The position numbers and the translations under genes are program-made. Positions 1 to 36,570 of a stretch of 36,570 nucleotides of DNA are shown here, one piece after another. Each line of letters starts with the position of its first letter. The first letter of the stretch is position 1. Source of the stretch: a virus. The stretch lies in the IMG/VR virus record IMGVR_UViG_3300037537_001252, positions 1 through 36,570 of that record, one strand, 5' to 3'. The notes beneath the pieces are model-generated. The model was not told the origin of the DNA. It searched no databases and worked only from the letters and a program-made list of their open reading frames with translations.

Positions 1-754
1 GAGGAATTATGTCTATATTATGAAAATTTAAATTCAACCATTTTTTATAATTTTTTTCAAATTTTATAAATTTAGTTCCATATCTTACAAATTCTGCAAC
101 TTCATGAACACCATCAATACTAATATTAAAATTAATATGTTTAAATCTTTTTAATTGTTCTATCCATTCTTTATTGGGAAAAACAGAATTATTTGTAACA
201 AGAAACAACTCAATATTTTCAGCATCTATTTTTTTAAATACATCAATATATCTTTTATCTAAAAATGGCTCGCCCCCTAAAATTTTTATTTCATTCAAAT
301 CCATGATTTTAAAATCTTCTTCATGAATTGTATTTTTTACATCTCGTCCTTTAAAAGTATAATAAGTTCTTTCTAATAACAGATCATCTTCATACCAAGA
401 AGAACTAAATTTCGTATTACAGTCTACACATTTATAATTACATTTATTACTTAATGCTAATTCTAATTCTTTTATTTTTGGATTATCGATATATTCTTGT
501 TTATATCTTTCATTAAAACGTTGTCTGTAACTATGCTTTCCTAAAGATTCGTCCCTATAACATTTATCACAACCTTTTATTTTTTCATCTTTCAGCATCT
601 TTTGTCTAAAGTCGTTATTCTCTTTACTATTGAATGCTTCATGTATAGAATCGTATTCAGAATAAATGTTATCAGAAAACATACAACAGGGATTGAATTC
701 ACCAAAAGAATTTCTTTGAATGTGTACAAAAGGGGCCATGCAAAAATGTTTCAT
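1..754 (-). CDS. Radical SAM protein with N-terminal twitch-like domain (3' end cut by window)
   Basis: About 251 codons are visible and the C-terminus runs off the left edge. An N-terminal cysteine module (C5, then CC at 23-24, then CxxC at 62-65) precedes a radical SAM core with CNYKCVDC (C105, C109, C112), a CX3CX2C motif that binds the [4Fe-4S] cluster for S-adenosylmethionine cleavage. GGEP follows, then a TNNS and an SIDG segment as in other radical SAM barrels. This order matches the twitch domain-containing radical SAM group seen in marine phages. The start is the ATG at 752-754, which overlaps the stop of the preceding gene as ATGA, suggesting coupled translation. Four similar proteins occur further upstream in the same island. 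The substrate is unknown; the family assignment is firm, the reaction is not. Confidence 0.85.
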   Translation of the reverse strand, partial: MKHFCMAPFVHIQRNSFGEFNPCCMFSDNIYSEYDSIHEAFNSKENNDFRQKMLKDEKIKGCDKCYRDESLGKHSYRQRFNERYKQEYIDNPKIKELELALSNKCNYKCVDCNTKFSSSWYEDDLLLERTYYTFKGRDVKNTIHEEDFKIMDLNEIKILGGEPFLDKRYIDVFKKIDAENIELFLVTNNSVFPNKEWIEQLKRFKHINFNISIDGVHEVAEFVRYGTKFIKFEKNYKKWLNLNFHNIDIIP

Positions 755-1887
755 AACACACTATTCTGAAATAATTTTTTAATTGTTAAATCTGCTTCCC
801 AATTACTTTCTTTCTGGGACACCTTTTCATAATTTAATTCATCTATTGTATGATTATTAAATAAATCATCAATATTTGTTTTAGATTTTGTTATACACAT
901 TCCACATCCACAAAATGTTTTCGGACATGTAATCATTGGAACTTTCTTTTGATATAAACTATCAGCAAGATCATCTATAATTTTATCAAATTCTGATATT
1001 TTACCAAGAGGTGCAACCTCCCCATTTAAATTCACTCCACATGTTTGATGAGTATAAACAACATCTGCTTCTGAATTTAAAAAGAGAAAGTACCAATTAA
1101 CCATACAATTCCAACCCAAAAAATTAGTATCAGGCAAAAAATAACTGTCCACACCGTCTGCTTTGAAACATCTTCCTCCACAACACGGTCTTCCCAATCC
1201 TTTTTGTGTGTTTCCTTCTTCTGTGACATTTTGTCCTCTCTGCTTCCAATAATTACGAAACCATTTCATTTGATCTCTAGTATAACGGTGAGTGTATCCC
1301 AATTCAATTGATTTTTTATCATCTGGATGATCATCTCCTATAATTCTCGGAACATATTCTACACTATTTTTTTCTAAAGTTTCACATACATCTATACACT
1401 CTTCAAAATAATCTTTATGAAACATTACATTACATTTATATTTTTCTCTTAAAACTATTGCATTTGATACTACTTGTTTTTTCTGTTTTGTTGTTGATTC
1501 ACAATGATATGATAACGTACCACCTGTAGTCAAAGACAATACTTTATCTAATACAGAATTTTTGAACCAACCATTGGTCGTAAGACCTCTACTAAATTCG
1601 GGATATTCATTTTTTGCATATTTTAAAAACTTAAAAAAATCAGGATGAACTGTCGGCTCTCCTCCTGTAAAACTCAATTTTTTTAGGGCAGGTTTCTTTC
1701 TAAATGTGTCATAAAGCAACGCATATTCTGCGACACTATTCATAGATTTACATAAAGTTTCATAACTTACAAATGATGATGTTTTATTGTTTCTATGAGG
1801 AGGACAATATGTACATGCATAAGAACATCTTCTACCGAGATCCCATATAATTTGATATCGATTTGATTGATCTTCTATATTATACAT
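751..1887 (-). CDS. Radical SAM protein with C-terminal cysteine cluster
   Basis: A 378-residue protein. CSYACTYC (C21, C25, C28) is the CX3CX2C radical SAM motif and GGEP lies at 75-78. The C-terminal third is rich in cysteines (RPCCGGRC, then CPKTFCGCGMC), which looks like a SPASM-type region for auxiliary Fe-S clusters. A longer reading to a GTG at 1977 is possible but would overlap the preceding gene by almost 100 bases. The ATG at 1885-1887 gives an 8-base overlap (ATGTATAA) and places the motif at a normal distance from the N-terminus, so I chose it. It follows the QueC-like ATPase directly, so the two may share a pathway. It does not look like QueE: it is much longer and has a standard CX3CX2C. 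The substrate is unknown. Confidence 0.82.
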   Translation of the reverse strand: MYNIEDQSNRYQIIWDLGRRCSYACTYCPPHRNNKTSSFVSYETLCKSMNSVAEYALLYDTFRKKPALKKLSFTGGEPTVHPDFFKFLKYAKNEYPEFSRGLTTNGWFKNSVLDKVLSLTTGGTLSYHCESTTKQKKQVVSNAIVLREKYKCNVMFHKDYFEECIDVCETLEKNSVEYVPRIIGDDHPDDKKSIELGYTHRYTRDQMKWFRNYWKQRGQNVTEEGNTQKGLGRPCCGGRCFKADGVDSYFLPDTNFLGWNCMVNWYFLFLNSEADVVYTHQTCGVNLNGEVAPLGKISEFDKIIDDLADSLYQKKVPMITCPKTFCGCGMCITKSKTNIDDLFNNHTIDELNYEKVSQKESNWEADLTIKKLFQNSVL

Positions 1888-2632
1888 ATCTACCAAATGC
1901 CCAATATCGTTCCTCACACCACCAACACTTTTCACAATGTTGTGTATGTGTATTAGTAAGTTCGGCTGATCCTTCACAACTGTACGTAAGAGGAAATAAT
2001 GTATCGGTTATATTATATTGTTTATACAATTCTGCCAATTGTTTTTTATCTATATCAAAAAACGGATTAATATAAAAACGAACACCATTTTCTGTTTTTA
2101 AAGGTCTATCAGCATCATCATCTCTACTACGTTCTTTATTTTTTGATATTGTATTATCATTGGAAGGAGGGTTGCGAGTTATCCCAGAATATAATATTTG
2201 AAATAAATTATCTCTAAAGTTTTGATCATCTCTATCCCAAAATTCTTTTATTTCTCGTTGATATTCATCATCAATAGGCGGATAATATACAATATGATCA
2301 TTCATTTTAACATTCAATTCCTCTTCAATCCAATCTATAACATTTCCTGCATATATTGGATTATTAGGTCTTCCTCTCCTAACAGATAAAGGTTGAATTT
2401 TTATATTTAAATTTTCGTCTTTAATTTTTTTAGCAAGTAAATATGCTAACATTGAACTGTCAGCCCCACCAGACATCCAAATACCTATGAATTTTACGAA
2501 CTGTTGTTCATAACATTCATCACCATAATGTCTAATATTACGCCAAATATCATCATTTTTAAATTTTGAATATAATTCTTCAATGTATATCTGTTTCAAT
2601 CTACGTATTGTTTTAGGAATTTCAATTTGCAT
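1880..2632 (-). CDS. QueC-like PP-loop ATPase
   Basis: A 250-residue protein with the PP-loop signature SGGADSS (54-60), which binds ATP pyrophosphate in enzymes that adenylate a carbonyl or carboxylate. The C-terminus carries C219, C233, C236 and C239 followed by an R-Y-W-A-F stretch, close in order to the zinc-binding end of QueC (7-cyano-7-deazaguanine synthase), though the first cysteine is further from the CxxCxxC than in typical QueC. QueC turns 7-carboxy-7-deazaguanine into preQ0, and phages use this chemistry for DNA deazaguanine modification. No QueD, QueE, FolE or DpdA is visible here, so an amide- or nitrile-forming step on another substrate is equally possible. It sits between two radical SAM genes with overlaps of 8 and 11 bases. 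Confidence 0.75.
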   Translation of the reverse strand: MQIEIPKTIRRLKQIYIEELYSKFKNDDIWRNIRHYGDECYEQQFVKFIGIWMSGGADSSMLAYLLAKKIKDENLNIKIQPLSVRRGRPNNPIYAGNVIDWIEEELNVKMNDHIVYYPPIDDEYQREIKEFWDRDDQNFRDNLFQILYSGITRNPPSNDNTISKNKERSRDDDADRPLKTENGVRFYINPFFDIDKKQLAELYKQYNITDTLFPLTYSCEGSAELTNTHTQHCEKCWWCEERYWAFGRYV

Positions 2633-4052
2633 ACCACTCTAACCATTCCAAATCAGGAAATATTTTTATAAAATTTAAGTTTCTTTTCTCTGCAACAGTA
2701 AAACACCATTCAGCAGTTTCAGGCAATCTCTCAGACCAATCTTCAGAGTTCATAAAAGACACAAGACCTTCAAGTCTTTTTATACCATACGGCAATTCTC
2801 TCCACTCTTTGAAGTCGATATTTTCGTCCTCAACCCCATTACATTTTTTCCAATTCTCTTCAAGCCAGGGATAAAACTCTTCAAATTTCTCAGTTACTTC
2901 TCGTTTAAACCATTTCGGTAATACTTTACAATTTAACTGTGGAGGCCAATATGCAAGATGCAAATCAATCATGCCTGCACCAGCAGGAAACTTATTAAGC
3001 AGTTTCCAATCTGTTTCTAATTTCCAACTTATAAATTCTGGCAAATAAAAAATATTAAGAGCAGTAATTGTAGTTGCTGTGGTTAATCTAAGATTACCAT
3101 GAGGATAATCATCTAACACATGCATCTGTTTTACAATTCTCTTCCAACGAGAAGGATATCGAATAAAATGATTTTTGTCTCCGTATGAATCTACACTAAA
3201 ATGAAAAATAACATTCTTAAATTCTTTCCAAAGATCAAACAAATTAGAATTCCATTCAAGCCCATTTGAATTATAACGAACTTCAATATCTTTCGCATAA
3301 CCCATTTCAATAATACGTTCAAGCACCATATAATGCTCTTTCATTATTAATGCTTCGCCGCCGGCCCAATATAGTTGTTTAAGAGTGGGAACTTGTGTCC
3401 AAAACTCATCCCAAAATGTAGGATTCGATTTATGCCATGCATATGATCCACCAGATCGAGCTAATTTTCCAGTATCTTTTTCCCAAACTTGAGAAGCACG
3501 TAATCTTTCATTTTTTAATGTAGGAAATATTTCTTTATATTCTTTTACCCACTTGGAAGAATCATGAGGACTACACATAACACATGCAAGTTGACATTTA
3601 CTACCAAGCCGAAGATCAATGTATCGTACTTTTGGAGGAACACTTCCATCCTCTGAAGTTTCTCCTATAACTTCTTCAAGTCCAAGTTCATGAACCCATT
3701 TAGCGGTTTCCCATTGTCTTTTTGAACGATGTCCAGCATCTTCCTCCTTAAAACATTTTAAACAAGATGCAGGACGCTCTCCTCTAAGCATCATTCTTCG
3801 CACGGACTTCATATATTCATTATTCCATGCATCTAGTAAACTTGTTGTTGCTAAATTGGCAGGCTTTCCATCATCTCTTCTAAGAACCCCTGCTTCGGGT
3901 ATAGTTTTTACTGTTGAATCCTTATCTTGAACAGAAGAAGCATTCGCAGTACAACATACACGCATATGTCCATTTGGTCTTGTAGAAATATGCATCCAAG
4001 GCAGGGCACAAAATGTACAAGAGGGCAAATTTTCAGGATCTTTATCGATCAT
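2622..4052 (-). CDS. Radical SAM protein with N-terminal twitch-like domain
   Basis: A 476-residue protein. The N-terminus has CTFC (12-15), CC (33-34) and CLKC (97-100), the cysteine module typical of the twitch-first radical SAM group. The core motif is CQLACVMC (C153, C157, C160), followed by an AGGEA segment in place of GGEP and an RYNSNG strand. The middle insertion is tryptophan-rich. It is the longest of the five proteins of this type in the window. It overlaps the oxygenase gene upstream and the QueC-like gene downstream by 11 bases each. The substrate is unknown; the modified GGEP motif is conservative and should still bind SAM. Confidence 0.87.
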   Translation of the reverse strand: MIDKDPENLPSCTFCALPWMHISTRPNGHMRVCCTANASSVQDKDSTVKTIPEAGVLRRDDGKPANLATTSLLDAWNNEYMKSVRRMMLRGERPASCLKCFKEEDAGHRSKRQWETAKWVHELGLEEVIGETSEDGSVPPKVRYIDLRLGSKCQLACVMCSPHDSSKWVKEYKEIFPTLKNERLRASQVWEKDTGKLARSGGSYAWHKSNPTFWDEFWTQVPTLKQLYWAGGEALIMKEHYMVLERIIEMGYAKDIEVRYNSNGLEWNSNLFDLWKEFKNVIFHFSVDSYGDKNHFIRYPSRWKRIVKQMHVLDDYPHGNLRLTTATTITALNIFYLPEFISWKLETDWKLLNKFPAGAGMIDLHLAYWPPQLNCKVLPKWFKREVTEKFEEFYPWLEENWKKCNGVEDENIDFKEWRELPYGIKRLEGLVSFMNSEDWSERLPETAEWCFTVAEKRNLNFIKIFPDLEWLEWYAN

Positions 4053-4566
4053 AACAATCTTCTATATTTCTCCAAGTATTGTCAACATAATTTACAACCA
4101 CAGTTCGTCTAATATTCATATTAATTTTTTTAACAGAATGTTTCCAACTTTCAGTATCATAAGTATCTTTTAAATCAGGATAAAAATGAACTGCTCTATT
4201 AGGAATAAAACGAACACGCTTCAATTCATGTGGATAGTGAAAAATTGTTCCATTATTTTCTTGACCTTCAAAATAAATTACTGTAACTTCTCTTTTTGCA
4301 GAATGATCAGAATGGGGTTTCAACCAAAAACCATTCACATCATTACCTATTTCTATTTTTCTTCTATAATCATTTTTATAAGGAAATTTAGAAAGTATAA
4401 GATCAACAAGTTCAGAATCTTCAGTTAAATATTGTCTAACTTTACCATAAGAACATCTTTTTCCATCATAATTTTCTGGAACTTGATTAATAGGACATTC
4501 TCTAACCAATTCTAATATTCTATTAAATACTGCAAGAGTATAAAAATCATCTGTTACTTTATACAT
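4042..4566 (-). CDS. 2OG-Fe(II) oxygenase-like protein
   Basis: A 174-residue protein with the pattern of a small 2-oxoglutarate/Fe(II) dioxygenase. HSD at 85-87 supplies the first two iron ligands, H143 the third, and R153 or R154 the 2OG carboxylate contact just before the last strand. A strand reading EVTVIYFEG followed by a G-x-I-F-H-Y segment fits the double-stranded beta-helix core. Such enzymes hydroxylate, desaturate or cyclise small molecules and side chains. The gene overlaps the glycosyltransferase gene upstream and the radical SAM gene downstream, so all three are probably made together from the late transcript. The fold call rests on motif spacing only; the substrate is not predictable. 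Confidence 0.68.
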   Translation of the reverse strand: MYKVTDDFYTLAVFNRILELVRECPINQVPENYDGKRCSYGKVRQYLTEDSELVDLILSKFPYKNDYRRKIEIGNDVNGFWLKPHSDHSAKREVTVIYFEGQENNGTIFHYPHELKRVRFIPNRAVHFYPDLKDTYDTESWKHSVKKINMNIRRTVVVNYVDNTWRNIEDCYDR

Positions 4567-5153
4567 AACTCCTCAGGATAACCATTCGTATAATGTAATG
4601 CTTTTGCATTTTCAATATCATCATATTCTCCTACTAGAAAATTATATTCTAAAGGAATACTACCGACATTTTTTGTCCAACTAAATTGATGTAAATCTAA
4701 AGCAATTCCCTCATTGACAAATTTTATATCTAATTTTTTACAATCAGGATGAGAATTATTAAATAACATCAAAGAAGACCAATTTTTCTTATTGTATGTT
4801 AGTTGTTTTAGGTTTCCCCATTTTACATCATGTTTAGGAACATAATTGTGTTTACACACCAATACAGAATAGGAATCGTCACAGAAATTTTGTAACTCAA
4901 GGGGAGACACATTCCAATAAAAATCATCATCCATGAATACAGACCAACCTTTAAAATCTGATAGATAAGGAACTAAAAATCTACATACAGAAAAATCTGT
5001 AGAATCTGTAAATGATCTTTTTCGATACCACATATCATTAGAAAATAGTGAGGAACCTATTTTATGATAGTCGATTTGATATTCAAATAAACTTTTTATA
5101 CAATAATCAAAAACATGTGATCTCAATGAATCATAACCAACAAAAAATTTCAT
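4554..5153 (-). CDS. GT-A glycosyltransferase-like protein (GT8-like)
   Basis: A 199-residue protein opening with FFVGYDS, a first strand often seen in GT8-like and related nucleotide-sugar transferases. FMDDDF at 74-79 is the metal-binding DxD motif at the end of a predicted strand. The C-terminal HYTNG segment resembles the histidine-containing end of GT-A enzymes. At about 200 residues it is shorter than typical GT8 enzymes but close to phage examples. It is the second gene behind the late promoter, 3 bases from the nitroreductase gene, and overlaps the oxygenase gene by 13 bases. Donor and acceptor sugars are unknown. A host-surface or virion glycan is plausible but not shown. Confidence 0.7.
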   Translation of the reverse strand: MKFFVGYDSLRSHVFDYCIKSLFEYQIDYHKIGSSLFSNDMWYRKRSFTDSTDFSVCRFLVPYLSDFKGWSVFMDDDFYWNVSPLELQNFCDDSYSVLVCKHNYVPKHDVKWGNLKQLTYNKKNWSSLMLFNNSHPDCKKLDIKFVNEGIALDLHQFSWTKNVGSIPLEYNFLVGEYDDIENAKALHYTNGYPEELCIK

Positions 5154-5156
5154 TTT

Positions 5157-5798
5157 TTATTCATGTACAATAACTTCAATTTCTTTTTTAAGTGTAGGAA
5201 ATTTAAAATTTTTATCGACATGATGTTCTCTTCTATGTCTAGTAGGATCATCATATCCTATACCCATCAATAATAGAGTGGGTGCATCTAGTAACTCATT
5301 CAGTTTATCAGACTCAAAACACTTACAACACCCTGTTGAATAACCCAACATAGTAGAAGTAAGATTTACATATCCAGCCGCAATACCTACTGCCATCATT
5401 CTATCATCATGATTGATTTTTTCATCAATAACATCATTCTTTTCTCTTTGATGAATGTCTTCAGTATTCTCTGTAAATGCCAATAACAAATTACCTAAAA
5501 CTTGTGAATTTGTTTTATATTCTTCGTTCTCATGTTTTCCTGATTTAAATTCACCAGTATAATTATTATCTGCATGTATAGGACCAAATCCATTAGTTAA
5601 ATCATGAATTTTTTCAATCATCTTTCTATCGGTTATTGCATGTACTTTGTAATAAGGTAAATTTTGTTTACTGGGACACTGAGTTGCAGAAGTTAAAATT
5701 ACATTTATATCCTCTTTCGGTATATTTTTTGATAAATCCCAATTCCGTTGACATTTTTGAGATTTATATATAGATTTTTTTAACATTTGTTGAAACAT
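5157..5798 (-). CDS. Nitroreductase-family protein
   Basis: A 213-residue protein resembling the flavin-binding nitroreductase fold. The segment CPSKQNLPYY (41-50) corresponds to the PSxxNxQPW-type FMN-contacting motif near the N-terminus. A central helix (AVGIAAGYVNLTS) and the C-terminal strand LLLMGIGY followed by basic residues match the second half of the family. These enzymes use NAD(P)H to reduce nitro groups, quinones or enones, or oxidise azolines in peptide tailoring. It is the first gene after the late promoter and has the best ribosome binding site of the region (GAGGAA, 5 bases before the ATG). The reaction here is unknown. Confidence 0.75.
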   Translation of the reverse strand: MFQQMLKKSIYKSQKCQRNWDLSKNIPKEDINVILTSATQCPSKQNLPYYKVHAITDRKMIEKIHDLTNGFGPIHADNNYTGEFKSGKHENEEYKTNSQVLGNLLLAFTENTEDIHQREKNDVIDEKINHDDRMMAVGIAAGYVNLTSTMLGYSTGCCKCFESDKLNELLDAPTLLLMGIGYDDPTRHRREHHVDKNFKFPTLKKEIEVIVHE

Positions 5799-5803
5799 AA
5801 GGG

Positions 5804-5809
5804 TTCCTC
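5804..5809 (-). promoter_or_regulatory. Ribosome binding site of the nitroreductase gene
   Basis: GAGGAA on the minus strand lies 5 bases before the ATG at 5796-5798. It supports that start and shows the gene is translated independently, unlike the overlap-coupled genes around it. Confidence 0.75.
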
Positions 5810-5840
5810 GATAATATCTTGTTAATTACACTTTATATTA

Positions 5841-5848
5841 TATTTATA
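5841..5848 (-). promoter_or_regulatory. T4-type late promoter
   Basis: The minus strand reads TATAAATA, the full consensus of T4 late promoters recognised by the phage sigma-like factor gp55 with the gp33 co-activator. It lies in the only real intergenic gap of the window (5799-5843) and overlaps the TAA stop of the radical SAM gene upstream. A leader of about 40 bases leads to a strong Shine-Dalgarno and the nitroreductase ATG. Two other exact copies exist in the window, but both are inside genes. I infer late expression of the genes from 5.8 kb down to the left edge. Confidence 0.72.
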
Positions 5849-7172
5849 CTCTCACTAGGTCTTCTTTGATTATTTGATAATTTTTAAAATATTGATTAAA
5901 ATCTTGTCCCCATATTATATCAGATTTTTTTCTATATATCAACCATCTATTGAAATGATTATAACTTATTTTAGTATTTTTTATATAGTTTACAATATAA
6001 TCTAACCATTTTTTAGCATCATTACCTTTTATCAAGTCCATTTTAGATTTCGCTTTTTTCTCCATGCGTTCAATCAATTTATAAGTTTTTCTTATATCTT
6101 CCATTGTTTCATCATAAAAATCATACATTATAAGAGAAGGATCCAAATATTGAGGTGTCTGCACAATGGAAGCATCAAAATTCAACCCCAATTCAAAAAA
6201 AGATTCAAATACATCATAAATATCAAACATTTGATATATTGAAGTCGTACAACTCACATCAACATATGTAAAATTATTATAATCTCTAAATTCTTTAATA
6301 TTTTTCTTTAACTTATCCCAGCTACCACCATGTCTAAAATAAGAATAAAAGGTTTTTCCAGCATCTGCTGATATTATAATAGTAGATTTTCCAAAAAAAG
6401 ATAAAACATCAGATAATTCTGTAACACTAAAATCAGCATTAAAATTTGTATGAAATGAAAGATGTATATTTTTAGCATTAGGATGTTCTGCTAATTTTCT
6501 AAGCGTTGGAAAAAATTGTTTTTGATACAATACTTCTCCTCCAGCAACATCCACATAAGCCAAATTAGGAAAATTCTCATTTAAATCTTCCACTATTCTT
6601 AAAGCCTCATCAGTAGTCAATGACATTTCATTTCTATCGTTAGGACCATGTCTATGCTCTGTACCCAACAACTGTCTTAAATCATATAACTCATCTTCCT
6701 TATCTGGAACATAATTTTTTAATTTTTTTGTCCAACCCGATGAATATACTTTCGAACAATGCAAACATGAAAAATTACATGCTGTACTAAATCTAAATTC
6801 AACATGCCGCAATCCTTCAAAAGTAACAGAATGGTCTGTATTATCATAACAATCTAGTAATTTTTTACTTGCTATTTCTCTATCATCTTCTACCTTATTC
6901 TTACAAAAATAATTATCTGTATCTAATACATAATCAAATCTCATAGACTTTAAGTCAGATTTTTCCATTTCTTCACAAGTAGAACATCCTTGAGGCCATT
7001 GATCTTCATGTAATAATTTCCTCATGTCTCTAAAATTTTTGTGATTAAAAATTTTAGATGGCAATATTGTCTCATGAGCATAAACTAACTGATCTGCTTG
7101 TCTAGGGCATGTTGATATAACACCATTTTTATAATTTATTCCCCCAAGAGCATATAAACAATTTTTACTCAT
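5844..7172 (-). CDS. Radical SAM protein with N-terminal twitch-like domain
   Basis: A 442-residue protein with an N-terminal cysteine module (C5, C22, CSTC at 63-66) and the radical SAM motif CNFSCLHC (C132, C136, C139). AGGEV stands where GGEP is usual, and an HTNFNAD strand follows. The C-terminal 130 residues are lysine- and tyrosine-rich, without a cysteine cluster. It belongs to the same group as the proteins at 1-754, 2622-4052, 17386-18576 and 23207-24058. Its start overlaps the stop of an amidinotransferase gene (ATGA), so the two are probably coupled. Its stop codon forms part of the late promoter. The substrate is unknown. Confidence 0.87.
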   Translation of the reverse strand: MSKNCLYALGGINYKNGVISTCPRQADQLVYAHETILPSKIFNHKNFRDMRKLLHEDQWPQGCSTCEEMEKSDLKSMRFDYVLDTDNYFCKNKVEDDREIASKKLLDCYDNTDHSVTFEGLRHVEFRFSTACNFSCLHCSKVYSSGWTKKLKNYVPDKEDELYDLRQLLGTEHRHGPNDRNEMSLTTDEALRIVEDLNENFPNLAYVDVAGGEVLYQKQFFPTLRKLAEHPNAKNIHLSFHTNFNADFSVTELSDVLSFFGKSTIIISADAGKTFYSYFRHGGSWDKLKKNIKEFRDYNNFTYVDVSCTTSIYQMFDIYDVFESFFELGLNFDASIVQTPQYLDPSLIMYDFYDETMEDIRKTYKLIERMEKKAKSKMDLIKGNDAKKWLDYIVNYIKNTKISYNHFNRWLIYRKKSDIIWGQDFNQYFKNYQIIKEDLVRV

Positions 7173-8164
7173 ACTTCCATTCTTCTAATATCTTGTGTGC
7201 AACAATGGGCCCCACCATCCCAAAAATATCTATGGCGATGATTCCATACAACAACATCTATTCCGAACTTTTCAATTTGTTTTATGTTTTCTAAATTATG
7301 GCCCACAGTAATAATTGTAGAAGGATTGACTGAAATACAATTAACATCAAACCAGGATTCTTTAGCAAAACCTACCCAATCAGATAAATATTTCATTACA
7401 TAATCTGAATAATATTGTTGTTTTTTCTGAATTACAAATTCTTTAGGAAATTTTGCATTATCTTTAACTATTATTCTATCCCAATGACTCAATTCCTCTG
7501 GAATATATTCTTCCCTCCAAGTCAACAGCAACCCTTCTCTCAGTAAGGCCAATTTACCATCTGCATGTCCTCCTGCAGAAATCTCTATCCATTTTTTATC
7601 TGGAAATTTAGATTTCATCCATTTCAATCCTTTTTCAGTCCCCTTACCGTTTGCAGTATCTTTTTCAGCAGATTGTGTATGCAATAACATATCATTACAC
7701 TTTAAAATATTCGCAGATTCAAAAAGTATTTCATCTTCATACTTATCATACCGTTGTTGCATTTTAATCTTGTTTGTATGATCTTGAACTATTTCATAAT
7801 CTTCTGTTTTGATTATATTAGGAACAGGCATTTCTAGTAAATGATATCCATGAACATGATCTAATATATTTTCATAACACTCATGTTCTTTTATCCGAGA
7901 ATGAACTGCTCCATATGCTTTAATAATTACATCATCATACGCCCCTAAAATATCTCTTGGCATTATTGGATGATGAATATCTAAAGAAAAATCTGGTTGG
8001 ATGGGTCTGTGAACTGTTACATCAAAAGTTTCAAAAATATCATGTAAGATGTTTAAATCCTCATTAGTCTCTTCTATAACTCTATCTAAACCATTAATAT
8101 TACAATTGCTATAAGAAGTTCCTACAATAACTTCTTCTAATTGATCCCATTCATTTTTTATCAT
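7169..8164 (-). CDS. Amidinotransferase-family protein (glycine/inosamine amidinotransferase-like)
   Basis: A 331-residue protein, close to the usual length of arginine:X amidinotransferases, which move the amidino group of arginine onto an amine. The opening W-D-x-L-E-E-V-I-V-G is typical of the family. The C-terminus has GGAHCCT (317-323) with C321 at the position of the nucleophile, and H200 in AGGHADG matches the catalytic histidine. The third member of the triad, Asp in the FDA motif of the family, is E149 here (LFESAN). This protein is more divergent than the second copy at 27336-28349. The product should be a guanidino compound if the chemistry is kept; a hydrolase or dihydrolase role is an alternative. 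It has 4-base overlaps on both sides. Confidence 0.84.
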   Translation of the reverse strand: MIKNEWDQLEEVIVGTSYSNCNINGLDRVIEETNEDLNILHDIFETFDVTVHRPIQPDFSLDIHHPIMPRDILGAYDDVIIKAYGAVHSRIKEHECYENILDHVHGYHLLEMPVPNIIKTEDYEIVQDHTNKIKMQQRYDKYEDEILFESANILKCNDMLLHTQSAEKDTANGKGTEKGLKWMKSKFPDKKWIEISAGGHADGKLALLREGLLLTWREEYIPEELSHWDRIIVKDNAKFPKEFVIQKKQQYYSDYVMKYLSDWVGFAKESWFDVNCISVNPSTIITVGHNLENIKQIEKFGIDVVVWNHRHRYFWDGGAHCCTQDIRRMEV

Positions 8165-8652
8165 CTTCTTATCTCATATTTGTTAATGAAATTTAATCTT
8201 ACAGGATCTATTTGCCACATAATATTTTTACTTAATATTTTTGAATTTTTAAAGTTTTCATTTGAAATTTTCAAATCTTGTGTGTATAAATTACTTCCAA
8301 TACTATAAAAAAATATACCGTGAGGGCTTAATATTAAAGAAGAAATATTATAATCTACTTCAGCAAGAGCAATAGTTCGGTTATAATGCCATTGCATTTC
8401 TTTATCAAATGCATCATCTATTTTTTCTGGAAGATCCGACCATATCCAAGTATGATCAGACTCTCCAATTCGGTTTGTTATTACTTTCTTTATCAGAGGC
8501 CTATATGTAGAAACATAAAATTTATATTCTTTTTCATTATTAAATTTCTCAATAGAAAAAAATTCTATACTATCACCTTTATTCCTCATTCTAAGATCAT
8601 AGTCTATACCATAATTATAATTATTTTTATGTAAAATTTTATCTAAAATCAT
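8161..8652 (-). CDS. Hypothetical protein
   Basis: A 163-residue protein that I do not recognise. It has no signal peptide or membrane segment. It is rich in Tyr, Ile and Asn, with alternating strand-like segments (KEYKFYVSTY, SSLILSPHGIFFYS), which suggests a mostly beta fold. It has only 4-base overlaps with the genes on both sides (amidinotransferase downstream, small acidic protein upstream), so it is probably translated with them. No catalytic motif can be named. Confidence 0.6.
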   Translation of the reverse strand: MILDKILHKNNYNYGIDYDLRMRNKGDSIEFFSIEKFNNEKEYKFYVSTYRPLIKKVITNRIGESDHTWIWSDLPEKIDDAFDKEMQWHYNRTIALAEVDYNISSLILSPHGIFFYSIGSNLYTQDLKISNENFKNSKILSKNIMWQIDPVRLNFINKYEIRR

Positions 8653-9035
8653 CCAACATCTTGCCAGTATTCAGTAGATCCATTAATTTTTTTAGCATTT
8701 CCTATTATACATGCACTACTATGAACGGTTTTCGAAATATAATTTTTAAGTTCAGCATCATCATTAATAAGTTTGTCATCATCTAATAAGTTTAATTCTT
8801 CTTGAATTGTTTTTCTAAAAACATCTATATCTTCTCTTGTCAACTCATCATATTCAGTAACAGATTGTGTACTTTCAGGAATAGTTCCCCCTCCCCCTCT
8901 CACACACTCTATGACCAATTGTAGTTGTAAAATTGTCATATCAGGCATTTGAACATGTTCTTGTTTTATTAATTTTAATCCATATTTCAATATCGTTTTA
9001 ACATCTTCAACCAACACCAGATTAATTTTTATCAT
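8649..9035 (-). CDS. Small acidic protein, paralog of the protein at 10931-11287
   Basis: A 128-residue protein of unknown function. Its second half matches that of the protein at 10931-11287: both have a D-x-x-L-x-x-D-D-x-x-L-x-x-Y-I-S-(R/K)-x-V-H-S pattern, then a small-residue helix ending in A-K-K, then a glycine-rich turn and a tryptophan near the end. The N-terminal halves share an L-T/L-x-x-L-Q helix. It looks helical and acidic, without cysteine motifs, signal peptide or membrane segments. A carrier, chaperone or modified-substrate role would be consistent with its tailoring-enzyme neighbours, but nothing in the sequence proves it. It overlaps the glycosyltransferase-like gene by 14 bases. 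Confidence 0.65.
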   Translation of the reverse strand: MIKINLVLVEDVKTILKYGLKLIKQEHVQMPDMTILQLQLVIECVRGGGGTIPESTQSVTEYDELTREDIDVFRKTIQEELNLLDDDKLINDDAELKNYISKTVHSSACIIGNAKKINGSTEYWQDVG

Positions 9036-10332
9036 CTATAAACCCAAAAGAATTATAGGAAGGTAATAAAATTCTATTAGCTAACGCCCAAACATCAACA
9101 ACTTTGCTGAAATAAGATCGTCCAATACTTTTCATTATTTCTTTATTATATTTAAGTTTGGGTTTCATTTTTTCGATTTTATCATTTAACTCATTATGTG
9201 AAGTATCTAAAATTTTATCACATTGATTCATGATATGTTCCCATCTATCTTTATAAGAAGGCAACGAATCAAAAGAATAATCAAACAACTCATCATACAA
9301 TTGAAATCCATAAGACTTAAAATATTTATACCAATTTTGACATCCTATTGTAAGAAAAGGTTTCATATGTCCAACCGCTTTTGCAGTTTTTTCACTAATA
9401 GACCCACTACTAACACAATAAGTTTCATGTATTAATTCAATATGAGATTGTAGCCATTCTAATGTCGGAAAAAAATTATGATAATCATTTTCTTGGATAT
9501 CTTCCGGCCAAACAGTTGGAAGTTTAAATATATCAGTAAAATATTTCTGTTTTTGAATATTAAAATCGTTTATAGGAAATTCAATATTATGATCTACAGG
9601 AATCATAAACCCCTCTCCTACAATATGATTGCCATCTTCCGCCCAATTCCATGGTATACTGTCAGGAAATACTAATTTAGTATGATAATATTTTTTATTT
9701 TTTAATACAAAAGCATTAAATTCAGCATTAGTAAAAGAACCGTCTTTTTTAATAGTATCAGTATTTTTAAAAGAATATGCAAACTCATGATGTTCTGCAA
9801 GTCTACCTAAGGTCATTACTCTATTAATTTTGGGACGATTAACAGGACACACAATTTTATATTTTTTATTATAATCCAAATCCGCATGTGTTATATACGT
9901 ATCACCAAAACACCCTTTCATTCCACTTTTTTCTGTATATTTTTTATTTCTCCACAACCAACGTTGCATAAAAATCCAAGGGAAAGAATATACATTTATA
10001 GAAAAACGAGTCAAATTGTGATAAGTAATACAAAATTTTTCATGTTTTTCTTTTAATTTTATATCTCCGTTACAATAAAACGTTTTGGGAGCATTTTCGG
10101 GATGTATATTTTCATAAATCTTTGTTAACATATCACTATGTTCCCATTTCACAGGATCATATATAAAAGTATAACGATCTGTTTTTTTACATAATTTTTT
10201 TATACAATCATTCCAATCTTCTAAAAATCCAGCATAACGTCCATCAAAAACATAACTCCCAATTGTTGCAAGGGGATCTTTGGATTGTATAATAGCAGTC
10301 AAATCATCCGGACACTCGGATTGTTCATTCAT
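9022..10332 (-). CDS. Glycosyltransferase-like protein (copy 1 of 3)
   Basis: A 436-residue protein. The C-terminal part (about 313-360) has S-E-K-T, then KPFLTIG, then G-F-x-L-Y-D-E-L-F-D-Y-S-F-D and a downstream arginine. The same block is found in the proteins at 25826-26689 and 31778-32935. An upstream strand VCPVNRPKINR (161-171) fits the strand plus N-x-x-x-x-R turn that precedes this block in related proteins. The arrangement resembles the nucleotide-sugar-binding half of GT-B, GT10-like transferases (E-K near a G-x-P-F-I-x-x-G loop). The N-terminal half is not shared. No signal peptide is present. Sugar and acceptor are unknown; the glycosyltransferase call is moderate and the paralogy is clear. 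Confidence 0.62.
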   Translation of the reverse strand: MNEQSECPDDLTAIIQSKDPLATIGSYVFDGRYAGFLEDWNDCIKKLCKKTDRYTFIYDPVKWEHSDMLTKIYENIHPENAPKTFYCNGDIKLKEKHEKFCITYHNLTRFSINVYSFPWIFMQRWLWRNKKYTEKSGMKGCFGDTYITHADLDYNKKYKIVCPVNRPKINRVMTLGRLAEHHEFAYSFKNTDTIKKDGSFTNAEFNAFVLKNKKYYHTKLVFPDSIPWNWAEDGNHIVGEGFMIPVDHNIEFPINDFNIQKQKYFTDIFKLPTVWPEDIQENDYHNFFPTLEWLQSHIELIHETYCVSSGSISEKTAKAVGHMKPFLTIGCQNWYKYFKSYGFQLYDELFDYSFDSLPSYKDRWEHIMNQCDKILDTSHNELNDKIEKMKPKLKYNKEIMKSIGRSYFSKVVDVWALANRILLPSYNSFGFIDDKN

Positions 10333-10336
10333 GGCT

Positions 10337-10930
10337 TTATTTTATACCTAATCTTATTCCCATTGGAATTTTACAGTCTTTATAATCTACATGATATGTA
10401 ACAGACCATCTCTCTTTTAACGGGTCTGTATATATTACTCTGTGCCCCATTCCCTTAGATAAAACACATGAACCAGAATTTTCCCAAGCTCCATCTTTAA
10501 AAATTTGAAAGCCGGAATCAGAAACATATTCATAATACAATGTCAAAATACCATAATCTTCATGTGAACACAATCTATATATTTGATCACCTTCTCCCTC
10601 ACCAGCATTACCATAAATATTCATTTTAATTTTAGGATAATGTGTTATCCTAAGAATCGCATCAAATTCTTGATCTGTATAATCTCTAACAATATCATCT
10701 AAGGAATCAAAAATATCAGTAGTTTCAAAAGGATTGTAACCATATTTTCTTGAAAACCCGTAAGTTTCTTTTGCGGCAAGTTCTACACCCAACCCTCTAT
10801 ATCCATGATTTCCTAAACCATCTGTACGTTCTAATCCTGTATATTCAAATTCTTCTTTATCCGATCTAGCAAAAAACTTCTTTATCTTTTCTAGCTCTAA
10901 CAATTCCTCTTTCACCCACAAAACTTTCAT
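10337..10930 (-). CDS. Isopenicillin N synthase-like 2OG-Fe(II) oxygenase
   Basis: A 197-residue protein with a complete motif set for the isopenicillin N synthase-like class. H123-E-D125 starts the strand HEDYGILTLYYE, a GFQIFKDGAWEN strand pair follows, H163 lies in MGHRVIY, and R174-W-S176 is the R-x-S pair that binds the co-substrate. The family usually runs 280-350 residues; here the N-terminal region is cut down but the core is intact. Members use Fe(II), with or without 2-oxoglutarate, for hydroxylation, desaturation or ring closure. The start abuts the stop of a small acidic protein gene with no spacer, so the two are likely a translational pair. The substrate is unknown. Confidence 0.82.
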   Translation of the reverse strand: MKVLWVKEELLELEKIKKFFARSDKEEFEYTGLERTDGLGNHGYRGLGVELAAKETYGFSRKYGYNPFETTDIFDSLDDIVRDYTDQEFDAILRITHYPKIKMNIYGNAGEGEGDQIYRLCSHEDYGILTLYYEYVSDSGFQIFKDGAWENSGSCVLSKGMGHRVIYTDPLKERWSVTYHVDYKDCKIPMGIRLGIK

Positions 10931-11287
10931 TTATACAATAACATCCCACTCTTGCCATCCTTCACCACCGGCCTCAAGTTTTTTAGCAAGACCAAGTAAC
11001 GCACAACCACTATGAACTGCTCTTGAAATATAGTCTTGCAATTTTTCATCATCAGTAACTAGTTCATCTGAATCAGTTAAACTAAATACAGTTTTTACTG
11101 TACTTCTAAAAAGTGTTAGTTGATCATCAGTCATTGGAACTTCTGGTGTCCAATCCTGACCAATCGTGATCACATCTTGTAATTCTTGGATGGTCAAAGA
11201 AGGCATTGAATTGTATGGTTGTGCAGAATTTATAATTTTACAACTATAGTCCAATACTGTATTAAAATTTTCTGTGTTTGTAGCCAT
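10931..11287 (-). CDS. Small acidic protein, paralog of the protein at 8649-9035
   Basis: A 118-residue acidic, helical protein of unknown function. The C-terminal half carries the D-E-x-L-V-T-D-D-x-x-L-x-x-Y-I-S-R-A-V-H-S pattern shared with the protein at 8649-9035, then a helix ending in LAKKLE, a GGEGW turn and a W-D-V end. It lies directly upstream of the IPNS-like oxygenase gene. Unlike most genes here it has its own Shine-Dalgarno (AAGGA, 5 bases before the ATG) in an 8-base gap, which may allow higher expression than its neighbours. That would suit a stoichiometric substrate or carrier, but this is inference. No known domain is recognised. Confidence 0.68.
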   Translation of the reverse strand: MATNTENFNTVLDYSCKIINSAQPYNSMPSLTIQELQDVITIGQDWTPEVPMTDDQLTLFRSTVKTVFSLTDSDELVTDDEKLQDYISRAVHSGCALLGLAKKLEAGGEGWQEWDVIV

Positions 11288-11292
11288 TTGTA

Positions 11293-11297
11293 TCCTT
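11293..11297 (-). promoter_or_regulatory. Ribosome binding site of the small acidic protein gene
   Basis: AAGGA on the minus strand is placed 5 bases before the ATG at 11285-11287 and overlaps the stop codon of the gene upstream. It supports the chosen start. Confidence 0.6.
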
Positions 11298-11790
11298 AAT
11301 TAACGTTAGTATATCCTATCAGATGAAATCTATATTCATCCTTCGAACAATTTATTGCTGTATGCTTAACTTTAGTATCTGTTAAAAAAACACTACCATC
11401 TGCTGGTAATTTATATAACGTATCATCAAAAATATAAAAACAGCTATCATTTGTAATAAGAGGAATATTAACTCTTTTATTAAAATCCATATGATAATCT
11501 AACGTAGTTTCTGGTGCTAAACACATAACTCTAAATAACCACGTATCATATTTTTTACTGATTTCTTGTATAAATTTTGGTACCGAATCATCTAAAAAAA
11601 CTTTTGGAGAAGTATCATGATCCCATCTTAAAAAATTCAAATCGGGTCTACTCTCATTCTCTACCTCCTCAAAACTTTTTGGAGAATCATCATGTTCATC
11701 TATAGGCTCCAACCATCCTTGATCTCTACAATTATTCAAGAGATTAGGTAAATCTATTTCTCCTATTTTTTTAACATGTTTTTCCATCAT
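11296..11790 (-). CDS. Aspartyl/asparaginyl beta-hydroxylase-like oxygenase
   Basis: A 164-residue protein with H100-M-D102 in LDYHMDFNKRVNIPLI, then a F-Y-I-F-D-D strand, a P-A-D-G-S-V-F-L-T-D turn, H143 in KHTAIN and R154 in YRFHLIGY. This order matches the cupin-like Fe(II)/2OG core of the Asp/Asn beta-hydroxylase family, including the basic residue two places before the final histidine strand. It contains little more than the core. Two ATG codons stand in tandem at the start (11790 and 11787) and the first is reported. It overlaps the sulfotransferase-like gene by 20 bases. The substrate is unknown. Confidence 0.75.
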   Translation of the reverse strand: MMEKHVKKIGEIDLPNLLNNCRDQGWLEPIDEHDDSPKSFEEVENESRPDLNFLRWDHDTSPKVFLDDSVPKFIQEISKKYDTWLFRVMCLAPETTLDYHMDFNKRVNIPLITNDSCFYIFDDTLYKLPADGSVFLTDTKVKHTAINCSKDEYRFHLIGYTNVN

Positions 11791-12427
11791 ACTTATAATT
11801 AAATTCTTTTATATCATCCATACAAAAATATTCAATAATATCTTTGGTTTTATTTGTCATTAAATATTTATCATCTTCAGCATACCACTGTCCTGGATGA
11901 GATACAGAAACTGGTGGAACTTTCAATCCTGGAAATATACTATCAACATCTTCATCCAAATATTCGTATCTAATAACATAATCACAATCTTTTCTCATAA
12001 TTTTTTGATTAAAAATTTCCCCCCACCAATCAAGAGTTTTATCTTTTTCTAAAGAAAGTATCCATTCATCAAAACTATTTTTTGATATTGTAAAATCAAA
12101 CATTATTTGTTCTATTCTTTTTATTGATCTTTCAATCGTAAAATGCCAAGTATAAAAATCATATAATCTTGACCAAGGATTTCTAACTGTAGTAATTTTT
12201 TTTAAATTATTCCATTCATCACCAAGTATTTCTTTAAAATTAAAACAATCTGTAGATAAAAGTCCTGAAGGAGATACATGTTTGTGACCATACTCGCTTC
12301 TATTTGCCCAGTCCCAAGAATAATCTTTTTCACGATCCATTAAAATCTCTAAAGCCATACAAATAGAATGATTGGCGTTACTATGACATAAGAAAAAAGC
12401 AAAATTAGATTTTTCTGAATACAACAA
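11771..12427 (-). CDS. Sulfotransferase-family protein
   Basis: A 218-residue protein with the 3'-phosphate-binding motif of PAPS-dependent sulfotransferases: VRNPWSRLYDFY (81-92) has the conserved R and S followed by an aromatic helix. GHKHVS (47-52) stands where related enzymes place the segment before the acceptor site. The N-terminal strand NFAFFLCHSNANHS would hold the 5'-phosphosulfate loop, but the usual K-T/S-G or S-x-T signature is replaced by a Ser/Asn/His-rich loop. The start is a TTG at 12425-12427 behind GGAG with about 7 bases between; the next ATG would delete the loop, so TTG is preferred. It overlaps the aminotransferase gene by 23 bases. The acceptor is unknown. Confidence 0.72.
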   Translation of the reverse strand: MLYSEKSNFAFFLCHSNANHSICMALEILMDREKDYSWDWANRSEYGHKHVSPSGLLSTDCFNFKEILGDEWNNLKKITTVRNPWSRLYDFYTWHFTIERSIKRIEQIMFDFTISKNSFDEWILSLEKDKTLDWWGEIFNQKIMRKDCDYVIRYEYLDEDVDSIFPGLKVPPVSVSHPGQWYAEDDKYLMTNKTKDIIEYFCMDDIKEFNYKYDGKTC

Positions 12428-13358
12428 TGAATTTCTCCATTTCTGACCTAGGTCCTAAAGTTAATCGTATACCATTAAGACATTTTCTCACTAAAATTCC
12501 TTGATTAGCAAGTTTATCTGCATTATTAGGATCAGTATGTATGAAAATAAAATTACCATATTCTCCTCCTTGAGTCCTAACATTCATCTTATCTAATTCC
12601 TCTATCAAATGATCACGACCATTGTTCATTTCTTTCACGTATTCATCTTTTAGTTCTTCATGATTAATAAAATAGTGTGCGGTTTGTAAAGACAATAGAT
12701 TAGTTTCATATCCATTTCTATTATTTGAAATATATTTAATATTATGTTCTTGTGACATAATATAACCCAATCTAATACTAGCAAGACCAAATGCCTTTGA
12801 AAAACTTCGCATTATCACTAAATTATCATACTCATCAATCAGCGGCAAATAATCAGGAACATTAAAACCAAAATAAACATCATCAAGAGCAACTATTTTA
12901 TTTGTATTAGAACAAACATTACGTATTTCATCTTCTGAATAACTATTACCATATGGTATATTGGGATTTTGCAAAAATATTAAATCTGCATTATCCCTAT
13001 TTTGATCCTTTATCAATCGAAAGATATTAGCATAAACATCATACATTGCATAAGTAGGAGTGTCATAATATACAGTAGTTTCAGCATAAAGTTCCATTAA
13101 ATTTCTAATCGCACCAGAAACCCCTTCAGTAAAAAATAATCTACTAGAATCTATATTCAACCAGTCTGCAAAAATATCATAGTAAGAATCTACATCAGGA
13201 TATTTCCAGATATTGTTAGCTAATTTTTTTCTCAAATCATTCAGCGTAGAAATATTAAATGGTATCACTCTTTCATTTTTATCTAAAGGAACACCAACTT
13301 TATTAACACCTTTCGATCTTTCACGATTGAGATTTAATATATGATTTTTAACTTTCAT
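12405..13358 (-). CDS. PLP-dependent aminotransferase, class I/II (histidinol-phosphate aminotransferase-like)
   Basis: A 317-residue fold-type I PLP enzyme. NPNIPYGN (131-138) is the NPNNPTG-like turn, D159/D160 in ALDDVYFGF is the pyridine-nitrogen contact region, K188 in SFSKAF is the Schiff-base lysine and R196 in IRLGY contacts the phosphate. F-F-T-E-G-V-S-G near residue 80 is the N-terminal PLP phosphate loop. The domain order and an N-terminus reading V-P-L-D-K-N-E-R-V resemble the HisC or CobD-like branch, some members of which act as decarboxylases. It overlaps the CMP-sugar synthetase-like gene by 11 bases, which suggests amino-sugar or amino-alcohol work. The substrate is not determinable. 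Confidence 0.85.
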   Translation of the reverse strand: MKVKNHILNLNRERSKGVNKVGVPLDKNERVIPFNISTLNDLRKKLANNIWKYPDVDSYYDIFADWLNIDSSRLFFTEGVSGAIRNLMELYAETTVYYDTPTYAMYDVYANIFRLIKDQNRDNADLIFLQNPNIPYGNSYSEDEIRNVCSNTNKIVALDDVYFGFNVPDYLPLIDEYDNLVIMRSFSKAFGLASIRLGYIMSQEHNIKYISNNRNGYETNLLSLQTAHYFINHEELKDEYVKEMNNGRDHLIEELDKMNVRTQGGEYGNFIFIHTDPNNADKLANQGILVRKCLNGIRLTLGPRSEMEKFIVVFRKI

Positions 13359-14016
13359 AATAGGTTACCGATGAATGATAGTGTAATATTGCATTTATTA
13401 TCTCAATATCTTCAGGAGTCTTAACTAACATTCCTGCTTTTTTTGATATGGGACCATACATTTCATGTTTTCCACAAAAAATATTTCTCTCTTTCATAAA
13501 AACACTCGTTCTCACCACTTGAACAGAATACGCTATCATTTTCACAGGTTCTAAATCTTGAGTTTTACACATTTTTCCATATTCAAAATTAATAGGCCGA
13601 TCACCTAAACATGAATGTATATATTTTAATTCATATGTATTACAAGAATCTAATTCGTTTTCTTCATAGTAAGCCATCACTTTAGCAACTTCTTCTCCAG
13701 TTTGTAGAGGATTTACCGTATTTACTATTGCGGCAGTTTCGCATGGATTCTGTTCTATAAAGTCATAAAACACATCATCAATTAATGTCTCAGACGAACC
13801 CAAATTTATAGGTCTTTCATAATATTCAACACCATATTCTTTTGCAATCTTTCTAAAAACATCATTATCTCCATTCACTATAACTTTATCAAAACAATTT
13901 GATCCAAGAGCGGCTTTTATAGACCAAGCCATCATCGGCTCGCCGCCTATTAATGCTAAATTTTTAAGTTTTGCTCTGGTACTACCATATCTACAAGGTA
14001 TCATGGCATATTTCAT
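13348..14016 (-). CDS. Acylneuraminate cytidylyltransferase-like nucleotidyltransferase
   Basis: A 222-residue protein of the CMP-NeuAc/CMP-KDO synthetase superfamily. The N-terminal IPCRYGSTRAKLKNL (6-20) matches the CTP-binding R-x-G-S-x-R-x-x-x-K-N loop. VNGDND (47-52) and R77 in ERP fit the second conserved block, and the NTVNPLQTG segment matches the L-x-P-T/L region. The C-terminal T-P-E-D-I-E-I-I is typical of family ends. Such enzymes activate sugars or sugar-like alcohols and phosphonates with CMP. With an aminotransferase and a sulfotransferase just downstream, it could start a small nucleotide-activated compound pathway, though this is inference. It has a 4-base overlap with a SPASM radical SAM gene. 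Confidence 0.85.
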   Translation of the reverse strand: MKYAMIPCRYGSTRAKLKNLALIGGEPMMAWSIKAALGSNCFDKVIVNGDNDVFRKIAKEYGVEYYERPINLGSSETLIDDVFYDFIEQNPCETAAIVNTVNPLQTGEEVAKVMAYYEENELDSCNTYELKYIHSCLGDRPINFEYGKMCKTQDLEPVKMIAYSVQVVRTSVFMKERNIFCGKHEMYGPISKKAGMLVKTPEDIEIINAILHYHSSVTYYES

Positions 14017-14834
14017 ATCATCTCCATCAATTTGTTATAACTATCTTTTCCTAATAATAAACCATTTGCATCACATTCTTTACAAGATATCACGTTACAT
14101 CTATTTCCTTTAGACAATTCTTTTCTGTACTTGTTCATTTTATCAGACATCCAAAGTTCTTCTAATGTATTTTCTCTTAAATTTCCTAAACTTTCCTTAT
14201 ATTTCCAATCATTACAGCAAAATCTAAGATCCATAGTCAGATCAATATACCCTTTATAAAAAGGCAAATAACATTTTCTGTCTAAAGATTTTGATAAAGT
14301 TCTAAACGATCCGGATCTATTATTATAAATTGAAGACTGTAATCCACCAGCAAAATGGTTTTTAATCACCCCACATCTATCACCTAAAATTTCTATTTTT
14401 TTATTATAATTTTCTTCATTATCGTATTCATCTAGAATTATTCTACTTAATCCGTTATCAAATAACTCATCCAACATACTCGGAAATTCTAATATCTTAT
14501 CACCATTTGAAATTAATTCTATCCATTCATTTTTAAACACATTAATAATTTCAAGAATATCTGGATTGAGAAGAGGCTCTCCCTTACCACTTATAATAAT
14601 AATGCCTTGATATTCAAATTCATCAAGTCTATTTTTAATTAAATGAGCATCATCAATTGTTAAGTGTTCATCTTTATTAGGATACCCATTCCCTCTAGGA
14701 CAAAAACTACATGTTCTATTACAAAGTTCTGTAGGATTTATCTCAACAGTAGTCATTCCTAAAACAGGTTTTAAATTTTCATATTGAGCGGATCTAAAAT
14801 TTATATGATTACTAGAAGAAAACAAATTATTCAT
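14013..14834 (-). CDS. Radical SAM/SPASM protein
   Basis: A 273-residue protein. CNRTCSFC (C38, C42, C45) is the cluster motif, preceded by the strand TTVEINPTEL that is common in SPASM enzymes. SGKGEPLLNP replaces GGEP, and ELISNGD follows. The C-terminus has CYLPF, then RFCCNDW, the phrase SLGNLRENTLEELW, then CNVISCKEC, a good SPASM domain for two auxiliary clusters. SPASM enzymes mature peptides or oxidise alcohols, for example in aminoglycoside pathways. It has 4-base overlaps with the oxygenase gene upstream and the CMP-sugar synthetase-like gene downstream. This is the clearest classical SPASM protein in the window. Confidence 0.87.
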   Translation of the reverse strand: MNNLFSSSNHINFRSAQYENLKPVLGMTTVEINPTELCNRTCSFCPRGNGYPNKDEHLTIDDAHLIKNRLDEFEYQGIIIISGKGEPLLNPDILEIINVFKNEWIELISNGDKILEFPSMLDELFDNGLSRIILDEYDNEENYNKKIEILGDRCGVIKNHFAGGLQSSIYNNRSGSFRTLSKSLDRKCYLPFYKGYIDLTMDLRFCCNDWKYKESLGNLRENTLEELWMSDKMNKYRKELSKGNRCNVISCKECDANGLLLGKDSYNKLMEMI

Positions 14835-15874
14835 ATGTTAATCTTTTTACTAGATATTGCATTTATATCTAATGCTATAAAAAATTGATAAGTATTATCT
14901 TCAAACGACATTGCATCATGCCATATTGAACTATCATGTAAATACAATCTTCCCGCTTCTACATTCTTCTCAGAAATATAACTCTCATATTCTTTTTTCA
15001 TATCATTCCAAACTAATTTCTCTCCATCATCAGATTTATATCGTAATTTAACCGACTCAGGATGAGTAGTTCCCCACAATCTTAACCAAGAAGACTTATT
15101 TTTCCACGTATCTATGTGAGGCTTAAAATGTCCAAGAGTGTTAAATTTTAAAATACAAGAACGCAACATATATTTTTCAATAGATTCTAAAACTTTTAAC
15201 GAGGTTAAATTCATAACTTCAGTTTTCATTAAAAAATCTGTCTCATTCACCATTTTATTCATATCAAAAGGACCCGCATAAAATTTAGTGAAATCTTCTG
15301 GTGTGTCTTTATATCCCAAATTAACAAAGTTCCACCTATCTAGGGGCCAGCACGAAGGTTCTACTCTATTATTAAGCATACCATTCATATTAATTAGAGG
15401 TAGTCCAAATCTTCCAAATTCTTGAAATTTATCGCCCCATTGTTTAAAATCTTTTTTATATTGTTCAATTTCTAATAAAAATAAATCAACATCTATTTTT
15501 ATATCGGTTGGTTGAAGATTCTCCTTATGTAAGTCTACATAATCTTCTTTCTTCATTATAGGAATACTTTCTTTTATTTCATATTCATATTGAATATCAA
15601 AACTATTCATATATTTTTTTTGTTGCTCTCGTAATTTTATACTCCCCACATATTCTTCTTTGGTGTGATATCGATGATATAATATTCCAATATTTGGTTT
15701 TTGAAACACTAAATTAAAAAAACAATGCCCGTATTTGTCCATCAATTTAAAATTATATTTTCTTAATGGATCTGTATCTTCTGGAACATAATTATCAACC
15801 ATAAAGGTTTTAAATTCATCTTTATCTATAAATTCTTTATTTGGATAAACTATTTTTGTTATTACTGTAATCAT
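14831..15874 (-). CDS. Asp/Asn hydroxylase-like 2OG-Fe(II) oxygenase with long N-terminal extension
   Basis: A 347-residue protein. The C-terminal 110 residues form an oxygenase core: LGHFKPHIDTW gives H253 and D255, W-L-R-L-W-G-T follows, and GRLYLHDSSIWHDA supplies H319, before the final strand YQFFIALD. The spacing resembles Asp/Asn beta-hydroxylase-like cupins found in marine phage genomes. The first 230 residues are unrecognised; they include an R-F-G-L-P-L-I-N-M-N-G segment that often precedes this core. It has 4-base overlaps with the MORN-repeat gene and the SPASM gene. Substrate unknown. Confidence 0.72.
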   Translation of the reverse strand: MITVITKIVYPNKEFIDKDEFKTFMVDNYVPEDTDPLRKYNFKLMDKYGHCFFNLVFQKPNIGILYHRYHTKEEYVGSIKLREQQKKYMNSFDIQYEYEIKESIPIMKKEDYVDLHKENLQPTDIKIDVDLFLLEIEQYKKDFKQWGDKFQEFGRFGLPLINMNGMLNNRVEPSCWPLDRWNFVNLGYKDTPEDFTKFYAGPFDMNKMVNETDFLMKTEVMNLTSLKVLESIEKYMLRSCILKFNTLGHFKPHIDTWKNKSSWLRLWGTTHPESVKLRYKSDDGEKLVWNDMKKEYESYISEKNVEAGRLYLHDSSIWHDAMSFEDNTYQFFIALDINAISSKKINI

Positions 15875-16698
15875 TTTGACTTAAATCCTGTATCTCGACC
15901 ACCAGAATCATTTATGTTTATATTAAAAAACTCACCATCATATATTTCATTCTTAAACTTAAAAACTCCCTCTCCATGAAATCTATTTTTTTTCCAATAT
16001 CCCATATAGCTACCAGTATTAAAACTTGCTTCCCCATATCCATGTATGTGGCCTTCTTTAAATTCCCCTTTAACATATTCTGTTCCATGATAAAAAACAC
16101 CATTACCATCAAAATATCCATCAACAAATTCACCCTCATAATATCGACTCTTAGAAAAAACTAATTTTCCATTTCCAGAATAATTTCCATTTTCATCAAA
16201 TTCTCCAATATAAAATGTACCATCTGGCCATATTTCTTTCATGTTTAATTTCTGAAATCCATGTTTATCAAAACTTTCATTTAAAGGTTCTGTCCATTGT
16301 CCATCACCCGTTATCCAAAAATCATCACCTTTCATTCCTTTGGGACCAACACCCATTTCTCCAAAATACTTATTTCCATTCCATATCTTAAAACATCCTG
16401 TTCCACAAGCTCGATCATTCGTAAATTCTCCTACATATGTTGCCCCTGAAGGCCACTTATACATTCCTATTCCAATATGTGCATTTTTATCAAATTCACA
16501 AACTATTTTTCGTTCCCAGTCAGTTCCTGATCCTTGTATTTTTAATCCTATACCATGAGCTTTATCATTTTCAAACTCTCCAACATGTTTTTGGTTCCAC
16601 AGTTCTATTTCATAAAAACCTATTCCATGTTCCTTTTCATTTTTTGTTTCACCAAAATATCTTCTTCCTCCTTTTATACTACTATATGTCTCATTCAT
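15871..16698 (-). CDS. MORN-repeat protein
   Basis: A 275-residue protein made almost entirely of MORN-like units, about ten in a row. The repeated pattern is Y-x-G-E-(F/W), 4-6 residues with N or D, then G-x-G and a hydrophobic-aromatic strand, for example HVGEFENDKAHGIG, YVGEFTNDRACGTG and YEGEFVDGYFDGNG. MORN repeats form extended beta meanders that act as scaffolds or lipid/protein contacts and can be fused to or associated with enzymes. There is no attached catalytic domain. I took the ATG at 16696-16698 (8-base overlap with the SGNH gene) rather than an upstream GTG at 16710. A scaffold for the tailoring enzymes or a tail/host-contact protein are both possible. Confidence 0.85.
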   Translation of the reverse strand: MNETYSSIKGGRRYFGETKNEKEHGIGFYEIELWNQKHVGEFENDKAHGIGLKIQGSGTDWERKIVCEFDKNAHIGIGMYKWPSGATYVGEFTNDRACGTGCFKIWNGNKYFGEMGVGPKGMKGDDFWITGDGQWTEPLNESFDKHGFQKLNMKEIWPDGTFYIGEFDENGNYSGNGKLVFSKSRYYEGEFVDGYFDGNGVFYHGTEYVKGEFKEGHIHGYGEASFNTGSYMGYWKKNRFHGEGVFKFKNEIYDGEFFNININDSGGRDTGFKSK

Positions 16699-17416
16699 AA
16701 ATAAAATCACCTTCTATGCCTTGATTATAATAAGTAAGAAAATAATTTGCTATTGCTCTATGTCCAAATTTATTGGGATGAAAATCATCCTCACTTATAT
16801 GATACTCATTACGATTTTCATAGTCTATAATATCCAATATTTTAGGTATTGGTCCCTGCCAATATTGATTATTTTTACAAATATCAGAAAATTTTGATAA
16901 ATTAAAAATATCATAAGGTGCATTATATCCTTCTTTTTTAAATCTTTCCAATTTTCCTATTTGTAAAGGACTAATACCTTGACCACAAAGATATTCTATA
17001 CCCTTCGATTTACATAACTGTTTAGCCATATAAAACATTCTCAAATTTAAATTCACAACTTTTTTTAATGAAAAATGCTTATATGCAAATCCATGCGGAA
17101 GACCTCTTTCATATTCATGCATCATTCTCATAATTAAAGAAGAAGTCATATCTTTTGAATCTGTTTCAAAAAAACTTTGTCTGTCCCATCCAGTCCATAA
17201 AATACATACATCAGTTATATCAGAATATTCATATAGATAATCATATAAAAGATAAAAAATCTTCTCATTTCCTACCGCAATTTCTCCTAAATTTACTACC
17301 TCAATTTCCAATTCTTCACCTAAAACTGAGGGCCATCTTAAAAAATTAAGATCAGTCCTATAGTTATTATCTGTATAACTACATCCTAAGCATAATAATT
17401 TTTTACTCTTTCGCAT
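16691..17416 (-). CDS. SGNH hydrolase-like protein (copy 1 of 3)
   Basis: A 241-residue protein with LGCSYTDN (10-17), in which S13 is the likely nucleophile of block I, and a C-terminal DDFHPNKFGH giving the D-x-x-H dyad of block V. Members are esterases or deacylases, or act as O-acetyltransferases in glycan decoration. The ATG at 17416 is chosen because the motif then begins near residue 10 and a GGGAG lies upstream; the ATG at 17434 would add six residues. The protein ends in G-D-F-I-Y-E, and the other two SGNH proteins here also end in G-x-F-I-Y-(D/E). It overlaps the radical SAM gene by about 30 bases. Confidence 0.75.
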   Translation of the reverse strand: MRKSKKLLCLGCSYTDNNYRTDLNFLRWPSVLGEELEIEVVNLGEIAVGNEKIFYLLYDYLYEYSDITDVCILWTGWDRQSFFETDSKDMTSSLIMRMMHEYERGLPHGFAYKHFSLKKVVNLNLRMFYMAKQLCKSKGIEYLCGQGISPLQIGKLERFKKEGYNAPYDIFNLSKFSDICKNNQYWQGPIPKILDIIDYENRNEYHISEDDFHPNKFGHRAIANYFLTYYNQGIEGDFIYE

Positions 17417-18576
17417 GTATGAGCTAACTCCCATATTTCAGGATTAACATCTGAAAATTTTCTTTTTTGATATTCATCTAACTGCTTCATTGATTTTACA
17501 AATTCTAACAATTTATTTTCAGACTGTTCTTCATCTAATATTATTGTATTGAAATCATGTACATCATCATATGTCTGTTCAAGACCCATAAAATATATAA
17601 TATTTGATTTTTTAGGTAGGTTTATTTTCCATTGTTTTCTCATATCTAAAGGCACCATATTAGATTTTAAATAACTGGGCCAAAACAAAGAATAACAAGT
17701 TTGAGGTGTATCATATTGTCTAGAAAATTCTAAAATATTCTGCAATTTATTAATATTCATTATATTAACGGTAGTAACTAATTTAACAACATAATCTGTT
17801 TTTAAGAATTTTTCAATATTTTTTACTATCATTTTCCAAGGAGCGCCAAATCTCATAACTTCTGCTAACTCTTCAATAGCATCTATACTTATATCTAGAT
17901 AAACTTTTTTACATTTATTCAACAACCGCAATAATTCGTCATCTGGAAAAACACTACCATTAGTAGTAATCTTTAAATAAATATTTTTTAAATCTAATTT
18001 ATTTAAAAACCATTTCAAATTTCGACTCAAAAACGGCTCTCCACCAACTATAGCAACTCTTTTTAAATTCGATAAATCAGAATTTTCTAATAATATCTTT
18101 ATTTTTTTAGAATAGTTATTAATAGACAACGGTTCATAATGATCATGTTCGAATTCTTTCAATTTCTGTATAACACTTGTTGCTTTATTCCATGTTGAAC
18201 TGATTCCTGGTCTACAAGTTCTACACATAAAATTACAACTAAAATCTAATGAAATTTCTAAATCTTCTATAAGTTGTATTTGATGATTTTTTAAACACAA
18301 ATCATTATAATATTCTCTTTTACTTGAATATCCTATTCTTTCAGCATTCCAGCAATTTTTACATCCTTCATACTTCACTCCTTCCGAAAACATTTCTCGT
18401 AAATCATACCATCTGTAAGATTTTAATAATCCACTTAATGTATTTACAGAATTTAAATTAACTTGATCCCAATGAGGTTCTACGGAAGTGTCAAAATGAC
18501 AACAAGGAGATATCTTACCTTCGGGTTGGGTAATAGATAAATGATTTTGTTGATATGTACATACTAACTTTTCCAT
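17386..18576 (-). CDS. Radical SAM protein with N-terminal twitch-like domain
   Basis: A 396-residue protein. The N-terminal cysteine module is C6, CC at 25-26 and CKNC at 72-75. The radical SAM motif is CNFMCRTC (C114, C118, C121), with GGEPFL and TTNGS further on and an S-I-D strand after it. It aligns by eye with the proteins at 1-754 and 23207-24058, including the G-G-E-P-F/L and S-I-D-x-x-x-E/D-L segments. The C-terminal 100 residues are helical and polar with one cysteine pair region (H-T-C-E-R). It follows the minimal ANL gene with a 13-base overlap. Substrate unknown. Confidence 0.88.
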   Translation of the reverse strand: MEKLVCTYQQNHLSITQPEGKISPCCHFDTSVEPHWDQVNLNSVNTLSGLLKSYRWYDLREMFSEGVKYEGCKNCWNAERIGYSSKREYYNDLCLKNHQIQLIEDLEISLDFSCNFMCRTCRPGISSTWNKATSVIQKLKEFEHDHYEPLSINNYSKKIKILLENSDLSNLKRVAIVGGEPFLSRNLKWFLNKLDLKNIYLKITTNGSVFPDDELLRLLNKCKKVYLDISIDAIEELAEVMRFGAPWKMIVKNIEKFLKTDYVVKLVTTVNIMNINKLQNILEFSRQYDTPQTCYSLFWPSYLKSNMVPLDMRKQWKINLPKKSNIIYFMGLEQTYDDVHDFNTIILDEEQSENKLLEFVKSMKQLDEYQKRKFSDVNPEIWELAHTCERVKNYYA

Positions 18577-19172
18577 GTTTCTTTTTGTATTAATCTACCA
18601 ATACATCGATCATGTTCAAATTTATCTTCTGTATCAAACCCATCAACTATTAATGAATCTTGATATTCCAAATAGTATGGAGTATCTTTAAAATCAAACA
18701 TTGTATTATTTGACATCACCACCGGAGGTATGCTTTCAGTAGACCCATAAATATTCCAAATATTTTTAGCCCCTGTGGATTTCATTTGTTGAATATCTAA
18801 ATCTGTAATAGGAGCAGATCCTGTACTGAAATTTCTAATAAAATCCAAGTTTGGTTTTTTTCGTTTATATAACGTTCTAAAAGTTCCTATTGCTAAAGTC
18901 AAAATGGTTGGTCTCAATTCCTCTACCATATCCCAAAATTTAAAAGGTTCCATCTTAACATTTATTACTTCACATCCAGATATTTGAGCAGGAATAATAC
19001 AAAAAGCCCAATTTGCTATAGTCCAAGCAGGAAAGGGATTTAAAATTATATCTTCAGGAGTTAATTTCCACTTATTACATAAAAACTGTGCTGGCTTATA
19101 AAAATCCTTTTCAAGATGAGTAATACATTTTTGTTTTCCTGTAGTTCCACTGGTAAATAATGTTATTTTCAT
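18564..19172 (-). CDS. Minimal adenylate-forming (ANL/AMP-binding) domain protein
   Basis: A 202-residue protein with LFTSGTTGKQK (5-15), the ATP-phosphate loop (A3) of acyl-CoA synthetases and NRPS adenylation domains, and IYGSTE (141-146), the A5 motif that contacts the adenine ring. Normal family members are 450-600 residues with an upstream half and a mobile C-terminal domain bearing a catalytic lysine; both are missing here. The order of strands and helices between the motifs is normal, so it is a compact core rather than random decay. The ATG at 19170-19172 follows GGAGA closely and overlaps the stop upstream as ATGA; a TTG nine bases earlier is less likely. It could activate a carboxylate for the GNAT-like neighbour. 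Confidence 0.8.
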   Translation of the reverse strand: MKITLFTSGTTGKQKCITHLEKDFYKPAQFLCNKWKLTPEDIILNPFPAWTIANWAFCIIPAQISGCEVINVKMEPFKFWDMVEELRPTILTLAIGTFRTLYKRKKPNLDFIRNFSTGSAPITDLDIQQMKSTGAKNIWNIYGSTESIPPVVMSNNTMFDFKDTPYYLEYQDSLIVDGFDTEDKFEHDRCIGRLIQKETWKS

Positions 19173-19627
19173 ATTCTCCAAATCTCTTGATCTTCACCAT
19201 AGACTTCTTGAGTTCTTATATATGTACTTCCAGGCCACCCTCTTCCTGTATGCACCCATTTCCTTAATCTATTGCTTTTAGCACCAGTATTGTTTGATGT
19301 ATTGAGAGTAAAATAAAAAATAGACTTATCATGAATATTATTAATATAATCCATTTGAGCATATGCTTGAGTCTTATTTAAAATTTTATTTGAGACACCA
19401 GGTAAAGTTGCTCCTCTGAACATTACTCTATATCCGTCTAAAAACTCATGAACACCGCTCAATGAAACTATCCTATCATCAATGAAATGACCAAACCAAA
19501 TTGCTTTATTCCATTTCATTGATTCTAATGATTGATTATTTACATAATTCAACTTTTTACACTTTATACAAAATTCATGAACCTGAAAAAGATGTTCATC
19601 TGTCAATTGTATTGGTTCTGCTATCAT
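19169..19627 (-). CDS. GNAT-like acyltransferase (tentative)
   Basis: A 152-residue protein. Strands WFGHFIDDRIVSLSGV and a following R-V-M-F-R-G-A-T-L-P segment resemble the central beta strands of GNAT acyltransferases, and FYFTLNTSNNTGAKSNRL resembles the late strand and N-x-x-A/S helix of that fold. The usual Q/R-x-x-G-x-G/A acyl-CoA loop is not clear. It overlaps the halogenase-like gene by 32 bases and the adenylating-domain gene by 4 bases, so it could transfer the activated acyl group to an amine. That role is inference, and the protein may instead be an unrelated small enzyme. Confidence 0.5.
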   Translation of the reverse strand: MIAEPIQLTDEHLFQVHEFCIKCKKLNYVNNQSLESMKWNKAIWFGHFIDDRIVSLSGVHEFLDGYRVMFRGATLPGVSNKILNKTQAYAQMDYINNIHDKSIFYFTLNTSNNTGAKSNRLRKWVHTGRGWPGSTYIRTQEVYGEDQEIWRI

Positions 19628-20633
19628 AAGGAATGCCGCTTACTTTAGAAAGTAAATTATATGAAAAATCAGTAAAAATATAATCAAATTTATATTTTGG
19701 AATAACAGAAACTTTTTCAAAAGTCTTCCAATATTCAGTATGATTATTCTTAGAGGTTAGAAAAAATAACTCCAAAAAATCATGTATATGAGCCACATAT
19801 CGTTGCCATGCTCTGTTAAATATTTGGCTTCCCTTCTTTTTATTTTTACATCTTTCAAAATGTTCTAATTCCCAACAAATATTATATAACCCAGTTGCTT
19901 CTAGGGGTTCTATAAATCCACTTGACAATCCCACAAAAACTTCATTATCTTCCCAAGGTTCTTTTAAATAAAAATTTCTATATTCTAAAAACATAATATC
20001 TTTCTCTTTCATCTTACCAGGAGATTTTTTCAAAAATTCTTCTACTGCTTTATCATCTGTAATAAGGTCAGAATCGAACACATATCCATTTCCGCTTCTA
20101 CTTGAAAGATTAACATTCCACATCCAACCATAATCCATTGCATAAGTTCTAGAATAAGTTAAATATTCTGTAATTCCGGGACCAAACATGGCTCTATTGT
20201 TTCTTAAATTATGATAAACAATTTTATCACTGGATATATTTTTTCTAAATCCAGTACAATTTATTATAATATCTGGTTCTTCAGTAAAATTAGACAATCT
20301 TGATGAACACTTTTCTTCTAAAAGGTCAGGAAGTTTTAATGCATTTAAATGATATGCTCGTTTGACATTTCCAGTAAAAGGATGAAACCAGTTTGTATTA
20401 TGCCAATTATTATGTTGTATATTGCTTTTAACTATCCCATCACATTTTGTAATAACTTCATTTTCTGTTATTCCCATTTGTTCTAAAAACATTAAAAATC
20501 CAGGAATTGTAGATTCACCAACACCAATTGTTTTAGAATTTTTAGGAACTTCTATTTTGACTTCATTAAATAGTGATAAATAACATGCCGATAACCAACC
20601 CGCACTACCTCCACCCTTTATTAAAATTTTCAT
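19596..20633 (-). CDS. Flavin-dependent tryptophan-halogenase-like protein
   Basis: A 345-residue protein. GGGSAG (7-12) is the FAD-binding turn, GVGESTIP (37-44) is the second hallmark of tryptophan halogenases, and K69 in IVKSNIQHNNW fits the conserved lysine that carries the active halogenating species. GLSSGFIEPLEATG (235-248) is the family's chloride/FAD signature, with E245 at the place of the catalytic glutamate. The W-x-W-x-I-P motif is changed to W170-M-W172-N-V-N. The family is usually about 500-540 residues; the substrate-binding C-terminal part is reduced here. It may halogenate indole or phenol compounds or act as another flavin oxidase. It has a 4-base overlap with the carbamoyltransferase gene. 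Confidence 0.87.
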   Translation of the reverse strand: MKILIKGGGSAGWLSACYLSLFNEVKIEVPKNSKTIGVGESTIPGFLMFLEQMGITENEVITKCDGIVKSNIQHNNWHNTNWFHPFTGNVKRAYHLNALKLPDLLEEKCSSRLSNFTEEPDIIINCTGFRKNISSDKIVYHNLRNNRAMFGPGITEYLTYSRTYAMDYGWMWNVNLSSRSGNGYVFDSDLITDDKAVEEFLKKSPGKMKEKDIMFLEYRNFYLKEPWEDNEVFVGLSSGFIEPLEATGLYNICWELEHFERCKNKKKGSQIFNRAWQRYVAHIHDFLELFFLTSKNNHTEYWKTFEKVSVIPKYKFDYIFTDFSYNLLSKVSGIPYDSRTNTIDR

Positions 20634-21994
20634 AATACCTTTACACCCGTCTTTAATTCAAAAATTTTAGCATCTTTTTCTGTATTTACAATAGGTTCTC
20701 CTTTTACATTCAATGATGTGTTTAATAACATAGAACACCCTGTTTCTTTTTTCCACTCTTCTAGTAAAGTTCTGTGTGGTTCCTCAGACACTTCTTGTAC
20801 TCTTGATGTACCGTCAAGATGTATTATACTTGGATATTTCTCTTTTGTTTCATTTTTTGCTTTACGAATCGTATTCATAAATGGTGATGGAATGCCTTCT
20901 TCAAAATAACTATTCACATCTTCTTTCAAAATCATTGGCGCAAATGGTCTAAATTTTTCACGACCTTTAACCATATTCACTCTATCTTTCATATCAAGAA
21001 GAGAAGGATCAGCAAGAAATGATCTATTACCCAATGCTCTTGGTCCAAATTCTGCTTTTCCTTTTGCTACACCAACTATTCCCGTTTCTTTCAATTCTTT
21101 AATAATCTCTGTGACAGGATATTTACCAGATATCTCGTATCCAAGATATGGATTTGCTTTTATTTTATGATCTAAAGCACACCCAATAGCAGACCCGCCA
21201 TCACCTGGGTTGCAAGGTATGAATGTGTTATATTTCGTGAGAAAACGATTTGCAGATACGTTTAAAGCACACCCTCCAACAAAAACAAGATTTTCACCAT
21301 CAATTTCAGCTATAATTTTTTGAAACTCTTCTTCATATATGTCTTGTGCAATAGCGGCTATCTCAAACGTATTGATATTTCCCTCTATATCTATTCCTTG
21401 ATGAAAATTTTCACCAACATCCCACATTGATTTAATATATTGATAATCATGTATATTATAGTCTTTTACAACTGCTGATGCTCCCATCAAAATATATTCT
21501 TCTTCATTTGGCTTCCAACCAGCCCTCTGAGTCATTGCGGAATAAAACAAACCAAGTGATTTAGGATAATCCCATTTTTTAATTAATGTAAAATCATCAT
21601 CTTTTACTTTCCATTGAGTCATTGTATTCCACTCACCAATGGCATCTATTACTAAAACTGTACAATCTATAAAAGGAGATGTATAATATCCATATCGAGC
21701 ATGGGATTTATGATGATTACAATATATAACAGGATATTTAAAATTCAAATCACCAAGAGGTTTCTGTCCTGCATGTTTTCTTCGTTCAGCTTTAAGATTT
21801 AAATCTTCATAAAAATATACTATTTCAGGAACACCCCAGTTATTCTCTGCAAATTCTATCAAATTATCTGGAATGATAGAATCATTTTTCTTTCTGGACC
21901 ATCGTTCTGCATCAGAAGCAAATACCAGTTCATCATCTACAAAAACTGCTAATGCTCCATCATGAGAACCAAATGTTGTTCCCCATTTTATCAT
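20630..21994 (-). CDS. O-carbamoyltransferase (NodU/CmcH/TobZ family)
   Basis: A 454-residue protein. HHKSHA (94-99) and the N-terminal strand G-S-H-D-G-A match the Kae1/YgjD-like domain that makes carbamoyl adenylate, with VGGCALN as the next conserved turn. The C-terminal domain has FGPRALGNRS, REKFRPFAP and LNTSLNVKGEPI, the three most typical strings of the family. It is somewhat shorter than TobZ-type enzymes (about 570) but all blocks are present. Members carbamoylate hydroxyl groups on antibiotics and sugars using carbamoyl phosphate and ATP. It lies between a DegT aminotransferase gene and the halogenase-like gene, with 4-base overlaps on both sides. Confidence 0.93.
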   Translation of the reverse strand: MIKWGTTFGSHDGALAVFVDDELVFASDAERWSRKKNDSIIPDNLIEFAENNWGVPEIVYFYEDLNLKAERRKHAGQKPLGDLNFKYPVIYCNHHKSHARYGYYTSPFIDCTVLVIDAIGEWNTMTQWKVKDDDFTLIKKWDYPKSLGLFYSAMTQRAGWKPNEEEYILMGASAVVKDYNIHDYQYIKSMWDVGENFHQGIDIEGNINTFEIAAIAQDIYEEEFQKIIAEIDGENLVFVGGCALNVSANRFLTKYNTFIPCNPGDGGSAIGCALDHKIKANPYLGYEISGKYPVTEIIKELKETGIVGVAKGKAEFGPRALGNRSFLADPSLLDMKDRVNMVKGREKFRPFAPMILKEDVNSYFEEGIPSPFMNTIRKAKNETKEKYPSIIHLDGTSRVQEVSEEPHRTLLEEWKKETGCSMLLNTSLNVKGEPIVNTEKDAKIFELKTGVKVL

Positions 21995-22581
21995 ATATGA
22001 CTCACATCATCATAATTTTTATTAGTTGCAATTGGTTCATGTTTAGTTCCTTTTAATTTACGTAAATTTTCTAAACCCATAATTGCCGTTTCAGGTGACA
22101 TGTAATAATGATATCCACACAAAGTTGGTTTATCATCTTTCATCATTTTATTTTTATCACGACCATCATATATCATAAGTCTTGCCCATTCTTCAAACTC
22201 TTTGTCATCCGTCAAAATCATACCACCCCGTATTGTAGATAAAGTTTTGCGATGATGAAAACTCAGACAATGATAATCTTCTTTAGTATATGTTTTTTCT
22301 GAAAAATGACAAGCAGAATCAACTGTCATGGATCCAAATATATTATATGATCCTTCCCAAGCCTCATCATAATAATAAATTTTCAATCCTAAATGTCTGC
22401 ATGTCTGTGGCACACTAATATAAGTTTGACTAGGAAGCCCAACTTTTTTCAAGCCATGTTGTTCTTTTTGCCATAAAAGAGAAATGAAAATTGCATGAGT
22501 ACAACAATCTGTAGCAATGCCATAAGGCGCCCCAACAATTTCTTTAATTGTATTTTCAAATGTTGTTACGTAGTTCCACAT
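21991..22581 (-). CDS. Short DegT/DnrJ/EryC1/StrS-type aminotransferase
   Basis: A 196-residue protein matching the PLP-binding half of the DegT family. G-I-A-T-D-C-C-T-H-A near residue 21-30 is the phosphate loop, D88 in TVDSACHF takes the place of the pyridine-nitrogen aspartate, and K112 in SFHHRKTLSTIRGGM is the Schiff-base lysine before the G-G turn. Full-length members are about 370 residues; the C-terminal substrate domain is nearly absent here. The stop at 21991 is clean and no second half is seen downstream. It may work as a compact enzyme or as part of a complex. Typical products are amino sugars. Its start overlaps the upstream stop by one base (TAATG). Confidence 0.78.
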   Translation of the reverse strand: MWNYVTTFENTIKEIVGAPYGIATDCCTHAIFISLLWQKEQHGLKKVGLPSQTYISVPQTCRHLGLKIYYYDEAWEGSYNIFGSMTVDSACHFSEKTYTKEDYHCLSFHHRKTLSTIRGGMILTDDKEFEEWARLMIYDGRDKNKMMKDDKPTLCGYHYYMSPETAIMGLENLRKLKGTKHEPIATNKNYDDVSHI

Positions 22582-23210
22582 TACGAGTTTGTTGACATTT
22601 GTTTTTCTGGATTATACCATTGTTTATTCTTATCCATCCAATACAAAGATTGATGAGGATTTGGGGGTTCAACTGCTTCAGTTGTATAATAAAATTGTCT
22701 AACTGAATATCGTTTACCAGATGTAATTGGTTTCACTCCATGTGAAAAGGTTTCACTATGTTGAGTAAGCATCGCTGAATTGTGTTTGGGCTCTTCGGAA
22801 AATAATTCCACTTCTTTATTTTCATCTAATACATGATATTCCCCTCCTTCACATTCTCCCACATAAACTAATAAATTAACTGCACGATGTGCTTTGATTC
22901 TACTGTTCCAATTAAAATCTATATGAGCATCAAGCATATCATCTTTTTTCATTAATGAAACACCTTCACCTGTACCATAAGCATCAATAACCAAGCCACC
23001 TAGACCCGATTCTTTTTCAACCCATTCTATACATTTTTTAGAATGTAGATATTGTCTTATTTTATTGATAAATTGACCTTCTCCATAATACTCTTTCATA
23101 TGACTATTGTTACGTACAAAATCTTCCCATGCGTAGGTTGTTAGGGTTTCTAATTCCCTTAGTAAAAAAAGATCAAGATTGTCTTTTAAAAAATTGTCGT
23201 AATATTTCAT
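22581..23210 (-). CDS. Prolyl 4-hydroxylase-like 2OG-Fe(II) oxygenase
   Basis: A 209-residue protein with H96-I-D98 in LDAHIDFNWN, the strand RAVNLLVYVG, a GGEYHV strand, H157 in FSHGV and R167/R171 in KRYSVRQFYY. This is the usual HxD...H...R order of the prolyl hydroxylase-like group, which also includes many phage proteins. The iron ligands and 2OG-binding arginine are all present. The N-terminal 90 residues are helical, as in related phage oxygenases. It is joined to a radical SAM gene upstream by a 4-base overlap and to the DegT gene by a 1-base overlap. The substrate may be a small molecule or a protein residue. Confidence 0.83.
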   Translation of the reverse strand: MKYYDNFLKDNLDLFLLRELETLTTYAWEDFVRNNSHMKEYYGEGQFINKIRQYLHSKKCIEWVEKESGLGGLVIDAYGTGEGVSLMKKDDMLDAHIDFNWNSRIKAHRAVNLLVYVGECEGGEYHVLDENKEVELFSEEPKHNSAMLTQHSETFSHGVKPITSGKRYSVRQFYYTTEAVEPPNPHQSLYWMDKNKQWYNPEKQMSTNS

Positions 23211-24058
23211 ATTGGATAAACAAAATATTGATTAAAGTTATTTTCTATTATATGTCTGTCTTCTTCACTAATTTTTAATTTTTCAGGATATGTAAGTAGA
23301 TTCACTTGCCACTCACGATCACCTATCCATTCTTTCAATTTATGAAGACCCTGTACATTATTTTTGTGTACAACTGTATTTATTGTAACAGTCCACTCGG
23401 TTTCCAACTGTTCAACCGTTTCTACAATTGTTGTCCAGTCGGATCCTTCTCTTATTTTATCATTCAAATCTCCATATCCATCAATACTGACAAAAAATTT
23501 AACATGTTTACATTCACGCCAAAGTTTTTTCCATTCATCATCAGGTTTGAACATACCATTTGTAATGATAGTAAGGTCTAAGTCTTCACGTTCAATTTTT
23601 TCAAGAAGTTTTAAATATCGTTTATTCATCAAAGGTTCGCCACCAAGAAACACAAGTTTATCTAAATTAGGAATATTATATAATGTTTTTGTGGTTATAG
23701 TATTACCTGTAAATTGATTTGACCACGCCGCACCACACGGTTCACATTTCAAATTGCATATGTTATCTAATCCAACCCAAAGATTTTTTAATTTTATTTC
23801 ATTACAATTATATTGTTCATTAAAATATTGTCTTGTTGATTTTATACCATTATCTTCCTGATCCCAACATTTTGAACATTCTGATATACGTTCTTTCTGA
23901 AAACGTTCACGCAATTCTACATATTCTTTTGAGTGTAATATATTATCCACATCACCATCAAATATAGATATTTGTTTTTTAAACCTACAACATGGATATA
24001 TTTTTCCTCCATTTCTTATGTTTGTATGATTATATAATGCAGAGCATTGATGAGTCAT
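23207..24058 (-). CDS. Radical SAM protein with N-terminal twitch-like domain
   Basis: A 283-residue protein, the shortest complete one of its type here. The N-terminal module is C5, CC at 23-24 and CSKC at 61-64. The radical SAM motif is CNLKCEPC (C101, C105, C108), followed by GGEPLM, ITNG and S-I-D-G-Y-G-D-L. It closely resembles the truncated protein at 1-754 in all of these blocks. It has almost no C-terminal extension after the core. It has 4-base overlaps with the B12-type radical SAM gene upstream and with the oxygenase gene downstream. Substrate unknown. Confidence 0.88.
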   Translation of the reverse strand: MTHQCSALYNHTNIRNGGKIYPCCRFKKQISIFDGDVDNILHSKEYVELRERFQKERISECSKCWDQEDNGIKSTRQYFNEQYNCNEIKLKNLWVGLDNICNLKCEPCGAAWSNQFTGNTITTKTLYNIPNLDKLVFLGGEPLMNKRYLKLLEKIEREDLDLTIITNGMFKPDDEWKKLWRECKHVKFFVSIDGYGDLNDKIREGSDWTTIVETVEQLETEWTVTINTVVHKNNVQGLHKLKEWIGDREWQVNLLTYPEKLKISEEDRHIIENNFNQYFVYPI

Positions 24059-25848
24059 ACTATATTACCAACAAAAAATCTTTCAGCCCGTCTGCCCCAC
24101 CACAAACATTCTCTTGCATATTTTTCTAAGTCACCATCATACGCAATAAATGGATCAAGCATTTTATTTGACTGTTTTTCTACTAATTCGGTGTATCTAT
24201 TATTATATGTGTCATCTAAAAAATCTAAAATTTCATTATAAAATCTATTTTTATCTTTTGCGATATGAAGACCAGTTGCTTCTTCATATTCCCAATAAAT
24301 GTCAGACACATCAGATACTTTACGGCCCCAAGGTATTTTTCTTTCAAAAACCTTTTTTAATAATCTCATCGTAACGTGATATTCTTTATAAAGCAAAGTT
24401 TGAGGATTTGATAAAAACCAAGAAAACAGTTTACTATAAAAATCTTTATGAGTAATCCCATGATATTTTTTAAGATCAATAGAAAGTATCCTCAGCCACC
24501 CCAAAAAATGAAGAGATATCATATACCATTTCCATCCTGTTGCTTCCAAATAATCATCAAACGACATGGTATTTGAACCTACAACAACATTATTTACATC
24601 TTTTAAAAGTTCTTCTGAAGAAAGATCATGATGAAAAAAAGCAGGCGATGTTTGTTTAATATGTACATCATGTTTTTTAAGATAATTAGGATCACCAAAA
24701 GGAGTATTTGGCAATGCGACCATCACATATATTCCAATATAATTATGATATCCTATATCATCAATCAGTCTATACAACCCCTCTTTAAAACTAGTTAAGG
24801 TCTCTTCTGGTAATCCTAAAATAGTTTCAATATACGCAGGAATTCCTCTTGTTTTGAGATGGTCAACAACTTGTTTCAAATTTGTATTTTCATTTGCTCG
24901 TTCAATTGCTTTGAGAGTAAGCGAATTCATTGACTGTAGAGCAATCGTTACAGCTTTGTTCAAACCCACTTTCCACAAATCTTCAGCAATATCGAAAAGA
25001 TAAGGTTTCTTGTGTTTTGCCCAAGTAATGTTTAATGCATTTGGATATCCTTTTGTTTTTAATTTATCAATCAATAAATCTGATATAATCTTATGATTCT
25101 TATACATACCAAAATTATTATCAATCAAATGCAAATAATCAATTTCATGATCTGAAATCCAATTAATTTCTTTGACCATTTTACCATAATCTTGCTTAAT
25201 AACTTTTGTCCAATGTCTATCTCCAACTTCACAAAAAGTACACGTATATGGACATCCTCGTTCAAGTTCAATTAAACTTTCCCAATCATAATCATGATTT
25301 TTTATAGAGATTAAATCATCAAAAAGCCCATCAAGATATGGACTAGGCATTACAGAGATATCATTTATTCTTTTTTCAAGAGGAGTTTGAAAAGAAGGAG
25401 TTGTAATTCCGTTAACCGCAGACCAATCATCATTCTTTAAGAGATTTGCAAAAACTATTTCTCCTTCATTATGTACAATAGCATCAATATATGGACGATC
25501 ATTCATAAACTCTTGACATCTACCATATTTTGGCGTACCCAATCCTCCATATATTATTTTACAATCAGGATTAAGTTTTTTTACTTCTGCACAAACTCTG
25601 TCACTAGTATGGGTATTCCATACAAAATAAGAAACACCTATTACATCACATTCAGCAAGTTTCCTAGCTGTGGATGTAATATCAAAAGACCCATCAAGTA
25701 CATAATGCCAGTCATGAGTATTAAAAGAATAATTATTCGTAATTTCTGCATCTGTTCTACAATAGCTCCAAATACATCCCGTAGAATATGGTAGTTTTAT
25801 TTGATTTGTAAAAATATGAGAAAGTTCAAGAAATGCTATTCGTTTCAT
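24055..25848 (-). CDS. B12-binding-type radical SAM protein
   Basis: A 597-residue protein. Residues 1-170 look like a cobalamin-binding Rossmann domain of the class-B radical SAM family (DVIGVSYFVWNT, IIYGGLGTP, AIVHNEGE), but the D-x-H-x-x-G cobalamin motif is absent, as in many members that bind B12 base-off without it. The core has GCPYTCTFC (C199, C203, C206), then DNNFGM and an E-T-I-L-G-L-P-E-E-T segment typical of the class. The C-terminal 200 residues are helical and may hold the substrate. Such enzymes methylate unactivated carbons or rearrange carbon skeletons. It overlaps the glycosyltransferase-like gene by 23 bases. This is the only member of the class in the window. Confidence 0.9.
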   Translation of the reverse strand: MKRIAFLELSHIFTNQIKLPYSTGCIWSYCRTDAEITNNYSFNTHDWHYVLDGSFDITSTARKLAECDVIGVSYFVWNTHTSDRVCAEVKKLNPDCKIIYGGLGTPKYGRCQEFMNDRPYIDAIVHNEGEIVFANLLKNDDWSAVNGITTPSFQTPLEKRINDISVMPSPYLDGLFDDLISIKNHDYDWESLIELERGCPYTCTFCEVGDRHWTKVIKQDYGKMVKEINWISDHEIDYLHLIDNNFGMYKNHKIISDLLIDKLKTKGYPNALNITWAKHKKPYLFDIAEDLWKVGLNKAVTIALQSMNSLTLKAIERANENTNLKQVVDHLKTRGIPAYIETILGLPEETLTSFKEGLYRLIDDIGYHNYIGIYVMVALPNTPFGDPNYLKKHDVHIKQTSPAFFHHDLSSEELLKDVNNVVVGSNTMSFDDYLEATGWKWYMISLHFLGWLRILSIDLKKYHGITHKDFYSKLFSWFLSNPQTLLYKEYHVTMRLLKKVFERKIPWGRKVSDVSDIYWEYEEATGLHIAKDKNRFYNEILDFLDDTYNNRYTELVEKQSNKMLDPFIAYDGDLEKYARECLWWGRRAERFFVGNIV

Positions 25849-26689
25849 TTTCTAAACTATAAAGTTTTGATTTTAATTTGAACAAATTTTGATAATTATG
25901 TTCAATTTTTTCCTTTAAATTATCTATAACATTTTTTATATCATAAAAAGAATGATTATTAATTTCTAATAATTGTAGTAATGTCTCAGAAATTCTCTGT
26001 TCTTTATTCTCAATTTTATCAAAACTATAATCAAATAATTCATCATACAATTCAAAATTATATTTTTTAAGGGTATCGTAATAATATGGCCCAGCAAAGG
26101 TTAAAAATGGTTTTTTATGTATTAATGGTTTATAAGATTTTTCAGAAAAATGAGAAGAAAAAGTAACATAAGATTCCGTAACAATATCAATCAATGCATA
26201 AAAATATTCTTTAGGAACACCATAATTGAAATTGTCTTTATGATATCCATGTTCAAAATGTTCAGGTATTTCCGTTAATTTTATACCCTCATCAAATTTA
26301 CTTATATAACAATCAAAATTTTTAGATATAATAAAATCAAAAACGGTTTTTCTATGGTCTTTTTGAGAATTAAACATCAAACAAATAAATTTTTTATTTG
26401 GTTCAGCATAAAAATTACATTCAAATTTATTTCTATACTTGTTATAAGCACGAAATAATAACCAAGGATCACTTTTAAAAATACTATTTTCACCATTCAA
26501 TCTTTCAGCATTATAATCTAATGTCCAAAATGTTATATCCAAATCATTATAGTAATTTTTTTCAATATTCCCATCACTATAATGACCCGGTATATTCTCC
26601 ACTTTATCAATTATATTGATTTTTTCAAATGGACCGGCTGTAAATTCAGCCTTTAACTTTCCATTTGCAGTAACAAATATATCAATCAT
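25826..26689 (-). CDS. Glycosyltransferase-like protein (copy 2 of 3)
   Basis: A 287-residue protein. The block S-E-K-S-Y-K-P, KPFLTFAG, then N-F-E-L-Y-D-E-L-F-D-Y-S-F-D (182-224) is shared with the proteins at 9022-10332 and 31778-32935. An earlier strand with CLMFNSQKDHRK (103-114) matches the N-x-x-x-x-H-R turn that precedes the donor half in related transferases. This is the most compact copy and probably shows the minimal domain. It lies between an SGNH gene (8-base overlap) and the B12-type radical SAM gene. The call as a GT-B transferase is moderate; donor and acceptor are unknown. Confidence 0.6.
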   Translation of the reverse strand: MIDIFVTANGKLKAEFTAGPFEKINIIDKVENIPGHYSDGNIEKNYYNDLDITFWTLDYNAERLNGENSIFKSDPWLLFRAYNKYRNKFECNFYAEPNKKFICLMFNSQKDHRKTVFDFIISKNFDCYISKFDEGIKLTEIPEHFEHGYHKDNFNYGVPKEYFYALIDIVTESYVTFSSHFSEKSYKPLIHKKPFLTFAGPYYYDTLKKYNFELYDELFDYSFDKIENKEQRISETLLQLLEINNHSFYDIKNVIDNLKEKIEHNYQNLFKLKSKLYSLENETNSIS

Positions 26690-27335
26690 AGATAAATCCT
26701 AATTTATTCTCAACTAAGTATTGATCATTAATTTTTGAATGATATGCTTCGTTTAATTTTAAAAATTTAAATTCAAAATCATCATAAAAAAAATCATTTT
26801 TATTATCCAACATACTTATTATACAATCACATAAAATATCATGATTTATCCACGATAAATGATTCACTCTCTTATCCCACCTTCGTTTATAGATTTCTTC
26901 CAGATTAGATAAAATTTCATAATATGATATATTATACAAGGATAATGGAAATGTATATTCATGTTTAAATGCCTCATTATAATATACATGAAAAACCAAA
27001 GTTTTTGCATTTAATGAATGTATAAAATTTTGATTTTTTAAATTAATTTCAACTAAGTCATTTGAGGGAACATCATGAAAAGAAAGAACAACAATAATTA
27101 AATCATCTTTTGAAAAGTTTTCTTTTCGTATTAGATTCATGGAGTACATTGGCCCCTTGGCAATTTTACCATAATTGTAGTATTCACGAGGATTAATTTT
27201 AAATCTTAACTGTTCACTCCATAATTTTGGCAAATCTTCTTGCGGTATAAAATGATTTCGAATTCCTCCTTTATGAGTATTCAATCTTTTGTTATCTGCA
27301 AAAGAATCTCCAAATATAAACAATCTATCATACAT
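26682..27335 (-). CDS. SGNH hydrolase-like protein (copy 2 of 3)
   Basis: A 217-residue protein beginning with the strand RLFIFGDSFADN, where S11 is the block I serine. A Y-N-Y-G-K-I-A-K-G-P segment fits the block II glycine, and NHLSWINHDIL near residue 175 is in the position of the block V histidine region, although a clean D-x-x-H is not seen. It ends in K-L-G-F-I-Y-D, like the other two SGNH proteins. It abuts the amidinotransferase gene with no spacer (TAG followed by ATG). A role in adding or removing acyl groups is plausible; the changed block V makes hydrolysis uncertain. Confidence 0.62.
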   Translation of the reverse strand: MYDRLFIFGDSFADNKRLNTHKGGIRNHFIPQEDLPKLWSEQLRFKINPREYYNYGKIAKGPMYSMNLIRKENFSKDDLIIVVLSFHDVPSNDLVEINLKNQNFIHSLNAKTLVFHVYYNEAFKHEYTFPLSLYNISYYEILSNLEEIYKRRWDKRVNHLSWINHDILCDCIISMLDNKNDFFYDDFEFKFLKLNEAYHSKINDQYLVENKLGFIYD

Positions 27336-28349
27336 CTATACTCTTCTTAGGTCTAATGTAACACAATGAAAGCCTCCTCCTAATGTTCTAGCGTGTTTCA
27401 TAGACAAGGGTATACTTTCTATTTTGTATTGTTCTAAAATTTTTATTAATGGTTTTTGATTTTCATCAACAATAACTAAATTAGGATTAATGCTCAATAA
27501 ATTTAATCCAATTGAGTCGCTTGATATTCCAGAATCTTTAGAATCAGTTGAAATAATATCAGTAAAAAATATTTTTTCCCAATTGTCAAAAAATTTAGGA
27601 TAATTGTTTTGATTACATCTTAATCCATTTAATAATACAAGTCCTTTTCTTAAAGGAATTATTGTACTATCAAAATGTGCGCCCGAATATGCATCACGTT
27701 CAATGTGAATATTATATTCAGGAAACATTCTTTGTAACCACTCAGCACCTTTTTCATTTCCACTATTACTTATTTGAAAAATCAAATCATTATCAATTCT
27801 TATTACATTAGGAGCATCAAAAAGAATTTCATTATTCATCAATGTTGATTTTGACAAATCTGAAAAATCGAAACTGCTATCTTCAATAATTTGTTTTGGT
27901 GCAGAAAACCATTTCGCTCCATCATCAAACGCTCTTCGCAAAATTTTATTATAAGACCAAGTTTCAAACATTCTACTTCTCATCACGCTAGGAACTTCAA
28001 CAATATTATTTCCCAAAACCAAAAAAATATCTCTAGGACAATAATTATGCCAACCAGAACTTATCCATTTTGGGGTTTGAATTCGTTGATGATGTTGTAT
28101 TCTTTCTGGTCGATGAACTATAACTCCACAATCTTCCAATACTTCAGATAAAACATCAAGATCCTCATTTGCTTCTTCAAGAAGATCCTGATTATATGAT
28201 CCAACATGTTTTTGTATTTCTTCATTTGTCAGATTCGCATACATGAAATTTTTCATTGAAGGATCTACTGGTGGAATATGTGCAAAATCTGCACGTCCTA
28301 CAATTATTTCTTCAAGAGAATCCCAATCATTATGAGAATTAATTATCAC
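27336..28349 (-). CDS. Amidinotransferase (glycine/inosamine amidinotransferase family)
   Basis: A 337-residue protein with the full catalytic triad of arginine:X amidinotransferases: D178 in LFDAPN, H225 in GAHFDST and C329 in GGGFHCVT. Further family landmarks are W-D-S-L-E-E-I-I-V-G at the start, PRDIFLVLGN (105-114) and R-S-R-M-F-E-T-W. These are close to those of human and StrB1-type enzymes. The likely reaction moves the amidino group of arginine to an amine, giving ornithine and a guanidino product. The start is a GTG whose first two positions overlap the stop upstream (TAGTG). A StrG-like oxygenase gene lies directly upstream, which echoes streptomycin clusters where StrB1 and StrG coexist. 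Confidence 0.92.
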   Translation of the reverse strand: MIINSHNDWDSLEEIIVGRADFAHIPPVDPSMKNFMYANLTNEEIQKHVGSYNQDLLEEANEDLDVLSEVLEDCGVIVHRPERIQHHQRIQTPKWISSGWHNYCPRDIFLVLGNNIVEVPSVMRSRMFETWSYNKILRRAFDDGAKWFSAPKQIIEDSSFDFSDLSKSTLMNNEILFDAPNVIRIDNDLIFQISNSGNEKGAEWLQRMFPEYNIHIERDAYSGAHFDSTIIPLRKGLVLLNGLRCNQNNYPKFFDNWEKIFFTDIISTDSKDSGISSDSIGLNLLSINPNLVIVDENQKPLIKILEQYKIESIPLSMKHARTLGGGFHCVTLDLRRV

Positions 28350-29041
28350 TACATTTCCATATAATAATGTTTTGTACTATACCAATCTTTTTGTTTAAAT
28401 TTTTGACCCCGTTTTAAAACAATCTGATCTGTTAGTAAATTTTCGTTATAATCATCAACTGCTAATGCTTTAAAATCTAATGAACATCTAGTATGAGAAG
28501 ATTTATTATCTACTCTATTTCCGTGTACCACATCACTACTGAAAATCAACAGTTCATTCATACGCACCTCTCCTCTTCGACACAAATCATGTTCATCCCA
28601 ATAATAAAAATCATTTAAATGATCACACTCTGTAAGAGGTATCCAAAAATTACTTTCAAATTTTGGATGATAATATGGAGGTTGATCATCTAAATGCTTA
28701 TTATAGCCATCAGTAGTCTCTTCAACATACTTTACAGAATGCAATGCAGGAAATATTCTAAAAGAAGGAAGTTTTTGAATATAGATAGATTTATTATCAA
28801 AATATGGTTTAATAACTTCTTTAATGAATTCAATCCATAGCTTATTAAAACTAGAAGTCTTAATAACATCTGTATATGTCTTCGAAACCACTTCAAACTC
28901 TTCAGTTCCTCCAGCCATATCTGAAAATTCACGTTCAAAATGAATCTTTTTATGTAATTTAGTTAAATCTTCACCAAAATATTCCTGAAAAACATTAACA
29001 AAATTATATTTTTTGATATCGTATTCTATTGTTTCAATCAT
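28349..29041 (-). CDS. StrG-like 2OG-Fe(II)-type oxygenase
   Basis: A 230-residue protein resembling StrG of streptomycin clusters and the phytanoyl-CoA-dioxygenase-like group. IQKLPSFRIFPALHS (88-102) is the usual first strand pair, H116-L-D118 the first two iron ligands, SNFWIPLTE the middle strand, and H173 in VVHGN the third ligand. R185 in TRCSLDFKA fits the 2OG arginine. In the known family the function of StrG is itself unsettled. Here it is coupled to an amidinotransferase gene (1-base overlap) and to an SGNH gene (4-base overlap). A hydroxylation before or after amidino transfer is a reasonable guess. Confidence 0.76.
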   Translation of the reverse strand: MIETIEYDIKKYNFVNVFQEYFGEDLTKLHKKIHFEREFSDMAGGTEEFEVVSKTYTDVIKTSSFNKLWIEFIKEVIKPYFDNKSIYIQKLPSFRIFPALHSVKYVEETTDGYNKHLDDQPPYYHPKFESNFWIPLTECDHLNDFYYWDEHDLCRRGEVRMNELLIFSSDVVHGNRVDNKSSHTRCSLDFKALAVDDYNENLLTDQIVLKRGQKFKQKDWYSTKHYYMEM

Positions 29042-29844
29042 TCGTAAATAAATTTTCCTGTTTTTGTATCACGTTTTTTTCCAAAATTATAGGAATAACC
29101 TATATTTTCAGCAAAAGGAATAGGATTATAATCATTTTTAATGAATTTTTTTATATTCTCATATAAAACTGTATGATTTTCTTGTGAAAGATGATTTCTT
29201 CTATTGTCCACATAATCATAACCCTCATCTTCTAAATCAATAAATTCTTCATGAGAAATATGTCCTAATTCAACAGGATATAGATAAAAGTTTGGACTAT
29301 TAAGGTTTGCAATATCTAAAAAAGAACCCATTCTACTTAATATTTTTATACCAAAGGTACAAAACACAATTGTTTTCATATTCAACAATATAGAATTCAT
29401 ATAAAGAAATCCTACATTTTTAAAATTAGACCATTTCAACTCATCATGCATCGTTAAAAACGTAAAATCTATTTCACTTTTAAAGAATTCATAATATGCT
29501 TTTTCTTTCTTTAAAGAAGAGTCTTCGGCCCACCAACTCTTCTTTTTATCAAAATCCCAATTGACATGATTCATATCTTCAGGACCTATATTGGGAAAAT
29601 GAATTCTGTCTTCTCCACTCAACAAGAAAATAGTAATATAATCTTCTTTTCTTATTTCATTATCACTAATAAAATTATAATAGTCTTTAAAAGAATAATG
29701 GGGTCCTGTTCCAGATAAGGCATTGTTTATTATTTCATAATCAGATTCTAAAGATTCATACCACGTTGTCACCTTTTGATTTTCTTTTTTTCTTTCTTTG
29801 GGATCTGCAAAACTATCTCCAAATATTATTATCTTATTTTGCAT
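29038..29844 (-). CDS. SGNH hydrolase-like protein (copy 3 of 3)
   Basis: A 268-residue protein that opens with KIIIFGDSFADPKER (S11 is the block I serine). N-A-L-S-G-T-G matches block II. DNRRNHLSQENH near residue 210 is the likely block V region, with N-H-L-S as in the copy at 26682-27335 rather than D-x-x-H. It ends in T-G-K-F-I-Y-E, again sharing the tail seen in the other two copies. The ATG at 29842-29844 is preferred over the one at 29859 because the motif then starts at residue 4 and the overlap with the cysteine-rich gene falls to 16 bases. Function is unknown beyond the fold. Confidence 0.66.
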   Translation of the reverse strand: MQNKIIIFGDSFADPKERKKENQKVTTWYESLESDYEIINNALSGTGPHYSFKDYYNFISDNEIRKEDYITIFLLSGEDRIHFPNIGPEDMNHVNWDFDKKKSWWAEDSSLKKEKAYYEFFKSEIDFTFLTMHDELKWSNFKNVGFLYMNSILLNMKTIVFCTFGIKILSRMGSFLDIANLNSPNFYLYPVELGHISHEEFIDLEDEGYDYVDNRRNHLSQENHTVLYENIKKFIKNDYNPIPFAENIGYSYNFGKKRDTKTGKFIYE

Positions 29845-30206
29845 AAATGTCCACAACATTCAGGTAAGGTTTCTTCTTTTTTCCAAAATTCTGGCTTAAT
29901 ATGGTTTCTCCATGTTTTTAAAATATCTTTTAATTTATGTTTCTTTAAATTATTCCAGTCTTTATCCAAATTGTCTAATTTTTTATCAAAAAATGTTTTT
30001 TCTAATTGATGTTCTGCATGTAAGGTACAACATGGATATACAGAAAAATCGGATGCTATTTCAACTTCTCCCCAATCTTTAAATTGATGCCATCCTATAC
30101 AATAAACCAAATCTTTAAAATTTTCAGGTAAATTATGTTTGTTCTTATTTATTTTTTCTGGCAAATTTTCATACAAAGGGGGGGACATGTCTTTTCGTTC
30201 TTCCAT
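29829..30206 (-). CDS. Stand-alone SPASM/twitch-like cysteine-rich protein (second of a tandem pair)
   Basis: A 125-residue protein. After a 30-residue lysine- and asparagine-rich start come YCIGWHQ, VYPCCTLHAEHQ, a W-x-x-L-x-x-x-x-L-x-D-I-L helix and a C-terminal PECCGHLC. The order C, CC, helix, CC-x-x-x-C matches the gene just upstream (30149-30424) and resembles the auxiliary-cluster modules fused to radical SAM enzymes. No CX3CX2C radical SAM motif or barrel is present. It overlaps the upstream copy by 58 bases if the first ATG is used; an ATG at 30188 is also possible. It may provide Fe-S clusters in trans to the two short radical SAM proteins upstream, which lack such a domain. This role is inference. 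Confidence 0.65.
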   Translation of the reverse strand: MEERKDMSPPLYENLPEKINKNKHNLPENFKDLVYCIGWHQFKDWGEVEIASDFSVYPCCTLHAEHQLEKTFFDKKLDNLDKDWNNLKKHKLKDILKTWRNHIKPEFWKKEETLPECCGHLCKIR

Positions 30207-30424
30207 ATTTTTTCATTTAATGTTTTATTATATTCTTTAAGAATATTATTTAAAGAATTTGTTTTAAGATTGATATCTATATGACTAATAGCATCATCAG
30301 GTTTTCCGTTTGTCAGATGCTCTGTATAATAATGACAACATGGAAAAACATTTAAATTCAAATCAATTTCATATTGATGCCACTGCTGGGATCTATAATT
30401 ATAAAAATCACATTTTATTTGCAT
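30149..30424 (-). CDS. Stand-alone SPASM/twitch-like cysteine-rich protein (first of a tandem pair)
   Basis: A 91-residue protein with C5, then QQWHQYEIDLN, VFPCCHYYTEH (CC), an N-N-I-L-K-E-Y helix and a C-terminal CPPLCMKIC. It lines up over its whole length with the second half of the protein at 29829-30206, so the two are tandem duplicates. It has six cysteines in 91 residues, at positions expected for Fe-S ligands. It follows the radical SAM gene at 30415-31095 with a 10-base overlap. It could be an auxiliary-cluster subunit or a small cysteine-rich substrate of these enzymes. The sequence cannot decide between the two. Confidence 0.66.
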   Translation of the reverse strand: MQIKCDFYNYRSQQWHQYEIDLNLNVFPCCHYYTEHLTNGKPDDAISHIDINLKTNSLNNILKEYNKTLNEKIWKNEKTCPPLCMKICQKK

Positions 30425-31095
30425 CTGAAATTTTCTATATTATGGGCATTAAGTAAACCTTCACAGTTATTGATCTTTACATCATCAAGTTTATTAAATT
30501 CTCGACCATTAAATCTACACAATAAATCCAAATCATGTTTTTTTGCAAACTTTATTACATCAGATAATTCATGATAATTATGATTAAATATAGTATAATC
30601 CCATCTAGTATATGCATATTTTGCAGATTCAATCATATTTTTTAATGCAATATCAGTTCTTACATTAACTCTATATATTTGATTTATTTCATCTGTTAAT
30701 CCATCAATACCAAATACAAAATGAGTTTTTTTATGCTTTTCTAAAAAATTCTTCACCCAGTTTGGATTTCGTAAACCGCCATTTGTATAAATTTCAACTG
30801 AATCAAATACATCCTCCGCTATTGAAGCCAATTCACTCAAATCAGGATTCATTAAAGGATCACCTATTTCACCACAAAATTTTGCAACCAATTTGATATA
30901 TTGATTTTTCAGATGAAAATAAATGAAGTTTGTATTATGTGATATTAAAAATTTAAAGTCTTCAACTTTTAAATGTTTAATTACTAATTCTCTTTTCTGC
31001 TCTGTTGGAAATATTGTTCTAAAACAACTAGGACAACCAGCATTACAGTATGATGTGACTTCAAAATTAAATAAACAATCTTCATTATTTAACAT
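30415..31095 (-). CDS. Short radical SAM protein without auxiliary domain (second of a pair)
   Basis: A 226-residue protein with the motif CNAGCPSC (C17, C21, C24) only 16 residues from the start. GEIGDPLMNP takes the place of GGEP, followed by IYTNGG and FGIDGL. It ends just after the core barrel and has no SPASM or twitch domain. It is a paralog of the gene directly upstream (31095-31778): both share the C-N-A-x-C-P-S-C, G-E-x-G-D-P, T-N-G-G-(L/I)-R and I-D-G-L-x-D-(E/D) blocks. The start overlaps the upstream stop by one base. The pair is followed by two cysteine-rich mini-proteins that could complete it. Substrate unknown. Confidence 0.85.
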   Translation of the reverse strand: MLNNEDCLFNFEVTSYCNAGCPSCFRTIFPTEQKRELVIKHLKVEDFKFLISHNTNFIYFHLKNQYIKLVAKFCGEIGDPLMNPDLSELASIAEDVFDSVEIYTNGGLRNPNWVKNFLEKHKKTHFVFGIDGLTDEINQIYRVNVRTDIALKNMIESAKYAYTRWDYTIFNHNYHELSDVIKFAKKHDLDLLCRFNGREFNKLDDVKINNCEGLLNAHNIENFRCK

Positions 31096-31778
31096 TAGTT
31101 TGCCAATACTAATGTACTTGATCTAAATTTATTTTTTTCATATAAATCAACAACATTAGGTATTAATCTCTCTTTAATTCTAAATTTAGGTCGAGTATTT
31201 ATTTTTAAAACAACAGATATATTATATAATTTTGCAAAATCTAAAACTTCTGGTATTTCAAACCAATTATGTTCAAAAATAATATATTGCCAAGACACAT
31301 TTCTACATCCATATTTACTTTTAGAAAATGCAATCATATTGTCAATTGCTTTTTGAGTCTTCACTCTTCTTCTATATAATCCATTCAAATCATCATGTAA
31401 ACCATCTATTGAAAACATAATTTCCAAATTTCTATACGTATTTCCTACATCATTAAAAAATTTTGGAGTTCTTATGCCGCCATTAGTAATTACTTTTAAA
31501 TTTTTAAAAATTTTCACACCAAGGTCAATAAAAGAATTTACATGTGGATGAACCATGGGGTCTCCCAATTCACCCTCATATGTTACATATTTGTTTGTAA
31601 ATAAATCAATATCTCTTTCGATAATAAATTTAAACATATCAAAATCCATATGAATTTGATTTAATCCTGGGTGTAGAGGTTCGTTAGGAATATCAATTGG
31701 ATTGTTATGACTTTCATATCTTTTACAAGAAGGACATGCGGCATTGCAATAACTGCTTATTGTAAAATCATAATCCAT
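31095..31778 (-). CDS. Short radical SAM protein without auxiliary domain (first of a pair)
   Basis: A 227-residue protein with CNAACPSC (C11, C15, C18), GELGDPMVHP, VITNGG and FSIDGL. It has no C-terminal cysteine cluster and stops shortly after the core. It is a tandem paralog of the following gene, with the same modified GGEP. Two similar enzymes side by side could form a heterodimer or act on successive positions of one substrate. It starts one base into the stop of the glycosyltransferase-like gene upstream. Fold and cofactor are secure; the reaction is not known. Confidence 0.85.
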   Translation of the reverse strand: MDYDFTISSYCNAACPSCKRYESHNNPIDIPNEPLHPGLNQIHMDFDMFKFIIERDIDLFTNKYVTYEGELGDPMVHPHVNSFIDLGVKIFKNLKVITNGGIRTPKFFNDVGNTYRNLEIMFSIDGLHDDLNGLYRRRVKTQKAIDNMIAFSKSKYGCRNVSWQYIIFEHNWFEIPEVLDFAKLYNISVVLKINTRPKFRIKERLIPNVVDLYEKNKFRSSTLVLAN

Positions 31779-32935
31779 TAATTAAATCCTAAACAAATTT
31801 TTTTAATTATGTTAAACTCATCATTTGACAAATATTCCTTTTCATGAAAAGAAGAACTTAAATACAAATAATGAAGTAGATCATGTTTAATATAGGGCTC
31901 TTTAGTGGATTGGGAGCCTATTATTAAAGTGTTATTTATATTTGATATCCACCTAATGTAAATATTTCTATTATATATCAGCTTCTTTTTCAGTACAGTA
32001 AGTTTCTTCTCAAATTCAGAAACATCAAGGTCTAAATATCGTTCTATTTGAGTCCAAAATCCCTTTAATCTCGTTAACTTATTATCTTCTAAATCATAGT
32101 CATAATCAAAAATTTCATCATATAATTCAAATCCTAAATCTTGTAAATAATGATTGATGCCTTTTGCTCCAACCATAATAAAAGGCTGTTGAAACAAAAA
32201 TTGTTTCCATGTTTTTTCAGTAATATAAGTTGGACCATCTAAATAAGTTTCTAACACTACATCACAACAAGACTCAAAACTTTCTTTAGGAAGAAACGCA
32301 TTAAAAATATACTTATTGAGTTTTTTTCCATTTACAATAATTGTTTCTGAATCTTTGAATTTCTTACCCCCATCAACATCATTAATCCATATATCAGACA
32401 ATTTAATTTCTGTAAGTGTTCTATTTTCTATCTCAAATTTGTTTTCAGGATCATTATGAAATTGTGGAACTAAGGAATAATCATAATTCCGATGTTTATA
32501 ATAACGATTAACAGTTGATATTCTAGAAGTAGAAGGAGAACTTATTAATTGTATAAAATTTTTTTTCTTTTGAGTATTATTGAGATTGTTAATATTTTCG
32601 AGGCTAATATAATTCAGACTATCAAGCCTAACAGTAAACGGAAAATATAATACATTAAACTTTTTTTCAACACCTACTCTTTTACACCATTTTATATATC
32701 TGGTTTTAATATTCGCATCAGAACACAAATACCAGACATCAAATTCATGATCTTTTAATAGTTCATGTGCTTTTGAAAATAAAATATAACTAAAGCCTTC
32801 TTCGTCTAATGGCCATAATCTTGAACCTTCAGGTAAATCATATAATAAAATTGAATCTTTTTCATATTTCAACTCTTCTAGTATGGATAATAATTCTGGT
32901 TTTATTACAATCTCATCTAGATTAAATGATATCAT
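31778..32935 (-). CDS. Glycosyltransferase-like protein (copy 3 of 3)
   Basis: A 385-residue protein. T-E-K-T-W-K, PFIMVGAKG, then G-F-E-L-Y-D-E-I-F-D-Y-D-Y-D (238-281) form the block shared with the two other copies at 9022-10332 and 25826-26689. It is followed by an L-x-R helix and a lysine-rich C-terminal region. FIQLISSPSTSRIS (127-140) holds the preceding strand and S/N-x-x-x-R turn. The N-terminal 110 residues differ from the other copies. It overlaps the PD-(D/E)XK nuclease gene by 14 bases, so it is the first island gene after the phage core genes. GT-B-like function is moderately supported. Confidence 0.6.
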   Translation of the reverse strand: MISFNLDEIVIKPELLSILEELKYEKDSILLYDLPEGSRLWPLDEEGFSYILFSKAHELLKDHEFDVWYLCSDANIKTRYIKWCKRVGVEKKFNVLYFPFTVRLDSLNYISLENINNLNNTQKKKNFIQLISSPSTSRISTVNRYYKHRNYDYSLVPQFHNDPENKFEIENRTLTEIKLSDIWINDVDGGKKFKDSETIIVNGKKLNKYIFNAFLPKESFESCCDVVLETYLDGPTYITEKTWKQFLFQQPFIMVGAKGINHYLQDLGFELYDEIFDYDYDLEDNKLTRLKGFWTQIERYLDLDVSEFEKKLTVLKKKLIYNRNIYIRWISNINNTLIIGSQSTKEPYIKHDLLHYLYLSSSFHEKEYLSNDEFNIIKKICLGFN

Positions 32936-33572
32936 AATTATTTCTAAGCTCTATAAACTTACCAATCCAATTATCTCTATGTTCAATAAAAACTTGTGGT
33001 ACTTCATCTGCTACAGCAATGATTATTGCAATATAAGGTATAGGTATACCTGACATTTCTTCCCACATAACAGAATATGCTGAACATTGCATAAAATAAT
33101 TATCAATCCATTCTTCTTTTTTGGGTTTACTAGAAGTCTTAAAGTCGATTATGTGATTTTTTCCACGAAATTTACCAATACAATCAACTCTTCCAGCGGT
33201 TTTTAAATGATTTGAAAATAATGCACGTTCTTGCCCATAAACCAATTCTATTTCATCAAGAATAGGTTGAATGCTTTTAAACATAACAACATTGTCAGGA
33301 GTATATTCGTCAAATGTCAATTCGTTATTTAAATAATCTTCACAGAGTTTATGAACCTTGGTGCCGCGGCGGGATGCTTGAGTAGAAATTTTATTGGCTT
33401 CTTTTTCACCAACACGTTTTCTCCATTTGAATAAGGCTTCTTTTTTATAATTGGAAAGAACAGTAGTGACAGAAGGATACTTTTCACCAGTAGGAGTTAT
33501 ATAATATCTTTTTCCGTTTTCATTTATAGTGTTTAAATCTAAATCTTCAAGAACATTTTCATGTATAAACAT
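32922..33572 (-). CDS. PD-(D/E)XK nuclease (RecB/Cas4-like exonuclease)
   Basis: A 216-residue protein of the kind encoded by many marine T4-like phages. PSVTTVLS precedes H74 in GTKVHKLCEDY. AGRVDCIG gives D130, IIDFKTS gives D143 and K145 of the PD-(D/E)XK core, and QCSAYSVMWEE (Q162, Y166) is the RecB-type motif helix. All catalytic positions are present. It probably degrades or trims DNA during phage replication, recombination or host DNA turnover. It starts one base into the stop of the zinc-ribbon gene. This is the last conserved phage gene before the tailoring island. Confidence 0.9.
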   Translation of the reverse strand: MFIHENVLEDLDLNTINENGKRYYITPTGEKYPSVTTVLSNYKKEALFKWRKRVGEKEANKISTQASRRGTKVHKLCEDYLNNELTFDEYTPDNVVMFKSIQPILDEIELVYGQERALFSNHLKTAGRVDCIGKFRGKNHIIDFKTSSKPKKEEWIDNYFMQCSAYSVMWEEMSGIPIPYIAIIIAVADEVPQVFIEHRDNWIGKFIELRNNYDII

Positions 33573-33829
33573 TATTCAATTACATTGAGGGTGCTACCAT
33601 GATGTGCTTTTTTTATTTCTTTTAATTTATCATTAAAAGATGCATCTGGTTTCTTGGCTCCTATATTATCATAAGCAAATCCCGGAGGAGCAGAAATCAT
33701 TTGCTTTACTTCACCATCACAAGTTGATAATCTACATGATTCCTCAGTTGGAATCTTCCTATCAGCTATTTTGAACTCCAATTCAAAAATATCTCCACAT
33801 TTTTTACATTCGTAATCATACATTGGCAT
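33572..33829 (-). CDS. FmdB-like zinc-ribbon protein
   Basis: An 85-residue protein starting M-P-M-Y-D-Y-E-C-K-K-C-G, almost identical in form to the first zinc knuckle of the FmdB/regulatory zinc-ribbon family. C8 and C11 form the first pair and C32 and C37 the second, with a spacing of four rather than two. The C-terminal half is charged and has a P-P-G-F-A-Y segment. Small proteins of this type are common in T4-like cyanophages; their role is not settled. A longer reading to 33898 would overlap the upstream gene by over 80 bases and the family start is at residue 24 of it, so 33829 is used. Confidence 0.83.
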   Translation of the reverse strand: MPMYDYECKKCGDIFELEFKIADRKIPTEESCRLSTCDGEVKQMISAPPGFAYDNIGAKKPDASFNDKLKEIKKAHHGSTLNVIE

Positions 33830-34544
33830 AATATGAACTCCAGGTCTTTGATATTGACATATATTCTTTTTTAGAATTAATAAATTGAATGGAACCATTA
33901 TCTACTATTACATTAATATTTTCAAGTTGTTTAGGAATAACATTATCAAATAAATGTCTATCTTTCTTTTCAATCACATCAAATATCATTGGGTTTAAAT
34001 AACAAGTTCCTGATGTTGCTAAAAGTTCTTTATTCATTTTATAATCAGGTTTAACTGTAATTTTTTCTATTTCATCGGAACCATTTTTATACTTAATGAA
34101 GTTTTTATATTTGCTGTCCTCCATGGTCATATGTGACAAAATAGAAATTAGTTTTCCATTATTTTTATGATTACTATAATACTTTTCTATATCAAAATTA
34201 TATAAATTACCTCCATCCAAAAATAAAAAATCAGCTCCATCAAATTTATGACTTAATGTTTTTAAAGATTGTGCCGATCCTACACCTCCAGACTGTTTAT
34301 GAATATTAATTTTTAAATCCACTGAAAACAATCCTTCAATTTGATACTTTTTTAATGCTAATTCAATTTGATTGTGGTGATAACTTGTTGTAATAATTAC
34401 TTCATCAATATGATTTTTTTGTAACCATTCAAGATTGTGAAACAGAATCGGTTTCGCCTTCACTGGCAATAGACACTTTGGCATCATATCCGTAAAGGGC
34501 CGTAGTTCTGTATTCATGCCAGCACAGGTCATCAATGCTTTCAT
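33816..34544 (-). CDS. Sugar-phosphate nucleotidyltransferase-like protein with degenerate motifs
   Basis: A 242-residue protein with the Rossmann-like start and order of glucose-1-phosphate and mannose-1-phosphate nucleotidyltransferases. The loop CAGMNTELRPFTDMMPKCLLPV keeps the R-P-x-T and P-K-x-L-x-P-V parts but replaces the G-x-G-T/S-R with G-M-N-T-E-L-R. HIDEVIITTSYHHNQI matches the following strand and Y-x-x-x-x-I helix. FLFLDGGNLYNFD stands where an active enzyme has G-D (the metal aspartate), here G-G. It may have lost activity, changed its nucleotide, or be regulatory. It is joined to the DUF6433-like gene by ATGA. It could supply a nucleotide-activated sugar to the island. Confidence 0.76.
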   Translation of the reverse strand: MKALMTCAGMNTELRPFTDMMPKCLLPVKAKPILFHNLEWLQKNHIDEVIITTSYHHNQIELALKKYQIEGLFSVDLKINIHKQSGGVGSAQSLKTLSHKFDGADFLFLDGGNLYNFDIEKYYSNHKNNGKLISILSHMTMEDSKYKNFIKYKNGSDEIEKITVKPDYKMNKELLATSGTCYLNPMIFDVIEKKDRHLFDNVIPKQLENINVIVDNGSIQFINSKKEYMSISKTWSSYYANV

Positions 34545-35080
34545 GTTTTGGCTTTCTTTTTCTTGGGTTTTTCAGATTTTGTAAAACGACCAGAAGTATC
34601 CCTTTTAGGTTTAGCTTCGGGTTGTTGAAGTCCCTCCGGAAAAGAGTTATAAGCCACAAGATGAGTAATCTTTTTATATTTTTCTTGAAGTTTTTTATCC
34701 TTCATATGCCAAAGATCATCAGCCTCAGAGGGATGTAACGAATTAACCAATTCATGCCAAAGTGTTTCACGTTTTAAGGCAGTTAAAGTTGGATGTCCTC
34801 CCTCAATAAATAAATACATTTTTCTTACTTCGTAATTCAATGTAGCACCATCATCGGAAGCAGCCAAATTTGGAAAATAACTATTTTGTGGTTCAAATTC
34901 CTCTGTTCTCAAGTCTGGTCGACCCTCAGGAAGAAGAAATTTTATATTTGTATTGAAATTATGTATTAGTAACGCCTTTACTGCTTTAGTATGATTTTGT
35001 CGTAAATAAACAACTCGTTCTTCGTCAGTAGACAGACTGTCTGCGTGAGAAAAAATTTCACTTGTCATTTGTGCGGTCAT
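34541..35080 (-). CDS. Conserved T4-like phage protein (DUF6433-like)
   Basis: A 179-residue protein. I recognise the pattern of a conserved marine T4-like phage protein: an N-terminal S-x-E-I-F-x-x-A-D segment with T-D-E-E-R-V, then LLIHNFNTNIKFLLPEG, an acidic middle, and the helix WHELVNSLHPSEADDLWHMKD. The C-terminus is a lysine-rich tail (KPKKKKAK). It resembles the DUF6433 family from memory. Function is unknown. It starts 9 bases after rnh with a clear AGGAG Shine-Dalgarno overlapping the rnh stop, as is usual for phage core genes. Confidence 0.72.
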   Translation of the reverse strand: MTAQMTSEIFSHADSLSTDEERVVYLRQNHTKAVKALLIHNFNTNIKFLLPEGRPDLRTEEFEPQNSYFPNLAASDDGATLNYEVRKMYLFIEGGHPTLTALKRETLWHELVNSLHPSEADDLWHMKDKKLQEKYKKITHLVAYNSFPEGLQQPEAKPKRDTSGRFTKSEKPKKKKAKT

Positions 35081-35086
35081 GATATT

Positions 35087-35091
35087 CTCCT
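35087..35091 (-). promoter_or_regulatory. Ribosome binding site of the DUF6433-like gene
   Basis: AGGAG on the minus strand is placed 6 bases before the ATG at 35078-35080 and overlaps the rnh stop codon. It supports the first ATG over the second one 12 bases later. Confidence 0.7.
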
Positions 35092-35998
35092 AAAACTCAT
35101 TTATATGCTCCATTAAAAGTTTAAGTTTATGTTTTATAAAATAATTAAAAAGTTTAGTTCTACCAACTTTGGGCTGATTGTCATATTCAACCGCAATATT
35201 AGTTTGCAACCATTCAGGTATTTTGGACAAATCTATTAACATTTCATTTCTACGATAATTGCGTAACTGTTCACCTTCGCAAAACACATCAGGTTCTAGT
35301 TCAGACCAAACAGATACCTTTTTCTTTGATAATGGTGTTTGTCTTTTGTCCGCAACAACAAATGTGTCATCAGAAGACATAAAATTAGGAACACCATCAC
35401 TTACATCACCTCTAAGTATATGTTCTCTTAAAAAGTTATCTGGATTATCAGTATTAAGAAATTTCTTCGTGAGAGGTGAATATTGATTTACATTTTCGTA
35501 TTTTTGTAACTGAATAAAATCTTTATCACTTGATAATATTAAAATAGGTTCTTTTTCAACAAATAATTCTTCAATAGAAGTAGCAGATGGGAATCTTGGG
35601 AATTCACTTAACATTCTTTCCGTTTTATGTGCTTGATCCATTACAATAGTGGCAATAACATCATCTGCCTCTGCTTTATCTATATATACAACTTTATAAG
35701 GAAAGTTTTCACTTAGCTCTTCTCGTATTTTATGTAATATTCTGTACAATTCCGGCCAATCAAAATCGGAATTATCTCTTGTTGTTTTTCTGTTAGCTTT
35801 ATAATATTTAAATGCATCTTTTCGCCAATTGTCTTTTGCATCACAACAGACTACTAGTTCACCAAATTCATCACTAAATTTGTGATGATATATTCTTATA
35901 GTATTCAAAACTGCATGTCTGACATAATCTTCAGACATTGAATTCTTATTCATCATCACATTTGCAATAACGATTTGCGAATAATCAAGTAATATCAT
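35090..35998 (-). CDS. rnh: Ribonuclease H (T4 rnh-type 5' nuclease)
   Basis: A 302-residue protein, the usual length of T4 RNase H (305). It shows the acidic clusters of the FEN/5'-nuclease family: D5 in LLDYSQ, D53 in CCDAKDNWRKD, E110, D112 and D113 in EADDVIA, D158 and D160 in SSDKDFIQL, and D198 and D201 in RGDVSDGVPN, which begins the helix-hairpin-helix region. In T4 it removes RNA primers and adjacent DNA from Okazaki fragments, working with gp32 and the clamp. It has a 4-base overlap with the gene upstream. This gene is the firmest evidence for a T4-like phage. Confidence 0.95.
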   Translation of the reverse strand: MILLDYSQIVIANVMMNKNSMSEDYVRHAVLNTIRIYHHKFSDEFGELVVCCDAKDNWRKDAFKYYKANRKTTRDNSDFDWPELYRILHKIREELSENFPYKVVYIDKAEADDVIATIVMDQAHKTERMLSEFPRFPSATSIEELFVEKEPILILSSDKDFIQLQKYENVNQYSPLTKKFLNTDNPDNFLREHILRGDVSDGVPNFMSSDDTFVVADKRQTPLSKKKVSVWSELEPDVFCEGEQLRNYRRNEMLIDLSKIPEWLQTNIAVEYDNQPKVGRTKLFNYFIKHKLKLLMEHINEF

Positions 35999-36570
35999 TT
36001 TACAATTTTAAGAAGTATAGTTTCATTATTAATGCGACCAGTTAAGTCTTTTTCTTTAGAATTAATAGAGTCATATTGTCTCTTAATCGCAAGTTTACCA
36101 CCAGAAAGCATTTTTGTTAATACTTCTTCTGGTTTTCTTACTTTTTTACATTTAGAAAGTGTTAAATTAAATCCTCGAAGAGTGCTTCCTTTTACAGATA
36201 GCCCTGCAGGCCCCTCTGCTTTATACACGCCAAGTTTACGATACTTTGAATTAAACACATACAATTGATCAGCACCAACAATCTCAGATGGATTAATTGA
36301 TGCTATTTTATATTCATCATCTTGTTTTTTATAATTCAACTTGGCAATTTGTTTAGTAACTGAAACTGGTTTTTTCTTTCGTGGGACTCTCTGTTTGTTA
36401 GAATTGGCAGAATATCGTTCACAGTCATCAATAATTGTCTGAATAAAATTACCATATTTAACAAGTTGCTTCTTCGTCATATGAGCATAAGATTCAGCTA
36501 TGTCTTCATCTGTTGATATTAATTCTATTTCTGTTAAATAAGGATGAAATTCATTTGCTATTTTTTTAGC
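35995..36570 (-). CDS. Conserved T4-like cyanophage-type protein (5' end cut by window)
   Basis: The reading frame stays open to the right edge, so the protein continues beyond the window. At least 191 residues are visible, and the ATG at 36480 is internal. The visible part has D-E-D-I-A-E-S-Y-A-H, then MTKKQLVKYGNFIQTIIDDCE, a basic stretch (RVPRKKKP), EYKIASINPSEIVGA, VFNSKYRKLGVY and GLSVKGSTLRGFN. I recognise this pattern from T4-like marine phages, where it is a conserved protein of unknown function; the basic stretch suggests nucleic-acid contact. It overlaps rnh by 4 bases (ATGA). Confidence 0.8.
   Translation of the reverse strand, partial: AKKIANEFHPYLTEIELISTDEDIAESYAHMTKKQLVKYGNFIQTIIDDCERYSANSNKQRVPRKKKPVSVTKQIAKLNYKKQDDEYKIASINPSEIVGADQLYVFNSKYRKLGVYKAEGPAGLSVKGSTLRGFNLTLSKCKKVRKPEEVLTKMLSGGKLAIKRQYDSINSKEKDLTGRINNETILLKIVK

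Follow-up and report, generated by a model that had tools for sequence, protein, structure and literature searches.

Genes of the island

The window analyzed here is the entire 36,570-nt virus record IMGVR_UViG_3300037537_001252 (36.6 kb), which derives from an uncultured marine virus of bacteria. Its 41 open reading frames at positions 1 to 32935 all lie on one strand (Table 1) and, by their coordinates, overlap at 35 of 41 junctions, with a gap of more than 10 bp at one junction; the one-strand, overlap-coupled block of the preliminary description is thus confirmed. The extent given there, 1 to 32935, understates the island because g1 is truncated at the window edge. With larger relatives as the yardstick, the full block covers about 55,000 bases, and the window's share is about 60%. 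The ten radical SAM proteins are joined by a halogenase-like protein, by oxygenases, and by transferases for amidino, carbamoyl, amino, cytidylyl, and glycosyl groups. Neither a heptose pathway nor any other NDP-sugar pathway was recognized within the window.

TABLE 1 Predicted products of the island genes and two flanking genes in the window
Gene	Predicted product	Position	Strand	Basis or remark
g1	N-twitch radical SAM, truncated at window edge (full relative 362 aa)	2..754	-	NF033640 208 bits; G022 ortholog 93%
g2	Radical SAM	751..1977	-	PF04055; 77-92% in five relatives, highly conserved
g3	QueC-like PP-loop ATPase	1880..2632	-	PF06508 25.9 bits, cut-off 22
g4	Hallmark N-twitch radical SAM	2622..4052	-	NF033640 398.9 bits; 80-95% identity, six relatives
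g5	Probable 2OG-Fe(II) oxygenase	4042..4566	-	HxD...H motif only; no Pfam match
g6		4554..5153	-	phrog_28018 (unknown function); glycosyltransferase-like in preliminary description
g7	Nitroreductase family	5157..5798	-	PF00881
g8	N-twitch radical SAM	5844..7172	-	NF033640 199.8 bits
g9	Amidinotransferase family	7169..8164	-	phrog_25854, as g34
g10		8161..8652	-	No match in Pfam or PHROG
g11	Small protein, g14 paralog	8649..9035	-	Relatives in close relatives only
g12	g41-family glycosyltransferase-like	9022..10332	-	Family comparison with g41/g32
g13	2OG-Fe(II) oxygenase	10337..10930	-	PF03171 23.4 bits, cut-off 23
g14	Small protein, g11 paralog	10931..11287	-	Comparison with g11
g15	Asp/Asn beta-hydroxylase-like	11296..11790	-	PF05118
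g16	Weakly sulfotransferase-like	11771..12427	-	phrog_3347, 2e-4
g17	Class I/II aminotransferase	12405..13358	-	PF00155
g18	Cytidylyltransferase (CMP-sugar type)	13348..14016	-	PF02348
g19	Radical SAM with C-terminal SPASM	14013..14834	-	PF04055, PF13186
g20	Probable 2OG oxygenase	14831..15874	-	HxD...H motif only
g21	MORN-repeat protein	15871..16710	-	PF02493
g22	SGNH-hydrolase-like	16691..17434	-	Motif only; no Pfam match
g23	N-twitch radical SAM	17386..18576	-	NF033640 217.5 bits
g24	Short AMP-binding (adenylating) protein	18564..19181	-	PF00501 partial; 64-88% identity, five relatives
g25		19169..19627	-	No match in Pfam or PHROG
g26	Compact tryptophan-halogenase-like flavoprotein	19596..20633	-	PF04820; PDB halogenases incl. 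VirX1
g27	NodU-type carbamoyltransferase	20630..21994	-	PF16861, PF02543
g28	Short DegT/DnrJ aminotransferase	21991..22581	-	PF01041
g29	2OG-Fe(II) oxygenase	22581..23210	-	PF13640
g30	Radical SAM, narrowly below N-twitch cut-off	23207..24058	-	NF033640 169.0 vs 170
g31	B12-binding radical SAM, KedN5-like	24055..25848	-	KedN5 match below cut-off
g32	g41-family glycosyltransferase-like	25826..26689	-	Family comparison with g41/g12
g33	SGNH-hydrolase-like, g36 paralog	26682..27335	-	Motif; comparison with g36
g34	Amidinotransferase	27336..28349	-	StrB1 (1bwd) closest solved structure, 1.8e-84
g35	Probable 2OG oxygenase	28349..29041	-	HxD...H motif only
g36	SGNH-hydrolase-like	29038..29859	-	Motif only; g33 paralog
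g37	Stand-alone SPASM-like protein	29829..30206	-	PF13186 0.006, below cut-off; gene order conserved
g38	Stand-alone SPASM half, g39-type family	30149..30424	-	Profile 256-347 of 349, 9e-7
g39	Radical SAM core without SPASM	30415..31095	-	PF04055; profile 11-199 of 349
g40	Radical SAM core without SPASM	31095..31778	-	g39-type profile 3e-38; Pfam 19.8 bits
g41	Glycosyltransferase-like fold; first gene of island	31778..32935	-	Model and fold match
g42	PD-(D/E)XK nuclease, island boundary	32922..33572	-	PF12705
g44	Nucleotidyltransferase just outside island	33816..34544	-	PF00483; possible sugar activation

All ten radical SAM proteins previously proposed are present (g1, g2, g4, g8, g19, g23, g30, g31, g39, and g40). 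Each has CxxxCxxC in its translation, and eight pass the Pfam PF04055 cut-off; g4 falls narrowly under it (28.8 versus 29.5 bits), and g40 is sub-threshold in Pfam, yet matches a g39-type profile. The curated 170-bit cut-off of NCBIfam N_Twi_rSAM (NF033640) is reached by g1, g4, g8, and g23, with g30 just below it and the other five also under it. The B12 type of g31, resembling KedN5 below cut-off, had been missed.

One of the ten, g4, is a hallmark of the island. Its relatives occur in 396 viral contigs; among 50,697 phage records its matches were partial only, and limited tests of cellular sequences turned up two contigs that appear to be phage plus a single distant match of partial length. 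The predicted structure of g4 is equally near to radical SAM enzymes acting on peptides, sugars, and nucleotides (Z 9-9.8, tied).

Most of the other tailoring enzymes named earlier are supported by Pfam, namely the two PLP aminotransferases (g17 and the short DegT protein g28), the carbamoyltransferase (g27), the CMP-sugar synthetase-like protein (the cytidylyltransferase g18), the adenylating domain (a partial AMP-binding match in g24), the QueC-like ATPase (g3), and the halogenase-like protein (g26). The two amidinotransferases also stand: almost all of g34 aligns with its best PDB match, the inosamine-phosphate amidinotransferase StrB1 (287 bits), and g9 belongs to the same PHROG as g34. 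Unlike StrB1, the putative amidinotransferase g34 is phage encoded and lies among glycan-type genes. For g26, the match to the cyanophage flavin halogenase VirX1 (PDB 6qgm) is 98 bits, other tryptophan halogenases match too, and g26 is 186 residues shorter than VirX1. In the alignment with PDB halogenases, WxWxIP, which we take to be the motif of flavin-dependent tryptophan halogenases, is absent from g26 and replaced by WMWNVN; a Lys of g26 is aligned with the Lys of 2wet that is presumably catalytic in tryptophan halogenases.

Other assignments were upheld in part. Three of the six proposed 2OG oxygenases (g13, g15, and g29) pass Pfam, and g5, g20, and g35 have the HxD...H motif only; the three SGNH hydrolases were likewise recognized by motif, and the sulfotransferase g16 by a weak PHROG match. 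Of four proposed glycosyltransferase-like proteins, g41, g12, and g32 form one family, and g6 found no support. The nitroreductase g7 and the MORN protein g21 had been overlooked.

The predicted model of g41 (pLDDT 82.8) resembles sugar transferases. Among the 50 matches listed by VIA, 49 are named sugar transferases or synthases, and the remaining one is a trehalose-phosphatase N-terminal domain. The best is T4 beta-glucosyltransferase (Z 10.1, rmsd 5.6, 256 aligned), tied with many glycosyltransferases, and this enzyme is also the single Foldseek match under 0.001. On this model, the g41 family has the predicted fold that we take to be GT-B, a glycosyltransferase class.

Recurrence and genomic site

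The point where nuclease gene and island meet is found again in 12 further contigs, which rules out a chimera. In relatives the genes are linked rather than scattered singly, although content and order vary. Their site runs from the PD-(D/E)XK nuclease to gp33-gp59-gp32 and holds 41-56 kb in G019, G028, and G031, whereas the same nuclease-gp33 interval is about 1.2 kb in the cultured phages Melnitz and HTVC008M. All six relatives compared carry g4, g2, and a g1-type gene, and five of them carry g3. The island genes tested (dN/dS 0.07-0.57) are under purifying selection. Recurrence, common junctions, this selection, and the "empty" site in cultured relatives back the earlier view of a biosynthetic-type island on a phage; the island, its protein families, their conservation, and its location are all direct observations.

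The module also occurs at a tail-side site of other phages, termed the host recognition cluster in the available part of PMC7029224 and defined as lying between VrlC and the neck gene gp14. In G046, it sits at that site, between a large protein that follows the baseplate genes (taken as VrlC from its position only) and the neck genes gp13/gp14. Only the first flank is visible in G048, with tail-fibre matches just before g4, and only the neck flank in G055. The lineage of the window is not at the VrlC-gp14 cluster, since it sits between the PD-(D/E)XK nuclease and gp33.

As described in the part of PMC7029224 available, the host recognition cluster of pelagi- and cyanomyophages is also a large hypervariable glycosyltransferase block in T4-like marine phages, and added radical SAM cassettes are mentioned. 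The island differs from it in its roughly 10-19 radical SAM matches per record, in its N-twitch hallmark g4, and, for the window lineage, in its site. Another uncultured marine T4-like genome with many radical SAM genes is TARA_ERS488813_N000010 (183 kb, 12 such genes; PMC5332604); the available text of that paper gives an Fe-S cluster metabolism reading and says nothing of a tailoring island, of how the genes are ordered, or of their recurrence.

A TibC-type domain in relatives

Two proteins that bear on the product are known only from relatives, both beyond the window. In G019 and G022 the island ends with a giant protein (1137 and 1184 aa), which in G019 has GT2, GT4, and GT9 domains. Its last third resembles TibC (PDB 4rb4/4rap; 4e-66, 227 bits, over 345 residues), including the cysteines of a C-x2-C-x13-C-x11-C finger kept in G022; both proteins thus combine BAHT/TibC homology with the four-cysteine finger, and four further contigs match TibC. 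We take TibC/BAHT to be a protein O-heptosyltransferase that adds heptose to Ser of a protein acceptor. The phage protein differs in being fused to GT2 and GT4 domains, and its acceptor is putative.

In six of six contigs of this kind (L263-L268, including G019 and G022; L265 and L266 look identical), gp33 is followed by the TibC protein, a GT4-FkbM protein, and then, on the opposite strand, a Ser/Thr-rich protein and its partner. The Ser/Thr-rich protein, next but one to the giant glycosyltransferase, has 24.6% Ser+Thr versus 12.0% over all ORFs, and its relatives come after baseplate genes in other phages. Searches of G028 and of 100 kb of G031, which both have the radical SAM core, gave no TibC match. 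The Ser/Thr-rich protein also occurs in contigs lacking g4 in the examined stretch (e.g., L269-L271), and in that stretch none of the 11 contigs L269-L279 matches TibC. A cultured Microcystis phage has an annotated "structural protein" with 26% Ser+Thr, followed downstream, after one small ORF, by an FkbM-TibC fusion.

Interpretation

The preliminary description left surface decoration, a modified peptide, and a modified base open as products. We favor, tentatively and at somewhat under an even chance, a glycan-tailoring island, a cytoplasmic assembly line that would furnish a tail protein of the virion with a heavily modified glycan. Phage enzymes would make and transfer sugars in the cytoplasm of the infected cell (g18, g44, and g41/g12/g32, with large glycosyltransferases beyond the window). 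The sugars may then be decorated with amidino (g9, g34), carbamoyl (g27), amino (g17, g28), and methyl (g31) groups, with hydroxyls from the 2OG enzymes, and perhaps with sulfo and halo groups, while the N-twitch/SPASM radical SAM battery would do otherwise hard C-H chemistry. The TibC-type O-heptosyltransferase domain may start a Ser/Thr-linked chain on the tail-type Ser/Thr-rich protein, to be extended by later glycosyltransferases, and virions would emerge with an unusual, fast-evolving coat on their host-recognition apparatus. A glycan product, most likely on a protein acceptor, and a virion destination, perhaps the tail, are what we infer. Several points tell against this reading: the TibC domain and the Ser/Thr-rich protein come from relatives, TibC is missing from G028 and the searched part of G031, no NDP-sugar pathway was recognized in the window, the enzymes are probably made apart from the virion proteins (see below), a lipid-linked product could rely on flippases of the host, and the g4 model is tied among peptide, sugar, and nucleotide enzymes.

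Surface glycan loci commonly hold glycosyltransferases, a cytidylyltransferase, a carbamoyltransferase, and SGNH proteins, with candidates for each in the window, and it is conceivable, though rather unlikely, that the island remodels a host surface glycan (LPS/O-chain), for example, to exclude competing phages, with export by host flippase and ligase. O-chain modification has been proposed for pelagimyophage glycosyltransferases (PMC7029224, available part). Early action would fit the distribution of TATAAATA, presumably a late promoter, which stands before 5 of 342 island ORFs, compared with 7 of 46 structural genes and 10 of 216 other ORFs; therefore, the enzymes are probably not made alongside virion proteins. 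However, a hydropathy scan predicted transmembrane segments in none of the 42 island ORFs of the window (which lacks the island's other end), 0 of 62 in G019, and 0 of 46 in G022, compared with 12 of 118 ORFs outside the island in G028, and it flagged both the O-antigen polymerase and the flippase of E. coli K-12 as positive controls. By this prediction membrane proteins are nearly absent from the island, and the window island therefore appears to encode no flippase or polymerase; with no exporter predicted either, it is unlike an O-antigen or capsule cluster in this respect. TibC also belongs to a family of enzymes with protein acceptors. Both considerations favor the protein-attached form of surface decoration, the TibC evidence coming from relatives.

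That the battery modifies ribosomal (RiPP-type) peptides or makes a diffusible metabolite against host or competitors strikes us as improbable. Peptides are often the substrates of SPASM/twitch enzymes, SkfB and CteB are among the structures resembling the g4 model, and the adenylating, PLP, and amidinotransferase genes, with the StrB1 match, recall natural-product tailoring; yet the sugar enzyme DesII and nucleotide-acting enzymes are equally near to g4, no exporter is predicted, and no conserved small precursor was found among peptides of at least 40 aa, relatives of g11/g14 being confined to close relatives. Hypermodification of phage DNA is the least probable reading, even with the QueC-like g3 and the resemblance of g41 to T4 beta-glucosyltransferase, which many glycosyltransferases tie. 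A 7-deazaguanine pathway is disfavored, since a set of 11 virus records that includes several fragments contains no DpdA/TGT-type transglycosylase. So is T4-type base glucosylation: a thymidylate-synthase-type enzyme (PF00303) occurs in only 2 of 25 records, many of them fragments (G052, and G046 with an internal stop), and the gp23-bearing records G028, G031, G040, G049, G050, G054, and G055 all lack it. The module also lies beside tail genes in other phages, and a modified base is accordingly disfavored. Scarcely more probable is a pile of unlinked auxiliary genes at a hypervariable site, separately affecting host metabolism or Fe-S economy. Content and order do differ between relatives, 8 of 25 such virus records encode an Fe-S carrier or IscU, and the 12-radical-SAM genome was interpreted as Fe-S metabolism (PMC5332604, available part), but the gene overlaps, the near-constant g4, g2, g1-type, and g3 set, and clustering at two separate sites speak against it.

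A broader form of the glycan-tailoring reading, which we hold with clear doubt, is a phage-only post-translational glycosylation with g4 and a SPASM partner as its core, placing radical-modified glycans on host-recognition proteins. We are no surer that its class of virion modification and glycan chemistry lacks an earlier description, as it does in the literature searched. Mycobacteriophage virions are glycosylated (Freeman et al. 2023, as cited in the available part of PMC12894461); the likeness is in glycosylated virions, here a proposal. If glycan tailoring is correct, many uncultured phages would commit much of their genomes to a chemical pathway unseen in cultured phages and, within the tests made, in cells; the share is 49 of 167 kb in G028 and 41 of 177 kb in G031. 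The island would then give access to a stock of radical SAM and glycan chemistry, and it would offer a testable cause of varied recognition, evasion of antiphage sensing, or exclusion of rivals in such phages. For finding a culturable member, g4 is a simple marker. In the broader reading, the carriers of g4 and a SPASM partner, uncultured phages from T4-like to jumbo-size records, gather many further radical SAM and tailoring enzymes around these two.

Results

All genes of the window lie on the minus strand and are transcribed from right to left, overlapping at 35 of 41 junctions and separated by more than 10 bp at one junction only. The 36,570 bases are the whole IMG/VR record, with GC at about 26 to 33% throughout. 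Because its RNase H resembles those of Methylophilales phage Melnitz (50% identity) and Pelagibacter phage HTVC008M (42%), the source is a T4-like, probably marine phage. Profile searches bore out the ten radical SAM (rSAM) proteins reported in the preliminary description, and most of its other enzyme labels gained family support; those of g6, the SGNH proteins, three oxygenases, and g16 stand on motifs or weak matches.

Features of the window and of compared records
Feature	Record	Position	Strand	Description
Leading genes, in order	window		-	g47; g46, T4 RNase H; g45, DUF6433; g44, nucleotidyltransferase; g43, zinc ribbon; g42, PD-(D/E)XK nuclease
Island	window	1-32935	-	41 genes, g41 to g1, following g42
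g40, g39, g38, g37	window	29829-31778	-	four overlapping genes, two for rSAM cores (g40, g39) and two for SPASM-like modules (g38, g37), which elsewhere form a single chain
g21	window	15871-16710	-	MORN-repeat protein, a rare kind for a phage; 77-94% identity in related records G019 and G022
g14	window	10931-11287	-	small paralog of g11, sharing a VHS...G.AKK stretch; close relatives only
g11	window	8649-9035	-	small paralog of g14
L244	G055:C1	8669-12893		1412-aa ORF with two N_Twi_rSAM domains in a single chain, then an 820-aa rSAM protein
L253	PP395634.1	4750-8430		TibC-like domain of Microcystis phage Mel-JY01

The window holds only part of the island. In the related record G022, whose orthologs of window genes are 58 to 97% identical, the block runs about 22 kb beyond g1, with five further rSAM matches, and ends at gp33-gp59-gp32; we therefore infer a complete island near 55 kb in the window's lineage. 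Records G019, G028, and G031 have islands of about 56, 49, and 41 kb, respectively. The interval from the nuclease to gp33, taken to be the annotated late-transcription protein, measures about 1.2 kb in Melnitz and HTVC008M. The hosts of cultured relatives lacking the island are SAR11 and OM43. The nuclease-to-gp33 interval is one site, occupied by the module in G028, G031, and G019, with G022 displaying the gp33 side. At a second site, G046 has the module between neck proteins and a large protein after the baseplate genes, called VrlC from position alone. G048 displays the first flank of this site, with tail-fibre matches immediately before g4, the hallmark N-twitch rSAM gene, and G055 the neck flank; the large protein also lies upstream of g4 in five more contigs (L273, L274, and L277 to L279). 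The accessible part of PMC7029224 names this location the "host recognition cluster" and describes clusters rich in glycosyltransferases (GTs), with rSAM cassettes.

Matches to the Pfam radical SAM family (PF04055) number 12 in G001, 13 in G019, 19 in G020, 17 in G021, 11 in G022, 16 in G028, 15 in G031, and 16 in G040; there were none in 9 of 18 records in the scan that included G001 and in 3 of 23 in the other. At an E value of 0.001 or lower, each of 16 records or MAGs tested had 7 to 23 matches to N_Twi_rSAM, some below its curated cut-off. The jumbo-size record G050 (306,714 bp; L201/L248) bears gp23 and 16 such matches; the module therefore extends beyond T4-like genomes of about 150 kb.

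A chimera of phage and bacterial DNA, which the preliminary description named as one possible refutation, was ruled out: the junction of g42 with g41 or g40 recurs in 12 other contigs (10 among the 24 loci L004 to L027, plus G019 and G020). In L012 and L018, the contig end falls within g41. The order from g47 to g31 is kept in L013, L014, and L015, with g33 a stub in all three and g32 in two. For orthologs above 55% identity, dN/dS was 0.07 to 0.53 against G022 (24 orthologs) and 0.11 to 0.57 against G019 (38 orthologs, 34 inside the island), a coverage that leaves out g30, g32, g33, and g26, the last because it has no ortholog above that limit. Decay to pseudogenes was ruled out for the short enzymes g24 and g28 (0.16 to 0.25), as was loss of the catalytic lysine in g26, which the alignment shows to be present.

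The hallmark g4 is 80 to 95% identical in six relatives, including G028, whose RNase H has its best match in Melnitz (48%). Relatives of g4 turned up in 396 viral contigs on scanning, and 80 of these contigs were retained; among 50,697 phage records there were only three partial matches, at 28 to 29%. A pattern scan of 84,980 species genomes, using two peptide patterns present in just 16 of 50 g4 rows, found g4 on two MAG contigs, L154 and L155. Profile searches returned the L154 contig as the one match in 400 genomes of one phylum and, in 396 genomes of another, the L155 contig plus one partial 94-bit match in a different genome. Evidence for absence of g4 from cells is thus limited, the profile searches covering these two phyla and leaving out Pseudomonadota. 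Both MAG contigs look like phage contigs: that filed under Chloroflexi (L154) bears gp23, and in that filed under Acidimicrobiaceae (L155), which gave no gp23 match, a 21-kb stretch contains 13 ORFs with an rSAM motif. Each contig carries 12 to 13 such ORFs.

A family of rSAM/SPASM proteins of about 350 aa is linked to g4 in 65 of 82 loci (80 viral, 2 MAG). In the window it is split, with g39 and g40 matching profile positions 10 to 199 and g38 positions 256 to 347. The g40-g39-g38-g37 order is conserved in L013 to L015, L019, and L022 and persists down to about 45% identity. Since the SPASM-like segment aligns N-terminally in g1, g23, and g30 and stands separately as g38, this half-domain can precede the rSAM core, follow it, or be encoded separately from it. 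A stable g4-g3-g2-g1 block was ruled out; it is intact in G019, but other records differ in gene order, and G022 yielded no g3.

Discussion

What does the island make? We favor a glycan placed on a tail-type protein. The first island gene, g41, has a predicted structure (pLDDT 82.8) with a sugar-transferase-like fold in 49 of the 50 structure matches listed; a profile search of its family against the PDB gave no match. At its far end, the G019 island encodes two large proteins, one of 888 aa (GT4-FkbM) and one of 1137 aa that combines GT2, GT4, and GT9 domains. The last third of the latter resembles TibC, a protein O-heptosyltransferase (4e-66), with the cysteine finger present, and its G022 counterpart is 81% identical. 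All six contigs of this type, L263 to L268 (two being G019 and G022, with L265 and L266 giving identical scores), carry gp33, the TibC protein, and the GT4-FkbM protein in that order, followed on the opposite strand by a Ser/Thr-rich protein and a partner ORF. In G019, Ser plus Thr make up 24.6% of this protein versus a 12.0% background. Of the 80 g4 loci, 19 contain relatives of the one and 20 relatives of the other. In a cultured Microcystis phage, an FkbM-TibC fusion lies shortly downstream of a protein annotated as structural (26% Ser plus Thr); that structural protein did not match the Ser/Thr-rich family. TibC-like domains at 34 to 42% identity were seen in cultured Microcystis phage Mel-JY01 and in three uncultured-phage records of 636 to 735 kb.

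The same sugar enzymes could instead build a lipid-linked surface glycan. A simple hydropathy scan (ORFs of at least 80 aa, threshold 1.6) predicted transmembrane segments in 0 of 42 island ORFs in the window (g42 included), 0 of 62 in G019, 0 of 46 in G022, 0 of 35 in G021, 1 of 34 in G001, 1 of 56 in G020, and 2 of 56 in G028, the four flagged ORFs scoring 1.62 to 1.65; there were none among 43 ORFs at 40 to 80 kb of G046. As a positive control, both the O-antigen polymerase and the flippase of E. coli are flagged by the scan, as is one further GT with a single segment. This near-absence favors cytoplasmic protein glycosylation over lipid-linked surface glycan synthesis. Several observations weigh against a protein-linked glycan. 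TibC and the Ser/Thr-rich protein both lie outside the window; TibC has no match in G028 or in the searched 100 kb of G031, though the rSAM core is present; and the Ser/Thr-rich protein is also found without g4 within the available contig stretch and, in 11 of 11 contigs (L269 to L279), without a TibC match. Also, TATAAATA precedes 7 of 46 structural, 10 of 216 other, and 5 of 342 island ORFs. Nor does the g4 model indicate a substrate: enzymes of peptides (5why, 6efn), sugars or sugar nucleosides (DesII, 8hzv; BlsE, 7vob), and the viperin type tie at Z 9 to 9.8 (rmsd 3.8 to 4.4, 201 to 238 aligned) and do not tell substrate classes apart, and a profile search of g4 against the PDB gave no match. 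A modified peptide would fit the first of these classes; for g11 and g14 as carrier protein or precursor, the loci examined held nine matches in all. The modified base once considered for this DNA found no support in searches for DpdA/TGT and for the thymidylate-synthase type (PF00303).

In the openly licensed literature searched, as far as accessible, no account was found of this island, of g4 as its hallmark, or of a TibC domain in a phage. In the parts available, PMC7150976 includes rSAM genes in the functions of Tasman Sea viruses, PMC9301287 describes a virus gene named ahbD, of uncertain function, that encodes rSAM domains, and the main text of PMC9004378, which describes Melnitz, lacks the term "radical SAM." In the accessible part of PMC5332604, the 12 rSAM genes of a 183-kb T4-like genome are interpreted as Fe-S metabolism. 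No A-type carrier (PF01521) or IscU (PF01592) was detected in the window, G001, G019 to G022, or G028. Among 25 virus records, A-type carriers occur in six and IscU in four (eight records in all), and such Fe-S supply genes in some records appear in line with that report.

Follow-up and report, generated by a model that had tools for sequence, protein, structure and literature searches.

Core-only radical SAM proteins and stand-alone Twitch-like domains probably form two-gene enzymes in a marine phage

Results

The window, i.e., the whole 36.6-kb virus record analyzed in this study, contains four genes of interest, which all lie on the minus strand and were found at the positions that an earlier sequence-only reading had given for them. 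They are transcribed in the order RS1, RS2, mini1 and mini2 (31778-31095, 31095-30415, 30424-30149 and 30206-29829, respectively). RS1 (31095-31778, 227 aa) and RS2 (30415-31095, 226 aa) share 30% sequence identity and possess a CX3CX2C motif at residues 11-18 and 17-24, respectively, which takes the forms CNAACPSC and CNAGCPSC in RS1/RS2 proteins. RS2 matches PF04055 above the cut-off (E 3e-8), RS1 below it (E 1e-3), and RS1 further matches phrog_21308, a phage radical SAM family (E 2e-12). Based on PF04055 and the CX3CX2C motif within a partial TIM-barrel core, both proteins belong to the radical SAM superfamily. Both stop at the end of this core and lack a cysteine-rich tail, while the C-terminal end of RS2 lies at the point where a Twitch domain would start. 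Motifs, profile matches and the missing tails thus bear out the earlier description of a tandem radical SAM pair that ends right after the core. Relatives of RS1 were found in 10 contigs, and RS2 has a distant match in the cultured SAR11 phage Mosig.

Downstream, mini1 (30149-30424) encodes 91 aa with the cysteines C5, C29-C30, C80, C84 and C88, and its start overlaps the end of RS2, its probable partner, by 10 bases. The second small gene, mini2 (29829-30206), encodes 125 aa with C36, C59-C60, C117-C118 and C122, and its probable partner is RS1. Since the majority of aligned relatives begin at Met7 (30188), this residue is probably the true start of mini2, giving a protein of 119 aa; residues 1-30 fall outside the conserved domain. 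Both proteins had been described as tandem paralogs with a C, CC, helix, C-x-n-C layout. This description held, as they share about 30% identity, the cysteines C, CC, C, C and in addition W, P and I, the conserved layout being C..CC..C-x3-C. The 26 stand-alone minis share without exception C36, C59, C60, C118 and C122 (mini2 numbering) as well as one Trp and one Ile. An alignment of divergent minis contained no block of sufficient conservation for use in a scan.

SPASM was defined by seven cysteines (CX9-15GX4C-gap-CX2CX5CX3C-gap-C) and two clusters (PMC6231123). The minis comprise C, CC, C, C only, without CX2CX5CX3C, and do not show this full motif. Its first half, CX9-15GX4C, is present in relatives from the loci L036, L042, L043, L062 and L077; in the minis of the window the glycine is absent and the spacing is wider (C-x17-F-x4-C and C-x18-L-x4-C). 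A Twitch domain is a half-SPASM, built of Cys, beta-hairpin, Cys, helices and two Cys with one auxiliary cluster of the [4Fe-4S] or [2Fe-2S] type, and the minis agree with this in their cysteine layout and in the order of predicted strands and helices. Since the full SPASM motif is missing, we classified the minis as Twitch-like and expect one cluster in each. Pfam SPASM was matched by 20 of the 26 stand-alone minis if E values up to 1 are counted (best 1.1e-7), while both minis of the window scored under the curated cut-off, mini2 with an E value of 0.006. In the AlphaFold2 model of mini2 (pLDDT 86, about 86-97 per ten-residue block in the conserved part) C36 is followed by a short hairpin, C59-C60, helices and C117/C118/C122. 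The same order of elements is given for the Twitch domain of SkfB, in which a ligand cysteine stands behind the hairpin and two cysteines behind the second helix (PMC6231123). A Foldseek search of the PDB with the isolated mini2 model delivered no match, perhaps caused by the small size of the model, and the mini profile produced noise-level matches only among PDB sequences, such as the C-terminal part of YydG at E 0.34. We read the minis as Twitch-type (half-SPASM) domains for an auxiliary cluster that are detached from the core, and not as substrates.

The core family is large in phage contigs, with at least 555 relatives among 599 candidate stretches, and the relatives that were fetched are mostly single chains of 300-420 aa. 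Pfam SPASM was matched by 34 of 52 single-chain relatives, and a mini-only profile matched the C-terminal region (about residues 250-340) of L070, L074, L081, L099, L114 and L115 with E values of 1e-5 to 1e-4. Inspected by eye, the single-chain tails comprise I-x-C, a hairpin ending PCC, helices and C-x3-C, as do the minis. Since tails and minis align from I-x-C on, the start codon of mini1 coincides with the domain boundary. The predicted model of the single chain of L070 (pLDDT 88, pTM 0.88) matched SkfB best (E 1.3e-10), followed by SuiB, BlsE, anSME and MoaA, with TM-scores near 0.5. In addition, reverse fusions of the type mini::core were found in L064 (4971-5897, 308 aa), in L066 (4973-5977, 334 aa) and in near-copies. 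Both fusions sit directly after a split core and mini pair, and their cores cluster with the split family in the tree described below. Among phage relatives the same domain is found after the core, before the core and alone. We consider fusion in both domain orders the strongest evidence for mini and core acting together.

Core-only ORFs never contained the mini motif; they had a mini as neighbor, stood in a 2+2 block (RS1, RS2, mini1 and mini2), were cut by the contig end or belonged to L077. None of the 57 complete single-chain ORFs had a mini neighbor and 46 carried the motif inside; the reverse fusions account for two more long ORFs. Mini homologs without radical SAM genes had been named as evidence that would speak against a joint function. 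Scans begun from mini sequences alone delivered no such orphan, since each locus that they returned had an adjoining radical SAM core. Core and auxiliary domain in one chain, the layout of Twitch/SPASM radical SAM enzymes, is found neither for the four genes of the window nor in the whole split lineage.

Two loci deviate in their layout. In L138 (1661-2995) the core shares its chain with a 2OG-Fe(II) oxygenase-like domain at the N-terminus (E 0.0013), and the mini follows as a gene of its own. In L077 (1645-4927), which was obtained from the core scan, one SGNH-like gene is inserted between core and mini, and next to them lie a truncated radical SAM ORF of 82 aa and another mini-like ORF. Core and mini overlap by 4 bases in L130, a close relative of L077.

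The split core/mini arrangement occurs in about 44 records (hand count of contigs), roughly half of them distinct, and one of these is a cultured phage, Pelagibacter phage Mosig (Mosig_00084/Mosig_00085). The 2+2 block is kept in 12 other contigs, ranging from near-copies down to about 45-50% identity. If the window is compared to L014, pN is 0.16 and pS 0.40 for mini1, pN is 0.11 and pS 0.28 for mini2, and pN lies below pS for RS1 and RS2 as well. Because the block recurs in 12 contigs and pN is well below pS, the four-gene pattern is not a product of chance. In annotated phages, tblastn found no match of mini2, and Mosig_00085 found only itself. Among cellular genomes the cores matched one archaeal MAG only, where the core is fused, and the mini profile, run against 100 genomes of the phylum of this MAG, returned the same genome only, again in fused form.

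A tree was built from 94 cores. It unites 30 split cores with the two reverse fusions (SH-aLRT 93), while the cores of Mosig, L043 and L077 stand outside this group on branches that are long or unsure. Monophyly of the split cores as a whole was not rejected (p-AU 0.55, and 0.54 after six more cores had been added). From a phylogenetic perspective, the split is old and arose once or a few times; there may have been a second fission, since L077 and L130 adjoin a fused pair in the tree. With regard to the partners, L026 and L057 are one-pair loci with an RS1-type core and a mini2-type mini. Distances of RS1 correlated with those of mini2 at 0.84-0.92 and with those of mini1 at 0.31-0.47, the former correlation probably being driven largely by L026 and L057, and correlations of RS2 were weak. 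RS1 apparently belongs to mini2 and RS2 to mini1, the latter pair being suggested by adjacency and elimination. Given these cognates, the pairs would be nested in the gene order, not parallel.

A T4-type RNase H (PF09293) within the window indicates a T4-like phage. The same window encodes a cytidylyltransferase, a carbamoyltransferase, a DegT aminotransferase, a Trp-halogenase-like protein, a nitroreductase, a deiminase-like protein and a B12-type radical SAM protein that is KedN5-like (below cut-off). N-terminal-Twitch proteins of the NF033640 type are located at 2-754, 2622-4052, 5844-7172, 17386-18576 and 23207-24058 (four above the cut-off, one just below), and the window holds Twitch domains both before a core and stand-alone. 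This gene content points to a biosynthetic island of the phage. A short radical SAM protein, encoded at 14013-14834, has a cysteine-rich tail at its C-terminus. Furthermore, two enzymes are strongly shortened, namely an AMP-binding protein of 205 aa at 18564-19181, which matches profile positions 167-330 only, and the DegT aminotransferase at 21991-22581 (196 aa). Enzymes that are small or split may be more widespread in the island. Campylobacter phage CP220 (L037, 69406-77921) comprises several single-chain radical SAM genes and a possible glycine amidinotransferase, a content like that of the island in the window. For pelagimyophages, cassettes of radical SAM genes within the host-recognition island were noted earlier (PMC7029224).

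Discussion

The four genes very probably encode two paralogous Twitch-type radical SAM enzymes of two genes each, which would assemble as RS1-mini2 and RS2-mini1. The basis for this is domain identity by homology, fusions in two orders, strict linkage, conservation and purifying selection. Of the two explanations offered by the sequence-only reading, an enzyme and its Fe-S partner, encoded separately and duplicated, is strongly supported by the fusions in both orders, the SPASM/Twitch matches and the lack of any orphan mini. In either enzyme the [4Fe-4S] cluster of the core would be the site of SAM binding. The mini would contribute a single auxiliary Fe-S cluster close to the active site, which it would also cover on one side, in the way expected of the fused domain. 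For the minis we infer Fe-S binding, complex formation with the core and an auxiliary-cluster role in either substrate ligation or electron transfer. Core and mini would be made from overlapping genes, presumably under translational coupling since start and stop codons overlap, and would combine to a heteromeric radical SAM enzyme of the Twitch type as part of the phage biosynthetic island. Its substrate probably is a sugar or small molecule that the island around it produces. One might go further and speculate that the auxiliary-cluster domain is an obligatory, separate and possibly exchangeable subunit and that RS1, RS2, mini1 and mini2 form one four-subunit complex for coupled steps, an idea that we regard as tentative and rather doubtful.

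Three other readings of the locus were weighed. The minis could be general ferredoxin-like Fe-S donors or swappable modules that serve several radical SAM enzymes of the island and are not fixed subunits of any. Many other radical SAM proteins are indeed present in the island, and auxiliary clusters are able to take part in intermolecular electron transfer, as in PapB (PMC10470005). However, the minis are strictly linked to this one core family, several other radical SAM proteins of the window have Twitch-type domains of their own, and the fused relatives make the domain part of the enzyme, so that we consider a shared donor very improbable.

According to the second explanation of the sequence-only reading, the minis are small cysteine-rich substrates of RS1 and RS2; they might be RiPP-like precursors or modified proteins. 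A small cysteine-rich ORF beside a radical SAM gene is a layout common for RiPP systems, and the minis, being small, cysteine-rich and adjacent to radical SAM genes, resemble it. In contrast, the minis match SPASM, their cysteines occupy auxiliary-cluster ligand positions flanking hairpin and helices in the predicted models, and no leader/core peptide layout was noticed in the mini alignments. Since many relatives have this domain covalently joined to the enzyme, in both orders, the substrate reading is disfavored and in our view highly improbable.

Least probable of all is that the split is an assembly frameshift artifact or that programmed ribosomal frameshifting yields one RS2-mini1 chain: although the 10-base overlap of RS2 and mini1 recurs with an identical frame offset in most 2+2 loci and a shift would yield the canonical domain order, the offset from the RS2 equivalent to the mini is not constant, being 1 in L040, L043, L062, L064 and Mosig but 2 in the other loci, and the overlap ranges from 1 to 56 bases. 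Furthermore, RS1 and mini2 do not adjoin each other, the mini precedes the core in some loci (L026), and the split is present in a cultured phage genome. Because frame relations differ between lineages, neither a sequencing error nor a conserved frameshift accounts for the arrangement, and a programmed frameshift between RS2 and mini1 was rejected.

If the proposed two-gene Twitch enzymes are compared to known systems, the C-terminal Twitch enzymes SkfB, BtrN and MoaA show the same succession of a core and then a hairpin plus helices with one auxiliary Fe-S site, which is predicted for the proteins studied here. However, they are single chains of core and Twitch, whereas separate genes without an RRE-like N-terminal domain are found in the window. 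The mini::core proteins of L064 and L066 share their domain order with the N-terminal-Twitch family NF033640 (N_Twi_rSAM), of which the window contains members as well. They differ from it in that their cores group with the split family, and against the NF033640 cut-off of 170 bits (full-length score) the L066 fusion reached 60.9 bits and RS1 32.4, while RS2 was not listed. With the SPASM enzymes SuiB, CteB and anSME several relatives share the first half of the motif, and the overall fold is like that of SuiB and anSME; yet these enzymes are single chains, and their second-cluster motif CX2CX5CX3C...C is missing in the minis. Pelagibacter phage Mosig EXVC030M encodes a 211-aa core-only radical SAM protein and, after it, a mini of 112 aa in which the same cysteines are present (Mosig_00084/00085), but the identity is about 25% and the phage has one pair only. 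In the phage record these genes are named 'molybdenum cofactor biosynthesis enzyme' and 'hypothetical', and the link between both is not annotated. Mosig_00083 (L036:7120-7986) is annotated as molybdenum cofactor biosynthesis enzyme too, yet comprises no CX3CX2C and is likely misannotated.

No stand-alone SPASM/Twitch protein is described in the literature searched, which covered few subscription journals. Single-chain Twitch radical SAM enzymes are well known, while a conserved lineage with a separately encoded Twitch domain appears to be undescribed. Taken together, these results would explain the function of one class of 'hypothetical' phage ORFs, the minis, and Mosig_00084/00085 provides a pair from a cultured SAR11 phage that is directly testable. 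What the auxiliary clusters do in SPASM/Twitch enzymes is a matter of ongoing debate (PMC10470005, PMC6231123). A detached Twitch domain would allow the auxiliary cluster to be added, withheld, mutated or swapped with the core left untouched, which is impossible in single-chain enzymes.
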